DNA of 64,000 nt. It comes from Buxus sempervirens (Eukaryota > Streptophyta > Magnoliopsida > Buxales > Buxaceae). Location: positions 34,832,853 to 34,896,852 of the forward strand of contig OX387183.1 of NCBI GenBank assembly GCA_947561395.2, written 5' to 3'. This document shows positions 1-64,000 of the stretch, piece by piece. Numbering within the stretch: the first letter of the stretch is position 1; every line of letters begins with the position of its first letter. The notes under the pieces were generated by a model. The model worked only from the letters and a program-made list of their open reading frames with translations. It ran no database searches and had not been told where the DNA came from. The translations under genes and the position numbers were made by a program.

Positions 1-714
1 TTAAGTTTTTGAAGCACAACATTATTTGTCGCTATGGCCTACCAAATGCCATAGTATCAGACAACGCTTCGAATATTAAGAACAAGGATATGAAGAAGAT
101 AGCAATTCCAGATTACCCATCACAAGTCCACTCCGTACAGACCAAAGATGAATGGGGCAGTAGAAGCAGCAAATAAGAATATAAAGAAAATTATTCAGAA
201 GATGGTAGTAAGTTACAAAGATTGGCATGAAATGCTACTACTTGCTCTACATGCCTACAGGACCTCGATCCAGACTTCTACTGTGGCAACCTCGTACTCC
301 CTAGTTTATGGAATGGAAGCAGTATTACTCGTTGAAGTTGAAATCCTATCACTGAGAGTGCTAATGGAAGCAGAATTGAAAGAAGCTAAATGGATACAGT
401 CAAGACATGATCAACTCAATCTGATAGAGGAAAAGCATTTGAAGGCACTTTGTTATGGCCAATTGTATCAGAAGAGAATGGTCAGGGCTTACAATAAGAA
501 AGTGAAGCCCAGAACTTTCCAGGAAGGAAATTTGGTTTTAAAAAAACTTTTACCATTTTTGGAAGACCCTCGTGGTAAGTTCAAGCCAAATTGGGAAGGG
601 CCTTATGTTGTCAAGAAGGTCCTGTCAGGGGGTGCACTCATCTTAACAGATATGGATGGAAAAGATTTTCCTAAGCCAATTAACTCTGATGCAGTAAAAA
701 GGTATTTTCCTTGA
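1..714 (+). pseudogene. E1 integrase, C-terminal part (fossil)
   Basis: The translation shows the end of a Ty3/gypsy integrase core (GLPNAIVSDNASN, then NGAVEAANKNIKKI) followed by the C-terminal region with GPYVVKKV and a tail ending in KRYFP. The same tail ends pol in E2 and E3. In the family this enzyme inserts the cDNA into the host chromosome. The window begins inside the domain, so the zinc-binding N-terminus is not seen. It is close in sequence to the E2 and E3 copies and is part of a broken element. Confidence 0.9.
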
Positions 715-1689
715 TTGAATATAACTAGGAAATGATCCAAGGCCGTTTTTCTTTATTCCCAAAAATTTTAATCCCTAGTCTAGCCAAGTCGAGCCTGTCT
801 GTTTCTTTGATAAACCTAAACTGGGACTTACAGTTGCATACTGGGGCAAAGCCAATTGGTGCAAAAACAAAAGAAAAAGGGATAGAAAAAAAAGAGGCAA
901 GGAATAGTGGCAAATGAAAGCCAAGTGCAAAAAGAAAAGAAATGAACAAAGTTTGGGGAATCGGGGTTATATGCATCATGACTGTAAGTCCAGTTAACCT
1001 ATTTTCATGGTTGGAAAATTGAGCCTTTAACACCTTTTATTTCATAAACCGAGCCTAGTCTTCATTTTGTCCTATTTATAAGCCCTCGGTGATCTTAGTG
1101 TATTCTTTCAATGATCAGAGTGAAGATTGGTGATGACGGAATGTAAAGGCCGGCCCTAGTGAAAACCGTAATTGGTGCTAGGGGCAATATTTACAACAAA
1201 AAAAAAAAAAGAAAAAAAATCAAGGGTTGTGTTGATCATGTTATCCAAGCTTGAAGGGAAGTCAGTATGAGCACTGAAGATGGAACATATTGGTAATAAG
1301 GGGGCCAATTCTGGAAGAAAAGACATTTGGAGATGACTCTAAAGGTCCTAGGATAGACAGATCTAATCTTTCCTTATTGCTTGAATTATCCTTTTCATTA
1401 TTCAACTTGATTTCAATTCTTTTAATTGTGTGTGATTAAGTGTTTTGGACCAAAATTCAAAAAAAATAATAAAATACAAAAAGCAAAAAAAAATTATATT
1501 CTAGCCAGTGATGAGAAATCAAATACTTTTCATAAAACCTTTGTTTTTACAAGCATCTGAGAATTCTGAGGCCAATAGTATAAAAAACTTTTTTTTGAAT
1601 AAAATCCTTTGTCTTTCCACCATTGGAGTTTGCTTTGATACAAAGCTATGAAAAAAAGGGGGAAAAATGCAATGAAAGGAGCTAATCCC
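715..1689. other. E1 spacer between pol and the antisense gene
   Basis: No credible gene. The stretch is homologous, in the same relative place, to 22991-24028 in E2 and 58061-59027 in E3. It includes a shared block around 1150-1185 (GGCCGGCCCTAGTG followed by a gene-like terminator-rich AT tract). It is a conserved noncoding part of this element lineage. Short frames on both strands here have no supporting features. Confidence 0.7.
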
Positions 1690-2096
1690 TATCCCCTAGC
1701 TGTTCCTCAAGCTTCCGAATCCGAGCCGCCTGAGCCGCAATAATCCTAGAAGCTTCCTCTGCATCCGGATCGCTAAAAAAGGAGATAACCTTATCTGAAA
1801 GTGCCTGCTTGATCTTCATACCCCTAAGGTCGGCTAAAGCATCCTGGTACTTCTGTCGTATAACCCGGACTTCAAAGCAGCGAGCTAGTCTCTGTTCTTC
1901 AAGTTGCTATTCAAAAATAGTGCTACGAGACACCTGCTCTTCAATTTGCCTCTCCAGACTAAGGCCTCGTATCCTAAGCTCTTGGGCCTCTTGTGCCCAA
2001 ATCTATTGAAACCGTTTGTGAGATGCTCTCTCAGAAACCAGTATGTCTTCGTAAGTGGGTGCAAGAACAGTAGGAGGATCCTTTGGTACCGGGGCA
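1690..2096 (-). pseudogene. E1 antisense captured gene, distal part (DUF7745-like fossil)
   Basis: Read on the minus strand, this matches the coiled-coil-rich C-terminal end of the DUF7745-like gene at 22700-22990 in E2 and 57700-58060 in E3. It ends at the left border of the inserted solo LTR 2097-5070 and resumes at 5071. It is antisense to pol, as in the other two elements. No function is claimed. Confidence 0.75.
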
Positions 2097-5070
2097 TGTA
2101 ACGCCCCGAACCCAGGTAAGTGCAAACCAGCACCCAACCCGAACCCGGTTCGCTACTGTAACATCCCAAGTTCGGTTCAACAACCAAACTCGAGGTGTTA
2201 CCACGAAGCTGGGGTCAGATACAAACCAAGATTCACAATAATTTTAAAAACTACTAATTAATTATATCAGAGTTATGGTGGCCAATAAAAAAATTCTTTA
2301 TTCAATAATATCAATTCAGTTTACAATAAGGTTTATTTAATCAACATGTGACATTAATACCAATTACAATTCTACCCATCAAATTAAAACCCCATCTTCG
2401 CGATCTCTCCAAGCAACCTGAAAAATAATAGGGGAAAACGGAGTGAGATTTACATCTCAGCAAGTAGCAGGTGCATGCAATTGAAACAGTCCAATATAAG
2501 CAAATAGTCATGAGGTATTCGATTAATCCACGATAAGACGAGAAATCCAAGTTATCCATGGTAATTCCAAATAAAATGATAAAACAGACGATCATGTATA
2601 AATACCAGTAACTTGATGTTAACGAGGTAAAACCGAAAAAAGCGATAAAACACGTGCCATTGCAGGACTCACAAAGATGATAAGTATTTGAGATGACACT
2701 CAACTAACTGCTATTCCACCGTGCGGCTTAGGGGCAGTGCTACTTAATGATACTCAAGCCCCATGCAGCGTAGCTTAGGCAAGAGCCGTAGTCACCGACT
2801 TATTGACGAACCCCGCAGAGTTGGACGTACCACCAGCATGCAGCACCAGAATCAATACATGGAGTGCGGTCGCTTATCCACATGTACAGGGAATCACCAG
2901 CGGCTTACCGGGGTGTCCCTCCAGACATAGGACCTTCTCAGAGCAAACTAACTTGCAAAGGGAAGCGCGCTCGCATATAGGAGTAACTTAACCCAAACTA
3001 AATACCACTCAACTAACCAGCCAAAACTATGGATCCATATATAGCTAAGCCCACTGACACAAACCACGATAAAACCACATACGGGAGGACACGCTAATGT
3101 AGGAGGCATACACACTTTTACCCGTAAAGGATTACACATCTCTACACAGAGGATTACCCATCTCTGCCGTAAAAGTTGGTATCAACTCAACCACAGAAGC
3201 CGTATCACCCAACCGTAAAATTAAAGAGAACAACATCATACCACATACCAATCCATACCCAAATATTCCATTCCATGTGAAAATCATGATTCAATCATAA
3301 CAAATCCAATTATAGGCATTTTCAGAATAACATATGCAATTCTTCCAATTATATTCAAAATAAAACTCAAGTATCATAAATCCGATAAAATCTGAGTTTA
3401 TGCAATTCCAGTAGCCAATATTCCTATTTAAAGCTCAAAATAAAGTAAATCCAATCTTACCTAGAGTTTTCTTTATTAATCCCTTTTCTTAGAATCCAAT
3501 TTCCTACCTTAGCACCTAAGCTAGTTTCTATTTGAATTTTCAGTATTTTATTTTTCCAGCATGTTCTACAGACCTAGAATGAAGTTTAAAAGATGTTTAT
3601 AAGCTATAAATTTTAGTAGTATTATTTCTAGCAATATCCATACCCTTTGACTCTTTTATAAACAATCCTTTCATTATAACCTTCAATTTATTGCTTAATA
3701 TTTCCAAATTAATTTTATAATTTTTATAGCCTAATTAGGTCCTTATAAAGATGCTAACATGCTTAACTAATCAGAAAATTTATTGGATAATTATTCCTAT
3801 TACAAAATTCCCAAAATCTACAAAATCTGAACAGAGCGCCTACCTCTACAGGGCTGGGCGATCCTGGGCGCTCGTGCAAAATTAAACAGAAATTTCTTGA
3901 TTTCTAAAGTTCAAATTTTTATGCCTTTGCCATATGTTTCTTTGGTCTAAATTAATCTAATAACATTCTAAAACATTCCTAAAGCCCTTTAGATTAATTC
4001 TTTTTAATTGAATACCATCCTATAATTATTTTCATGATTAAACCAAGTTTTCTTCTTTATTTCAACAAATCCTTCAAGAATACCAATCAATAACATATAA
4101 CCCATTTGATTCCATGTAAATACTGTTCCGACTAATCCGTTCAATCAATATTAAATCACAGAAAATGAAATCATGCAATTCCTCACGTTTTCCAAGGGTT
4201 ACTACTTGCCTTATACGCTAAATCCTTCTTCCATTGAACCTTCTAATTCTGGACCAAATTTTTGCTCCCAAACGCACCAAGCTAGACTCTTCCAATTCAA
4301 ATCTCCACCGTACACAATGTAGTTCCATTAGTGAAGAACAAAACCTCCAAATTTGAAGGCGATCCACCGTATGGATTTTCCCCGATCATATTTTGATGGT
4401 GGCTGGTCAAACACCTCCATTAGAAACCTCCTTCCTTTCTCTCCCTCCTTTCTCTCCATAAGAAACCCACGAAAATTCCCTCTTGTCTAACCTTAGTTTC
4501 CTATTTATACTAAGCTTTAGAAATCCTAAACCAACCCTAATTGGCTAATTTAATTTGGGCTAACCCAACCATGGTCTAGTTAAAGTCTAATCCTTCTAAT
4601 TTAATTCCTACTTTTTCTCCACCTTCTATTTTTCTACTTAAACAATCCTAATTAAGTTTCTTATTATCTAAACTCCTATTTATAACCTATTTTCGTGCAA
4701 AACATTTAGTTAAACATTATTATCACCTAAAACCTTATTTTCCCCAAATTAAGACGTGAAATCTCCTAATTACCCTTTTTCCCACTTTTAGGTTTTTTTT
4801 TAGTTTCTTTTAATTTCTAGATTGTCGAAATAAATTATTTCCTTCTATTTTCTTATTCTAGTTATTATTTAATGATCTAATTATTAATTACCCTTTTCTG
4901 AAAATTACCAAAATATCCTTTTTACTCTTTTAGGTTAATTTCATTAAAATTCTTTCTTTATTTACAATTTATGACGTATTTGAATTGCTTACCTCTAAAT
5001 CTTCACTTAACTCATACTTTCTTTTATTTATTATTTATTTATTTATTAGGTGAAAATTCGGGGTTTTACA
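2097..5070 (-). mobile_element. Solo LTR, chromovirus-like, inserted in E1
   Basis: A 2974-bp block begins TGTAACGCCCC, ends GGGGTTTTACA, and is flanked on both sides by the 5-bp direct repeat GGGCA (2092-2096 and 5071-5075). It contains no internal retroelement domains, so it is a solo LTR left by LTR-LTR recombination. A TATAAATA on the minus strand near 4510 and the terminal bases suggest minus orientation. Assignment to a chromovirus such as Tekay/Del rests on the style of the termini and is inference. The interior holds a GC-richer section (about 2700-2960) and long AT-rich tracts. No genes. Confidence 0.82.
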
Positions 5071-5560
5071 GGGCACAATTCTGGACCTGCTCTCTGATCC
5101 AGAAAAGATAGTCCTTCACATGGGCTTCAGAGAAGATGGGGCCTCGTATAAAACGAGCATAGGAACATTCCTTCATCAGCCGAGCATTGAGCCCCATGGT
5201 GGCCGGTGTAAGTGGCCCAAGGAAGCCCTCATATCCATTAGGAATCATAATCCCTTGGGTCGCTCCAAACTGCCGAAGAACCCGCAAAGAAAGGTAGAGG
5301 ACAGCAGACCTCAAGCCTACTAGGACTATGAAGTTCCTGTCTCTGAAGCTGATCACTGTCTCTGCATTGGGCTGATAAGAGCCAGGCCACCTCACCTAAT
5401 CATCCTAGAGAGTACCCAAAAAGTAAACCAACCCTGCTTGCCTCCTTGGATGTCAGGACACCCTCGGTTGCTCATCGAGACAAGAACTTTCATTCTTGGA
5501 GAGAAGCATCGATCAATCATCTCAATTTGACTCAGGTGGTCAAGTAACCAAAGTTGCAAA
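5071..5560 (-). pseudogene. E1 antisense captured gene, proximal part (DUF7745-like fossil)
   Basis: On the minus strand this encodes the segment with RWPGSYQPNAETVISF and GLRSAVLYLSLRVLRQFG, closely similar to the second exon of the DUF7745-like gene in E2 (22137 onward) and E3 (57169 onward). Its upstream edge near 5553-5560 abuts a pyrimidine-rich acceptor-like tract, as in E3. The first exon present in E2 is not found before the 3' LTR (5561-5926 is only AT-rich sequence), so E1 carries a reduced version. Fossil. Confidence 0.78.
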
Positions 5561-5999
5561 AAGGGGGAAATATTTCAATGTATAAAAAGAAAAAAAAAGA
5601 AAAGAAAAGAAACAAAAAAAGGAAAAAAAAGAAAAGAAAACAAATCCAAGGGAATATTCAGTCAATTAATTTGACATGATTTGCTGCAAAATCAGTTTTC
5701 AAAAAATCTTATTTTGGTCTTAAAATCCACTTTATAGCCACGAGAGCTCAGTGGAATTTAAGACAGCTTGGAGAAATGCCCCCTTAAATTTAGGGATTTT
5801 TGGCAAATCTCCACCCAAAATTATTTTGCAAAATTTAACCAAGCAAATCATGGTTAAGGAAGTGCAATTTGGGTTTGTCTAATCTTTACTGTTCATTGCT
5901 TTGCAACTCCCGTAAAGAGGGGCAATTGTAAACACCCCAAATTGCACTGTGAAAAGATGAATAATTGGCCAAATGCATTAAAAAAACAGCTTGTCTCTT

Positions 6000-6141
6000 G
6001 TATCCGAAATCAAAGTTTGGATAAAAGCTTTTGCCTCTATATCCGACAATAACTGTCGGATACAAGTTATTTTGCTTGTAACCGACAGATAATGTCGGAT
6101 ACAAAGGGCTATGTTGGTATCCGACCTGAGTTGCCAGATAC
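6000..6141. repeat. Palindrome array in the E1 LTR (4 units, 39-bp step)
   Basis: Four imperfect 25-bp inverted repeats start at 6000, 6039, 6078 and 6117, exactly 39 bp apart. Arms are of the type GTATCCGAC / GTCGGATAC with a 7-bp centre that is not conserved. The array lies upstream of the TATA box at 6312, so it is placed like a promoter or enhancer element. Function is inferred. Confidence 0.85.
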
Positions 6142-6912
6142 TAATGTTTTGCTGCAAAAATTGGAAAATTCTAAAAGTTTTCACTTTTTATTGTCTTATC
6201 CCTGTTTTAAGAGTGGGAATTCTCGAAAATAGCCTTAGGGTTTAAGTTGGTGGATTCTAGACATAATTTTGTGTCTACCATTAGGGCACCCCTTTTGCCC
6301 TAGCCTTTGCCTATAAAAAAGGAGGCCTCTCTTCAAACAAATGGCCAGAAGTTGGAGATTGAAGAGCTCCAAGTGAAGAAAAGAATACTTGCCTCACTGC
6401 TTTTAGAACTCTAGAAGGGAATCCCTGCCTCTTTGCTTTCAGAACTCCAGGTAAGCCTGGAACTCTTTTCTTTTCTAGTTTTAATTTCTAGAATTATTCT
6501 GTCTTCTACCTCTTCTGTAGAATAAGGCCTTTGAGTGTGATTGTTACCCAAATTTACTTCTAAGTACCTCAAGACTACTCTCTAGCCGTAAAATGTGAAG
6601 AGAGAGCTAGGAGAAAGGGAGACAGGTAGATCTGTAGGGCAGACCCCCATATGTGATAATCCTAGAAATGTATAGTTTTAATGTTTTGTTTAGGAGGTAT
6701 GATGATTTATTGATGAAATATAGAGGAATACAATAGATCTATGCAATTCATAGCATTAGATCTCGTTTTTCTTATATATTTCAATTTTTTACCTTGTTTT
6801 CTCCTTTTTTTATGCTTTTTGATGTTTTTAGTCATTTAGGCTAAGATCTTGGTTCTGCTATTGTCGATATGGTAGATCTGGGATCAGAAGCCTTCCAGTA
6901 ATCTCTAGGCTT

Positions 6913-7427
6913 CCATGAGGTGGTTTTGGAGTCATTTTTTATTTTTGAGAGAAGACCCTACGGTCTAAGTTCTCCCATTTTGATGTTTTTCATCAACGTG
7001 GGTATATTTGGTTTGATTTCTCTTATTTAATGAAAAATGTGGGATAGATCTATGGCCTGGATTGTTCAGATTCAGTTCTACATCATGAAGTGGTTTCTGA
7101 GTCATTTTTGGTTTTTGAGAGAAGACCCTACGGTCTAAGTTCTCCCCTTCTGATGTTTTTCATCAACGTGGGTATATTTGGTTTGATTTCTCTTATTTAA
7201 TGAAGAATGTGGGATAGATCTATGCCCTGGATTGTTCAGATTCAAGTCTGCATCATGAGGTGGTTTTGGAGTCATTTTTGGTTTTTGAGAGAAGACCCTA
7301 CAGTCTAAGCTCTCCCATTTTGATGTTTTTCATCAACGTGGGTATATTTGGTTTGATTTCTTTGATTTAATAAAAAATATGGGCTGGATCTATGTCCTGG
7401 ACTGCTCAGATTCAATTCTGCAATTTT
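6913..7427 (+). repeat. 170-bp tandem repeat, about 3 copies, in the LTR transcribed part
   Basis: The anchor GAGAGAAGACCCTACGG recurs at 6947, 7117 and 7287, giving a 170-bp period. Each unit carries the inverted repeat AGACC-CTAC-GGTCT. The solo LTR at 27434-29240 holds one copy of the same unit (near 28030-28140, opposite strand), so the unit was amplified in the E1 LTR. Confidence 0.85.
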
Positions 7428-7939
7428 TTGTAAAAATAAATTTTTTTTATATTTTATGCCTAGATTTCAAGGATTTAATTTAAAGCCTGATTTTTTAAGT
7501 TTTCATTTTAAATTTGTTTTCTTTTGATTTCAGTCAATCATGAAACCTCAGAAATGGCTTTTGTTTTCATAAAGAAGGATCTAGAATTAATTGGATCATT
7601 CACATGGAAATAAGCCATGTATTCTTTTGTTTTCTTTTACTTTGTTTTGATTTTTATTAACAAGCATTTTTGTAGCATAAACAACACTTGGCAACCACTT
7701 TGTGTGGATGAATAGGGGTACCTAACACCTTCCCCTAGTCATAATCTAATCCCCTTACTCATTTCTGGATTTTTTATTTTAAAGTAGAGTTATTTTTACT
7801 CTAGATTTGCCTTTTGTGCTTATTTTGATGATTTTTGTGTCCATTCACACCTTAAAATTGAATGATGGCGAATATTCCCTTTTACAAATCCCGTGTGATG
7901 ATTGGAAAGTTATAAGATTGATTTTTTCCATGTCTCACA

Positions 7940-8021
7940 GTGGCGACTCCATGTTTTTTTATTGAGCCCGTGTGATGATAAAAGGAAAGTCATTGAATTG
8001 ATTTTTTCCCCATGTCTCACA
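7940..8021 (+). repeat. Duplicated LTR tail preceded by a primer-site-like sequence
   Basis: Directly after the LTR end at 7939 comes GTGGCGACTCC, then a second copy of the LTR's last 50 or so bases ending CATGTCTCACA at 8021. The block adds 82 bp. It looks like an LTR that was lengthened past its primer site. Confidence 0.7.
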
Positions 8022-8871
8022 AGGAGGTCACAAGGGTAGGCCAAAGTTTCTTTCTAGATTCTTCCAACTCAATTCCAAGGCTTGAATTTGAGTAAATCTA
8101 TAAGTTTCGGAAGGTAAATAGGGGAGATCAAGTCTCCTAGAGAGAGGTATGAATGATAAATAAGGCTTAGATACCAAGCCTTTACAAAATTACGCAAATT
8201 GAACGTGTCCGCTTATAGCATGCAGATCTGCTCTGTCCGCATACTATATGCGACAAGACCAAACTGCACAATGCATGCGGACAAAGCCAATCCGCACAAT
8301 GTATGTAGGCAAGGCAAAATTAATAAAATCAGCATGCAGCAGTACTTATTTACATGTATCATTTAGTAAATGTCCTCGTATTTTTTAATTTCCAGTTACT
8401 TAAAATATTACATGTAAATAAGTAAACACACCCCCATTTGAATCCATTAAAAATAGTTCCAAACCCAAATTCCAAGTGAATAAAAAGTCAACTTTCCAGT
8501 TCAAGACTAAATTCCGGTCTTTCAAGTTCGGTAAAAAGATTCAACTTGTTAATACTAAGGTATTTGTCAAGATTTAAAGGCTCAAAAAATTCATTTATGC
8601 AATAACATTGCTAAAAACTTGATTATTAGGAAAAATTATCTTGAAATCTTGTCTTAGAAAATATTTCATTTTTGGGGGCCAAAAGTCAACAAAATTCAAT
8701 TGAAAAAGTTTGATTTTGCCCAAAATATTGAATTTGGGCCTTTTCCTTTGTGGTTTTGGATTCAAATGGGTTAAGGATCTCAAACCCAATGCTAAGAATT
8801 AAAAATTTTAATAAAATATTTCTTTCCTTCAAGATTTATAAAAAATCATGCAATTTTAGGGTGTCTACAAT
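8022..8871 (-). repeat. Truncated Tat-type LTR (U3 part)
   Basis: Ends GGGTGTCTACA at 8871, the reverse complement of a TGTAGACACCC LTR start. It shares blocks with the U3 of the E2 and E3 LTRs, such as the stretch near 8060-8150 that matches 16070-16190. Its palindromes are centred near 8216, 8244, 8273 and 8301, about 28 bp apart, with arms of the type TGTCCGCATA / TATGCGACA. E1 inserted into this LTR, so the rest should lie left of the window. Confidence 0.75.
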
Positions 8872-9712
8872 GCTGTAAAGAATGGGGGAGAAAGGCTTTA
8901 CAATATTGTAACCCTATATGTGTTCACATGGCCAAGGAGATGAACACTATCGTGCGATGCACACAACTATTAACTACATGCATTCCATATTTATTTGCGT
9001 ATGTATTTGTGGATTTTTGGTGTGTTTATTTCATATAGTTATTATATTTAGGATATACATGCATCCTAGGATTGAATTAATTGTATCAAAAAAATTGTAA
9101 TAATTACATAAAACAATTAGATTATTTATTTAATTAATTTTGTTGGCTTATTCTGCTAATCTAGGATTACCAATTGATATTGAGTTTGTGAGATGAAACC
9201 TACTGGGCATATTTGCTCACTCTTACTATTTTATAGGTATTTATGATGCAACATATGAGGAGCAGGATGATGCCTAGGAAGTGGACTTGATACGGCGTGG
9301 CTGACGTCGACAAGATCTACATAGAGTAGTATTTGTTTAGGGGTTTATTTTGATGTCTTAATAGTAGAGTAGGTTATTTACATGATTTTATATTATTGAT
9401 AGGGTTTATATATTATCAGGTTGATTTAATGTTTTATGTTCACTATGATATTATTTTAATTAATAGATGTGGATTTTAGTTGTCTTGCATGAGCAAGATC
9501 TTGGAATTTTTATATATTTGTTTTACTTAGAATTTATTTATGTAATGTTTTATACATCAATGCACTTGACAGCTGGGTTATCTGCTTGGGTTTTCACATT
9601 GGGGTGTGTGGAAACTGCAGTCATGTCCTAAGATCCCTATTACCCCATTGTCTTTATTTATTAATTATTAATATTATAGGGATATTATTCGTATAAATTT
9701 TAGGGCGTGACA
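8872..9712 (+). repeat. Probable 3' part of a chromovirus-type LTR
   Basis: AT-rich stretch ending TTTTAGGGCGTGACA at 9712, comparable in style to the minus-strand end (GGGGCGTTACA) of the solo LTR at 2097-5070. No coding domain is seen. The left end is cut by the LTR at 8022-8871. The family call is weak. Confidence 0.4.
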
Positions 9713-10010
9713 AGAAGAGTCCATTTAAGTGTTGGAAAAGTGTTCTAACACTTAAATGTAAAACTTTTAAAAAAGTACAACTTCGTCAACAACAGTTTAT
9801 AAAGCATTATTGACGTGTAAAAACTTCCAAAAAGTACGCCTGTTATCTAATTTTGCCATAACATTATGTGAGTTAGTTATAGCTGCGTTGTACAAAAGTT
9901 ACGAGAAGCAAATTATGGGGCCCAATTCAGGGGAGTGGACCCACCATTGCAATAAATTCAATCTATGTACACAAATTTGCGTAAACACTCTTTGAGGTTT
10001 TTAACAAATA
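9713..10010. other. Unassigned intergenic DNA
   Basis: About 300 bp of AT-rich sequence with no convincing gene or repeat boundary. It begins just after the LTR-like end at 9712 and contains a short internal repeat of the type AAGTGTT near 9725-9755. Confidence 0.4.
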
Positions 10011-10127
10011 CTAGTGCCACCTAGCCTGGTGGTAAAGACCAGTCCCACCCTCACCCCTGAGTCCCGGCTATGCGCCGGTCTCACTACCCCTAAGTCCCTG
10101 ATTCATACCAAAAAAAAAAAAAAAAAC
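10011..10127 (+). mobile_element. SINE-like insertion with A-tail
   Basis: About 115 bp beginning near TGCCACCTAGCCTGGTGGTAA, which resembles a tRNA-type A box, and ending in a run of about 18 A. A short direct repeat flanks it: ACAAATA at 10004-10010 and again at 10130-10136, possibly extended by CTAG/TAG. A clear B box is not evident, so the copy may be short or worn. Size, A-tail and target duplication support a SINE. Confidence 0.6.
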
Positions 10128-10139
10128 AGACAAATATAG

Positions 10140-12470
10140 TCAGACCCTTTCGAAAAGGATCACTAAAGTGCTGAATAGCTGGCTTGCTTTAGGTTTTTCC
10201 CATTTTATTTGTGATCTATTGCCAATTTATTAAAAGTCACTGTTGCCTATTGGTTTGTCTATTGGTTTAAGGGCATAGGCTGTCACCCCGAGCTAGCTTG
10301 TTCTAAACTAGCTCTAAGTGAGCCAAATATGGCTTGAGGAAGTGTATGTATATATACCCAAGCCATCTTGTCTGAAACGGGTTCCTTTAGGTTCAGCGGA
10401 TTAATTTTGTTTGAGGTAAGTGTGGGGACTTATTATGTTCACTCGAGATTCTATTTGCCTAAGCATAGGCCAAATGGGAGTTAGATTGGGGCCTAGCCTA
10501 TAGTATTCTTGCCAAGTAACTATGTGCTCACCACATTACCAAATTGTTCCTGGGAAGGTTTAAGGGGGGCATTTGGTGCGCATTATAGAATTTGGATTAT
10601 AGTAAAATCCGACTGTAATCCAGAAAATGCGTTTGCTTGAGATTTTGAGGCCTAGTTCTACAATAAATGTTATAATGCAGCCATAATCACTGTAAGCACC
10701 CTAATTTTGCACTTTAGACTAGACTCGAAAATTGAGGACATGTGATAGAGCTCGGAAAATAGAAAGCAAAGGCAGAAACCGCACTCAAATGGGGCAGTCA
10801 AAGTTAAAGGCAGCATTGGAATTTCACAATGTCACATGGGATGCCACGTGTGGGCAAGGAGTGTGTCATGTGGTAATTTTTCATATAAAAAGAACAAGCT
10901 TTGTACTATGAGCTGTAAATTGGTTTTGGTTAAAATTTGATGAGATCACACGTCCCCATGAAACAAATTGCATAAATGTAGAGGTGTGGCTGCAACAGTG
11001 TTTTAAAACCCGCCGGTTACTCAGTACACATGGCCAAGTAACTCCAAAAAGTACATGTGCCAATAAATTAGCCCTAAAAACTAAGGCAAGGATTATGAGG
11101 ACGAGTTACCTAAAAACTCATCCGATTAACAAGATGTAAATTGAATTATCGCATTAAACAAGTTTGTTTCCTTTAAGTTAAGATTCCGTTACGAGAGTTT
11201 TATTTTTTAAAGAATCTCAAATCTACAAATTTCTTCAAATCTCAACCATGTTTTTGGAATGTATCTCATTAGAAGAGTCTATTATTGGAGGCTTCCTTTT
11301 CAAAGGAATTCTAAAATCTAAAATTTCTTTTGAATCTAAACTTATATTTTTGGATCTTGATTTATGAAGAGTAAGGGGATCATGAACAAGACTCCTAAAA
11401 ATTAAAAACTTTTATCTTAGTTTGTGGACAAGATCAAGGAGGATAAGAACTCAAATCTAAAACACTTTTTGTAAATCTTGGTTTATAACCTATATATTTT
11501 ACTCTTAAATTAATATAAAAAGGGTCAAACTTTTGTTTAATTTTTTGTATATAGTTTTTGAAAGTTTTCATACTTCTTAAATCTTTTTTAATATTTTTCT
11601 ATTTTAAAATATTAATTTTGTAATGACAAACTTGTAACTAGGCCCGAGTTGCCGACTTAAGGATCGGTACCTTCCCGAGTTATGCCTATCCGGGTTTTTA
11701 AACACTGGGTTGCCAATTCTCCCGCAATAGAAAATCAAGCATCTCGCAAGTAAAGCAAATGCCTATGGACGTAGCAATCATTAAATAATATCAATAATTA
11801 ATATAATACAATTGAGACGAAGAAAAAAATAAAAGAAATTAAATAATATAACCAATTAACGTCCATATGGGTGCATTCAATGAAAAGAAGAATCAAAATA
11901 CGAAAAGATAGGCCTGTTTGATCTAAACACGAAAGAACAAGCCTTACACTATGAGCTGTCCATTGGTTTTGGTTAAAATTTGTTAAGATTGAGCACAAAG
12001 TCCCGCTGAAACAAATTGACACAAAAGTTTAGAAGATATAGAATACACCAACGAATAATTTACAAAATTTTACAGAATCCAACATAAATAAATAATTGTG
12101 CCGGCCAAGGATGATTTGATGCAATACTGGATCACATGTGTGCCATAAACACAACCTTCTAAGTGCTATGCCACACAATTTCATCAATACACAATAACTA
12201 TGAAAAATGAAGTGCATTGTGAAGTGATTTTGGAACAATCATAGTATTTTACATGAACATTCTAGTTTTACAGGCTTTCAACTGATCAAAAAACTATATC
12301 GAGCCACTAGTTTTGAAAAAGAGTAAAACCTCGTCAATTTTCTAGACATCCCTGTGACAACCTGACTACTCTAGCACCCATAATAATAGAGTTATAACAT
12401 GTACTTCATTACGTAACATGATGCTTTTACCGGTGGCAAGGTGCTGCCAGAAAAGTGCAAATTACCATGC
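10140..12470. repeat. Left copy of a local tandem duplication (blocks A-B-C)
   Basis: Three blocks match sequence on the right side of E2. Block A (10140-10430) matches 12480-12735. Block B (about 11070-11703) matches 14110-14158 plus 45049-45672. Block C (about 11714-12450) matches 48836-50262. In the right copy a 3.2-kb segment with the P450 lies between B and C. Here B runs into C within about 10 bp (11703-11714). No gene is seen in this copy. Confidence 0.75.
10691..10890 (+). repeat. Possible head of a Tat-type LTR (fragment)
   Basis: Begins TGTAAGCACCCTAATTTTGC, very like the start of the LTR at 30039 (TGTAAGCACCTCATTTTTGC). Similarity fades after about 200 bp, where sequence matching 11935-12000 takes over. 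It may be a truncated LTR. Confidence 0.4.
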
Positions 12471-12735
12471 AACCCCCTCCCGGGATCTCAATGCACTCAT
12501 CTAAAGTGCCGAATAGTCGACTTGCTTTAGGTTTTTTCCATTTTATTTTTGATCATTTGCCGATCTATTAATATTCACCAATGCCTCTTGCTTTAAGGGC
12601 ATATGCTGTCACCCCAGGCTCTAAAATAGGTCTAACTAAGTGAGCCAACTATGGCTTGAGGAAGTCTGTGTATACCCAAGCCATCCTGTCCGAAACGGGT
12701 TCCTTTAGGTTCACTTGGGTTAGTTTTGTTTGAGA

Positions 12736-13457
12736 TAGAGGTGGTAATTGTGACCCGTGACCTGAGAACTCACCCGATCTAAGGCGGGTTTGGGTTAATT
12801 GTTTCAACCAATGGATTGGGTTTGGCTCACGAATTCTCAACCCCAATTATAATTTCCGGGTTCAGGACGGGTTTATGTAGTTCCAGAACCGAACGCTATT
12901 ATGTGAGACAGTTCTGAGTATTACCGATTCTGACTCTGGGAATATGATCAATTGTCCCATAACCGAATCCACATATACTCGGTTTTTTGCGGGTACCCGT
13001 CGAACACCCGATTTCAAGCAAAGATATAGCAAAGAATTGGAAGATGGGAAGAATAGTAGAAGAAACCTAGAAGAATGGTAGCTAGAACGGTTATACAATT
13101 TTTCTAATGGCTTCAAAAGAATGTGGATTTGTTAGATTCTTGTGTCCTTTTTTAATTTTCTAAGAAAAAAAAGTGAAGTTTAAATAATTTAATTAGATTA
13201 GGTAAGTTGTCAAATACTTCTTTAAATTGTCTATTGAGAACCTAATTAGCAATTATTAATAAAAGTTGAGTACTAACGCCAAGTACCCGACAAGTTTACC
13301 CGCATAGACACGATTATTAACGGTCCTACTTTTTGTTGAACCAGAACAAGAACCAAACCTGATTACAAATTAGGTTTATATACCTAGTCCCAAAACTTGT
13401 TAAACGGGGTTAGTCCTATCAAGTTTACCGGGTATCGGGTACCCATTGACACCTCTA
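12736..13457. mobile_element. hAT-like MITE (non-autonomous DNA transposon)
   Basis: A 722-bp stretch begins TAGAGGTGGTAATTGTG and ends ACCCATTGACACCTCTA, which are near-perfect terminal inverted repeats of the TAGAGGTG(G/T)(T/C)AAT type common in plant hAT MITEs. The interior is rich in CGGGT and ACCCG motifs, as is typical. The duplicated block at 10410-10430 shows the empty site (TTTTGTTTGAG followed by GTAAGTGTGGGG). The 8-bp target duplication is degraded (GTTTGAGA and GTTGTGGA). No transposase frame. Confidence 0.6.
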
Positions 13458-14158
13458 GTTGTGGATACTCAATCATTTCTCTTTTAGTATAGAAAATGGT
13501 AAAGGATGAAGATAAGAAAGACTTTCTATATATAAATATTTCAGATTTCTTAACTTCTAATAATGTAAATTAAGGCCTTAATGGCAAGTAAAGTTTTTTA
13601 GACTTTTTTTTGTTATGTTTTAATTCTTTTTCTTCATGTTAATCTAGTTATATCTTTGTGAATATTTTCTCATTGTGCTTGTTACGTGTGCTTTAACATT
13701 AGAATGAATTGAAAAATAAAATTTGCTTGGACTTTGGAGTTTAGGATACTAGGGGGTTTGTCGTTTTGGACCTTTTGGCTTATAGCAATTTTCGATTTTA
13801 TTAGTAATCTAAACTATCTAAATGGGTTTAAATAGGTTCGCGGGTTAGAGTGGGTTGGGTTATGATTAAGACATTCAAACCCGTTTATTAAATTGGTGGG
13901 TTCGAGTTGAACCTTGACCCGTTAACCCTCTAATGTGGTTTTGTCTTATATAATTACATAAGTAATTTTGTTTTTCTTTCCTTCTTCACTTTCCAAAACA
14001 GACCCTTCAACAATTCCTTATCCTTTACATGTCCTAAAAGTTTAATGTAGACATACACTAGGATAGAAGAAAACAAATCAACCTATCTAAAATTGAGTTT
14101 GCCCTTAAAACTAGGGCAAGTTTAACTAGGTTTTAACTGGATTATAAGGACGAGTTAC
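13458..14158. other. Unassigned host-like DNA left of E2
   Basis: AT-rich sequence without a credible gene. Around 13800-13930 it repeats the CGGGTT/AACCCG style of the MITE just upstream and may be a fragment of a related element. The last 50 bp (14110-14158) are the left part of block B and continue at 45049, on the other side of E2. Confidence 0.5.
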
Positions 14159-16590
14159 TGTGAGACATGGAAAATGTCACCTAAGGTGACCTCCTATATC
14201 GTCACAAAGGGATCGATAAATGTAAGAGTCGCCACCATCCAGGTTAAGGTGTGAATGGGAACCAAAGGGTTCATCTATGCCAAATAGAGCCAAAGTAGCT
14301 CTAATACAAGGAAAAATCCAGAGATCAGGTAAGGGGAATTATTTATGAGCGGGGGAAGGTGTTAGGCACCCCCACTCATCCGTATAAGACAGTTGCCACA
14401 TGCTTGCTCATGCTAAGGATTGTTTGCTAATTAAAAAAAGTAAACAAAGGATGCTTAAAATAATTAAGTAGAATGTATGTGATTATTACACATGAGTAAT
14501 CCAATGGATTTGGACTCTCCTCATGGATATATCACTTTAGAGCTTCATGAGTGAAGGAAAATCCAAGTAAAATTTGAAGAAAGCCAATTCAAGGCAAATC
14601 AAGAAAAATCAGATTATAGGAACTTGAAAGCTTCGATTAACCACAAATCACTCAATTTAAATCCAAATCACATGAAACCAAAGCCATTAGGAAGTTGGTT
14701 TGAAATAGAGTACTCAGTGAAAAAAAATTAGCTCAATCCGATTTAAGACAAGAAAGAAATCCACATCTGTACCTACTGTTGTAAATAAAAAAAAACGATG
14801 AGTAAGCAACTTGGAAACCTTATTTGTGGAGTCTGGCTCCATAAAAATACATGAAACTTTGCATAGATAGATGGAGTATGTGATGCCATCTTTCAAATGA
14901 AATAAACCTCACAAAAATCTCTATCCAGATGTGACTTGTATGCACCTTTGAACAGGCCTTGAAGATCACAGATTAGCCCAGGACTATGCTATTGAGCTGC
15001 TCTGAGTCAATCAAGCACACAGGTCACAAATCAGATCAAAATCTGTTGAAACCAATTGGAATGGAAAGTAGACTCCTCAAGGAAAATATAGAAATTGAAA
15101 TCACTCAAAACGGATTAAAGTTGAGCAAATTGTGCACCATCAAAGCGGCAAGTTCAGCAATCTGGGCTGAACTGACTTACAGACTTTGAACAGATGGTGT
15201 CAAAAAATGGCTCCATAAAAATGAGTAACAATTTCCAGATATAAACTAGACATGCTCATCTATCACATGTCTTTGGAATCACTCAAAAATTCATCTGGAG
15301 GATGAAGTTATAAGCATTCTAAGACAGGCCACAGATGCTACCCTGTTTTGAAGATTTTTGAAGAAAAAGCCAAAACTAATGCATGTGTGCAAGTGAATTT
15401 GACCAAGACACTTGGAAATAAAAAAAAAACAATCTCATGAAGTTCTAAAATTCATTCTAAAGCCAATAATCTCAGATTTCCCGTATTAAACATAGAAATC
15501 CAAGATCTAGCTTATCCTTGCAAAAATAGTGAAAAGTGTGCTTAGTGGTGGAAATCAATTCTCTAGGAGAAGGCTGGAATCCATTACTATTGAGAGCAAG
15601 GATTCACACATTTTCTCCAGAAACAAATACACAACCATCAGAAAAATCATCCATAGGCTCAAAATAACCAAATAGCACGCTCTTCATCATTTGTAGGATC
15701 TAAGCCTAGAGGATCCATTCCTACTTCTTTTTCCCAAGGCTCTTTCTTCACGTTTTACGGCTAGAGAGGATTCCCAGGTACTTTGGAAGAGGTTTGGGGT
15801 AGCAAAAATACACAAAATGGCCTTCCACTACAGAAAGGTAGAAGATGGGAGTTGGAATGTAAAGAAGGTGCTAGAAACTGAACTAGAACATTACCTTTTG
15901 TAGCTTGAGTACTTGAGGCAAAAATTCAGCAGAGTTTCTCCTCTTCTTGCAGAGCTTCTAAGCTTCAAAATTATCAGCCATTTGCAAGAGGAGGACCCCT
16001 CTATTTATAGGCACAGTCAAGGGTATAAGAGTCCCAAGGGTATGCCAAAAAACTCTTCTAGATTATTCCAATTCTCACTAAAGGCTTGAATTGGAGTAAT
16101 TTCGCAAGTTTCAGAGGGTGAAATAGGGAGTTCAAGTCCCTGAGAGAGAGGTAATCTGCGTAAATAAGGCTCAGAGATCGAGCCATTTCGCAAATCCCCG
16201 AAATAACCAAAACCGCATACACAGTGCGGTTTCCACAGACCGTCATTTTATGTGCGGTTTCTATGCAAATTCATCTCAATCGCATATACAGGGCGGTTCC
16301 AATTCAGTTACGCTCATCATGATTGCTATCGATGTGGCTCAACGGCCAAAGCTTCTAGAAGCCACGTGGCAGCTCACGCGAGAAGCATGAACATCAACCG
16401 TGCTGTGTATGCAGTTGCAACCGTACATACAGGGCGGTTGAGACCAAATTCTCAAAAACCGTATATTCAGTGCGGTTAGTACCATTCTTGAGTATTTTTG
16501 AGTGTTTGACACATGTCAAGGCTCAAATAAAACATTTAAAGTTCTTTTTGAGTGTTCTCTCATGTTGAAGTGCAATTTGGGGTGTCTACA
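14159..16590 (-). repeat. E2 3' LTR
   Basis: 2432 bp, TGTAGACACC to CATGTCTCACA on the minus strand. It has a TATA box (16002-16009, TATAAATA on minus), palindromes at 16211-16477, the leader motif CTAGCCGTAAAACGTGAAG near 15755, and an internal primer-site copy GTGGCGACTC at 14226-14235. The polypurine tract (CGAAGAGGGAGCAGT on minus) lies just inside, at 16591 onward. Nearly identical to the LTR at 42623-45048. Confidence 0.93.
16211..16477. repeat. Palindromes AACCGC...GCGGTT in the E2 3' LTR
   Basis: Several 21-22-bp inverted repeats with arms AACCG(C/T) / (G)CGGTT end at about 16231, 16259, 16298, 16416, 16439 and 16477. Many steps are 28 or 38-39 bp. They lie between the LTR start and its TATA box. 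The same set recurs at 44672-44940 in the 5' LTR. Confidence 0.82.
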
Positions 16591-16935
16591 ACTGCTCCCT
16601 CTTCGCTGGAATTGGAATTAATTAACAGCGGAGAGCAAAAAGACCCGCAAATTGCGCTTCCCGAGATCATGTCTATTCAATCATAAGTTGCAAGAACTCC
16701 AAAACATGATTTTGGAAAAAGAATTTGTTTAGAAGATCTGATGAAAAGTCCCTAACTTTAAGGGGCAGATCCTCTTCTCGCGTCTCACAGAGCACTCGTG
16801 GCTATAAAGTGAGATTTGAGAAAATTTTTAAAACAAAAGTTGATAGGGTGGTGTTTCTTGCAATTCACAACTATCTTGGACACAAATCTCTTGAAAGAGA
16901 ATGGAAAAAGTTTTGAAAATCCATCTTTTGGTGCT
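16591..16935. other. E2 polypurine tract and spacer next to the 3' LTR
   Basis: The first 20 bases are the complement of a polypurine tract, the expected plus-strand DNA primer site. The rest is noncoding and contains a stretch similar to 56361-56660 in E3 (CTCGTGGCTAT near 16795 and 56563). No gene seen. Confidence 0.65.
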
Positions 16936-17012
16936 AACCGTACTGAATGTGCGGTTTTTGACAATTTCAATCTCAACCGTTCTGTCTGTGCGGTTCTCTA
17001 GGTTGCATATAA
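16936..17012 (+). promoter_or_regulatory. Candidate promoter of the antisense PMD gene
   Basis: Two 21-bp palindromes of the E2 LTR type (16936-16956 and 16975-16995, 39 bp apart) are followed by a TATA-like CATATAA (17006-17012). A strong 5' splice site (CAA/GTAAGT at 17374) and an acceptor ending at 18059 would remove a leader intron just before the ATG at 18069. The order palindromes, TATA, leader matches the LTR promoter. Promoter activity is inferred. Confidence 0.6.
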
Positions 17013-20000
17013 CCGAGGGCGCGACTGCGACTTCTCACTTTACCTGTGCAAAACCTTGGAACTCCGGTGTTTTCTTTCTCCTCTTGCGACCGTGGTTTTT
17101 CTCTGGTCTTCATCCTTTCTTTTCCGATGAAGTCATTCTCCTTCCGTCGACTTCTGCTTTTCCGGTGGTTCTTCCACTCTGACAAGTGATCGACAACCTC
17201 CTGTGTTGGTGGATTCCCGCGAACTCTTGCCGCCTTACCACGACTCAGCCCCAGCTTCCTCATCGATCGAGGACTTTCTGAGTCCGCCAATCGTCCAGCC
17301 AGTCTCTTTTGGAGCTCCGGTGAGGTCACAGCTTCGATTGTTCTTTGCAAAGCTTTGATTTCAGCTACTACAAGTAAGTGGCCGAACCCTAGAACCTTCT
17401 TTATTCTCAGCCAATCCGAAAGCTGGTATTTTGATCTCATGATTGAATGCATGAATTTTACTTCTGGGTTTTGATTGAAAGGAATCCCTAATGTTCTTGG
17501 CTTGCTCACATTCTGATTATTGCCCTTTAGCTCTTGTCTGTGAACATGAACTTAGGCACATCACATATGAACCAATGTCTGGATGAGTACTAGATTTCAC
17601 TTGTTATTGTGCCTTGATTTGCCACATTGACTTTGTTGATTCCCTTTTGATCATGTTAGCACCATGCTTTGATGCATATCTGACTGCCTTTGCTCTCTTT
17701 TAAGTGCCTTGATGATGGTTTTTTTTTATGGATGCTTATGGCATTCTTAAAAAACTAATTTTTTTCTCTTCAACCTGCTGGTTTGCTCTGCCTGATTGGA
17801 TCCGTGTCATTGTAATAATCCCATTTTGGTCTGATTTGAAAATTCTGACCTTGGGGTGACTACCTGTGGGTCTGCCCTGGTGATAGAGAACACTTCTATC
17901 CAATTGTTTTAACTTGATCATCATATATTTCTGCTTTTACCTTGGGTGGGTCCAGTATCTTAACATGGACAGACTTGAACAGTTTTATGTTACTTTGAGG
18001 ACGCTTTGGTTACCTTTGGCTGTCTTCCATCTGTAAACCTGAAAAGGGAACAAATTCAGGATTTGTAGATGGCTCGCACACGTTGCACTTCCCGGGGTCC
18101 CGTAGATGAGCCTTCATCTTCGAGAGTTCGAAGGGACCCGGCCGATGTGGCATCTTCTTCTAGGGTCGAGCTGGATCTGATCTTTCCTCTTCCAGTAGTC
18201 TGGAGGTTTTAGATTCAGATTCTGGAGCATCAGGGGGTTCGCGAGAGCCGACCCCTGAGGTATTCTCTTTTCTTTTCAAAATCCAGGCCTTTCCCTTACA
18301 CATTTAACCTGACCCCATCCTGTTTGCATTTCTAGCCTGTCGCCGAGGTTCGAGGTCGCAGGGGAGCTCACCGCAGAGGTATGGCAGGGGCCCGGGCGAC
18401 GCGCGTTGCCATTCCTGCGGGGATAACGGATCAGATCCGAGATACCTCCCTTCTTCATGATCTGAGGACGCACCATTCAATGGGCGTTAGGGCTGACATT
18501 CCTCTTGTCTACCCGTCTTCTCATTATCGCGGGAGCTGGGCCCTTTTTGCTAAGACAGTGGCTGTATGTTCGACTCCCTTGCGTCGAGAGATGGGCCGTT
18601 TTGGGTTCGGCCCCTTCATCACCATCACCGGCGTTCGTCAGGATCGACCTCTGATTGCAGCCATGATGGAGCGGTTTTTTCCTGAGACCCTGAGCTTCCA
18701 TTTGCTTGATGTGGAGATTGGGATTCGTCCTTCTGTCTTCGCTCTCATCACCGGGATCAGGATGACTGGAGATGTCATCACTGAGTTGGATAGGCTGGCC
18801 GATTTGGAGATTGCCGAGCTTTTAGGATATGGGGAGATGCCAGTGGAGGCATGGGACAGGAGTAGGATTACTTGCATTTCCCGGACCTGGTTGAGGGAGA
18901 CCTTCCTGGAGAGGGGATATAGTACTGTGGCAGCGGAGCATCCCAGCTTCCCAGTGGCCTTCCGCTTCCTTTTCCTTTTGATTATGGGGTCGTGCTTCTG
19001 CTTGGAGGATACCACCTCAGTCAGCCCCCATTTCCTGAGTCTTCTCAGGGATCTGCCTCGAGCGAGGGATTATGCCTAGGGCCAGCTTGTCTACGGTACC
19101 CTATTGGCGGGCCTGCGGCGAGTGGTCTTTGGCCTGTCTTCTCCTAGAGGGGCTGGGGTTGGTTGCAGGTTTTTCTGGCCTTTTCTGCAGGTATGGATTC
19201 ATTTCTTTCTTTTTTTTTCTCTTTTTTCTTTCTTTTCTTCTTTTCTTCTTTTTTCCTTTTCTTTTTGCTTATCTTTTTTTTTGCTCTTCTTTTTATTCTT
19301 TTCAGTTCTTTGCTCGGGTCTATGTAGCCCATTTTCGCCCGACCTCCACATTGCCTGAGGGGACATTCCCTGTGGCCCGTAGATGGAGTCAGATTAGGCG
19401 CGACTCAGAGAAGAGTCGCCCTAGGTCGGCTAGGGCTCACCTGGACAGGACCTTTAGGAGAGAGGTAAACACTTTCCTCTTATTCTTATTTTTTCTTTTT
19501 CCCTTTTTTGCAAGAATCTGACATTCACCCTTGTTTATTTTCAGCTTTCTGTCCCTCGTCTAGATGGCCTTCATGATGAGTTGGCTTTTCAGCCGTTCGT
19601 GGATGAGGCGTTCGCTCTAGATCAGCAACGTCAGAGATACCCGTTCTTTATCGGGCAGCTGGGTAGCATATGGTACCTCAGCGAGTGCTTCTTCTTCCAG
19701 CACACCGGCGAGCTTCGGATCCCTGTGGCTCCTCCAGATACAGCACCTTTCACCCCTCCTGGTCCATTTGACCCAGCTCATTTTGGCGATTGGGAGGCTG
19801 GAGATGCCCTTTTAGCCGAGGGTGACTATGATGCCTGGTTCGGGCAGGTCTCAGTGGGTTGTCTTATACAGCCCATGCCCGTTCGAGGTGGAGTTATCGA
19901 GATCGAAGGGGTGGTGATCCACATATATAATACTACGGTATAAATCTCCTCCTGCTCCACTCTTTTTAGCTTCTTCCTTGTTTGAAGTTATTGACATCCT

Positions 20001-20857
20001 TTTCTTCTCATTTTAGGAGGCACAGTTAGGGGAGGTCTGAGCTAGGTATGCGGATCTAGAGCGTCAGCTGGCTGAGAGAGATGCTACTATAGCTAAAAGC
20101 GACGTCATCATCACTGGGTAGGCCGCTCTTATTGTTGATTTGCGGGCTCAGCTGGCCAGTGCTCAGGGTCAGGCAAGGCCTTCAGGAGTTCAGGTCATCC
20201 TTCTATCCTTTTCAACTTCTGTTTTTTTTTATCCTTTATATTCTCTGTTTCTGATCGATCTTTCTCTGCTTTCAGGAGGACGTGGCTGCTTCACCATCTA
20301 GCTCCCGTACCTTGTCTCTTTCTGTAGGGGCTGCAGAGATCCCACAGGGAGATCCAGAGATTGCAGCCGAGGCTACCTCCGTTGCCGTTCCCGAGCCAGC
20401 TGAGATACCAGAGGTCGCCTCTATGCCTAAGAGTGCTCCTGAGCCAGAGGAGGGTAGCCTTGAGGCTTCTGAGGCACCTGAGGCAGCTGAGCCTGCAATG
20501 GAGGAGGATGTGCCTGATGCACCCGGGCCTGAGGTGGTAGAGGTACGTGAGGCAGCGGACTCCATAGACATTGATTCATCTCCTGCTGCCGAGGATTCTC
20601 GGATTCTGGATCTGGTCCCTTTGGTGACAGACACTTCGGTTTCTTGCTTCATAGACCTTTCCCGTGACGATCCAGGCGATCCAGTTCCTGCCCCTTCAGT
20701 TGAGCCAACGCCTCCTGTAGAGCCAGTGGCTTCAGTTGATTTGCCTCCTACCGCTGGTCCCTCCACTCTTGCTGACCCGTCTTCTCTTGCTAGCCTGCGT
20801 TTCTCAGATAATTATTTTATCCGACGGCGATGGCGAGGCGGAGGTGGTGGGGATTGA
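17013..20857 (+). pseudogene. Captured plant-mobile-domain gene inside E2, antisense to pol
   Basis: The main block (18381-19079) encodes a plant-mobile-domain-like region: FGFGPFITITGV, then a helical stretch with FFPETLSFHLLDVEIGIRPSVFALITGI, and ending near RDLPRARDYA. Downstream blocks (19306-19464, 19545-19937, 20017-20193, 20276-20857) continue the family pattern, with FPVARRW-like and PFFIGQLGSIWYLSECFFF segments. A coiled-coil-like part and an acidic Ser/Pro/Glu-rich tail follow. Intron-like gaps with GT-AG ends lie at 17374-18059, 18260-18335, 19191-19305, 19465-19544, 19938-20016 and 20194-20275. PMD proteins occur in plant genes of the MAIN/MAIL type and are often carried by transposons. 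Because introns survive, capture was not through a spliced mRNA in this orientation. It is part of a fossil element and not an uninterrupted frame. Confidence 0.72.
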
Positions 20858-21337
20858 TCTGCAGGAGATAAACTTAGATTAGGATTATTTTCCTTCTATA
20901 TCTGATATCTGTATATATAAACTGGTGTATGAACTTGCATTTGTATAAAAGAGAAAATTGTTCCTTTTTTGCTTATTTTTTTTTTGGCTTTTATTTATGT
21001 TTATCATGTTATGATTGTTATACAGGTAACAGGTATCCTTGGGAAACATGACTTATCAAAAGAAAGAGGAAAAACTATTTTTGTGCCAAAACCGCACATT
21101 CAAGGCGGCTGTGCAAGAACCGCATTTGTTCCGCGGTTTTTAAACTCTGCGGAAATGCAACCGGACATTGAGCGTGGTTCAGGCACAACCGCTCTGAGTA
21201 TGCGGTTTTTGCCCTTTTGTGATTTTAAAGCCGCGAATCACGGGCAGAACATCACTTTGACGTATTGCTTAGGTCAGAAACCCCATTTTCGGTGATTTTC
21301 TCTCTCCTAGCTGCCTTTAATCCACTTTTGACCATTA
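20858..21337. promoter_or_regulatory. Intergenic region with four palindromes before the DUF7745-like gene
   Basis: The first 200 bp look like the 3' end of the upstream gene (AT-rich, pyrimidine run). Four 21-bp inverted repeats of the E2 LTR type start at 21090, 21118, 21159 and 21187, with steps of 28, 41 and 28 bp. The last ends 130 bp before the ATG at 21338. No clear TATA box is seen between them and the ATG. Confidence 0.6.
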
Positions 21338-22990
21338 ATGGCCTCTGATTCAGCTTCTGCACCTTCTTCATCCTCTGTACCTGAAATATCAACCTCCAGA
21401 CCAAACATTAGATCCAAACCTCCCAATTTGACAAGGTATGCCATTGTAGATGCCTGCTATGAGAAATGGGTTGACTCAATGACCCATCAAGATAAAATAG
21501 GTTGGGACCTTACCAATCTAGGCCATATCCTCTCACTCCCAAAGGTTCCCCTAAAATGGGAAATCGTAGAGGCATTGATTGGGCATTGGGAACCCCAATT
21601 AAACCTTTTCAGGTTTGGGGAGAGGGAGATGACCCCTACGGTCGAGGAGGTTGAAACCATCCTCAATATTAGGTTCTCCCAGAAGGTATTCAACCCACCT
21701 CTCCAACCAAGCTTTAAAAAAGAAGCTTCTAATTTTTTAGGAATTGGCAAGAAAGAGTTAGGGGAAGCTGACGCCTTATTGACCCTATCAAAGTCATTCT
21801 TGACTGAGAAGCTATTGAATAGCTCGAACCAGTTGGCCCGGTTCAATGCTTTGACCTTGGAAGTGGTCAATCAACTTTTATTCCCCCAAGATGATAGCGA
21901 GGTTGATTTATCCCTCATTTCAGTCATCTGCCAAGTTAGGGAGCGCGAAAGGCTTGCCTCTATGATCCTGGCTGAAATATATCAGGCCTCGACTGGCTGC
22001 TATCATCGGAAGAAGAAAAGTTTCCTCGCCTGTGCCCCTATCCTTCAGGTAAAATCTGAACCTCTTTCTTCAATTACGGTTTCTATTGAATAATTGAAAT
22101 TTTCTAACTTGAAAATGCTTCCCCTTTTCTTTGCAGCTCTGGCTTTTGGATCATCTGTCCCAGGTGGAGGAGATAGACAGGCACTTTGCCCAGAACATGG
22201 ATGTTCTCACTTTGATGAACAACCGGGGGTGTCCTTCTATCCCAGGAGGCAAGAGGGGGTGGTTTGTCTTCTTGGGGACGCTCCAGGATGACCAGGTGAG
22301 ATGGCCTGGTACTTATCAACCTTCTGCAGAGACGGTGATCAGCTTCTCCGACCGGAATTTTGCCGTGCTTATGGGCTTGAGGTCTGCCCTGCTCTATTTG
22401 CCTTTGAGAGTCATCCGGCAGTTCAGAGAGGAGGCTCAGGGGATTCTGGTACCTTAGGGCTACGAGGAGTTCATTGGTCCTCTCACACCGGCCACCAGGG
22501 GCTATGCTATCGCCTAGTGAAGGAATGGTCTCATGCCTGCTTCTTGAGTGGTCCTGTCTTCTCCAAATTGCATGAGAAGGACTACCTCTTTTGGATTAGG
22601 GAGCAGACGCAGAGTTGCGCTTCTATACCAGTGGATCCTCCTGCTGTCCCATGTCCTACCTACAAGGATCTCCTGGAGACTGAGAGGGCTTCTCATAGGC
22701 GGCTCCAGCACATATGGATAGAGGAAGCCCGAGCTATGAGACTGAAGAACGAAGACTTGGAGAGACGGGTCGCAGAGTAGATACGAGCCCGTCGCTTCGA
22801 GGTTAGAGCCGCATGGCGTAGGCATGACGAGACCATGGCCAGGCTCAGAGATATGAGGACCAGACAGACCCTCTCAGATGATGTCATTTCTTTCCTCAGT
22901 AACCCGGATGCAGAGAGGTCTAAGAGGCTAGTCACGGTTCAGGCGGCTCGGATCAGAAAGCTTGAGGAGAGGCTAGGGGATAGAGATTAG
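21338..22990 (+). pseudogene. Captured DUF7745-like (PMD-related) gene inside E2, antisense to pol
   Basis: Exon 1 (21338-22048) starts with a Ser-rich leader and has WDLTNLGHILSLPKVPLKW, then a typical FRFGEREMTPTVEEVETILN block. These are the hallmarks of the plant DUF7745/PMD-like family (family name from memory). A GT-AG intron (about 22049-22136) separates it from exon 2, which carries RGCPSIPGGKRGWFVFL, RWPGTYQPSAETVISF and GLRSALLYLPLRVIRQF, then a charged coiled-coil-like end. It lies antisense between pol and the other captured gene. Tat-lineage elements are known to carry extra ORFs downstream of pol, some antisense. Fossil; function unknown. Confidence 0.75.
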
Positions 22991-24028
22991 CCCCTTTACT
23001 GTATTTTTTTTCTTTTTTTTACACTTTTGTACAAAGAGAAACTCCATTAGTGGAAAGATAAAGAATACAAAATAGATTTTTATATTATTGGCCTCAGAAC
23101 TCTCATATGCTCATAAAAACTGACAGTTTAATGAAAAGTCATTGATTTCTCATCATCGGCCAAAATATAATTTTTCTTTTTTGTGTGTTTTGTTGTAAAT
23201 TGGTCCATGATGCTTTAATCCCATATAATTTGATGAATTAAAGTAAGTTGGGCAAAAAGGGTATTTTAAATAATAAGGAAGAAGCCATTCCGTCAACCTT
23301 TGAACCTTTAGACTCATCCCCAAATTTCATTCCCATCTCCGGGGATCATACCAATGCTTACTAGTTCAGTCCTGTGCAGAAAATCTGCTCAACTCAAATC
23401 TTCTGTTCAAAACCGTGCATTTAGACCAATTTGGCGAAAACCGCCTTTGATATGCGGTTGCCTGACCATTCTGCCGAAACCGTATGAACAGTGCGGTTTG
23501 GACCAATCTGTACCCAAAGTGCGGTTTTTGATCCCCTTCTTTCTGTTTCTTTTTTTCTTTTGTTCTCTTTTTTTTCTTTTGCCTTTTTCTGGCCAATATT
23601 GCCCCTAGTGCCTGTTACGGTTTTCACTAGGGCTGGCTCATTTGTTCCGTCATTGCCAATCTAACACCGAGATCACCGAGGGCTTGATCAATAGGACAAA
23701 ATGAAGGTTAGGTTAAGTTTATGAAAGAAAGTATAGGCTCAAAAGTTTGATATTTTGAAACAGGACAACTGAGCTTACAGTTATGATGGATATGACCCCA
23801 ATTCCCAAAATTTGCCCTCTTTCTCTTTTTTTGTATTTGGCTTTCATTTGCCACCTTATTTTTCTTCTTTATTTTTTTTGCCCCTATTGGCCATGCCCCA
23901 GTTGCAACTGTAAGCCCTAGTTTGGGTTCTAAAAAAAACGAACAGGCTTAACTTGGTTAGGCTAGGGATTTAAAAATTTTGGAGGGATAAAGAAAAATGG
24001 CCTCGGATCATTTCCTAGTGATATTCTT
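22991..24028. other. E2 spacer between antisense gene and pol, with palindromes
   Basis: Noncoding. It contains two 21-bp palindromes of the E2 LTR type at 23439-23459 and 23478-23498 (39 bp apart) and a half-site ending at 23527. The GCCCCTAGTG...TTTTCACTAGGGC block near 23603-23634 is shared with E1 and E3. The two convergent transcription units (pol on minus, DUF7745-like on plus) would both end in this region. Confidence 0.7.
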
Positions 24029-27000
24029 TTAAGGGAAATATTGCTTGACCATGTCAGAGTTGATTGGCTCAGGAAAGTCTTTCCCATCCATTTCTGATAA
24101 GATGAGAGGGCCTCCTGATAGGACCTTCTTCACCATATAAGGTCCTTCCCAATTTGGCTTAAACTTTCCACGAGGGTCCTCCAGAAATGGTAATATTTTC
24201 TTTAAAACCAAATTACCCACTTGGAAATCTCTGGGCTTCACCTTCTTATTATAGGCTCTGGCCATTCTCTTTTGGTACAATTGGCCATGACAAAGCGCAT
24301 TCAAACGCTTTTCCTCTATTAAGTTGAGTTGCTCATATCTAGACTGAACCCATTCAGCTTCTTCAAGTTTTGTTTCCATAACCACTCTCAGTGATAGGAT
24401 TTCCACTTCAACAGGTAAGACTGCCTCCGTTCCATAAACCAAGGAATACGGCGTTGCCCCAGTAGAAGTTCGGATTGAGGTTTTGTAAGCATGGAGAGCA
24501 AATGGTAGCATTTCGTGCCAATCACTATAACTCACCACCATTTTCTGAATTATTTTCTTTATGTTCTTATTTGCTGCCTCTACTGCCCCATTAATATTTG
24601 GCCTGTACGGGGCTGACTTATGATGAGTTATCTGAAACTGCTCACACATCTTCTTCATATCCTTGTTCTTAATATTTGAAGCATTGTCTGAAACTATGGC
24701 ATTTGGCAATCCATAGCGACAAATTATGTTGTGCTTCAGAAACTTAAGAACATGGTTTCCTGTGATATTTGCATATGAGGCAGCTTCAACCCACTTTGTG
24801 AAATAATCGATTGCCACGAGGATGAACTGGTGTCCATTTGACGCTTTTGGAGAAATCATCCCAATGACATCAATACCCCACATAGAGAAAGGCCATGGCG
24901 AGGTCATGCTGTGTAGCTCACTTGGTGGTGCATGCTTATTATCAGCATATATTTGGCACAAATGGCACCTCTTAATATGTACGCAACAATCGTGCTCCAT
25001 TGTGGACCAATAATATCCCAATCGCAGTATTTTCCTTGCAAGCATGTGTCCATTCATATGCGGCCCACAAACTCCTCCATGCACTGTTTCTATCAATCTT
25101 TCTGCTTCAACCTTGGTGACGCATCTGAGTAGGACATTATTGTAAGATCTTTTGCACAACTGCCCCCCCACTTAGGAGGAATTACCCTGCTAACCTCTGT
25201 ATCGTTCTCTTTTCAGTAGAATTAGCACCTTCTGGAAAACCCTGATTATTCAAGAAATTCTTGATATCTTGAAACCATGGTATTTCTGTTTGTTGCGCTC
25301 CTTCTAGAACAAGACAGTAAGCTGGCTCGTCTCTGACTTCAATTTCGAGTGGTTGGATGTCTATCCCTTCTGGAATGCTAACCATCGAAGCCAATGTTGC
25401 CAAGGCATCTGCAAATTGATTCTTAGACCTTGGCATATAGCTAAAAGAAATTCGAGTAAATTTGGTACTTATTTCTTCCAAATACTGGTGATATGGGATC
25501 AACTTGTGATCTTTGGTTTTCCATTCACCAGTTGTTTGGAAGATGATAAGACTCAAATCCCCATATACGTCAAGTTTTTGAACATCATGATCTAGAGCGG
25601 CTTGTAATCCAATTATACACGCTTCATACTCTGCGATGTTGTTCATGCACTGAAACCTAAACTTCACTGCGATTGGGATATGCGAACCATCCAGCTTCAC
25701 TAGTACTGCGCTGATTCCATTTCCATTCATATTTGCAGCCCCATCGAAGAACATCTGCTAGGAGTCTTCATTTTCCTCTTCTTCAGCAAATAAGATAGCC
25801 TCGTCAGGGAAATTTGTCTTAAGAGGCTGATAATCTGGTAACGGATGCTCAGCTAGATGATCAGCGATTGCCTGACCTTTGATTGCTTTCTGAGTGACGT
25901 AGGTTAAGTCAAATTCTGAAAGCAAAAGCTGTCATTTTTCCGTTCTACCAGTTAAAGCCGGCTTTTCAAACAAATACTTTAAAGGATCCATCCTTGAAAT
26001 CAGCAAAGTTGAATAACTTAAGAAATAGTGCCTAAGCCTCTGAGTTGCCCAGACCAAAGCACAGCAAGTCTTTTCCAAAGGCGAATATCTCGTCTCATAA
26101 TCTGTGAACTTCTTGCTCAAATAGTAGATAGCATCTTCTTTTCTGCCTGTTTCATCATGCTACCCCAATACACATCCCATTGATGTTTCTAAAACCGATA
26201 GATACAGAATCAATGGTTTTCCTGGAGTTGGTGGTACTAGAACAGGGGGATTTAACAGATAATCCTTTATTTTATCGAATGCTTGGTGGCAATCCTCATT
26301 CCATATAGTTGGGTTGTTCTTCCTTAGAAGCTTAAAGATCGGTTTGCAAATAGCAGTGAGTTGTACTATGAACCAGCTAATGTACTGAATTCTTCCCAGA
26401 AAACCCCTAACTTATTTTTCTGTTTTAGGAGATGGCATCTCGAAGATTGCCTTTGCTTTAGATGGGTCTATCTCAATCCCTCTTCTGCTTACAATGAATC
26501 CCAATAATTTACCTGACGTGGCTCCAAAAACACACTTTGCTGGATTAAGCCTTAAACTGTATTTCCTTAAACGGTCAAATACCCTCTTTAGGTTAATCAA
26601 GTGGTCATCTTCTTCACAAGACTTGGCGATTATGCCATCTACATAGACCTCCATCTCTTTGTGGAACATGTCAAGAAAAAGGGCCGTCATGGCTCGCTGA
26701 TACGTTGCCCTGGCATTCTTCAGTCCAAAGGGCATGACTGTGTAGTTGAAAGTTCCCCAAGGCGTGATAAAAGCAGTTTTCTCTTGATCTTCCTTTGCCA
26801 TCTTGATTTGGTTATATCTGGAAAAGCCATCCATAAATGAGAACAAGCTGTGCACTGCCGTGTTATCAACCAAGATGTTGATGTGTGGCAAGGGAAAATC
26901 GTTCCAAGTCTTTGTAATCTAAACACATCCTGACTTTTCCATCCTTTTTTGGAACCGGGACTATATTAGCTAACCAATCATGGTATGTGGAAACCGCCAA

Positions 27001-27433
27001 AAATCTGGCTTGAAACTGCTTCACCACTTCATCCTTGACTTTTAAAGTCCACTCAGGCTTCAACCTTCTCAATTTCTGCTTAATAGGCTTTACTCCTGGC
27101 AGGATTGGCAGCTTGTGTACAACCATGTTTGTATCCAACCCTGGCATATCCCGATAAGACCATGCGAACACGTCCTTGTAATTGGCCAAGAATTGGGACA
27201 TTTCCTTCTGCTGCATATCAGACAAGCATGCACCAATCTTTACAATTTTTGGGTCCTCTTTGGTTCCCAGGTTTATGGAAATGGTTTCTTCAATATTAGG
27301 TTGAATACCATTTTTGTGACGTTCCAATTGATATGATATTTCTCTTGGAAGGTTATCTTCTTCACCCTCGGTCTCCTCTTCGACCCCCATTAGGTCGAAG
27401 TCGAGCTCGAGGTCGAAGTCGTATTCAACTTGC
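24029..27433 (-). pseudogene. E2 pol: RT, RNase H, second (archaeal-type) RNase H, integrase (fossil)
   Basis: On the minus strand, reverse transcriptase motifs come first: KLPILPGVKPIKQKLRRLKP, LANIVPVPKKDGKVRMCLDY and FMDGFSRYNQIKMA, then a canonical RNase H region. A second RNase H follows (FFDGAANMNGNGISAVL, NNIAEYEACIIGLQAAL), the extra domain that marks the Tat lineage. Integrase follows with the zinc-binding segment (HMLARKILRLGYYWS, CCVHIKRCHLCQIYADNKH), the DDE core (MWGIDVIGMIS, VAIDYFTKWVEAASY, GLPNAIVSDNASN) and a C-terminal GPYMVKKV. The 5' edge is cut by the solo LTR 27434-29240. The coding region is broken at several points. Confidence 0.92.
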
Positions 27434-29240
27434 TGTGAGACATGGGAAAAAATCAATTTCCAATGACTTCCTCAATCATCACACGGGATTAAATTAAACA
27501 AAGAGTCGCCACCATTCAATTTTGGTGTGAATGGACACCAAAATATTAAATAAGCACAAAAGGCAATTTTAGGGTAAAAATAACCCTCTAAAAAAAACAA
27601 CCAGAGATGGGTAAGGGGATTAGGTTATGAACAGGGGAAGGTGTTAGGCACCCCTATTCATCCACACAAGGTGGTTCCCAGGTATTGTTCATGTTAAAAA
27701 TAAAAGAAAAAGCTTGCTATAAAAATCATGAAAAATCATAAAAAAAAAGACAAAATTGTATGGTTTTTTCATACGAATAGTCTGATTGATCCAGAACTCT
27801 CAAATATGATCATACCATTCCTAGGGTTTCATGATCAAAACAAAATTAAGATAAAATCAAATAAAATCAATTTAAAGTGAAAAATCCAAAAATCTGGCTT
27901 CAAGTCAAATTCTAGAAATCTAGAAAAATATGATTTTTATAAAATATTTCAAAATTAAATTTGAATAGTCCAGGATATAGGTATAGCCCAAATTTCACAT
28001 TAAATCAAGAAATAAAAACCAAAAATACCCACGTTGATGAAGAATATCAAAAGGGGAGAATTTAAACCGTAGGGTCTTCTCTCAATAATAAAAACGATTT
28101 AAAAACGACATCATGAAACCCTAGAATTTACTTTCAGGCTTTTGGATTCAAATCTACCATATTGATCATGATAAATCCAAGATCCTAGCCTAAAATCACA
28201 AAAATCACGAAAACAGTGCTATAGGTGCAAAAGTGGTGAAAATCCAAGTTTTAGAAAAAGGTGAGGATCTCATGCTATAAACATCATGGATTCATGTATT
28301 CATTCAGATTCATCATAAAAAGCATTAAAACATGATCAGGATATTCAAAGCAGCCACATCTCACAGATTAGAGCACATGGAGGTCTACCCTACGGATCCA
28401 CCTGTTCTCTTTTCTCCTTGCTCTCTCTTCACGTTTTACGGCTAGAGAGGATTCTTGAGGTACTTGGAGATAAGTTTGGTTACACCAAACACAATCAAAG
28501 GCCTTATTCTATAAAAAAGAAGAAAAACAGATATGGGGTTCTATTCTAGGGATCCACATGTTCTCTTTTCCCCTAGCTCTCTCTTCACGTTTTACGGCTA
28601 GAGAGACTCTTGAGGTATTTAGAGACAAGTTTAGGAATACTAGATACAAAAGATGGCCTTATTCTACAGCAATAGAGATGATCCTATTACTTCAGGAATT
28701 GAAGACAGAAAATAAAAGGGAAAAGGGACTTACTTGGATTGAGCAAGCAAGGTAGCAGGGGTTCCTCTCTTCTCTTGGAGCTTCTTAGACTTCAAATTTT
28801 CATGGCCTTTTGCTTGAGGAAAGGCCCTCTATTTATAGGCAAACCCAGGGGCAAGGCTGGTTTAGAAGGATATATCCTGATCCTCAGGATAGAGTGAAAA
28901 ACAGAGATAATGCCCATCCATAGCCAACCAAGGTGGCTTCAGCGAATAAAAGACATAATTCGCTCGTAAAAAGGGATATTGGACTAAAGATAAAGCTCGG
29001 AAATCGAGAGAAGAATAAAACTCGCATGAGTCTTTAGTGACCGTAAATGCATTACGGTCCACTGGTGCCCGTATTACCAATACGGGCACGCCTGACCGTA
29101 GAAAGATTTTGGGCGCGACCGGCCCGTGAATAAAATACAGGCAAACTTTGTCAGTTTTTATGCATTTTTTACCTGTTTTAAGCTTTAATTACATGTTTTT
29201 ATTACTTTCTCATTTTGTAATGCAATTTGGGGTGTCTACA
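27434..29240 (-). mobile_element. Nested solo LTR in E2 (Tat-type)
   Basis: 1807 bp, TGTAGACACC to CATGTCTCACA on minus, flanked by the target duplication CTTGC (27429-27433 and 29241-29245). TATA box at 28830-28837 (minus). It carries the leader motif CTAGCCGTAAAACGTGAAG twice (near 28430 and 28585), one copy of the 170-bp unit seen in the E1 LTR, and its own palindromes at 29039-29089 (arms GACCGTAA / TTACGGTC and GTGCCCGTA / TACGGGCAC). It interrupts the E2 coding region. Confidence 0.92.
29039..29142. repeat. Palindromes in the solo LTR 27434-29240
   Basis: Two clear inverted repeats are centred at 29049 and 29077 (28 bp apart). A weaker one, with arms GCCCGT / ACAGGC, is at about 29122-29142. 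The second is a 25-bp near-perfect palindrome. Arm sequences are specific to this LTR. Confidence 0.78.
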
Positions 29241-30038
29241 CTTGCTCTAATTCGGTCTGAAGATATGGTTCATAAGTAGTTTGGACCATTTTGAAAGCCT
29301 TAGATTTTCTAAAAAAAGTTGAAAAATCTTTTTGGGTTTTTTGAGAACCTTCTAAAGAGGCTTTTCCTGAAGATGAAGGTTCATTAAGACCTTCAGGAAA
29401 AGGGCAATCCTATAATGGAGTTTTTTTTTGAGGCCGCAGCTGATTGCCAACCATATGCGGCCTCAAATGTCAAAGGGATTTCCTCCCAATTTTTTAAAAC
29501 AAAGCCTTCTGGAGCAGGTTGTATAGTGCAAACCCGCTCCTCCTCAAGCTCTTGATCTGATACCATCATTACCGGATTTGAAAAACTGCCATTTTCTGCT
29601 TCGGGGCTGAGTTCAGATGTGACTCCATCTGGGATCTTGATCGAGGTCCAGTCAATAAAAGGAACCTAATTTTCTGCTTTCTCTTTTCCTTCATCCTCTG
29701 CCATTGCGAAGAATGCCCCATCCTCTTCTGTGAAGTCCTGTTGCTCTCGTGGCAGTGGCTCAGGCTCACCCATGGCTTTAGGTGCAGAAGTGGGTGAAAG
29801 TGGGATGAAAGGTTGAAGGGTTGAGGTAAAAGGTTTTTTGAAAGGATTATCATTGATGTATGGAGGTTTGGAGGAATTCACTGGAGGAGCTGATTGAATG
29901 GTATGAGAAGGCTTCGGAAAAGTTTCCCTTAAATGAGGGAATTTTTCTTGATTCTTTTCCTTTTCATTGCCATTCTCTTTCTGTTGTCCCCTTTTCCATC
30001 TCCTTATCTTCATTCCTAGTCCTGCTCGTGGGACCAGC
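29241..30038 (-). pseudogene. E2 linker region between protease and RT (fossil)
   Basis: On the minus strand this matches 62430-63200 of E3, a Pro-rich and acidic linker (for example NPFKKPFTSTLQPF and EEDGAFFAMAEDEG, with E3 counterparts NPFQKPSVPTLQPY and SEDIGAFFAMIEGE). It lies between two nested solo LTRs. No enzyme motif. Confidence 0.75.
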
Positions 30039-33000
30039 TGTAAGCACCTCATTTTTGCACCTCCCAAAATGCAGAAAATGAAATTTTAATTGAAAAAGTC
30101 AAACTTGAGAAAGTCAAACTTGAGAAAGTCAAAAAGTTGACTTTTTTATCTAGTGCAAATCAGTCACCATGCTTCCCACCATTGGAAAGAGGATTCCGAT
30201 ACGGTTCTAATGGAACAGAGTTTGTTCAAATCGGAGTCCAAATGAAGAAGTTATGGACTGGTCAAATCTGAGAAAAGCAGAAATTGACTTTCTGCTAAAC
30301 CCCAGATTAGCTACCCCATTTGATACCAGCAGAAAGAGCATCTCGACACGATTCCAGCGCAACTGAGTTTTCTGGAATTGGAGTCCCGGATGAGGAAATA
30401 TGAGCAAAATTGGCTCCGGGACGCGGCCCGGCACTTTTGCTAAAAAAACTCGAATTTGCTGCTAAACTGAAGTTCAGTGGATAGGGAATCTCGCACTGAT
30501 TCCAACGCCACTAAGTTTGCTAAAATCGGATATCAGATGAGCGAGTTGTGGGCGGTTAAAGTTTCTGAAAATCTGCACACGTGGAAAATAGTGAAGAAAA
30601 AGCAGCAAAGTAAAAGGTTTTGAATTAAAAAAATAATATTTTTGCTAAAAATCTAATTAAAGTATTTAAAATAAAAGAAAAAGAAAAGAAAATTAAAAGA
30701 TGCATGTGCATCCAAAACCTAAAACAAAAATCTTAATAAAATAATAATAAAAGTACAATATGAATTAAATAAAGAAAAAGGAAAATGAAAAAATATGATT
30801 GGACGAATTCTCCCATGTGGAGAATTCGTTCAAGCAAGCTTGGCCTCTAAGTTTACTTGGAGGCTAAGTCTTGAAGCAATCATGGCTTTTGTTTAAAAAA
30901 GGGGCATGAATTGAAAAGATTAAGGCTTTGGTGATAGAGTGCAAAAGTAATTGATTTTTAGTCAAGGCATATAAAAGGCAACCCTAGCACCCTTTCTCAT
31001 GGACGGCTCATTCTTGTTGAGGGCTCTGACCTTTCTTCTCCCCTCTCCTTCCTTCTCCCCTCTCCTCTAAGCCCTTGCTTGCTTGCCCATAACCCCAAGA
31101 ACACCCCACATTGAGCTTCTTTTTCTCTCATCACTTCTTCCTCTCCACTCTCACTCAAGCAAAGGGGGAAGGCTTGCTGTTGGTGGTGCCAAGAGAGGCT
31201 CCAGCCTTGTTCCTAGCTCCAAGGAGGCTCCACACAGCTTCAACCTAGGTTTCAAGCCCAAGGTGAGCTCCCTTAGGTCATTTTCCTTGATCACATATGT
31301 AAATATTGATCCATTTGAAGCAATAGGATTTTAATCATGTGATATGATTTTTGTTATGGGTGGTATTTGTATCCGAATCCAAGATGTGTGCATGATTTCG
31401 AGTGTTTTAAAATCGTTGTTTGTTTGATTTTAATATTGTTGTTATTTATTTACAAGGGAGCATGTTTCCCCTCGTTCTAATCCAATGTATCCCTCTATGT
31501 AATCCCTCTTCTTTATCCTTTCTTTAGACATTTTTTTCTAGGCTAAATGAATATGTTACATGGATGTGATCATGTTATGGATTGTGTATGATGCATGTTG
31601 AGTTCTCTTTTCTTTTCTTATTTGTACAGGGTTTCATCATTATTTTTGGTGTGCATGAGATCATCCATCATTTAGAACATGTATGTCATCATTTTGGGAT
31701 TATGAGAATAGTTTTTTTTTACCGTTTTTCTTATGTTTCATCACTTTTTTTGTAAGTCCAAGCTGCTGTTTTCGACCATAAGAAATCAGTCTCTTTCGGC
31801 TTTGGACATATCACACAAGTATGTTTATACTTTCACACATTAGAAGCATATCTAGGTGCTTTATATATGTTACTGTTTTGTGTAGTTTGCATGCATATAA
31901 AACCTGTTTTTCAGCTCTTAATGGTGTGTCTTGTTATCAAGTTTGGTTTTGACTTAAAGCATGCTTATTGAAGCCCTATGTTGCTTGATTTTCTTCTATG
32001 TATGTTAATGATTGGTTTGCAATAAAAAGGAACCAAAATAGTGATGTTTGAATCCCTGTTTATTCATTGAATTGGCCAAGGAAAGGGAGAAGGTAATCCC
32101 TAACCTTTTCCCTTCTTGTTGATTTTCAAAACCTCAAAGAAGAAGCAAGGTGGCTCTTCTCCGAACCACTGTGGGCTCACACAGGAGCCCACACAATCCC
32201 TGGAACACCCCAAAGAGCCTAAAAACCCAACCCCAATGCAAAAATCCGAGAAAAAGGCTTCTGTGGGTTGATCCGGCAACTCAAGCCGGATCAACTGAAA
32301 CCCCTGTGTAGCCAGCTAAAGGTGCCGGATACACTGAGCCTTGTGTGTAACCGGCATCTTAGGCTGGCTACACTGCCAGACTGCATTTTTGCCATTTTCT
32401 GATCTTGTGCTGTTTTTTGGTTTGTTTGATCAAATCCGGGTGAACCAGTAGGGTTTTCGGGTCACCCGGAAACCCAAGGTGGGCCTTGGACCGACCCAGT
32501 CCAAATTGATTTCCGGTGGGCCTTCCAACGGGGCCCACCAAGCCCAACAAACCCATTTTTTTGCTAAATAAAGACAATCAAATTAATTGAGTAGGCCGAA
32601 CCCATGGAGGCCCACCAAAGCCCATTTTTGAAGCATGTTGATCATATTTATGCATGGTTTGGCCGAGGCAAAGGGCAAGGCCTATCGGGCCCACCAAGCC
32701 CATTAACTAACTAAGGTTAGGGTTTCTAAACCCCAACTCAAGAAGCCTTGGCTTTCAAGCCCAAGCCCAGGTAAAGGGCCCCAAGCCCCATGCTTGGGCC
32801 ATTTTGGTGAAGATAAATCAAAGATAAATTAAATCATTTGGCAACCAGCTGTGTGGCCCACTCAAGGGCCCACAAACCAACCCGGCCCACCTTTGCATGA
32901 AAATCACTTTAAATTCAACTTAAACTTTAAAGTAAAATCAATCCATTTGAACCAAGCCCAAAGGGCCTCTCAGGCTAGACCGAGGCCCACCAAGAGACAC

Positions 33001-33434
33001 GTGGGCTCAACCAAGCCCACCAAGAAACCCGCGGGCCTTCCAATGGGGCCCGCCCACTCAGACTCACATCACTTTAAGCTAAGAAAGATAAAATCAAGTA
33101 AAGGGACCCACACCACTTTGGCGGTCCCGCCAAGACTTAACCAAGTAGAATGCTGGAATAGGAATCGGGTGAGTGAGAGAACAAAGAGTTGACTCAAACC
33201 AGGAAACTATGGGACCCATCATCCGACGGGGCGGATTGGGGTGTCTACGGACTTCCCCAGACCGCAACCGAGAACCTACTTAGAATCTCAAGCCGCAGAC
33301 CAAGCCTTAGTAGAAGAACTTAGGCACCCAGGTGTCTGCCTGCACCCCATCATGCAGTGGCGACTCCAAACAAATCCCGAGGCACGCATCATTTCGCGTG
33401 CGCTTCGTCGTACGACCGAAATCGGGTGCACACA
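30039..33434 (+). mobile_element. Nested solo LTR in E2, a different Tat-type family
   Basis: 3396 bp, TGTAAGCACC to GGGTGCACACA. The target duplication is CCAGC (30034-30038) and CTAGC (33435-33439), one base apart. The undisturbed site in E3 (GGGACCAGCTTCT near 63195) confirms the insertion point. TATAAAAG at 30970-30977 supports plus orientation. It is rich in GGCCCACC-type sequence (32500-33130), carries three 29-bp palindromes at 32267-32373, and has GTGGCGACTCC at 33356-33366 near its end. Frames such as 32851-33192 are not supported as genes. Confidence 0.88.
32267..32373. repeat. Three 29-bp palindromes, 39-bp step, in the LTR 30039-33434
   Basis: Inverted repeats at 32267-32295, 32306-32334 and 32345-32373, each starting exactly 39 bp after the last. 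Arms are GTTGATCCGGC / GCCGGATCAAC in the first and GTGTAGCC or GTGTAACCGGC with matching right arms in the others. Unlike the other LTRs, they lie downstream of the TATA box. Confidence 0.85.
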
Positions 33435-33441
33435 CTAGCTT

Positions 33442-34983
33442 CTAGGCCTTTATAGGCTCCAACCTTCCTTGCAGATTGATTCCCAACCCCTTCCCTGGAT
33501 GGAAATCCCACTCTTTTAGAACTTTCTTCACCATTTTTTCGGCGCATGTCAACTTCTCCTTATTTTTTAAACACCCCCCAAGTATGAAGTTGACTGTTTC
33601 AAACTGAAAAGAATGAAATGCAATTTTGTCGGCCGTTAATTTTACATTAATGAATGGCACATCAGGTGGTATGACCGGAGGGACTAAACTCTCAGCTAGG
33701 ACTGTTACCACCCTCTGACCCCTTATATATTTTACCCTTTGGTGAAGGTTAGATGGTATCACCCTAACTGAGTGGATCCACGGCCTTCCTAGGAGAAGAT
33801 TGAAGGCAGCAGGAATATCCATCACTTCGAATGTAATATTGAAGATATTCGGTCCGATAGTAATCGACAATTCAATCTCCCCTAGGGAGTGTGTTTTGGA
33901 GCTATCAAAAGCTCTCACTATCCTTCCGTTCTGTTTGATTCTGGATTGATCCAGACCAAGCCTAAGAAATGTGACCAAGGGACAGATGTTTAAGGCTGAC
34001 CCATTGTCTATTAGGACTCGGGCTATCATGCTACCCTTACAAAGCACTGTGATGTGCAAATGGTCTACATGATAACATCCGCCAAAGCTTATCTCGCTTT
34101 TAGAAAAGCTTATTACATTATAAGATAAGATCTGGCCGATCATCATCCAAAGCTGGTCTGGATTGATCGTTTTTGGCACATGAGCACTCTGAAGTACCTT
34201 TATTAATGAGTCCCCATGCTTTTCTGAATTAAGCAATAATCCCAGTATTGATATCTGGGCAGGGACTTTAATTAGTTGGTCGACAATATTGAATTCACTC
34301 TTTTTCAATATTTTTAAGAGGTCTGCTGCCTCATCAGTGATGACCTGGGGGGTGTCTTCCCCTATCTTGGCCTTCCCCTTCTGATTCTTTTTTGCCTCTT
34401 TCTTTTCTTTCTCTGATTCTTGCTCTTTTCTCTCGACACACCTTCCTGATCTCGTCATGAGATTTACTTCCTCTTGGCTCCAATCCCTAGCCACTGGGAT
34501 AGTGGTTGTAAAACCCTCGCTGTAGTTCCAAGGTACAGCGGTTTCTAAGTAGGAGGGTTTAGGAACATTGAATATTAGAGGCTGAAGGTGAGATCTTGGT
34601 GCAGGAGTTGATGTGGGAGTAGGGTTGGAAGGAGGCACTTCAATGACCAGAGGCGGCGATTGCTTGGGTTCCTTTGGTTGAGAGGATTTTAAGGTCGAAG
34701 AAGAAACAGAAGTGATTGATGCTGTGGTGGGGTCATAATTAATGACCAAAGGCGGTTTAGATGATGGAGTGGGTGGAGAAGCAACAGCTTGGTTACAGTT
34801 AATGATGAGAGGGGGTTTGGATATATTAAGCTGGGCCATGAGAGAAGCGGCCTGGTTTAAAGAGGCATTAATGTCCTCTGTAGTCTTGCCATTCTCTTTA
34901 TTTCCTGAAATGACATTGATTTGTTCCTCTATCTCTTCTTGGTCAAAATAGACCTTAACGGACGTCCTTATAGGCGCAATCAA
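33442..34983 (-). pseudogene. E2 gag C-terminus and protease region (fossil)
   Basis: Minus-strand frame with a Pro/Ser-rich linker, a basic stretch with KEKKEAKKNQKGKAKIGED, then an aspartic-protease-like segment: MIARVLIDNGSALNICP and, further on, FNITFEVMDIPAAFNLLLGRPWIHS. The protease would cut the Gag-Pol polyprotein. It ends 8 bp before the nested LTR at 30039-33434. The same region in E3 is interrupted at 63645 by another LTR. Confidence 0.85.
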
Positions 34984-35070
34984 CTGCGAGGGATCAAATG
35001 TCCTTGGTCTTGAAGAGACGGCCCCTACGAAATTGGAAGGGCCTACCCCATTATGCTGGGGCAGAGGATT

Positions 35071-36687
35071 CTAGCCAATGTCAGTCCTGGCGGGAGAGGG
35101 CGCAGCCGTGTTAAACAATAGGGTCTTCTGATCGATCAAATCCTGAATGGCATACTTTAATGGCCAGCACCTGTTTGTAGGGTGTCCTGGTGCACCCATA
35201 TGATATTCACAGGTGGTGGAGGGATCGAAGTTCTTTCCCTTTGAAGCATTCAGATTTGGTTCTTTCAGAGTGACATACCCTGCATTTAACAAGGTTGGGA
35301 AAAGCTGGGATGGAGTCACAGGAAGAGGGGAAAAGACCCTATTCCTCCTAGACGCCATCCAAGCATCCCTCTTCTCTTTTGAGAATACCCTTTTTTGGTT
35401 GGGCATTGCTGCTTGAGGAACATTAATGTTGAGAGGGTTTTGATAGGTCGATTGTGGTTGGACTGGCATGGATGGGGGTGCAGAAATGTTGATTTGGAGA
35501 GGTTTCTTGAAAGGCTAGGGTTGCACCATATTTACTTCCCCTTCCTTCTTCCCTCCATTCCTTCTTGCCCTATTTCTTTGCTTCTGGGTAGAAGAATCAG
35601 AAATGGGCTCCTGCTGACGAGCCGTGGCAGAGTGGTCATAGATTCTCCCGGATCTTATTCCATCTTCGATCCGGTCCGCGACTTGCACTAAGGCATCAAA
35701 ACTGGTGGTGATCTGACCCACCAAGTGGTTGTAAAATGGCTGCCCCAGTGTGCCAATAAAGGTGGTGACCATCTCGGGCTCCATCATGGGCGGCCTGACT
35801 TGGGAGGTGGCCTCTCTCCACCTTTCGGCATATTGTCTTACTGTCTCCTCGCTTCTCTTGCTCATTTTCATCATATCGTACCTGTCTGGCATGATGTCAG
35901 CATTGAATCAGTATTGAGCTAGGAAAACATCAGCCAGATCTTGCCACCTTCTGATTCTGCCATAGTCCACTGTTGTGAACCACCTCAAGGCTGCTCCAGT
36001 CAGGCTCCTCTGGAATAGTTGGATCAAGATGTCGTCATCCCAGCCAAATTGGCACAATGCCCCACAGTAGAGCTTCAGATGGCTCATTGGGCATCCTGTG
36101 CCGTTGTACTTCTCGAAGTCCGGGCACTTAAACTTGGCCGGTAGGCATACGTCGGGGTATATACACAGATCATTGAAGTTGGTACCGCCCAACGTGTTGG
36201 TCCCTTTTACTTCTTTCAGCTCTTCTTGGATTGATTCCAGCTTGTCCAAGAATTTTTTCTCCATTTCTACCCTCAGTCTTTCCTTCTCCTTCTCCTTCTC
36301 CCTCTCATATTTAGATTCCTCCTCCTGTATCAAGATAGGTTCGGGGGTTGGTTGGTAGAGTTCAGGTTGAGGTGGAATAGGTTGGACTGGTGGTGGAAGG
36401 TCAGCCTGGGGTTGAGCTGGTGGTCCATTGTGGGATGATGAAGCCTGGTGAGCCTGAGCCTGTGCTTGTTGCGCCTGCATCTGGGCCTAAGCCGCTTGGT
36501 TGGCCAACAGATTCTCTAGTAGTTTGGTCATCCCAGCCACTTGCTCCTGCAGTTGAGCAAAGGCTTCAGCAGACACAGTAGATTGTTCCTCAGCAGGATT
36601 CATGGTTGCTGTTCGGAGTCTCTGAGAACGTCGGGGAGCAATGGTTGCAGTAGGAATCGAAGACCTTTTGTAAAAGAAACAAGACAA
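35071..36687 (-). pseudogene. E2 gag (fossil)
   Basis: On the minus strand: an N-terminal helical part with FAQLQEQVAGMTKLLENLL, a Gln/Pro-rich linker and a Lys/Glu-rich helix. The retrotransposon capsid region follows, with KFKCPDFEKYNGTGCPMSHL, LFQRSLTGAALRWFTTVDYG and SKRSEETVRQYAERWREA. A zinc-binding-like stretch (CEYHMGAPGHPTNRCWPLKY, about 35190) ends it. This is the structural protein of the particle. The coding region is broken at a few points. Confidence 0.9.
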
Positions 36688-37695
36688 AGAAAACTATTAG
36701 TATCCCATTAAATCATGTTTACACACCTATGAATGCAGGCTTGGTGAACATGAGTTTGGAACTTGCATTATTTTCATTTTTTGCTTTTTTGGATTTTGGT
36801 TAACATAACCTTATTAAAAAGGAGGGTGATTGATACGAAAAAGATCAATCAAAAGAATTGTTGGAGCATTTTAGGGCACCCAACGTCCCACAGAAAGATG
36901 ATGTGCCTACAGTAAAAGCCTGTAGACAAATCAAGACTTGGAATCACGCAAGCTTCCAAGGGCTTATGAATTGGTTCGTATAAAAAAGACTAACCAATAT
37001 TGGAAAATTCTAGGGCTTCTTACATATCCCACAAAAGATGATGTGCCTACAGTAAAAGCCTATAGACAAATCAAGACTTGGAATCACGCAAGCTTCCAAG
37101 GGCTTATGCTTTGGAATTAAGGCTTCCACAACCTCCTGAAATTACGCAGGCTTTCAGGGGCCTATGAGTTTCTAAATTAAGGCTTTAGAAGGCCTATGAA
37201 GTTTTTGGAAAAGTCTGGAATTCCAGGCTTCCAGGGTCCTATGAGTTTCTAAATTAAGGCTTTAGAAGGCCTATGAAAAAATCTAGAATTTCAGGCTTCC
37301 AGGGTCCTATGAGTTTCTAAATTAAGGCTTTAGAAGGCCTATGAAGTTTTTTGAAAAATCTATAATTTCAGGCTTCCAGGGTCCTATAAGTTTCTAAATT
37401 AAGGCTTTAGAAGGCCTATGAAGTTTTTTGAAAAATCTGGAATTTCAGGCTTCCAGGGTCCTATGAGTTTCTAAATTAAGGCTTTAGAAGGCCTATGAAA
37501 TATTTTGAAAAATCTGGAATTTTAGGCTTCCAGGGTCCTATAAGTTTCTAAATTAAGGCTTTAAAAAGCCTATGAAATATTTTGAAAAATCTAGAATTTC
37601 AGGCTTCTAGGGTCCTATGAGTTTCTAAATTAAGGCTTTAGAAGGCCTATGAAATATTTTGAAAAATCTGGAATTTCAGGCTTCCAGGGTCCTAT
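36688..37695 (-). repeat. E2 leader minisatellite, first part (77-bp unit)
   Basis: Between the primer site and gag. The anchor GAGTTTCTAAATTAAGG (or a near match) recurs at 37166, 37243, 37311, 37388, 37465, 37542 and 37619, a 77-bp period with one 68-bp step. Before it, a longer direct repeat of about 70 bp starts at 36898 and 37037. The array is split by the solo LTR 37696-39979 and resumes at 39980. Confidence 0.88.
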
Positions 37696-39979
37696 TGTGA
37701 GACATGGGAAAAAATCACCGGAGTGATCATCCCTCCGTCAACACACGTGCTCAACGCAAAATTGGGAGAGTCGCCACCATTCATGATTTTGGGGTTAGAA
37801 TGGACACCAAAGAGTTCAAAATAAGCAAAAAGTGAAAAAAGAAGCATTCTAGGATAAAAATAATCATACTTGAAAATCAAATCCAGAGATGGGTAAGGGG
37901 ATTAGATTATGAACGGGGGAAAGTGTTAGGCACCCCCATTCATCCACACGAAGTGGTTGCCAAGTGTATATTCATGCAAAAACAAAGTAAGAAAGCTTGC
38001 TAAAAATCATGAGAAACCTTGAGAAAGGTCAAATGTATGATATCTCCACATGAAGATCTAAATGGATTTTAGATCCTCTCTTATGTCAATATCATTTCTG
38101 GAATATCTCAAAAGATGGAAATCAAAGCACAAGTTGCTAAAAAACCAAGTTGAATCAAATCCGGAAAATTTGGTAAAAAGTTTGCCATTTGCCTTAAAAT
38201 CATTCAAATCCAATTCTAAATTGAACCAAACCAAATCCATTTGAAAGATTAGGGTAAATAAGAGTCTCATGCAAAATTTCACTTCATTTCGATAAAAATC
38301 CTAGGAGTTATGCTCCTTTGAAGTTGCTGCTGGGGATTTTTAAAAGTGATAAGTGGGCAACTTTGGAAAATTGTCTAGAAAACTCCACAACATAAAAATC
38401 CACGAAATTTGGTGTGATTGAAGTTTGTATTGCCATATTTCAACAGAAACTAGCCTCATACAAAAATCCCTTCGGATGTGCCTTGGGTGGTCTCCCGAAC
38501 AGGCCCCGAAGATCACAGATTTACCCAGAAAAGTACAAATGAACAGTTCTGAGTAAATCGGCTACCAATAATTCAAATGGGATCCAACAATTATGAAACT
38601 AACTGGATTTGAAAATAGACTCATAAAGGAGTACTCAGAAATAAAAATCACTCGAATCGGACTTAAAACGAACACATGGCGGTCCGTCGAAGTGACAAGT
38701 TCTGTACTTGGACCTGAACTGTCCACTTATCTTCGACAGAGAGGTGTCAAAAATACGCTAGATAGAAATTTGTGAAATTTGGTGGACATAAACTAGACAG
38801 CCTCACCTTTCCCATGGTTCTGGAATCGTCCCAAAATTCATCCGGATGATAAAGTTATGGGCGTCCAAAGTAAGGGTACAGGTGCTGTCAAGCTAAGCCA
38901 CTTTTGAAGAAAACCAAATCCGAAAATTGATAAAATGTGTGTGATCCGTGTGAGATGAATCCAAAACCTTTGAAAAACATTTTAAAACACTCCAGAATTT
39001 GATTGAGGCCATTTATTGGAGATTTATCACAATGAATGTAATAAATCCCCAAATGTGAGCCTATTCACCAAAAAGTGTAATATGTGTGCAAGAGTGAAAA
39101 ACCAAGCAAGATCAATACAACAATATATCATGCATATAGATTCAACAAAATAGGTTCTAGCATAGCCTAGGGTTCCGTTCCATTATCGTTTCCCTCTGTT
39201 CTCTTTAAGATAATCAAGGGTACTTTGAATATGGAACGGTTTACAATCAATCAAAAAGGCCTTATGCTACATAGGTTCTAGCACTAGGGTCAATCCCCAG
39301 TCTCGTTTCTCCTAGATCCGCCTTCACGTTTTACGGCTAGGGGAGTCTTGAGATACTTTGAGCCGGGGAAGGATTTCCACACATACAAACAAGGCTTTAC
39401 ACTACAGAAAGGTAGAAGAAGAGATCTAGATCTAGGAATGTAAAGACAGAAAATAAAAATAAAAGTTGAGGCTTACCTGAGTTCTGGAGGCGATTCCACA
39501 GCGGTTTTCTTCTTCTCTTGGAGTTCTTCTTTGCGAGAATTCAAAACAAGAGTTGTGTTCCATTTGCTCAAGGAGGAGGCTCCTATTTATAGGCAAAGGC
39601 TAAGGTCATTGGTAGACACAACTTAATGTCTAGAACCCCTCCAACCTTAACCCTAAGGTCATTTCCGAGATTTCCCCTCATTTAATGAGGGACATGATGG
39701 TAACAAGTGATTTCTCTCGGAAAACCCTAATTTTGAGCAAACTTAAGGTATCCGGTATATCAGACCGGATAAAAAAGGGCCTTAAGGTATCCGGTACATG
39801 GTACCGGATACACTAAGGCTCACATGTATCCGGTATGAGTATCCGGATACAGGAAGGAGTACTTGTATCCGGATTGAGTATCCGGATACAGGTAAAAGTT
39901 TATTTTCTTCAAATTCTGTGCTGGCTTTCCAGGAGATAATGATTTTTGATGATTTTTTGTGCAATTTGGGGTGTCTACA
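37696..39979 (-). mobile_element. Nested solo LTR in the E2 leader (Tat-type)
   Basis: 2284 bp, TGTAGACACC to CATGTCTCACA on minus, with the target duplication CCTAT (37691-37695 and 39980-39984). TATA box 39584-39591 (minus). It has an internal primer-site copy GTGGCGACTC at 37768-37777, the leader motif near 39332, and four palindromes at 39748-39889. It contains no coding domain. Confidence 0.93.
39748..39889. repeat. Palindrome array in the LTR 37696-39979 (4 units, 39-bp step)
   Basis: Four 25-bp inverted repeats start at 39748, 39787, 39826 and 39865, exactly 39 bp apart, with arms of the type GTATCCGG / CCGGATAC. They lie between the LTR start and its TATA box. Spacing and unit length equal those of the arrays at 6000 and 63748, although the arms differ. 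Confidence 0.88.
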
Positions 39980-42601
39980 CCTATGAGTTTCTAAATTAAG
40001 GCTTTAAAAGGCCTATGAAGTTTTTTGAAAAATCTGGAATTTCAGGCTTCTAGGGTCCTATGAGTTTCTAAATTAAGGCTTTAGAAGGCCTATGAAATAT
40101 TTTGAAAAATCTGGAATTTCAGGCTTCCAGGGTCCTATGAGTTGATTTCTGAAATTCCAAGGCTTTTAGGTGCCTATGAGTTGATTTTCTGAAATTCCAA
40201 GGCTTTCAGGTGCCTATGAGTTGATTTTCTGAAATTCCAAGGCTTCCAGGTGCCTAAAATATTTTTGATTTCCCCTTAAGTGTCTTGAGTTAAAAAGAGA
40301 CTCAACTTACCCTTAAGGTGATTTATTCAAAATTTTTGAATGGCTATTTGCTTGGAATTCGAAGGTTTCCAAGTGACCTATGATTTGCTCTTTGGAAGAA
40401 ATCTTAACAGTTTGCACACTTTATTATGAAAGATTTCTCATTTGGAATTTGATCCATTTTAGGAATGGGTTGAGTTTCTTCCTTATTCTTGCATTGGATT
40501 GCATTTTAAGCTTGAAATATATTTTGAAAGCTTATGGTTATTTCCAGATTCAATCCTTAAGGTTGAAGTATGACCGGGTTGGTTATTTGACCCAATTCTC
40601 TTTTAATCACTTACTTCAATTAAGATGGGTTAAGTGCTCAACTTAGGTGAAAAGAGCCCAATACGAGCTTAACCCCTGAATCTAGGTGCTAGACCTGATT
40701 TTTGGTTTGAACAAGCTTTTACTGTGTCATTTCACCTTTGAATTGAGTTAATTTATTCAATTTAGGTGAATATGTCAAAAAATGATCTTGATCCCTTGAT
40801 TTAGATGAGTTTTGGGAAATTTAAGTGCCTTTTATCTTGTTCGGAACCCCTGACCCTTCGCTTATATTATTTAGGGATGGAAGGACCCAGAAAAGTTTGA
40901 TAAGCAAGGCTGAAACAGGATTTCGGCTTAAAACCGCGCACTCAGGACGGTTTGGCTTAAACCGCATTTATCCTGCGGTTGCAACTAAAATGCAGGAAAC
41001 CGCATATTCAAGGCGGTTTTAAGCCAGAAACAGATTTTCGGATTGTTTCTTTTCCCAATTGATTTTATTAGCTTGATTACTTGCCCAAACTCACTGTTCA
41101 CCATTGGGTGGCTTCCAGACTGCCCCAAATTGGGCATTTGACACATCAAATGGTACTAAAACCCATGTATACCATGAACTTTACAAGATTGCATAAGGGC
41201 ATTACAAATATGTACAAAAAGATCCCTTACAATAAAGGAAATGAACTATAATACAAATTTGCCTTCAAGGGCATGAATCAAAAATAAAAATACAATTTAG
41301 CCTTCTTGGGCTTGAGAAAGAGAATTTCTAAACTTAAGAGAGAAGGACCCTTTGTACCAGTAGCTCCTGGATGGCCTTCACACACTAATTTCCTGCAAAA
41401 AAAAAAAAAGGGTTAGCCATATTTAAACAGAGGAGGGCCTAGGCTCCCTCCCAAAAATGGACACCCAATGCATGGATTTTGAGACTTTTGGGTGCCTCCT
41501 AAGAGTATTTGGGTAGAATGACACCTAAGAAGAGTAAAAACTCTCTCTAAGGGCTACACCAATCCTAGGATAACAGCAACTTTCTAGGAAAACAAAATCC
41601 CAATCAAATGGACACCATAAGCTTGATTTTACAAAGTATAGTGGCCATTACAAGAAATAGACTGAAAATACCTTGTTATCTCATGTTTACCTTCAAGATG
41701 GTGACTATATCATACCTTGGATCACCTGAGCCGTGCAAGACGGCCTTCCCTCATTACAAACCCTTTTCCCATCACATTTGGTTTACTTTGGTCAAAACCG
41801 TGTTTCTCCACCTTCAAGCGTGGGGGTTTTGGGTTTTGGCTTATTGGCAACTTAGAGCTCAAGCCTAGTGTATGATCAGAATTCTAGATCCACCATGTCA
41901 TCACATCATTGGCTCAAAGCTTCTAAGGTGAATGTTTTCACTTTCGCTTTCTGAAGTAACGACCTCGGTGCGCCAAGCTACACACATTCTAGTTCAACTT
42001 CCTATAGGTGATAATTAGGCTGTGTAAAAAAATAGAAAAGGTGCTCAAGTGCATTTAAAATGTGGGTCACATTCATCACAACGTCCCACCCTTGCCACTC
42101 TTTTTCGTAGCCATGCAAGCACGACCACATTCACCAAGGCATGATATAGAGATCATTTGAGATAAATAAACATGAAAACATCCAATTAATAAAAAGAAAA
42201 CCTAGCATGCTCCATCTAAACATGCATTCACACAATCATCAAACTTGTAAGCATGTTATCAAGTTATACGAAATAGCATTCAATTATGGTGAGCATGCTT
42301 GATATGTTCAAAACATTTCTCAGAAATTCAGATTACATATTCATGACATTAAAGTCCTAATCAAAACATGCTTATCATGGAAACATGGCAACCTAGCATG
42401 GCAAGACTATCTAGGTCTCCTAACATAGTTTTGAGCATGACCAAAACATACAAACATCACATGCCCTATGACCATGGGTCTTGCATTCTCTAAAACCATA
42501 GGCATTCAAATCAGCATGCTTATTAAAACAAACCAAACAGCAAACAATCAAATAAAAGCAATCCAACATGCTAAGCAAACAACAATGGCTCAATTCCACC
42601 A
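39980..42601 (-). other. E2 5' leader: minisatellite remainder, palindromes, noncoding DNA
   Basis: 39980-40150 continues the 77-bp array. 40140-40255 holds about three 45-bp units (GATTTTCTGAAATTCCAAGG). Three 21-bp palindromes of the E2 LTR type start at 40932, 40960 and 40998 (steps 28 and 38). From 41020 to the primer site I see no gene. A short sense ORF1 of the Ogre kind was looked for and not found. Confidence 0.7.
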
Positions 42602-42620
42602 GTCCCCAGCAGAGTCGCCA
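42602..42620 (-). other. E2 primer-binding site
   Basis: Two bases inside the 5' LTR the minus strand reads TGGCGACTCTGCTGGGGAC. The position and TGG start are those of a tRNA primer-binding site. Ogre/Tat elements are reported to use a tRNA-Arg primer; whether this matches that tRNA exactly was not checked. Confidence 0.8.
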
Positions 42621-42622
42621 GT

Positions 42623-45048
42623 TGTGAGACATGGAAAATGTCACCTAAAGTGACCTCCTATATCGTCATGCGGGGATCGATAAATGTAAGAGTCGCTACC
42701 ATATATCCAAGTTAAGGTGTGAATGGGCACCAAAGGGTTCATCTATTCCAAATAGAGCCAAAGTAGCTCTAATACAAGGAAAAATCCAGAGATCAGGTAA
42801 GGGGAATTATTTATGAGCAGGGGAAGGTATTAGGCACCCCCACTCATCCGTCTAAGACAGTTGCCACATGCTTGCTCATGCTAAGGATTGTTTGCTAATC
42901 AAAAAAAGTAAACAAATGATGCTTAAAATAAGTAGAATGTATGTGATTATTCCACATGAGTAATCCAATGGATTTGGACTCTCCTCATGGATATATCACT
43001 TTAGAGCTTCATGAGTGAAGGAAAATCCAAGTAGAATTTGAAGAAAGCCAATTCAAGGCAAATCAAGAAAAATCAGATTATAGGAACTTGAAAGCTTAGA
43101 TTAACCACAAATCACTCAATTTAAATCCAAATCACATGAAACCAAAGCCATTAGGAAGCTGGTTTGAAATAGAGTACTCAGTGAAAAAAATCAGCTCAAT
43201 CCGATTTAAGACAAGAAAGAAATCCACATCTGTACCTACTGTTGTAAATAAAAAAAACGATGAGTAAGCAACTTGGAAACCTTATTTGTGGAGTCTGGCT
43301 CCATAAAAATACATGAAACTTTGCATAAATAGATGGAGTATGTGATGCCATCTTTCAAATGAAATAAACCTCACCCAAATCTCTATCCAGATGTGACTTG
43401 TATGCGCCTTTGAACAGGCCTTGAAGATCACAGATTAGCCCATGACTATGCTATTGAGCTGCTCTGAGTCAATCAAGCACACAGGAAACAAATCAGATCA
43501 AAATCTGTTGAAACCAATTGGAATGGAAAGTAGACTCCTCAAGGAAAACACAGAAACTGAAATCACTCAAAACGGATTAAAGTTGAGCAAATTGTGCACC
43601 ATCAAAGCAGCAAGTTTAGCAATCTGGGCTGAACTGACTTACAGACTTTGAACAGATGGTGTCAAAAAATGGCTCCATAAAAATGAGCGAAAATTTCCAG
43701 ATATAAACTAGACATACTCATCTATCACATGTCTTTGAAATCACTCAAAAATTCATCCGGAGGATGAAGTTATAAGCATTCTAAGACAGGCCACAGATGC
43801 TACCCTGTTTTGAAGATTTTTGAAGAAAAAGCCAAAACTAGTGCATGTGTGCAAGTGAATTTGACCAAGACACTTGGAAATCAAGAAAAACAATCTCATG
43901 AAGTTCTAAAATTCATTCTAAAGCCAATAATCTCAGATTTCCCGTATTAAACATGGAAATCCAAGATCTAGCTTATCCTTGCAAAAATAGTGAAAAGTGT
44001 GCTTAGTGGTGGAAATCAATTCTCTAGGAGAAGGCTGGAATCCATTACTATTGAGAGCAAGGATTCACACATTTTCTCCAGAAACAAATATACAATCATT
44101 AGAAAAATCATCCATAAGCTCAAAATAACCAAATAGCATGCTCTTCATCATTTGTAGGTTCTAAGCCTAGAGGATCCATTCCTACTTCTTTTTCCCAAGG
44201 CTTTCTCTTCACGTTTTAAGGCTAGAGAGAATTCCCAAGTACTTTGGAAGAAGTTTGGGGTTGCAAAAATACACAAAATGGCCTTACACTACAGAAAGGT
44301 AGAAGATGGGAGTTGGAATGTAAAGAATGTGCTAGAAACTGAACTAGAACATTACCTTTTGTAGCTTGAGTACTTGAGGTCGCAATCCAGCAGAGTTTCT
44401 CCTCTTCTTGCAGAGCTTCTAAGCTTCAAAATTATCAGCCATTTGCAAGAGGAAGACCACTCTATTTATAGGCACACTCAAGGGTATAAAAGTCCCAAGG
44501 GTATTCCAAAAAACTCTTCTAGATTATTCCAATTCTCACTAAAGGCTTGAATTGGAGTAATTTCGCAAGTTTCAGAGGGTGAAATAGGGAGTTCAAGTCC
44601 CTGAGAGAGAGGTAATCTGCGTAAATAAGCCTCAGAGATCGAGCCATTTCGCAAAATCCCGAAATAACCAAAACAGCATACACAATGCGATTTCCACAAA
44701 ACCGTCATTTTATGTGCGGTTTCTATGCAAATTCATCTCAACCGTACATACAGGGCGGTTCCAATTCAGTTACGCTCGTTATGATTGCTGTCGACGTGGC
44801 TCAACGGCCAAAACTTCTAGAAGCCTCGTGGCAGCTTACGCGAGAAGCATGAACATCAACCATGCTGTGTATGCGATTGCAACCGCACATACCGGTTGAG
44901 ACCAAATTCTCAAAAACCGTATATTCAGTACGGTTAGCACCATTCTTGAGTATTTTTGAGTGTTTGACACATATCAAGGCTCAAATAAAACATTTAAAGT
45001 TCTTTTTGAGTGTTCTCTCATGTTGAAGTGCAATTTGGGGTATCTACA
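42623..45048 (-). repeat. E2 5' LTR
   Basis: 2426 bp, partner of 14159-16590. TATA box 44463-44470 (minus), leader motif near 44211, palindromes 44672-44940, and an internal primer-site-like copy at 42690-42699. It is followed at 45049 by GTTAC, the target duplication. Transcription of E2 would start here and run leftward. Confidence 0.93.
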
Positions 45049-45672
45049 GTTACCTGAAAACTCGTCCGAATTTTTAGGAAACTTGTTCGACTAACAAGGT
45101 ATTTATTCAATTATGGCATTAAACAAATTTGTTTCCTTTAAGTTAAGGTCCTGTTATAAGTGGTTTCTTTCTTAAAGAATCTCAAATCTGCAAACTTCTT
45201 TAAATCTAAATCTTAGTTTTGGAAAATATCTCGTTAGAAGAGTCTATTATTGGAGGTTTCCTCTTTTAAAGGAATTCTAAAATTTAAAAATTCTTTTGAA
45301 TCTAAACCTACGTTTTGGGATCTTGATTTGTGAAAAGTAAGGGATCATGAACAAGACTCCTAGAAATAAAAAACACTTATCTTGGTTTGTGGATAAGATC
45401 AAAGAGGATAAGAACTCAAATTTAAAGCACTTTTCGTGAGTCTTAGTTAGTCTTATAACCTATTTTTTACTCATAAATTAATATAAAAACGATCAATCTT
45501 TATTTTAAATTTTTATTTTTGAAAGTATTCATAATGTTTAAATTTTTTTAAAATACTTTTATTTTAAATTATTATATTTATTTTGTAATAACAAACTAAT
45601 AACTGGTCCGAGTTGCCGAGTTACAAGGATAGATAACTTCCCGAATTACTAGGCCTATCCGGGTTTTTAAAC
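45049..45672. repeat. Right copy of block B, target of the E2 insertion
   Basis: Homologous to 11098-11703. Together with 14110-14158 it forms one continuous block that E2 split. No gene. It directly precedes the P450 promoter region. Confidence 0.75.
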
Positions 45673-45681
45673 AGTGTTTGG

Positions 45682-45791
45682 TTCCAATTTCCTTCAACGC
45701 TTTGCACGTGGGCTGCATAAAATATATAACCAAAATTTCCAATTTCCTTCAACGCTTTGCACGTGGGCTGCCTAAAATATATAACCAAAAT
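45682..45791 (+). promoter_or_regulatory. 55-bp tandem duplication with two G-boxes upstream of the P450
   Basis: Two 55-bp units (45682-45736 and 45737-45791) differ at one visible base. Each carries CACGTG in the context GCACGTGGGC (45705-45710 and 45760-45765), a classical binding core for plant bHLH and bZIP factors. The pair lies about 420-480 bp before the ATG. A regulatory role is inferred from motif and position. Confidence 0.65.
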
Positions 45792-46104
45792 ATAAAGGAA
45801 AAGGAAAACTTCCTCAGATGATATCGTCTGCTCTTAAGCCTCAACAATATAAAATTGTTGCTTGCCACCTCTCGAAGCAACCGTCTCTCTCCTTTTATCT
45901 CTCTTGAATTCAAATAATAATTTTTCTTTTTTTAATTTTTTGAGGTTTGCTACTCAGTGGATGATATCTTTTTTTTTTTGGTAACGACTCAGTGGATGAT
46001 ATCAATCCATTCAGATTTTGCTGTCTAAACTAAATCGATTAGGTCCATACATTCTTTCGAACAGACGGTTATTATTGAAAGTGACTTTTTAACTCTTTAC
46101 CTTC

Positions 46105-46113
46105 TTTATAAAT
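46105..46113 (+). promoter_or_regulatory. TATA box of the P450
   Basis: TTTATAAAT about 70 bp before the preferred ATG (46181). It is the best TATA-like sequence in the 350 bp upstream, and its distance fits a short leader. Confidence 0.5.
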
Positions 46114-46180
46114 TGCAGTGAACCGAACGGCCATGCACTCAACCTGCAGTGATCTCTAGATGCAACTAGAAGATACAGTC

Positions 46181-48271
46181 ATGGCTACCGACTTGTTCTC
46201 TGTGTTTGTTGCAGCTCTGGCGGCCTCCTCAGCTGCTATCTTCTTATTCTTCACTAAGTTTAAGCACCAGAAGTCTTCAAAGCTTCCTCCAGGAAGCTTC
46301 GGATGGCCTTTCGTTGGCGAAACTCTGGACTATCTTCAAACGGGTCGAGGCATCATGGACGATACTTTCATAAGAACAAGAATGGAGAAATACGATAACA
46401 GGGTCTTCAAGACTTCACTGTTTGGCAATCCTGTTGCTTGCTTCTGCGGTACTGCAGGCAATAAATTCTTCTTCTCTAACGAAAACAAACTCTTTGCTAG
46501 TTGGTCGCCTGCATGGTTAGAAAGGCTAGTGGGTCCAAGCTTAGGAAGCAAGATTGGGGACGAAGCAAAGTGGATTCGCCGCATGATCATGGGGTTCCTT
46601 AACCCAGAATCACTGCAACGATTTGTAGCAACAGTAGACATGGTAACACAGCACCAGTTGAAAACACATTGGGAAGGTCAGAATGAGGTGAAGGCCTACC
46701 CATTAATTAAGAAGTTTAATTTTGTTGTGGCTTGTCGCTTCTTCTTGAGCATTGATGATCCTGAGAAGATCTCAAAGCTTTACAGACAGTTCAATATCAT
46801 AATCAGAGGTATGGTGTCATTACATGTCAACTTGCCTGGCACAAATTACTACAATGCATTAAGAGCAGCTGAGGCTTTTAAGGGGGAGATTAGAGAGATG
46901 ATTAAATGTAGGAGAGAAGCATTAGAGAACAAGGCTGATGCATCGCCATTAACCCAAGACTTGCTGTCACATTTACTTGTGCACTCGGACGAGACTGGGA
47001 AGTTCATGCCAGAATCCGAGGTAATAAGTAATATGTTGGAACTATTCGTAGCTGGTCAGGATACAACAAGCTCTGTTCTTACCATGCTAGTGAAGTATCT
47101 CGCAGAGTTACCTAAAGTGTATGAAGGAGTCTTCAAAGGTAATTAGGACATGCCCTTCATTTCTTCTTGGGGAATACATTTGACTTACTGTTACTCTGTT
47201 ATTAATCAATGCATCAATGATCTCTTACTTATCATAATATTTCTCTTCATAGAGTACCAAATGAATTTGTGATGTGGAAAAACCATTAGACCTAAAATTT
47301 TAAGCTGATAGGTGATTACTATGTATATAGGAGGGCCCGGATATTACAACGCTCCCCCGCACGTGTAACTTTGCACGGGCACATATATGGGGAGAACAAA
47401 ATCACCCCCGAGAGTCAAATACATGACCTCCCATTCTGATATCATGTCAAGCAACCGTTGCACACGAAAACTTAAGCTGATAGGTGAAAGTGTAACCATT
47501 TATAATACAATAAGGTATTTGTTAAACAACCATTGCACCTAAAAGCTTAAGCTCTTAAGTGAAGGTGCAACTAGATATATCAAAGGCACAAATATGATAT
47601 CTCATGAGTATTTTGTGTATTTTCTTTTTTTTTTTTACCTACTAGAGCACTTCGGTAGGTTTTTAACATCTTTTCATGTGTAACAACAGAGCAAATGGAC
47701 ATTGTGATGGCCAAAGGACCAGGGGAATCGCTAAACTGGGATGACATAAAGAAGATGAGGTACACAGGGAATGTTATTTCAGAACTGATGAGAGTTGGTT
47801 TGCCACTAGCTGACACCGTTCTTAGGGAGGCGATTGTTGACTTCACCTATGCTGGTTACACCATTCCCAAAGGGTGGAAGGTACTGCAAATCTTTAATGG
47901 CATGTCTGAACTGATCAATCAACTGAAAATCATATATACAAACAACTCACAACTTAATTTGTTCATCTTGGCAGTGTATGTGGAGCAATGCACCCCACAT
48001 TGACCCAAAGATTTTCCCAAATCCAAAAAGCTTTGACCCATCGAGGTTTGAAGGGGAACCACTTATGCCCTTCACATACAATCCGTTTGGAGGGGGCCCT
48101 AGAATGTGTCCTGGCAAAGAGTATGCTAAAGTGAAGATGCTTGTATTCCTGCACAACATGGTAAAGCGGTTCAAGTGGGAATTGCTTTCCCTCGACGAAG
48201 AGTTCCCAACCGAGATCATGCCCGTTCCCTCAAAAGGGCTTCCACTTCGTCTTGTACCTCACCATCTCTGA
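46181..48271 (+). CDS. CYP716: Cytochrome P450, CYP716-like (triterpenoid oxidase family)
   Basis: Three exons, 46181-47138, 47690-47880 and 47975-48271, with GT-AG introns, give 481 residues, the usual length for the family. Visible parts: N-terminal membrane anchor (residues about 5-25), hinge KLPPG (34-38), I-helix AGQDTT (291-296), K-helix ExxR (ELMR, 351-354), FDPSRF (403-408), and heme loop PFGGGPRMCPG (421-431) with the heme ligand Cys428. Segments such as FGWPFVGETLDYLQ, GNKFFFSNENKLF and ACRFFLSIDDPEKI are typical of CYP716. Known members are ER-bound monooxygenases that oxidise pentacyclic triterpenes such as beta-amyrin at C-28, using a P450 reductase. The substrate here is not known. 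The SRS5 region reads RVGLPLADTVLREA, without the Pro-Pro usual in CYP716A, so activity may differ. An upstream in-frame ATG (46160) would add 7 residues. The ATG at 46181 has the better context (G at -3 and +4). No break is seen. Confidence 0.9.
47139..47689 (+). other. P450 intron 1 with a small dispersed-repeat insertion
   Basis: The 551-bp intron has a duplicated motif, CAACC(A/G)TTGCAC...AAAGCTTAAGCT with the following AGGTGAA, near 47455-47490 and 47528-47565. A GC-rich part sits at 47330-47390 (CTCCCCCGCACGTGTAAC). This pattern is common in plant genomes as a dispersed, probably retroelement-derived fragment. The splice sites are intact. Confidence 0.45.
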
Positions 48272-48835
48272 TTAATATTGTTTTAACGTTAAGTACTTTT
48301 TGCGCCTAGCTAAATGTTTTTGTTTAGTATTTTCCGCTCTACTGAATTCGTTCTTTCTGATATTGCTATGCTTTGAATAATTTTGAGAAAAACCCGTTTT
48401 TCCTTCTTATGCGTTTTTGTAATTAAAGCATGCTTTTTTTTATGATAGATTTATGATTTATCATAAAAGATGCTCTCCATTGACAATAATTTTGGCCTCA
48501 TATGAGATTGTGCCGAAATTGATCATTAATATTTTACGCCCCAAATCTTGCATAAACAAACCATCCATAATTGCATAGATCTAGAGGTGTAGTTACAATT
48601 TTGTTGGAAAGAGTGGTTTATATTCTGGGTCCAAGGGTTAGGGGGTATTTTTGGGAATTCAAAAATACTGGGTCTAGGGTTGGTATATATAGCATGATGT
48701 AACTCTAATTAAATTTTTTAATGGAACTTTTGCCGTACACAGTAATGGATGTAAGCGCATTGCCAAACTACTTAAATTTTGCGTGTTCTTGATCTTCTTC
48801 TCATCTAATTTTCTATTCACGTTACACAATTCACA
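48272..48835. other. P450 3' flank
   Basis: AT-rich 3' flank. AATAAT-type polyadenylation-like signals occur near 48375. No gene or repeat boundary recognised. This stretch, like the P450, has no counterpart in the left copy of the duplication. Confidence 0.45.
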
Positions 48836-50262
48836 ACAAATTCCCACAATAATAAATCAAGCATCTTGGGCATCAAACCAATGTTTATGGACATCCCAGT
48901 CGTTCAGTAATTTCAATAAATAAAGTAATACAATTGAGATGAGGAAAAAAATAAAAAAAAAAAGAAATAGAATAATATAATCAATTAACGTCAGCGGGAG
49001 CATCCAATGAAAAATAGAATAAAAAAATACCAAGAGATAGGCATGCCTGATCTCAATGATGAAGAAAATAGATAAGAAATTCAAATTGAACTGAAATATG
49101 TGAAGTATGACCCAAATAAGTCTAACATCTAAAGCAACACTAGAGCATGTTGCATTAGCATGTTGATCCAGGTATCCGTCTACCGAACCTGATCAACATT
49201 TATTCATTCATATATATATATATATAAAGTTGTTATAGAATCCAATTTTCTTGCGATTTGATTGTAGGGTTTATATATTTAAAATTGTTATGAGGGGATA
49301 GCTCCGTCTTCTAGCTAAATTGGGATAGCCGAAAGTAAGGCCTCGTTTTGTGTTTTGTCCCCTTATTTCAAAAGTCGTAGTAGGGGCATCATCTATTTCT
49401 TGGGATTCTGGATTTCACGTGACCGTGTAGCAGTGCAGAGTTTTCTAGCGATTTGATTCTAAATGGAAGCCAAAACGTATAGAATACGCCAACAAATAAT
49501 TTAGAAAATTTTACAGAATCCAACATATATTAATAACTGTGCCCAAGGATGATTTGATGCAATTTAATTAAATGCAATACCGGATCACATGTCTGCCCTA
49601 CATAAAAAAAAGAGCATCTGTCCAAAAGTTTAGAAAGAATAGAACACACAAAAAAATAATTTAGAAAATTTTACAGAATCCAACATAAATAAATAACTGT
49701 ACGCCATGGATGATTTGGTGCAATTTAATTAAATGCAACAGTGATAACGTGTGTTTTTGCTGAGAGCACAAGTCCCATGAAACAAGTTGGCATAAAAGTC
49801 TAGAAGATATAGAATACACTAACAAATAATTTAGAAAATTTTACAGTATCCAACATAGATAAATAATTGTGCCTAGGATGATTTGATGCAAGTTAATTAA
49901 ATGCAATACTAGATCACATGTGTGCCCTAAACATAACCTCCTAAGTGCTATGCCACACAATTTCATCAATGCACAACAACTATGAAAAATGAAGTGCATT
50001 GTGAAGTGTTTTGGAACAATTATAGTATTTTACATGAACATTGTAGTTTTACAGGCTTTCAACTGATCATAAAACTATATCGAACCACTAGTTTTGGAAA
50101 ACAGTAATATATATCCTTGTAAATTTTCTAAACATCCCTGTGACAACCTTGTAAATTTTCTAAACATCCCTGTGACAACTTGACTACTGTAGCTCCCATA
50201 ATAATTACAATATGCTTTTACCAATGGTAAGTTGTTGCTAGTAAAGTGCCAATTACTATGCG
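48836..50262. repeat. Right copy of block C, with an internal triplication
   Basis: Homologous to 11714-12450. A unit of about 140 bp (anchor AATAATTTAGAAAATTTTACAG) occurs three times, near 49495, 49657 and 49825, but once in the left copy (near 12053). No gene is supported. A TA microsatellite sits at 49205-49225. Confidence 0.72.
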
Positions 50263-50266
50263 ACCA

Positions 50267-53040
50267 TGTAACATCCAGTTTTAGAGTATTTCTATGAACT
50301 GGACTTACTTTTGATGCTATGAGAATTGTCTTAAATTTTCGGTTAATTCTTGGATTAACTACTAAATTAATTATGATTTATTGGTATTTACTAATGGGAT
50401 TTTATATCTTAATTGTGAATTATCTCATATATTTTGAATGGAGGAATAATTATATTTTAAATTATAATAAATTTTGTGGATTGTGGTAAATTTTGAGAAT
50501 TATTGGAGAATTATTGAAGTTGTTTGATATTATTATGATTTAATTAGGATTAAAGAATGCTAACCTTAATTCGTATTGGATAAGGTTTTTGAAGTGCTTT
50601 ATGGTGTTTAGTTTTTGGACATTAACTATGCTTAGGAGTAGGCGTTGGTTTACAACTAAAGGTGCTTATGCATATAGATATTTGGTGCTATGGCAAACCA
50701 CACGATCATGTTTCTTACTTAAATCAGGACATTTCTAGAAATTGTTGGGGTCGTTGAGTGCTCATGCGAATACTGGTTTCAGGTCTGATTTCTTCCTCCA
50801 GTCCAGTGCTTCTTCAACGTATGCTTGCAGGGTTTGAGTGATAGCTGGTGATTTTGCTTTAATTAGTTTAATCAAATAATCAACTGCAAGTAGGATCTAC
50901 GTGCGAGGTTGCCTGTCAAGAAGAGTCTTGTCTTTTAGCTCTTTTTTTTTTTTTTGGTAATGTCTTGTCTTTTAGCTGCACAATGGAAGAGGTAAGTCCA
51001 TCAATTAAGTTGGTTCTGAATGCTAGACTTAATTTATGTTACATGTATTACAAATTAGCAAAACGTTTATTTAAATAGCTTAGATTTAGTTATAGAACTA
51101 GGCTGGTATTTTACTGTTCTTGGCGATGACGTGTGTTATTGAAGTTTGACATCTTAATTTTTGTGCATCTTTAGATTTTAAATGTAATCTACTGCATTCT
51201 TGCATATGGTAATTATGGTTAGAAATTGTTTTGGTAAAGCTTGACATAGGGTTTGGTGAACTCAAAAATGAATTGGTGGGTTCTCATGAAAGTAGATGGT
51301 GTCGGTATTCTAAGCTAGATAGAATGAAACACCCATTAAGTTGTCGACCCATATGTGTACAATACCTATGTTGATACATTACCCCAAACCATGCATGTAG
51401 ATGGCCTAAACTATAAAAGAAAATACTTTATATATATAGAGAATGCATGCAAAGCTTAAATGCATGCAAGGTTTAATTCGTATGCATGCCATGTCCTATA
51501 CATGCACATGCCTTTAGCATGGGTATTAGATAACTTGTTTCATATGTCCTATACATGCACATGCCTAGCATGGGTATTAGATAACTTGTTTCATAGCTTA
51601 GGATATGGCCAAAAAGTGGCTAGGCGTAGATAGCTTGATGGCTTATGTGGGTTAAAGGCCTAGAATAGTATTTTATGAATTGATTAGAAAATAGCTTTAA
51701 AATAAAGGGATTAATAGGTTAATTAATTTTTAAGCATAGGTTTAGAACAAAATTCAATGTTTGATTATATTATTGCATGAATTATTGCATGAAAGAGAAT
51801 TTTTGGAAATTTGTACGTGAATGGTTGTATGACTGCGTGACTCGTTTATTTGCATCTGAGAATCATAAATCGGGTTTTATCGATTATATACGTATGGTAA
51901 GTTTCAAGAATTGATGTTTATCATTGTTATTAAATATTTCATGTGAATTCCACTAGCATTGTTTCCAAATTGTATTTATATCTATTAAATCTTATATTTA
52001 GAAATATATGCATATTTGAATAAGATGACACACACATGAGTATTTCTAATTTTGATTTGTGTATATTGCACCCTAATTAAATTGGTTTTACCCTGCAATA
52101 ATTAAATTTAACTTATCAATAGTGGGTTAGAAATTTATTGATTAGTAAGGCCCAAGTGAATTTCACTATTTGATCTCAGAGAGATCCTTATTATGCTTTG
52201 GATATCCAGTAGTTTTTGTGGATGTGTAAAAAGATAATTAAAACTTGAGTGTGTGAGGGCTCTTTAGTATGAGAGTAAAGGTTTCGTATTGATTGTAGTG
52301 ACGAAACTGGTTGAGTTGAGGATTCCTCTCTGCATGTTTTTATTTATTTTGTGATGATAGTTAGTTGAGATGTGTGATTCCTTCTGGCATTATGAGCAAA
52401 TGCTTGGTATTTTCCAGTAGAAGGGGACTTACCCGAAATGTGGGTGGTGATCTTATGATCCAAGGACTGTGCATCCCAATCTGAATAGTATAGTTGTAGT
52501 CCGGGCAATGTCTATAATTCTGGCCAAACATTGTGTTTAATTAGCCTTGCAATATAATATGATATGGTTTATCAGATTGATTCGGTTTTAAGTTATGAAA
52601 TGATTGTTATATTCCAGTTAATGATTATTGTAATTCTTTTAAACCTTATATATTGTGAATTCTTGTTATTTAGTAAGATATCTGTTTCTCTCACTTGCAC
52701 ATATTGATTTTTGATGTATCGCAGTTTGGATTATATGATACATTGTCAATTTAAATTATATAAATGATGGCTTGTTGGGATCTTCGATCTTATTTTGTTT
52801 ATATTTATAAACTGTACAGATGTATCAGAGGAGGACCCTAGTGATGTGGTGATTCCTGAAAGTGTTCCTGAGTTGATCCCTGCGTCTAACGAGTGGTATG
52901 AGTCAGATTGGGAAAATGTAGGCATTTAGTCTATTTCCTATTGTTATCTTTTGGTTTGTTTCATTTCAGTCAAAGTCTACATATTTTGAGATTTCCGAGT
53001 TGTAGGAATTCTCCTTTCTAGTTACCTTTCAATTTAGTGT
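50267..53040 (+). repeat. Probable decayed chromovirus-like LTR
   Basis: Homology with the left duplication copy stops at 50262, and TGTAACATCCAG starts at 50267, a typical LTR head. The interior is AT-rich and noncoding, with a short GAGGAGGACCC stretch near 52827 like that in the LTR piece at 8872-9712. I could not find the 3' end or the second target copy. A 53-bp tandem duplication lies at 51491-51595. Confidence 0.4.
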
Positions 53041-53998
53041 TTTATATACTAGCATTGGAACCCATGCTACGCACGGGAAATACGTTTAATACATATGATA
53101 GTTTGAGAAAAAATTTTATAAATATTAGGAAATATGAGAAAAGCAATTATTAACATTTACATTTGTATACATATATTTTTTTTTAATTTTTTAAAAAAAA
53201 TTGGGATTTTTATAAATTGTAAATATTTTTGTATCCTGCATTTCTAAGTTGTAAATATTTTTGTATAAATATTTTTGTGCATTCGCACATAGAGTTCAAT
53301 ATATTGTAAAGTTTTTAAGTTATTATTAATACTTTTTTAAGGGCTTTTTGTGCACGGGCATTCGCACGTAGAATTCAACATAAATTACATTTTAAATGTA
53401 AAAAGTAACTTTCGTTTTTTGCTTTTCCCATCCAGTATTTCTCATTTTAAAAATATACTAAATATTATATTAGATAATAATATTACAGGTATATAATAAT
53501 ATGATTATTTAAATAGTAAGAGGCGACTTTGGCCCTTCGATCTAGACGATTTGATAATAAATTTGGAGAGAGAGTGAGAATTTAAAAAAGATGAACTGTT
53601 TAAAAAACTTTGCAAAAACTCCAATAGCTTATGCGTGTATGATAATATCTTATATTCAAGTTGGACATAAGGTACCAAATCGTCTGGCACACCAAAGGAT
53701 TGTTTGATGCCTTTCATTGAGTGATGGGGGTAACTCGACTTGTCAAGTGGAAAATGAATAAAAATATAAAATTTTACTGATTTTGCTGTCGAAGGCTATG
53801 TGGCAAGTACATAAACATTTTGAAAAAAGATCGCATAAGGTTATAAGTTATCAATGGATTGAAAAAAATACCCAAAAAAGTATGCACACTACATTCCATA
53901 CAACATCTATATTCGCATATCATTTCTGGCCTACTGTTCTATTAAAAATTAATTGACTAAGATTGCGGAAATTACATGTAATAACAAAATGTTGCCGC
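53041..53998. other. Unassigned AT-rich DNA left of E3
   Basis: No credible gene. It begins near TATACTAGCATTGG and an imperfect palindrome CCCATGCTACGCACGGG (about 53069-53085). A related GTGCACGGGCATTCGCACG occurs at 53350. The palindrome resembles a dispersed plant repeat of uncertain class. Confidence 0.4.
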
Positions 53999-56360
53999 TG
54001 TGCGACATGGAAAAAATTAATCTCGTGACTTTCCAGTCATCACAAGAGATTCGAAAAATGGGAGAGTCGCCACCATTCTTTTTAGGTGTGAATAGACACC
54101 AAAATCATCAAAATAAGCAAAAAGGCAAAACTAGAGTAAAAATAACTCTACTTGAAAATAAAATCCAGAGATGGGTAAGGGGATTAGATTATGAACGGGA
54201 AAAGGTGTTAGGCACCCCCATTCACCCACACAAGATGTTGCCAAGTATTGTTCATGTTCAAAATAAAGAAAGCTTGCTAATTAAAATAATCAAAAAGCTT
54301 GAAAAGAATCAAATACATGTATGATCCTTTCACATGAGAAGTCCAATGAATCTTAGACTTTATTTTATGGAAGTATCACTTCTGGGACATCACTATTAAA
54401 TGGAAATCAAAGCAAAACTTGAACACAACCAAGTTAAGACAAATCCAGAAAATTCGGTAAAAGATGGAGCTATTTGTCTTGAAATCATCCAAATCAAATT
54501 TAAATTGAATCAAACCAAATCCATTTGAAAGATTATGATAAATAGAAGACTCAGGAAAATTTTCAATTAGATCCGGTTAAAACCCTAAGAGTTATGCTCA
54601 TTTGAAATCTACTGTTGCAAATCGATAAAAGTAACAAGTGGGCAACTTTGAAAATCCATTTGGGGAGATTGGCTGCATATAAATCCTTGAAAATTTGCAT
54701 GAATGAAGTATGTAGTACCATCTTTCAAATGAAACTAACCCCATACAAAACTTCATCCGGATGTGCCTTAGGTGACCTCCCGAATAGGCCCCGAAGATCA
54801 CAGATTAGCCCGGAATTGTGCTATTAAGTAGTCCTGAGTAAATCAGTTACCCACGACACAAATAAAAGCAAAAAAATTTGAAACCAACTGGATTTGAAAT
54901 TAGACTCACAAAGGAAAACACAGAAATCAAAATCACTTAAATCGGACTTAAAACAAGCAGATGGTGCTCATTCAAAGTGACAGGTTCAGCAATCTAGCCT
55001 GAACTGACCTGTCGACTTTGATCGAATGGTGTCCAAACTCCACTTCATAAAAATGGCTGAAATTTTACAGACAAGAACTAGACAGTATCACCTTTCACAT
55101 TTCTTGAGAATCACTCCAAAATTCATCTGGATGATGAAGTTATGAGTGTCCGAAGTTAGGGTACAAATGCTGTCCAGTTTTGACATTTTAAGTAAAATCA
55201 ACCCAAAACAGTGATCAAGTGTGTGTAAACCGTGCAATCCAAACCAAAATCATTTGAAAACGTATTGAGACACCTCCAGAAGGATATAGGGCAAGAATTT
55301 GGCTCACCATTCTCTTTGATCGGAGAGAATATACCAAAACCACCAAAACGGAGCAAAAATGCCCAAAAACGAGAGGTTAGACTATGGGGTCTTCAATACT
55401 CAAAGATAAACTTGCTTGTATCCTTTTGAAAATAATTAAGAAATGTCCCAGAAATGCTTTCGGCTATTTATTTGAGATCTATCACAACGAGTATGATAGA
55501 TCCAAAATACAAGCCGATTCAAAAAAAACAAGTGCGATGGGTGCATATGTGAAAATCATCCTTTTAAATCAATACATCACAACATATAGCATTAAAAGTG
55601 CATTAATCAAATGGGGTTCTATGTCTAGGGTTCCATTCCCGTTCTCCTTTCCCTTAGTTCTCTCTTCGCCTTTTTTGGCTAGAAAAGTACTTTGAGTAGG
55701 GAATGGGGTTTCACACAACAATAGGCCATTCAAGAGGGTTCTATGACTAAGGGTCAATTCCCATTCTCATTTCCCCTAGATCTCTCTTCACGTTTTACGG
55801 CTAGAAAGAGTCTCGAAGTACTTTGAGTAGATAAAGGGGTTTCAAGCACAAACAATAGGCCATTATTCTACAGAAAGGTAGAAGAACAGAACTAACCCTA
55901 GCATTTAAAAACAGAAAATTAAAGGAGGGTTAGGGCTTACCTGGGTTCTGGAAGCAATAGGGCAGAGGTTCCCTTCTTCACTTGGAGCTCTTCAATCTCC
56001 AACTCTTGGCCTTTTCCTTGAGGAGGGGTCTTCTATTTATAGGCAAAGACTAGGACAAGGGGTGCCCTAATGCTAGACACAAAATCATGTCTAGAATCCA
56101 TCATCTTAAACCCTAAGGCTATTTTTGAGAATTCCCACTCTTAGAACAGAGATAAGACAGTAAAAAGTACAAACTTTCAGAATTTTACAATTTCTACAGC
56201 AAAAAATACTTGTATCCGACAACTCAGATCGGATACAAGCAAAATCCTTTGTATCTGACATAAAAATTCGGATACAAAGCAATGTTAAGAATTGAAAATT
56301 CCAATAAAATATCTCTCCTTCAAGATTTATCAAAAATCGTGCAATTTTGGGGTGTCTACA
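53999..56360 (-). repeat. E3 3' LTR
   Basis: 2362 bp, TGTAGACACC to ATGTCGCACA on minus. TATA box 56034-56041 (minus). It has an internal primer-site copy GTGGCGACTC at 54064-54073 and two copies of the leader-motif region (near 55668 and 55785). Two palindromes start at 56212 and 56251, 39 bp apart, with arms GTATCCGAC / CGGATAC. Its first 90 bases resemble the LTR fragment at 8022-8871, the rest more the E1 LTR. Confidence 0.88.
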
Positions 56361-57168
56361 ACTGCCCTCTTTTTTGGAGTTGTAACACAATGAATAGACA
56401 TAACTCAAAATTGCACGTTTGAAAGACATCTCATTAATTGAACTTGCTTTGGTCAAATAAAGGAGTGATAAAAAAACATGGATTTGAAGATAGCCAATGA
56501 AACCCTTGCTTGAAATCTGATGGGGTGGCATCTCTTCCTTATCTCAGATTTCTTCGAGCTCTCGTGGCTATGAAAATAAATCTAAGACAAGAAAATTTCA
56601 AAAAAAAGGTGGATTTAAAATTGACCTCTGAAAACTCAATTACTTTTGATGTTTTTCACTTTACAGCTCAACAATAAGGAAATAAATATTTTATTGAATT
56701 TTCTTGATTGATTTTTTTTATTTGACATACCTGGGTGCCATTTGATGCCCAAACCTGTGCTTGAATATTCTGCAACTTGCTTTTGCTTCTTCATCTTCTT
56801 GCTCTCTCAATAATGATGTATGAGCCGTTGCTGCCCATAACCTGCCTTTATGCTTTTCAACTACCCAAGTGAATGCCTTCTTCTTGATTAATGGATTTGA
56901 GAATCATGATCTGTTGCTCTAACCTCATGCCCTTACTACCCATGATCTTTCATTCATGCCTTTTTGCTGCCCTAGTAAAATCCTTCTTCATGATTGAAGA
57001 ATTAGAAACCCTTGTTTAAAGGAGAAAACATGCAACTGCTTCGAAACTTCTTCTTTCTTTTTTTTTCTTCTCTTTTTGTCTTTTTTTTTCCTTTTTCTTC
57101 TTCTTCTTTTTTTTTTTTTTCTTTTTTTTTCTTCTACAATACATTGAAATATTTCCCCCTTTCTACAG
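56361..57168. other. E3 region between LTR and antisense gene
   Basis: Polypurine tract, then noncoding DNA ending in a long pyrimidine tract (57040-57168) that closes with an acceptor-like CTACAG just before the DUF7745-like exon. It corresponds to the intron of the E2 gene. The first exon seen in E2 (21338-22048) is not present. Confidence 0.65.
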
Positions 57169-58060
57169 CTTTGGTTACTTGACCACCTGAGTCAAATTGA
57201 AATAATTGATAAACGCTTCTCTCCAAGGATGAAAATTATTGTCTTGATGAGCAACAGAGGGTGTCCTGACACCCAAGGAGGCAAGCAAGGTTGGTTTACT
57301 TTCTTGGGTTCTCTCCAGGATAATTAGGTGAGGTGGCTTCGCTCTTATCAACCCAATGCAGAGACAGTAATCAACTTCAGGGACAGAAACCTCATGGTCT
57401 TGGTAGGCTTGAGGTCTGCTGTCCTCTACCTTCCTTTGCGGGTTCTTCGGCAGTTTGGATCGACCCAGGGGATTATGATCCCAAATGGATATGAGGACTT
57501 CCTTGGACCCCTTACACTAACCACCATGGGGTTGAATGCTCGTTTGATGAAGGAATGATCCTATGCTCATTTTCTACGAGGCCCAGTCTTCTCCGAAGCA
57601 CATGTGAAGGACTACCTTTTTTGGATCAGAGAGCAGGTCCAGAATTGTGCCCCGGTACCAGAGGATCCTCCAGCTGTTCTTGCACCCACTTATGAAGATA
57701 TATTGATTTCTGAGAGAGCATCCCACAAGCGGCTTCAACAAATTTGCGTACGAGAGGCCCAAGAACTTAGGATACGGGGTATTGATCTCGAGAGGCAACT
57801 TGAAGAGTAGGTATCCTGCCGTATTGCTATGGAAGGGCAACTTGAGGAGCAGAGGCAAGCTCGCCGCTTTGAAGTCCGCTTGCTACTGCAGAAGCACCAG
57901 GATGCTTTAGCCAACCTTAGAGGCATGAGGATCAGGCAGGCACTTTCAGATGAGGTCATCTCCTTTTTTAGGGATCCGGATGCAGAGGGAGCTTATGGAA
58001 TTATTGCGGCTTAGGCGGCTCGGATTCGAGAGCTTGAGGAATGGCTAGGGGATAGGGACT
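57169..58060 (+). pseudogene. E3 antisense captured gene, second exon only (DUF7745-like fossil)
   Basis: Plus strand, antisense to pol. It contains RGCPDTQGGKQGWFTFLGS, NAETVINFRDRN, GLRSAVLYLPLRVLRQFG, then a charged helical end with ERASHKRLQQICVREAQEL and FRDPDAEGAYGIIAA. It matches 22137-22990 of E2 and the minus strand of 5560-1690 in E1. No start exon. Fossil; no function claimed. Confidence 0.78.
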
Positions 58061-59027
58061 AGCTCCTTTCATTGCATTTTTTTTTCTTTTTTTTTCATAC
58101 CTTTGCTCAAAAGAAAACTCCAATAGTGGAAAAACAAAGGATTTTATTCAAAAATAAGTTTTTATACTATTGGCCTCAGAATTCTCAGATGCTTGTAAAA
58201 ACAAAGGTTTTATGAAAAGTATTTGATTTCTCATTACTGGCCAAAATATAAATTTTTTTTTTGCTTTTTTGTATTTTATTATTTTTTTGAATTTTGGTCC
58301 AAAACAATTAATCACACACAATTAAAAGAATTGAAATAAAATTGAATAATGAAAGGGGTAATTCAAGCAATAAGGAAAGATCAGATCTGTCTATCCTAGG
58401 ACCTTTAGAGTCATCCCCAAATGCCTTTTCTTCAAGAATCGACCCCATTATTCCCGATCTGTTCTATCTTCAATGCTCATACTGCTTTAAGCTTGGATAA
58501 CATGATCAACTCAACCTCTGATTCCATTTTTTTTTCTTGTCTTTTTCTTTTTTCTTTTCTTCTTGCTAATATTGCCCCTAGCACCAGTTACAGTTTTCAC
58601 TAGGGCCGGCTTCTGCATTCCATCATCACCAATCTTACTCTGAAATTTGAATGAATATACTAAAATCACTGAGGGCTTAAGAATAGGACAAAACAAAGGC
58701 TAGGCTTAGTTTATGAAAGAAAAGTTATTAAAGGCTCAAAATTTTCCAACCATGAAAATAGGGCAACTGGACTTACAGTCATGATGCATATAACCTTGAT
58801 TCCCCAAACTTTGCTCATTTCTTTTCTTTTTTGCACTTAGCTTTTATTTGCCTTTTTTTTGTCCCTTTTTCTTTTGTTTTTGCCCAATTGGCCCTGCCCC
58901 AGTATGAAACTGTAAGTCCCAGTTTAGGTTTATCAAGAAATGAACAAGCTTGACTTGGCTAGACTAGGGATTAAAATTTTGGGAAATAAATAAAAATGGT
59001 CACGGATCATTTCCTAGTTATATTCAA
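58061..59027. other. E3 spacer between antisense gene and pol
   Basis: Noncoding and homologous to 715-1689 in E1 and 22991-24028 in E2, including the GCCCCTAGCACC...TTTTCACTAGGGCCGGC block near 58574-58612. Unlike E2, no palindrome pair was noticed here. Confidence 0.65.
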
Positions 59028-62000
59028 TCAAGGAAAATACCTTTTTACTACATCAGAGTTAATTGGCTCAGGAAAATCTGTCCCATCCATTTTTGTCAAG
59101 ATAAGTGCACCCCCTGACAGGATCTTCATGACGACATAAGGCCCTTCCCAATTTGGCTTGAAATTCCCACGAGGATCTTCCAAAAATGGTAAAATTTTCT
59201 TTAGTACCAAGTTTCCTTCTTGAAAAGTTCTGGGCTTCACCTTCTTATCATAGGCCCGGGCCATTCTCTTCTGGTACAATTGGCCATGACAAAGCGCCTT
59301 CAAACGCTTTTCTTCTATCAGATTGAGTTGATCATGTCTTGACTGTATCCATTCAGCTTCCATGAGCACTCTAAGTGATGGGATTTCTACTTCCACTAGC
59401 AAAACTGCTTCCATCCCATAGAATAGGGAGTACGAGATTGCTCCAGTAGAAGTTCGGATTGAGGTCCTGTAGGCATGTAGAGCAAGCGGTAGCATTTCAT
59501 ACCAATCTTTGTAACTCACTACCATCTTCTAAATGATTTTCTTTATATTCTTATTTGCTGCTTCTACTGCCCCATTCATCTTTGGTCTATATGGAGTGGA
59601 CTTGTGATGGGTAATCTGGAATTGCTACCATATCTTCTTCATATCTTTGTTTTTAATATTTGAAGCGTTGTATGATATTATGGCACTTGGCAGTCCATGG
59701 CGACAAATGATATTGTGCTTCAAAAACTTAATAACATGGTTGCTTGTGATGTTTGCATATGAAGCTGCTTCTACCCACTTGGTGAAATAGTCGATTGCCA
59801 CCAGGATAAATCTATGCCCATTCGATGCCTTAGGAGAAATCATGCCAATGACATCTATGCTCCACATAGAGAAGGGCTATGGTTATGTCATGTTATGCAA
59901 CTCATTTGAGGGTGCATGCTTGTTATCCGCATATATTTGGCATTGATGACACCTCCTAACATGTACACAGCAATCATGCTCCATATTCGACCAATAGTAT
60001 CCCAATCGCAGAATCTTCTTTGCAAGCATGTGCCCGTTCATATGGGGTCCACAGATTCCTCCATGTACAGTCTCAATCAATCTTTCTGACTCAGCCTTGG
60101 CAACACATCTGAGTAGAATATCATTATATGATCTCTTGTATAACTGTCCACCACTTAGTAGGAATTGACCGGCTAATCTCTGTATTGCCCTTTTCTCAGT
60201 AGAAGTAGCATTTTCTGGCAGACTCCGATCATTCAAGAAGTTTTTGATGTCTTGAAACCATGGTACTTCCTCTTCTGGTGCTCCCTTTAGAACAAGACAA
60301 TAAGCCGGTTCATCTCTGACCTCAATTTCCAATGGTTTAATATCTACCCCTTCTGGCATGCTGATCATCGAAGCCAATGTTGCTAGAGCATCTGCAAACT
60401 GATTCTTGGCCCTTGGCATATAGTTGAAGGAAATTCGAGTAAATTTTGTGCTTATTTCTTCCAAATACTGGTGATAGGGGATCGGTTTGTGATCCTTGGT
60501 TTTCCATTCACCAGTTTTTTGGAAGATGATAAGACTCGAATCTCCGTATATGTCAAGTGCCTCTACTTCATGGTCTAAGGCGGCTTGCAATTCAATTATG
60601 CATGCTTCATACTCTGCAATATTATTTGTGCACTCGAATCTCAACTTTACTGCGATCGGGATGTTTGACCCATCTGGCTTGACCAAGACTGCCCCTATTC
60701 CATTTCCATTCATGTTGGCGGCCCCATCGAAGAACATCTGCCAAGAGCTTTCATTTTCCTCTTCTTCAGTAAACAGAATTGCCTCATCAGGAAAGTTGGT
60801 CTTCAAGGGTTGGTATTCTGGTAGAGGATGTGCAGCCAAGTGATCGGCAATTGCTTGACCTTTAATCGCCTTCTGAGTAATGTATGTGAGGTCAAACTCG
60901 GATAATAGCAGCTGCCACTTTGCCGTTTTGCCAGTTAGCGCTGGTTTCTCATATAAGTACTTCAAAGGATCCATACGGGATATCAATAATGTGGAATGAC
61001 TAAGGAAGTAATGCTTTAGTCTTTGAGTAGCCCACACGAGAACGCAACAGGTCTTTTCTAACGGTGAGTACTTGGCTTCATATTCTGTGAATTTCTTACT
61101 CAGATATTAAATTGCCCTTTCCTTTCTACCAGTCTTATCGTGCTGTCCCAAGACACACCCCATCAACGTCTCTAACACTGACAAGCACAGAATCAGTGGT
61201 CTTCCTGGAGTTGGTGGCACTAGCACAGGTGGATTCAGTAAATACTCCTTTATTGTATAAAAGGCCTGCTGGCAATCCTCATTCCAAACCGTCGAGTTAT
61301 CCTTTCTCAGAAGCTTGAAAATTAGTTCATAGATAGCAGTGAGATGTGCTATGAACCAGCTTATATATTGAATTCTTCCAAGAAAACCACGAACCTCCTT
61401 CTCCGTTCTGGGTGATGGCATCTCAATTATGGTCTTGGCTTTAGCTTGGTCGATCTCAATTCCTCTTCGGCTCAATATAAATCCCAGCAATTTCCCTGAT
61501 GTAGCCCCAAAGACGCATTTAGCCGGGTTAAGCCGTAGACTATACTTCCTGAGTCGATCAAAGACTTTCTTCAGATTGATCAAGTGGTCTTCTTCTTTGC
61601 ATGATTTGGCAATCATATCGTCCACATAGACCTCCATCTCCTTGTGGATCATATCATGGAATAGTGCTGTCATGGCTCGCTGGTATGTTGCCCCAGCATT
61701 CTTAAGCCCAAACAGCATGACTGTATAGTGGAAGGTACCCCCAAGGTGTGATGAATGCTGTTTTCTCTTGATCTTCCTTAGCCATCTTGATCTGATTGTA
61801 CCCAGAGAAGCCGTCCATAAATGAGAACAGGCTATGTACAGCAGTGTTGTCCACCAAGATGTTGATGTGTGGAAGCGAAAAATCATCCTTTAGGCTTGCC
61901 TTGTTCAGATCTCTATAGTCTACACATATTCTGACTTTCCCATCCTTCTTTGGTACTGGCACTATATTTGCGAGCCACTCGGGGTATGTGGAGACCGCCA

Positions 62001-63644
62001 AAAATCCTGCTTGGAATTGCTTGACCACTTCGTCCTTGACCTTCAGGGTCTATTTAGGTTTCAATCTTCTCAGCTTCTGCTTAATTGGCTTGACCCTTGA
62101 CAAAATTGGTAACTTGTGCACCACCATGTCAGTGTCCAACCCCGGCAGGTCCCAATATGACCATTTAAATACATCTTTGTAGTCTGCTAAAAACCATGTC
62201 ATTTCATTACGTTGCACCTCAGATAGGCATGCCCCAATCTTTACTATTTTTTGGTCATCTTCGGTCCCAAGATTTATTGAGATGGTCTCCTCAATATTAG
62301 GTTGGACCTCCTTTTCATGACGTTCCAATTGATATTCAATTTCCTTTGGAAGGTCTTCTTCTTCGACCTCCGTCTCTTCTTCGATCCCCATGAGGTCAAA
62401 GTTGAGCTCAAGGTCGAAGTCATATTCAACCAGGTCTAATTTCGTTTGCTTATATGGTTCATAAGTGGTTTGGACTTTTTTGAAAGAATTAAATTTTCTA
62501 GAAAAAATAGAAAAATCTTTTTGGGTTTTTTGTGAGCCTTCTAAAAAAACTTTCCCTAAAGACGAAGGCTCGTTAGGACCTTCAGGGAAATGGCATTCCA
62601 CTAATGGAGTTTTTTTTTGGAAGCCGCATCTGTTTGCCATTCAAACGCTACTTCAAAGGTAAGGGGAGTTTCCTCCCAATTGTTCAAAACACATTTTTCA
62701 AGAGCAGGGAAAATGGTGTAAGCCTGTTCCTCAAGCTCTAAATTCAATGTCATCATCACCGGATGAGTTGTACTGCCCTTTTCTTCCACGGGGCTTAATC
62801 CCGATATGACCTCATTTGGAATCTTTACTGCTACCCAATCAATGAACGGCAGCTCCTTTTCTTCTTCTGTTCTTTCGCCTTCAATCATGGCGAAGAAAGC
62901 CCCGATATCTTCGGAGAAGTCCGTCTGCTGCTCTGGCTGCGGTCTAGGCCCACCCACTGTTTCAATTGGAGAAGATGGGTTATAGGGTTGCAGGGTTGGA
63001 ACAGATGGCTTTTGGAAGGGATTGACATTTCGGTACAGAGGCTTGGACTGATCCATGGGAGGAGACAGTTGGATCGTATATGAGGGTTTAAGAAAATTTT
63101 CCCTTAAATGAGGGAACTTTTCTCTATTTTTATTCCCTCCTTCCTACTTCATCCTTCTCCATCCTCTGGGTTTAAATCCCAACCCTACTTTAGGGACCAG
63201 CTTCTTTGCCCTTATTGGCTCCACCATCCCTTGCAAATTAATTCCTAGACCTTTCCCTAGGTGGAAATGATATTTTTCCATCACTTTCTTCACCATCTTC
63301 TCAGCAGTAGTCCCTTTTTCCTTTTTCTCACACCCTCCAGGTATGAAATTGACTGTTTCAAACTAAAACGAGTGGAATACAATTTTGTCAACAGTTAGAT
63401 CCACATTGATAAAGGGTATATCAAGTGACACAATGGGAGGTATCAAGTTCTCAGCTAGGACAGTTATCACCCTTTGTCCTCTTATATACTTTACCCTTTA
63501 GTGAAGAGTAGATGGTAGTGCCCTAGCCGAGTGTATCCACGGCCTCCCTAGGAGGAGATTGAAGGCTGCTGGGATATTCATCACTTCAAATGTGATGTTG
63601 AAGATATTCGGTCCAACGGTGACCGGCAGTTCAATTTCCCCTAG
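59028..63644 (-). pseudogene. E3 protease region, linker and pol (fossil)
   Basis: From right to left on minus: protease-end segment (GEIELPVTVGPNIFNITFEV, FNLLLGRPWIHSA), a Pro-rich and acidic linker (QKPSVPTLQPYNPSSP), RT (LANIVPVPKKDGKVRICVDY, FMDGFSGYNQIKMAKEDQ, AKCVFGATSGKLLGF), and RNase H with LLLSEFDLTYITQKAIKGQA. The second RNase H follows (FFDGAANMNGNGIGAVLVKP, NNIAEYEACIIELQAAL), then integrase (HMLAKKILRLGYYWSNME, MWSIDVIGMISPKASNGH, AIDYFTKWVEAASY) and a GPYVVMKI tail. Very close to E2 pol. Not uninterrupted; several breaks. Confidence 0.9.
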
Positions 63645-64000
63645 TGTAGACATCCCAAATTGCACAGTAAAAATGAAGAATAATTGGCAAAAATCATTAT
63701 CTCCTTTGAAATCAGCACAAAATTTGAGAAAATAAGCATTTTTCCTTGTATCCAACAACTCAGGTTGGATACAAGCATATCCCTTTGTATCCGACATAAG
63801 TTGTCGGATACAAGCAAACCTTAATGTATCCGACATATGATGTCGGATACATATAGATGCTTGTGTATCCGACCTGATATGTCGGATACATGTTTTTTGC
63901 TCAAAATTAAGGTTTTCCGAGAGTTTTCACTTTTTACCATCATATCCTTCATTAAAGGAGTGGAAATCTCGGAAATAGCCTTAGGGTTAAGGTTGGTGGG
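63645..64000 (+). repeat. Start of a Tat-type LTR nested in E3
   Basis: Begins TGTAGACATCCC directly inside the protease-coding sequence of E3 and runs off the window. It is most like the E1 LTR (5927-7939). Four 25-bp palindromes start at 63748, 63787, 63826 and 63865. The frame that runs from E3 into this LTR is a junction product, not a gene. Confidence 0.85.
63748..63889. repeat. Palindrome array in the LTR at 63645 (4 units, 39-bp step)
   Basis: Four 25-bp inverted repeats, exactly 39 bp apart. Three have arms GTATCCGAC / GTCGGATAC or a one-base variant. The first has GTATCCAAC / GTTGGATAC, in which both arms changed together. The 7-bp centres differ freely. Confidence 0.9.

Follow-up and report, generated by a model that had tools for sequence, protein, structure and literature searches.

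The DNA analysed here, referred to as the window, is a stretch of 64,000 nt from the forward strand of Buxus sempervirens contig OX387183.1 (GCA_947561395.2, positions 34,832,853-34,896,852), and all positions below are window coordinates. Judged from its predicted domains and LTRs, the window is made up of nested Ty3/gypsy elements of the Tat clade. One of these, E_A, has LTRs at 14159-16590 and 42623-45048 that are 96.2% identical over 2421 aligned sites, with the TSD GTTAC on each side. Its minus strand has Pfam matches to RT, integrase and an RVT_3 RNase H (25182-25757), while its gag match fell below the cut-off. In a related element, a single ORF contains RT_RNaseH and RVT_3, with integrase H2C2 after them (59883-61106). 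The order RT, RNase H, second RNase H, integrase is that of Ty3/gypsy elements. An additional RNase H (aRH) besides the RT-linked one, a Tat-clade feature according to a published account (PMC6317226), was found in the related element and is predicted for E_A from its RVT_3 match. The 5-bp TSDs (GTTAC for E_A, CCTAT and CTTGC for the solo LTRs) and TG...CA LTR ends are general LTR features rather than Tat-specific ones. In viral and genome contig collections, the LTR-start pattern had no matches, and an integrase search picked out 6 and 14 pattern stretches without confirming any relative.

The LTRs and the interior of E_A carry arrays of a palindromic unit, the dyad CCG-N11-CGG. The features discussed are as follows.

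6004-6137, plus strand: array in the E1 LTR (5927-7940); four units at 39 bp with TATCCGAC arms, two exact and two decayed
8209-8280, minus strand: array in an LTR fragment that aligns to the E_A LTR; three decayed units, steps 28 and 27, TGTCCGC arms
14159-45048, minus strand: E_A, Tat-clade Ty3/gypsy element with nested insertions, recognised from its LTR pair, TSD, RT, integrase and RVT_3
16213-16475, minus strand: array on the U3 side of the E_A 3' LTR, AACCG arms; exact units 16213, 16421 and 16459, decayed units 16280 and 16398, N12 unit 16240
16938-16993, unstranded: internal E_A array adjoining the 3' LTR; units 16938 and 16977 at a 39-bp step; homology with the LTR array over 67 bp (82%)
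18336-19079, plus strand: second antisense ORF, plant mobile domain (PF10536, E 8.3e-9, just above the cut-off)
21092-21205, unstranded: internal E_A array; units 21092, 21120, 21161 (decayed) and 21189, about 130 bp upstream of an antisense-ORF ATG (21338)
21338-22093, plus strand: antisense ORF of E_A, scanned stop-to-stop as 21332-22093; DUF7745 (PF24924, E 3.3e-18) and, below the cut-off, plant mobile domain (PF10536, E 2.9e-7)
23413-23524, unstranded: internal E_A array lying between the integrase end and the antisense ORF; units 23413 (decayed), 23441, 23480 and 23508 (decayed), steps 28, 39 and 28
29041-29140, minus strand: array in the solo LTR 27434-29240 (TSD CTTGC); four units, steps 28, 27 and 28, two exact and two decayed
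32273-32367, unstranded: array in an E_A stretch unaligned to the related element; three units at 39 bp with CCGGC arms, one exact and two decayed
39752-39885, minus strand: array in the solo LTR 37696-39979 (TSD CCTAT); four units at 39 bp, all exact, TATCCGG arms, two inner types
40934-41016, unstranded: internal E_A array; units 40934, 40962 and 41000, steps 28 and 38
44674-44933, minus strand: array in the E_A 5' LTR, same as the 3' array; exact units 44742 and 44917, decayed unit 44674, N12 unit 44702, N7 unit 44883
56216-56271, minus strand: array in LTR 53997-56360; two units at 39 bp with TATCCGA arms, one exact and one decayed
63752-63885, plus strand: array in the LTR starting at 63645, which the window end cuts; four units at 39 bp with TATCCGAC arms, three exact and one decayed

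A sequence-only reading had described fixed-spacing palindrome arrays in some of these LTRs. The overall observation was confirmed, and the invariant proved sharper than described: the window holds 28 exact CCG-N11-CGG dyads, where 100 shuffles average 1.38 and never exceed 5, and this counts for reading them as sites for a protein dimer. Among trinucleotide pairs at gaps of 0-60 with at least 10 cases, CCG/CGG at N11 ranked second, and first once homopolymers were set aside. The exact dyads are distributed over 12 array loci, and 11 of the 28 lie outside the listed LTRs (1.39 expected). The shuffle counts, the ranking and the excess outside LTRs together rule out a chance origin. Every LTR family recognised in the window has dyads, although the 8.2-kb fragment has only decayed ones, and E_A carries them at four internal sites as well. 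Arrays beyond the earlier reading are those of the LTRs ending at 56360 and starting at 63645, both E_A LTRs (AACCG), the four internal ones and the one at 32.3 kb. All copies come from this one 64-kb window, and many are homologous, forming about 6-7 groups. The first unit lies 77-115 bp inside the LTR start, and there are 2-4 units per LTR in the LTRs with 39-bp arrays (F1) and about six in E_A, plus the internal units.

The CCG-CGG distance rarely varies, while stem and loop lengths do. The N12 unit in both E_A LTRs and the N7 unit in the 5' LTR are exceptions that count against a strict rule. The unit centre is asymmetric, reading AYTCA in 13 units of a hand-compiled list of 35 (0.21 expected), and this also counts against a symmetric site. 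That list, which also served for the first covariation table, excludes decayed units (16280, 16398, 21161, 23413, 23508, 8209, 8264, 29096, 29124 and 44674), the N12 and N7 units (16240, 44702 and 44883) and rows judged spurious (55307, 40910, 41025, 16329 and 44791, along with rows shifted by 14 bp). Observed/expected CpG is 1.07 in the arrays and 0.48 in the window, and 17 of 18 one-mismatch unit rows carry C-to-T/G-to-A changes. Between the E_A LTRs, 6 of 30 core sites (five LTR units scored) have changed, compared with 91 of 2421 sites overall. Cores decay easily after insertion, yet every family seen here retains them.

Neighbouring dyads are mostly separated by 11 or 22 bp, giving steps of 28 and 39 bp, and the two gaps recur in several arrays and are mixed within one. 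The two steps are thus a single rule with a gap of 11 or 22 bp. The E_A LTR arrays are less regular, and their off-rule steps of 23, 67, 118 and 175 count against it. The gap lists were drawn from chosen exact and decayed units and leave out 16213, 16280, 44674, 44883 and 44917, which include the off-rule steps 67, 118 and 175; the entry 44703 there is the N12 unit 44702. All steps are 39 bp in the E1 LTR (units read earlier at 6000, 6039, 6078 and 6117) and in the 37696 LTR (39748, 39787, 39826 and 39865), as first reported. The 28-bp steps reported for the 8.2-kb fragment hold for one step of two, the other being 27 in this set of three decayed units, and its TGTCCGC arms stand. The solo LTR at 27434 has the 28-bp step and two arm types claimed for it (GACCGTA and GTGCCCGTA), within a full series of 28, 27 and 28. 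Step length had been taken as a mark of family and does not serve as one, 28 and 38/39 bp being mixed within single arrays. Nor do neighbours lie on the same helix face, as had been supposed: with 10.5 bp/turn the two steps amount to 2.67 and 3.71 turns, and it is the angle that is nearly equal for both steps. Net length change among three F1 LTR arrays is 0; 77 gaps interrupt the downstream alignment of the E1 and 37696 LTRs (1036 aligned sites), and the 107-bp flank shared by the 63645 and 37696 LTRs has none.

The bases flanking the core vary by family, tending to remain complementary within units. Pair tests used only the 28 exact units, picked by CCG/CGG with flanks disregarded. Standard pairs (G-U included) filled 81.5% of flank cells against 64.1% in shuffles, and flank covariation was 0.438 against 0.158, with slid controls at or below 0.163. 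The family-level joint p was at most 5e-6 (0 of 200,000 shuffles; 7 positions, 6 groups), with groups assigned by hand and three of the six votes resting on single units. Two of five pair measures were not above shuffles and count against a dimer site; pairs with change on both sides numbered 8 (7.1 shuffled, 73/500) and further pair types 24 (22.0 shuffled, 120/500). A non-complementary T-G at the first inner position of E_A, in 6 of 15 exact units, counts the same way.

The earlier proposal that each family has its own arms is right for the bases beside the core, which differ, and wrong for the core itself: CCG is present in all, and TATCCG is mostly kept in the four 39-bp LTRs. The E1 and 37696 LTRs had been treated as different families and are in fact related, with 71% identity downstream of the array and GTATCCG common to most units, and their common 39-bp step is therefore at least partly due to descent. 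Arms were also expected to change faster than neighbouring LTR sequence. Between the 63645 and 37696 LTRs this is true of arm positions 3-5 (the inner arm), where 5 of 24 sites match, compared with 87% identity in the 107-bp downstream flank, whereas core (22/24) and outer arms (31/32) are the slowest part, and spacers have changed as well (17/36 identical). The idea that geometry is retained while the site changes holds for the flanks, which tend to change symmetrically, with the addition that spacers changed too. Independent divergence of the two arms and random spacing were looked for and are, overall, not the pattern seen.

We consider it probable that the arrays are cis-acting DNA to which a symmetric protein dimer binds, maintained by selection and bearing family-specific flanks, the factor being either element-encoded or supplied by the host. 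Each unit would be a two-fold symmetric DNA site in which each subunit touches CCG together with the one or two bases that flank it to the left and right, the dimer setting the half-site offset of 14 bp. Adjacent dimers, mostly an extra 11 or 22 bp apart, would have the same relative rotation and could bind cooperatively. Selection in active copies would keep core and spacing across families for a regulatory role, while the adjoining bases would be replaced on both sides together, and related families would therefore use distinguishable sites. Co-evolution of each family with a putative factor of its own is plausible.

A less probable explanation is that the arrays borrow a CCG-core host transcription factor, different families following different factors, and confer stress- or tissue-responsive regulation that is not self-encoded. 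Such factors might, for example, be of the AP2/ERF or LBD kinds, and it speaks for this explanation that E1 unit 6082 includes ACCGAC, the DRE core. Most flanks (ACCGC, TCCGG, CCCGT) fit no single host motif, and we know of no plant-factor site type with a strict N11 dyad, which counts against this explanation. In its favour, the N-terminal part of the DUF7745 antisense ORF was not found in the two other elements searched, yet these still carry LTR arrays; the lack of a match there also counts against the main reading. A published account of Sireviruses also records matches of their boxes to stress-related factor sites in PLACE (PMC2829016).

Two further explanations are each unlikely. In the first, the units act in RNA: stem-loops in the transcript would either supply small-RNA silencing or protect against it, an idea already put forward for the palindromes of maize Sireviruses. 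Small RNAs are concentrated on Sirevirus palindromes (PMC5311732, PMC10760457). The F1 arrays do fold strongly on either strand (z -6.8 to -13.5, 60 shuffles), a result that also tells against the dimer. The 32.3-kb array folds far better than shuffles too (z -10.3, -8.3), and the E_A 21.1- and 40.9-kb and 27434 LTR arrays fold moderately (z -4.1 to -6.4). The E_A LTR, 16.9-kb, 23.4-kb and 8.2-kb arrays, however, barely beat shuffles on the sense strand (z -1.1 to -2.5, and -3.0 to -5.6 on the opposite strand), and a hairpin does not need a CCG-CGG distance that is nearly fixed while stems and loops vary. In the second, equally doubtful, an ancestral palindrome was duplicated and homogenised by neutral tandem-repeat turnover, leaving symmetry and spacing as functionless relics of recent spread. 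Few parts of homologous LTRs align as poorly as the array, unit 39830 of the 37696 LTR is a hybrid of that array's two arm types and suggests recombination between units, and spacers are more diverged than flanks. Within F1 arrays, however, spacers are 36-42% identical and core plus outer arms 81-100%, the opposite of recent duplication; mutable CpG cores are retained in each family seen, and E_A carries the AACCG arm again at scattered positions in its interior. Auxin-response-factor sites, which are TGTCGG pairs at spacings of 7-8, fail as a general account, only F1 units with TCCGAC arms fitting and the spacings differing.

Among known systems, Gal4-type sites of fungal Zn2Cys6 proteins are CGG-N11-CCG and are read by a dimer. 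They share with the arrays two CCG/CGG half-sites at a fixed N11, but the polarity is reversed and the protein family is not known in plants, and on these two grounds a Gal4-like protein was rejected. VANDALs, which are DNA transposons, offer another comparison. Their short tandem motif arrays lie in non-coding transposon parts and differ between related families, and it has been proposed that they co-evolve with a DNA-binding protein encoded by the element itself (PMC5735166). The Buxus arrays likewise differ between related families and lie in non-coding DNA, judged by ORFs of at least 150 aa, with one exception, a minus-strand ORF (16973-17551, without Pfam match) that overlaps the 16.9-kb array. 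In contrast, the VANC21 motif is nine bases, YAGTATTAY, with no spaced half-site dyad (PMC5735166), and its binding protein is known, whereas here there are only candidate antisense ORFs.

The closest known kind are the CGG-CCG repeat boxes of Sireviruses (Ty1/copia), although their polarity is opposite. In the published account (PMC2829016), RM boxes are palindromic, number at least 8 per element and lie mostly in the upper LTR half. Like the arrays, they are numerous, CpG-rich and specific in sequence to the element, with a CCG/CGG core, and extra internal copies lie upstream of an additional ORF (env in Sireviruses, an antisense ORF here). Their core differs, being CGG-N4 to N6-CCG by the Table 3 consensus, with Tnd-1 lacking this form. 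The Buxus dyad has the order CCG...CGG, almost every unit having N11, with a preference for 11/22-bp gaps, in the Tat clade of the Ty3/gypsy superfamily; the domain order and the polarity of CCG-N11-CGG rule out Sirevirus membership.

Retand and Ogre are Tat-clade elements with extra, often antisense, ORFs. A plant mobile domain occurs in 57% of Ogre elements, and 23% of Retand elements carry Transposase_28 (PMC11963269, PMC6317226). A DNA-binding regulatory role was suggested there for TRP28 proteins, and the available parts of these accounts report no LTR palindrome array or target site. For the E_A antisense ORF, the structure model was unusable (mean pLDDT 37) and no PDB relatives were found up to E 1; five further ORFs had no Pfam matches. 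The internal E_A arrays show short similarity to one another (71% over 92 bp at most, E 3e-11) and may therefore be old duplicates, which counts against the dimer reading. Speculatively, and with rather little confidence, the Tat-clade antisense strand might encode a dimeric regulator of the plant-mobile-domain type that binds CCG-N11-CGG in its own promoter and in the LTRs. Subfamily specificity would then have split as the two positions adjoining CCG changed symmetrically, each regulator serving its own family as a counterpart of VANC or retroviral Tat.

If other genomes show the same geometry, CCG-N11-CGG with 11- or 22-bp gaps would give a search pattern that marks Tat-type LTRs and would define the half-sites for a binding factor. 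The role of the extra antisense ORFs in Tat-clade plant elements, and the division of regulation among related element families, would become testable, and the Sirevirus-style design of palindromic CCG/CGG boxes would be present in a second superfamily.

The window resembles plant DNA and consists in large part of Ty3/gypsy elements inserted into one another. In E_A, a Tat-clade element carrying nested insertions, and in a related element at 54-63 kb, the minus strand carries RT, RNase H domains and integrase. The Tat clade is recognised by having two RNase H domains (PMC6317226); the related element has both within one ORF, and the second of the two was detected in E_A. E_A antisense ORFs match DUF7745 and the plant mobile domain. 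The LTRs start with TGTAGACACCCCAAATTGCAC (0 to 5 mismatches), and arrays of palindromic units lie near the LTR 5' end on the U3 side, orientation being judged by integrase, with the first unit 77-115 bp in.

14159-45048, minus strand: E_A, flanked on both sides by GTTAC
27434-29240: solo LTR, target-site duplication CTTGC
37696-39979: solo LTR, target-site duplication CCTAT

The last of these was inserted into 77-bp tandem repeats of E_A, which flank it at 37147-37695 and 39980-40256. About 3.5 kb of E_A (29960-33434), containing the 32.3-kb array, has no aligned counterpart in the related element at 63 kb and includes an LTR-start-like word at 33249 (minus strand, 5 mismatches). At 7929-8033, beside a truncated LTR fragment at 8.2 kb, TGGCGACTC comes directly after the end of the E1 LTR and is similar to the first bases of what follows the E_A 5' LTR; another copy of the LTR end comes next, an arrangement that may be a recombination scar. 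A cytochrome P450 coding stretch lies just past E_A at 46160-47146 (PF00067, E 8.9e-15).

The arrays named in the sequence-only reading were found where it had placed them. When CCG-Nk-CGG was counted for k from 0 to 40, k = 11 was by far the commonest, with 28 exact cases in the window (mean 1.38 and maximum 5 in 100 shuffles). The next counts, 11 at k = 37 and 8 at both k = 36 and k = 39, are partly an echo of the unit step. Among trinucleotide pairs with gaps of 0 to 60 and at least 10 cases, CCG-N11-CGG is outranked only by AAA-AAA at gap 7, so that no non-homopolymer pair stands higher. All 28 exact sites fall in 12 array loci, and 11 lie beyond the listed LTRs, against 1.39 expected. In the 8.2-kb fragment this geometry is seen in three decayed units. 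Two exceptions in spacing occur, both in E_A: one LTR unit is N12 in both LTR copies, and one 5' LTR unit is N7 where its 3' LTR counterpart is N11. The sample is one window of one species, with about 6-7 independent groups at best.

Array loci and the bases flanking CCG; the first four lines make up the 12 loci
Four homologous LTRs with 39-bp steps (F1; TATCCG arms): mostly T and A, or T and G
Both LTRs of E_A and four places internal to it: mostly A and C
Solo LTR at 27434: mostly A and T, or C and T
32.3-kb array: mostly T and G
8.2-kb fragment: mostly T and C

Since the 28 units were picked on CCG and CGG alone, complementarity of the flanking bases is a free test of symmetry. The first inner position is Watson-Crick in 21 of 28 exact units (0.75 vs 0.26 shuffled), using all four pair types, and the first outer position in 26 of 28 (0.93 vs 0.47), using three. 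Symmetry is imperfect in the 15 exact units of E_A, where the pair at the first inner position is C-G in 7 units, T-G in 6, and C-A and T-A in 1 each. Over an 11-pair structure that includes the core, standard pairs (G-U included) fill 81.5% of cells vs 64.1% in shuffles, and covariation is 0.438 vs 0.158 (slid controls at most 0.163); neither pairs changed on both sides nor further pair types exceeded shuffles for this structure in the 28 units. When each family counts once (6 groups by 7 positions, three groups being single units), 37 of 42 match, which none of 200,000 shuffles reached; position 3 alone was not significant (3/6, p = 0.40) and positions 10 to 12 gave only p = 0.067 each. Positions 1 and 2 pair below expectation, making the dyad centre asymmetric. 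AYTCA occupies the centre of the 17-bp dyad in 13 of 35 listed units (0.21 expected) and gives them a direction; examples are units 56216, 39869, 40934 and 32273, and the three sources are F1, E_A and the 32.3-kb array.

Gaps from CGG to the next CCG, over 29 chosen steps, are 22 in 15 cases (ten of them from the F1 LTRs), 11 in 8, and either 10 or 21 in 4; gaps of 24 and 6 each occur a single time. Steps of 28 and 39 bp had been ascribed to different LTR families. Each is seen, but as one preference rather than separate types, because they mix within single internal arrays of E_A (28, 39 and 28 bp at 23.4 kb). The E_A LTR arrays are less regular, with steps of 67 and 118 (3' LTR) and 175 (5' LTR) excluded from the 29. 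The 11-bp difference preserves the relative rotation of neighbours, but does not place them on one helix face as had been proposed (at 10.5 bp per turn the two steps span 2.67 and 3.71 turns).

Folding of the arrays as RNA is strong in F1 (z -6.8 to -13.5) and at 32.3 kb (z -8.3, -10.3), intermediate in the E_A 21.1- and 40.9-kb arrays (z -5.0 to -6.4), and weak on the sense strand of the two E_A LTR arrays and of those at 16.9 and 23.4 kb (z -1.1 to -2.5), whose other strand is somewhat stronger (z -3.0 to -5.6). Half-site distance is near-constant while stem and loop length vary, which points to sites for a putative DNA-binding dimer rather than hairpins.

Identities between F1 LTRs
63645 vs 37696: 107-bp downstream flank 87%, no gaps; core 22/24, outer arm 31/32, inner arm 5/24, centre 10/20, spacer 17/36
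E1 vs 63645 (arm type common to both): flank 78%; core 22/24, outer arm 29/32, inner arm 21/24, centre 9/20, spacer 16/36
E1 vs 37696: flank 71%, 77 gaps per 1036 aligned sites; core 22/24, outer arm 28/32, inner arm 8/24, spacer 11/36

Arms had been expected to diverge faster than their flanks; between the 63645 and 37696 LTRs the inner arm did so, and the outer arm and core did not. Given its low identity to 37696, the inner arm differs as a block over all four units, with complementary inner pairs in 9/12 (37696) and 10/12 (63645). Spacers change fast in all three comparisons, which makes recombination between arrays one way in which change could occur. Unit 39830-39846 of the 37696 LTR has one inner arm of each type present in neighbouring units, as would result from recombination between two units at the dyad centre.

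The two E_A LTRs differ at 91 of 2421 sites; the core differs at 6 of 30 sites and the outer arm at 0 of 38. Changes are C-to-T or G-to-A in 17 of 18 one-mismatch rows, and in 14 of 14 without four judged spurious (16329, 44791, 40910, 41025). The CpG observed/expected ratio is 1.07 for the array pieces, compared with 0.48 for the window. Core and substitution counts indicate that cores decay readily after insertion; their retention in every family seen argues, from sequence, for selection on them in active copies.

One E_A array lies about 130 bp upstream of an antisense ORF and another about 1.3 kb upstream of a second, and AACCG arms occur in the E_A LTRs and in 4/4 internal arrays. These features would suit a candidate regulator encoded by E_A itself. 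Against this, the N-terminal part of the nearer antisense gene was not found in the two other elements, and the internal arrays, which have short similarity to one another, could be duplicates. For Retand antisense ORFs, DNA-binding regulator products have been suggested (PMC11963269).

The nearest functional analogue is the VANC motifs (PMC5735166), and the nearest kind is the Sirevirus boxes, which are palindromic with a CGG-CCG core and form clusters both in the upper part of the LTR and upstream of an additional ORF (PMC2829016). Sireviruses are Ty1/copia elements, unlike the Ty3/gypsy elements here, and the box core has the opposite polarity and N4-N6 (as read from Table 3, PMC2829016) instead of CCG-N11-CGG. 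This motif was not found in three spellings in the papers searched, although an account in other wording or in another journal may exist, and titles and abstract openings among the matches listed held no description of such arrays in Tat-type LTRs. The arrays are real, look functional and are probably bound by protein.
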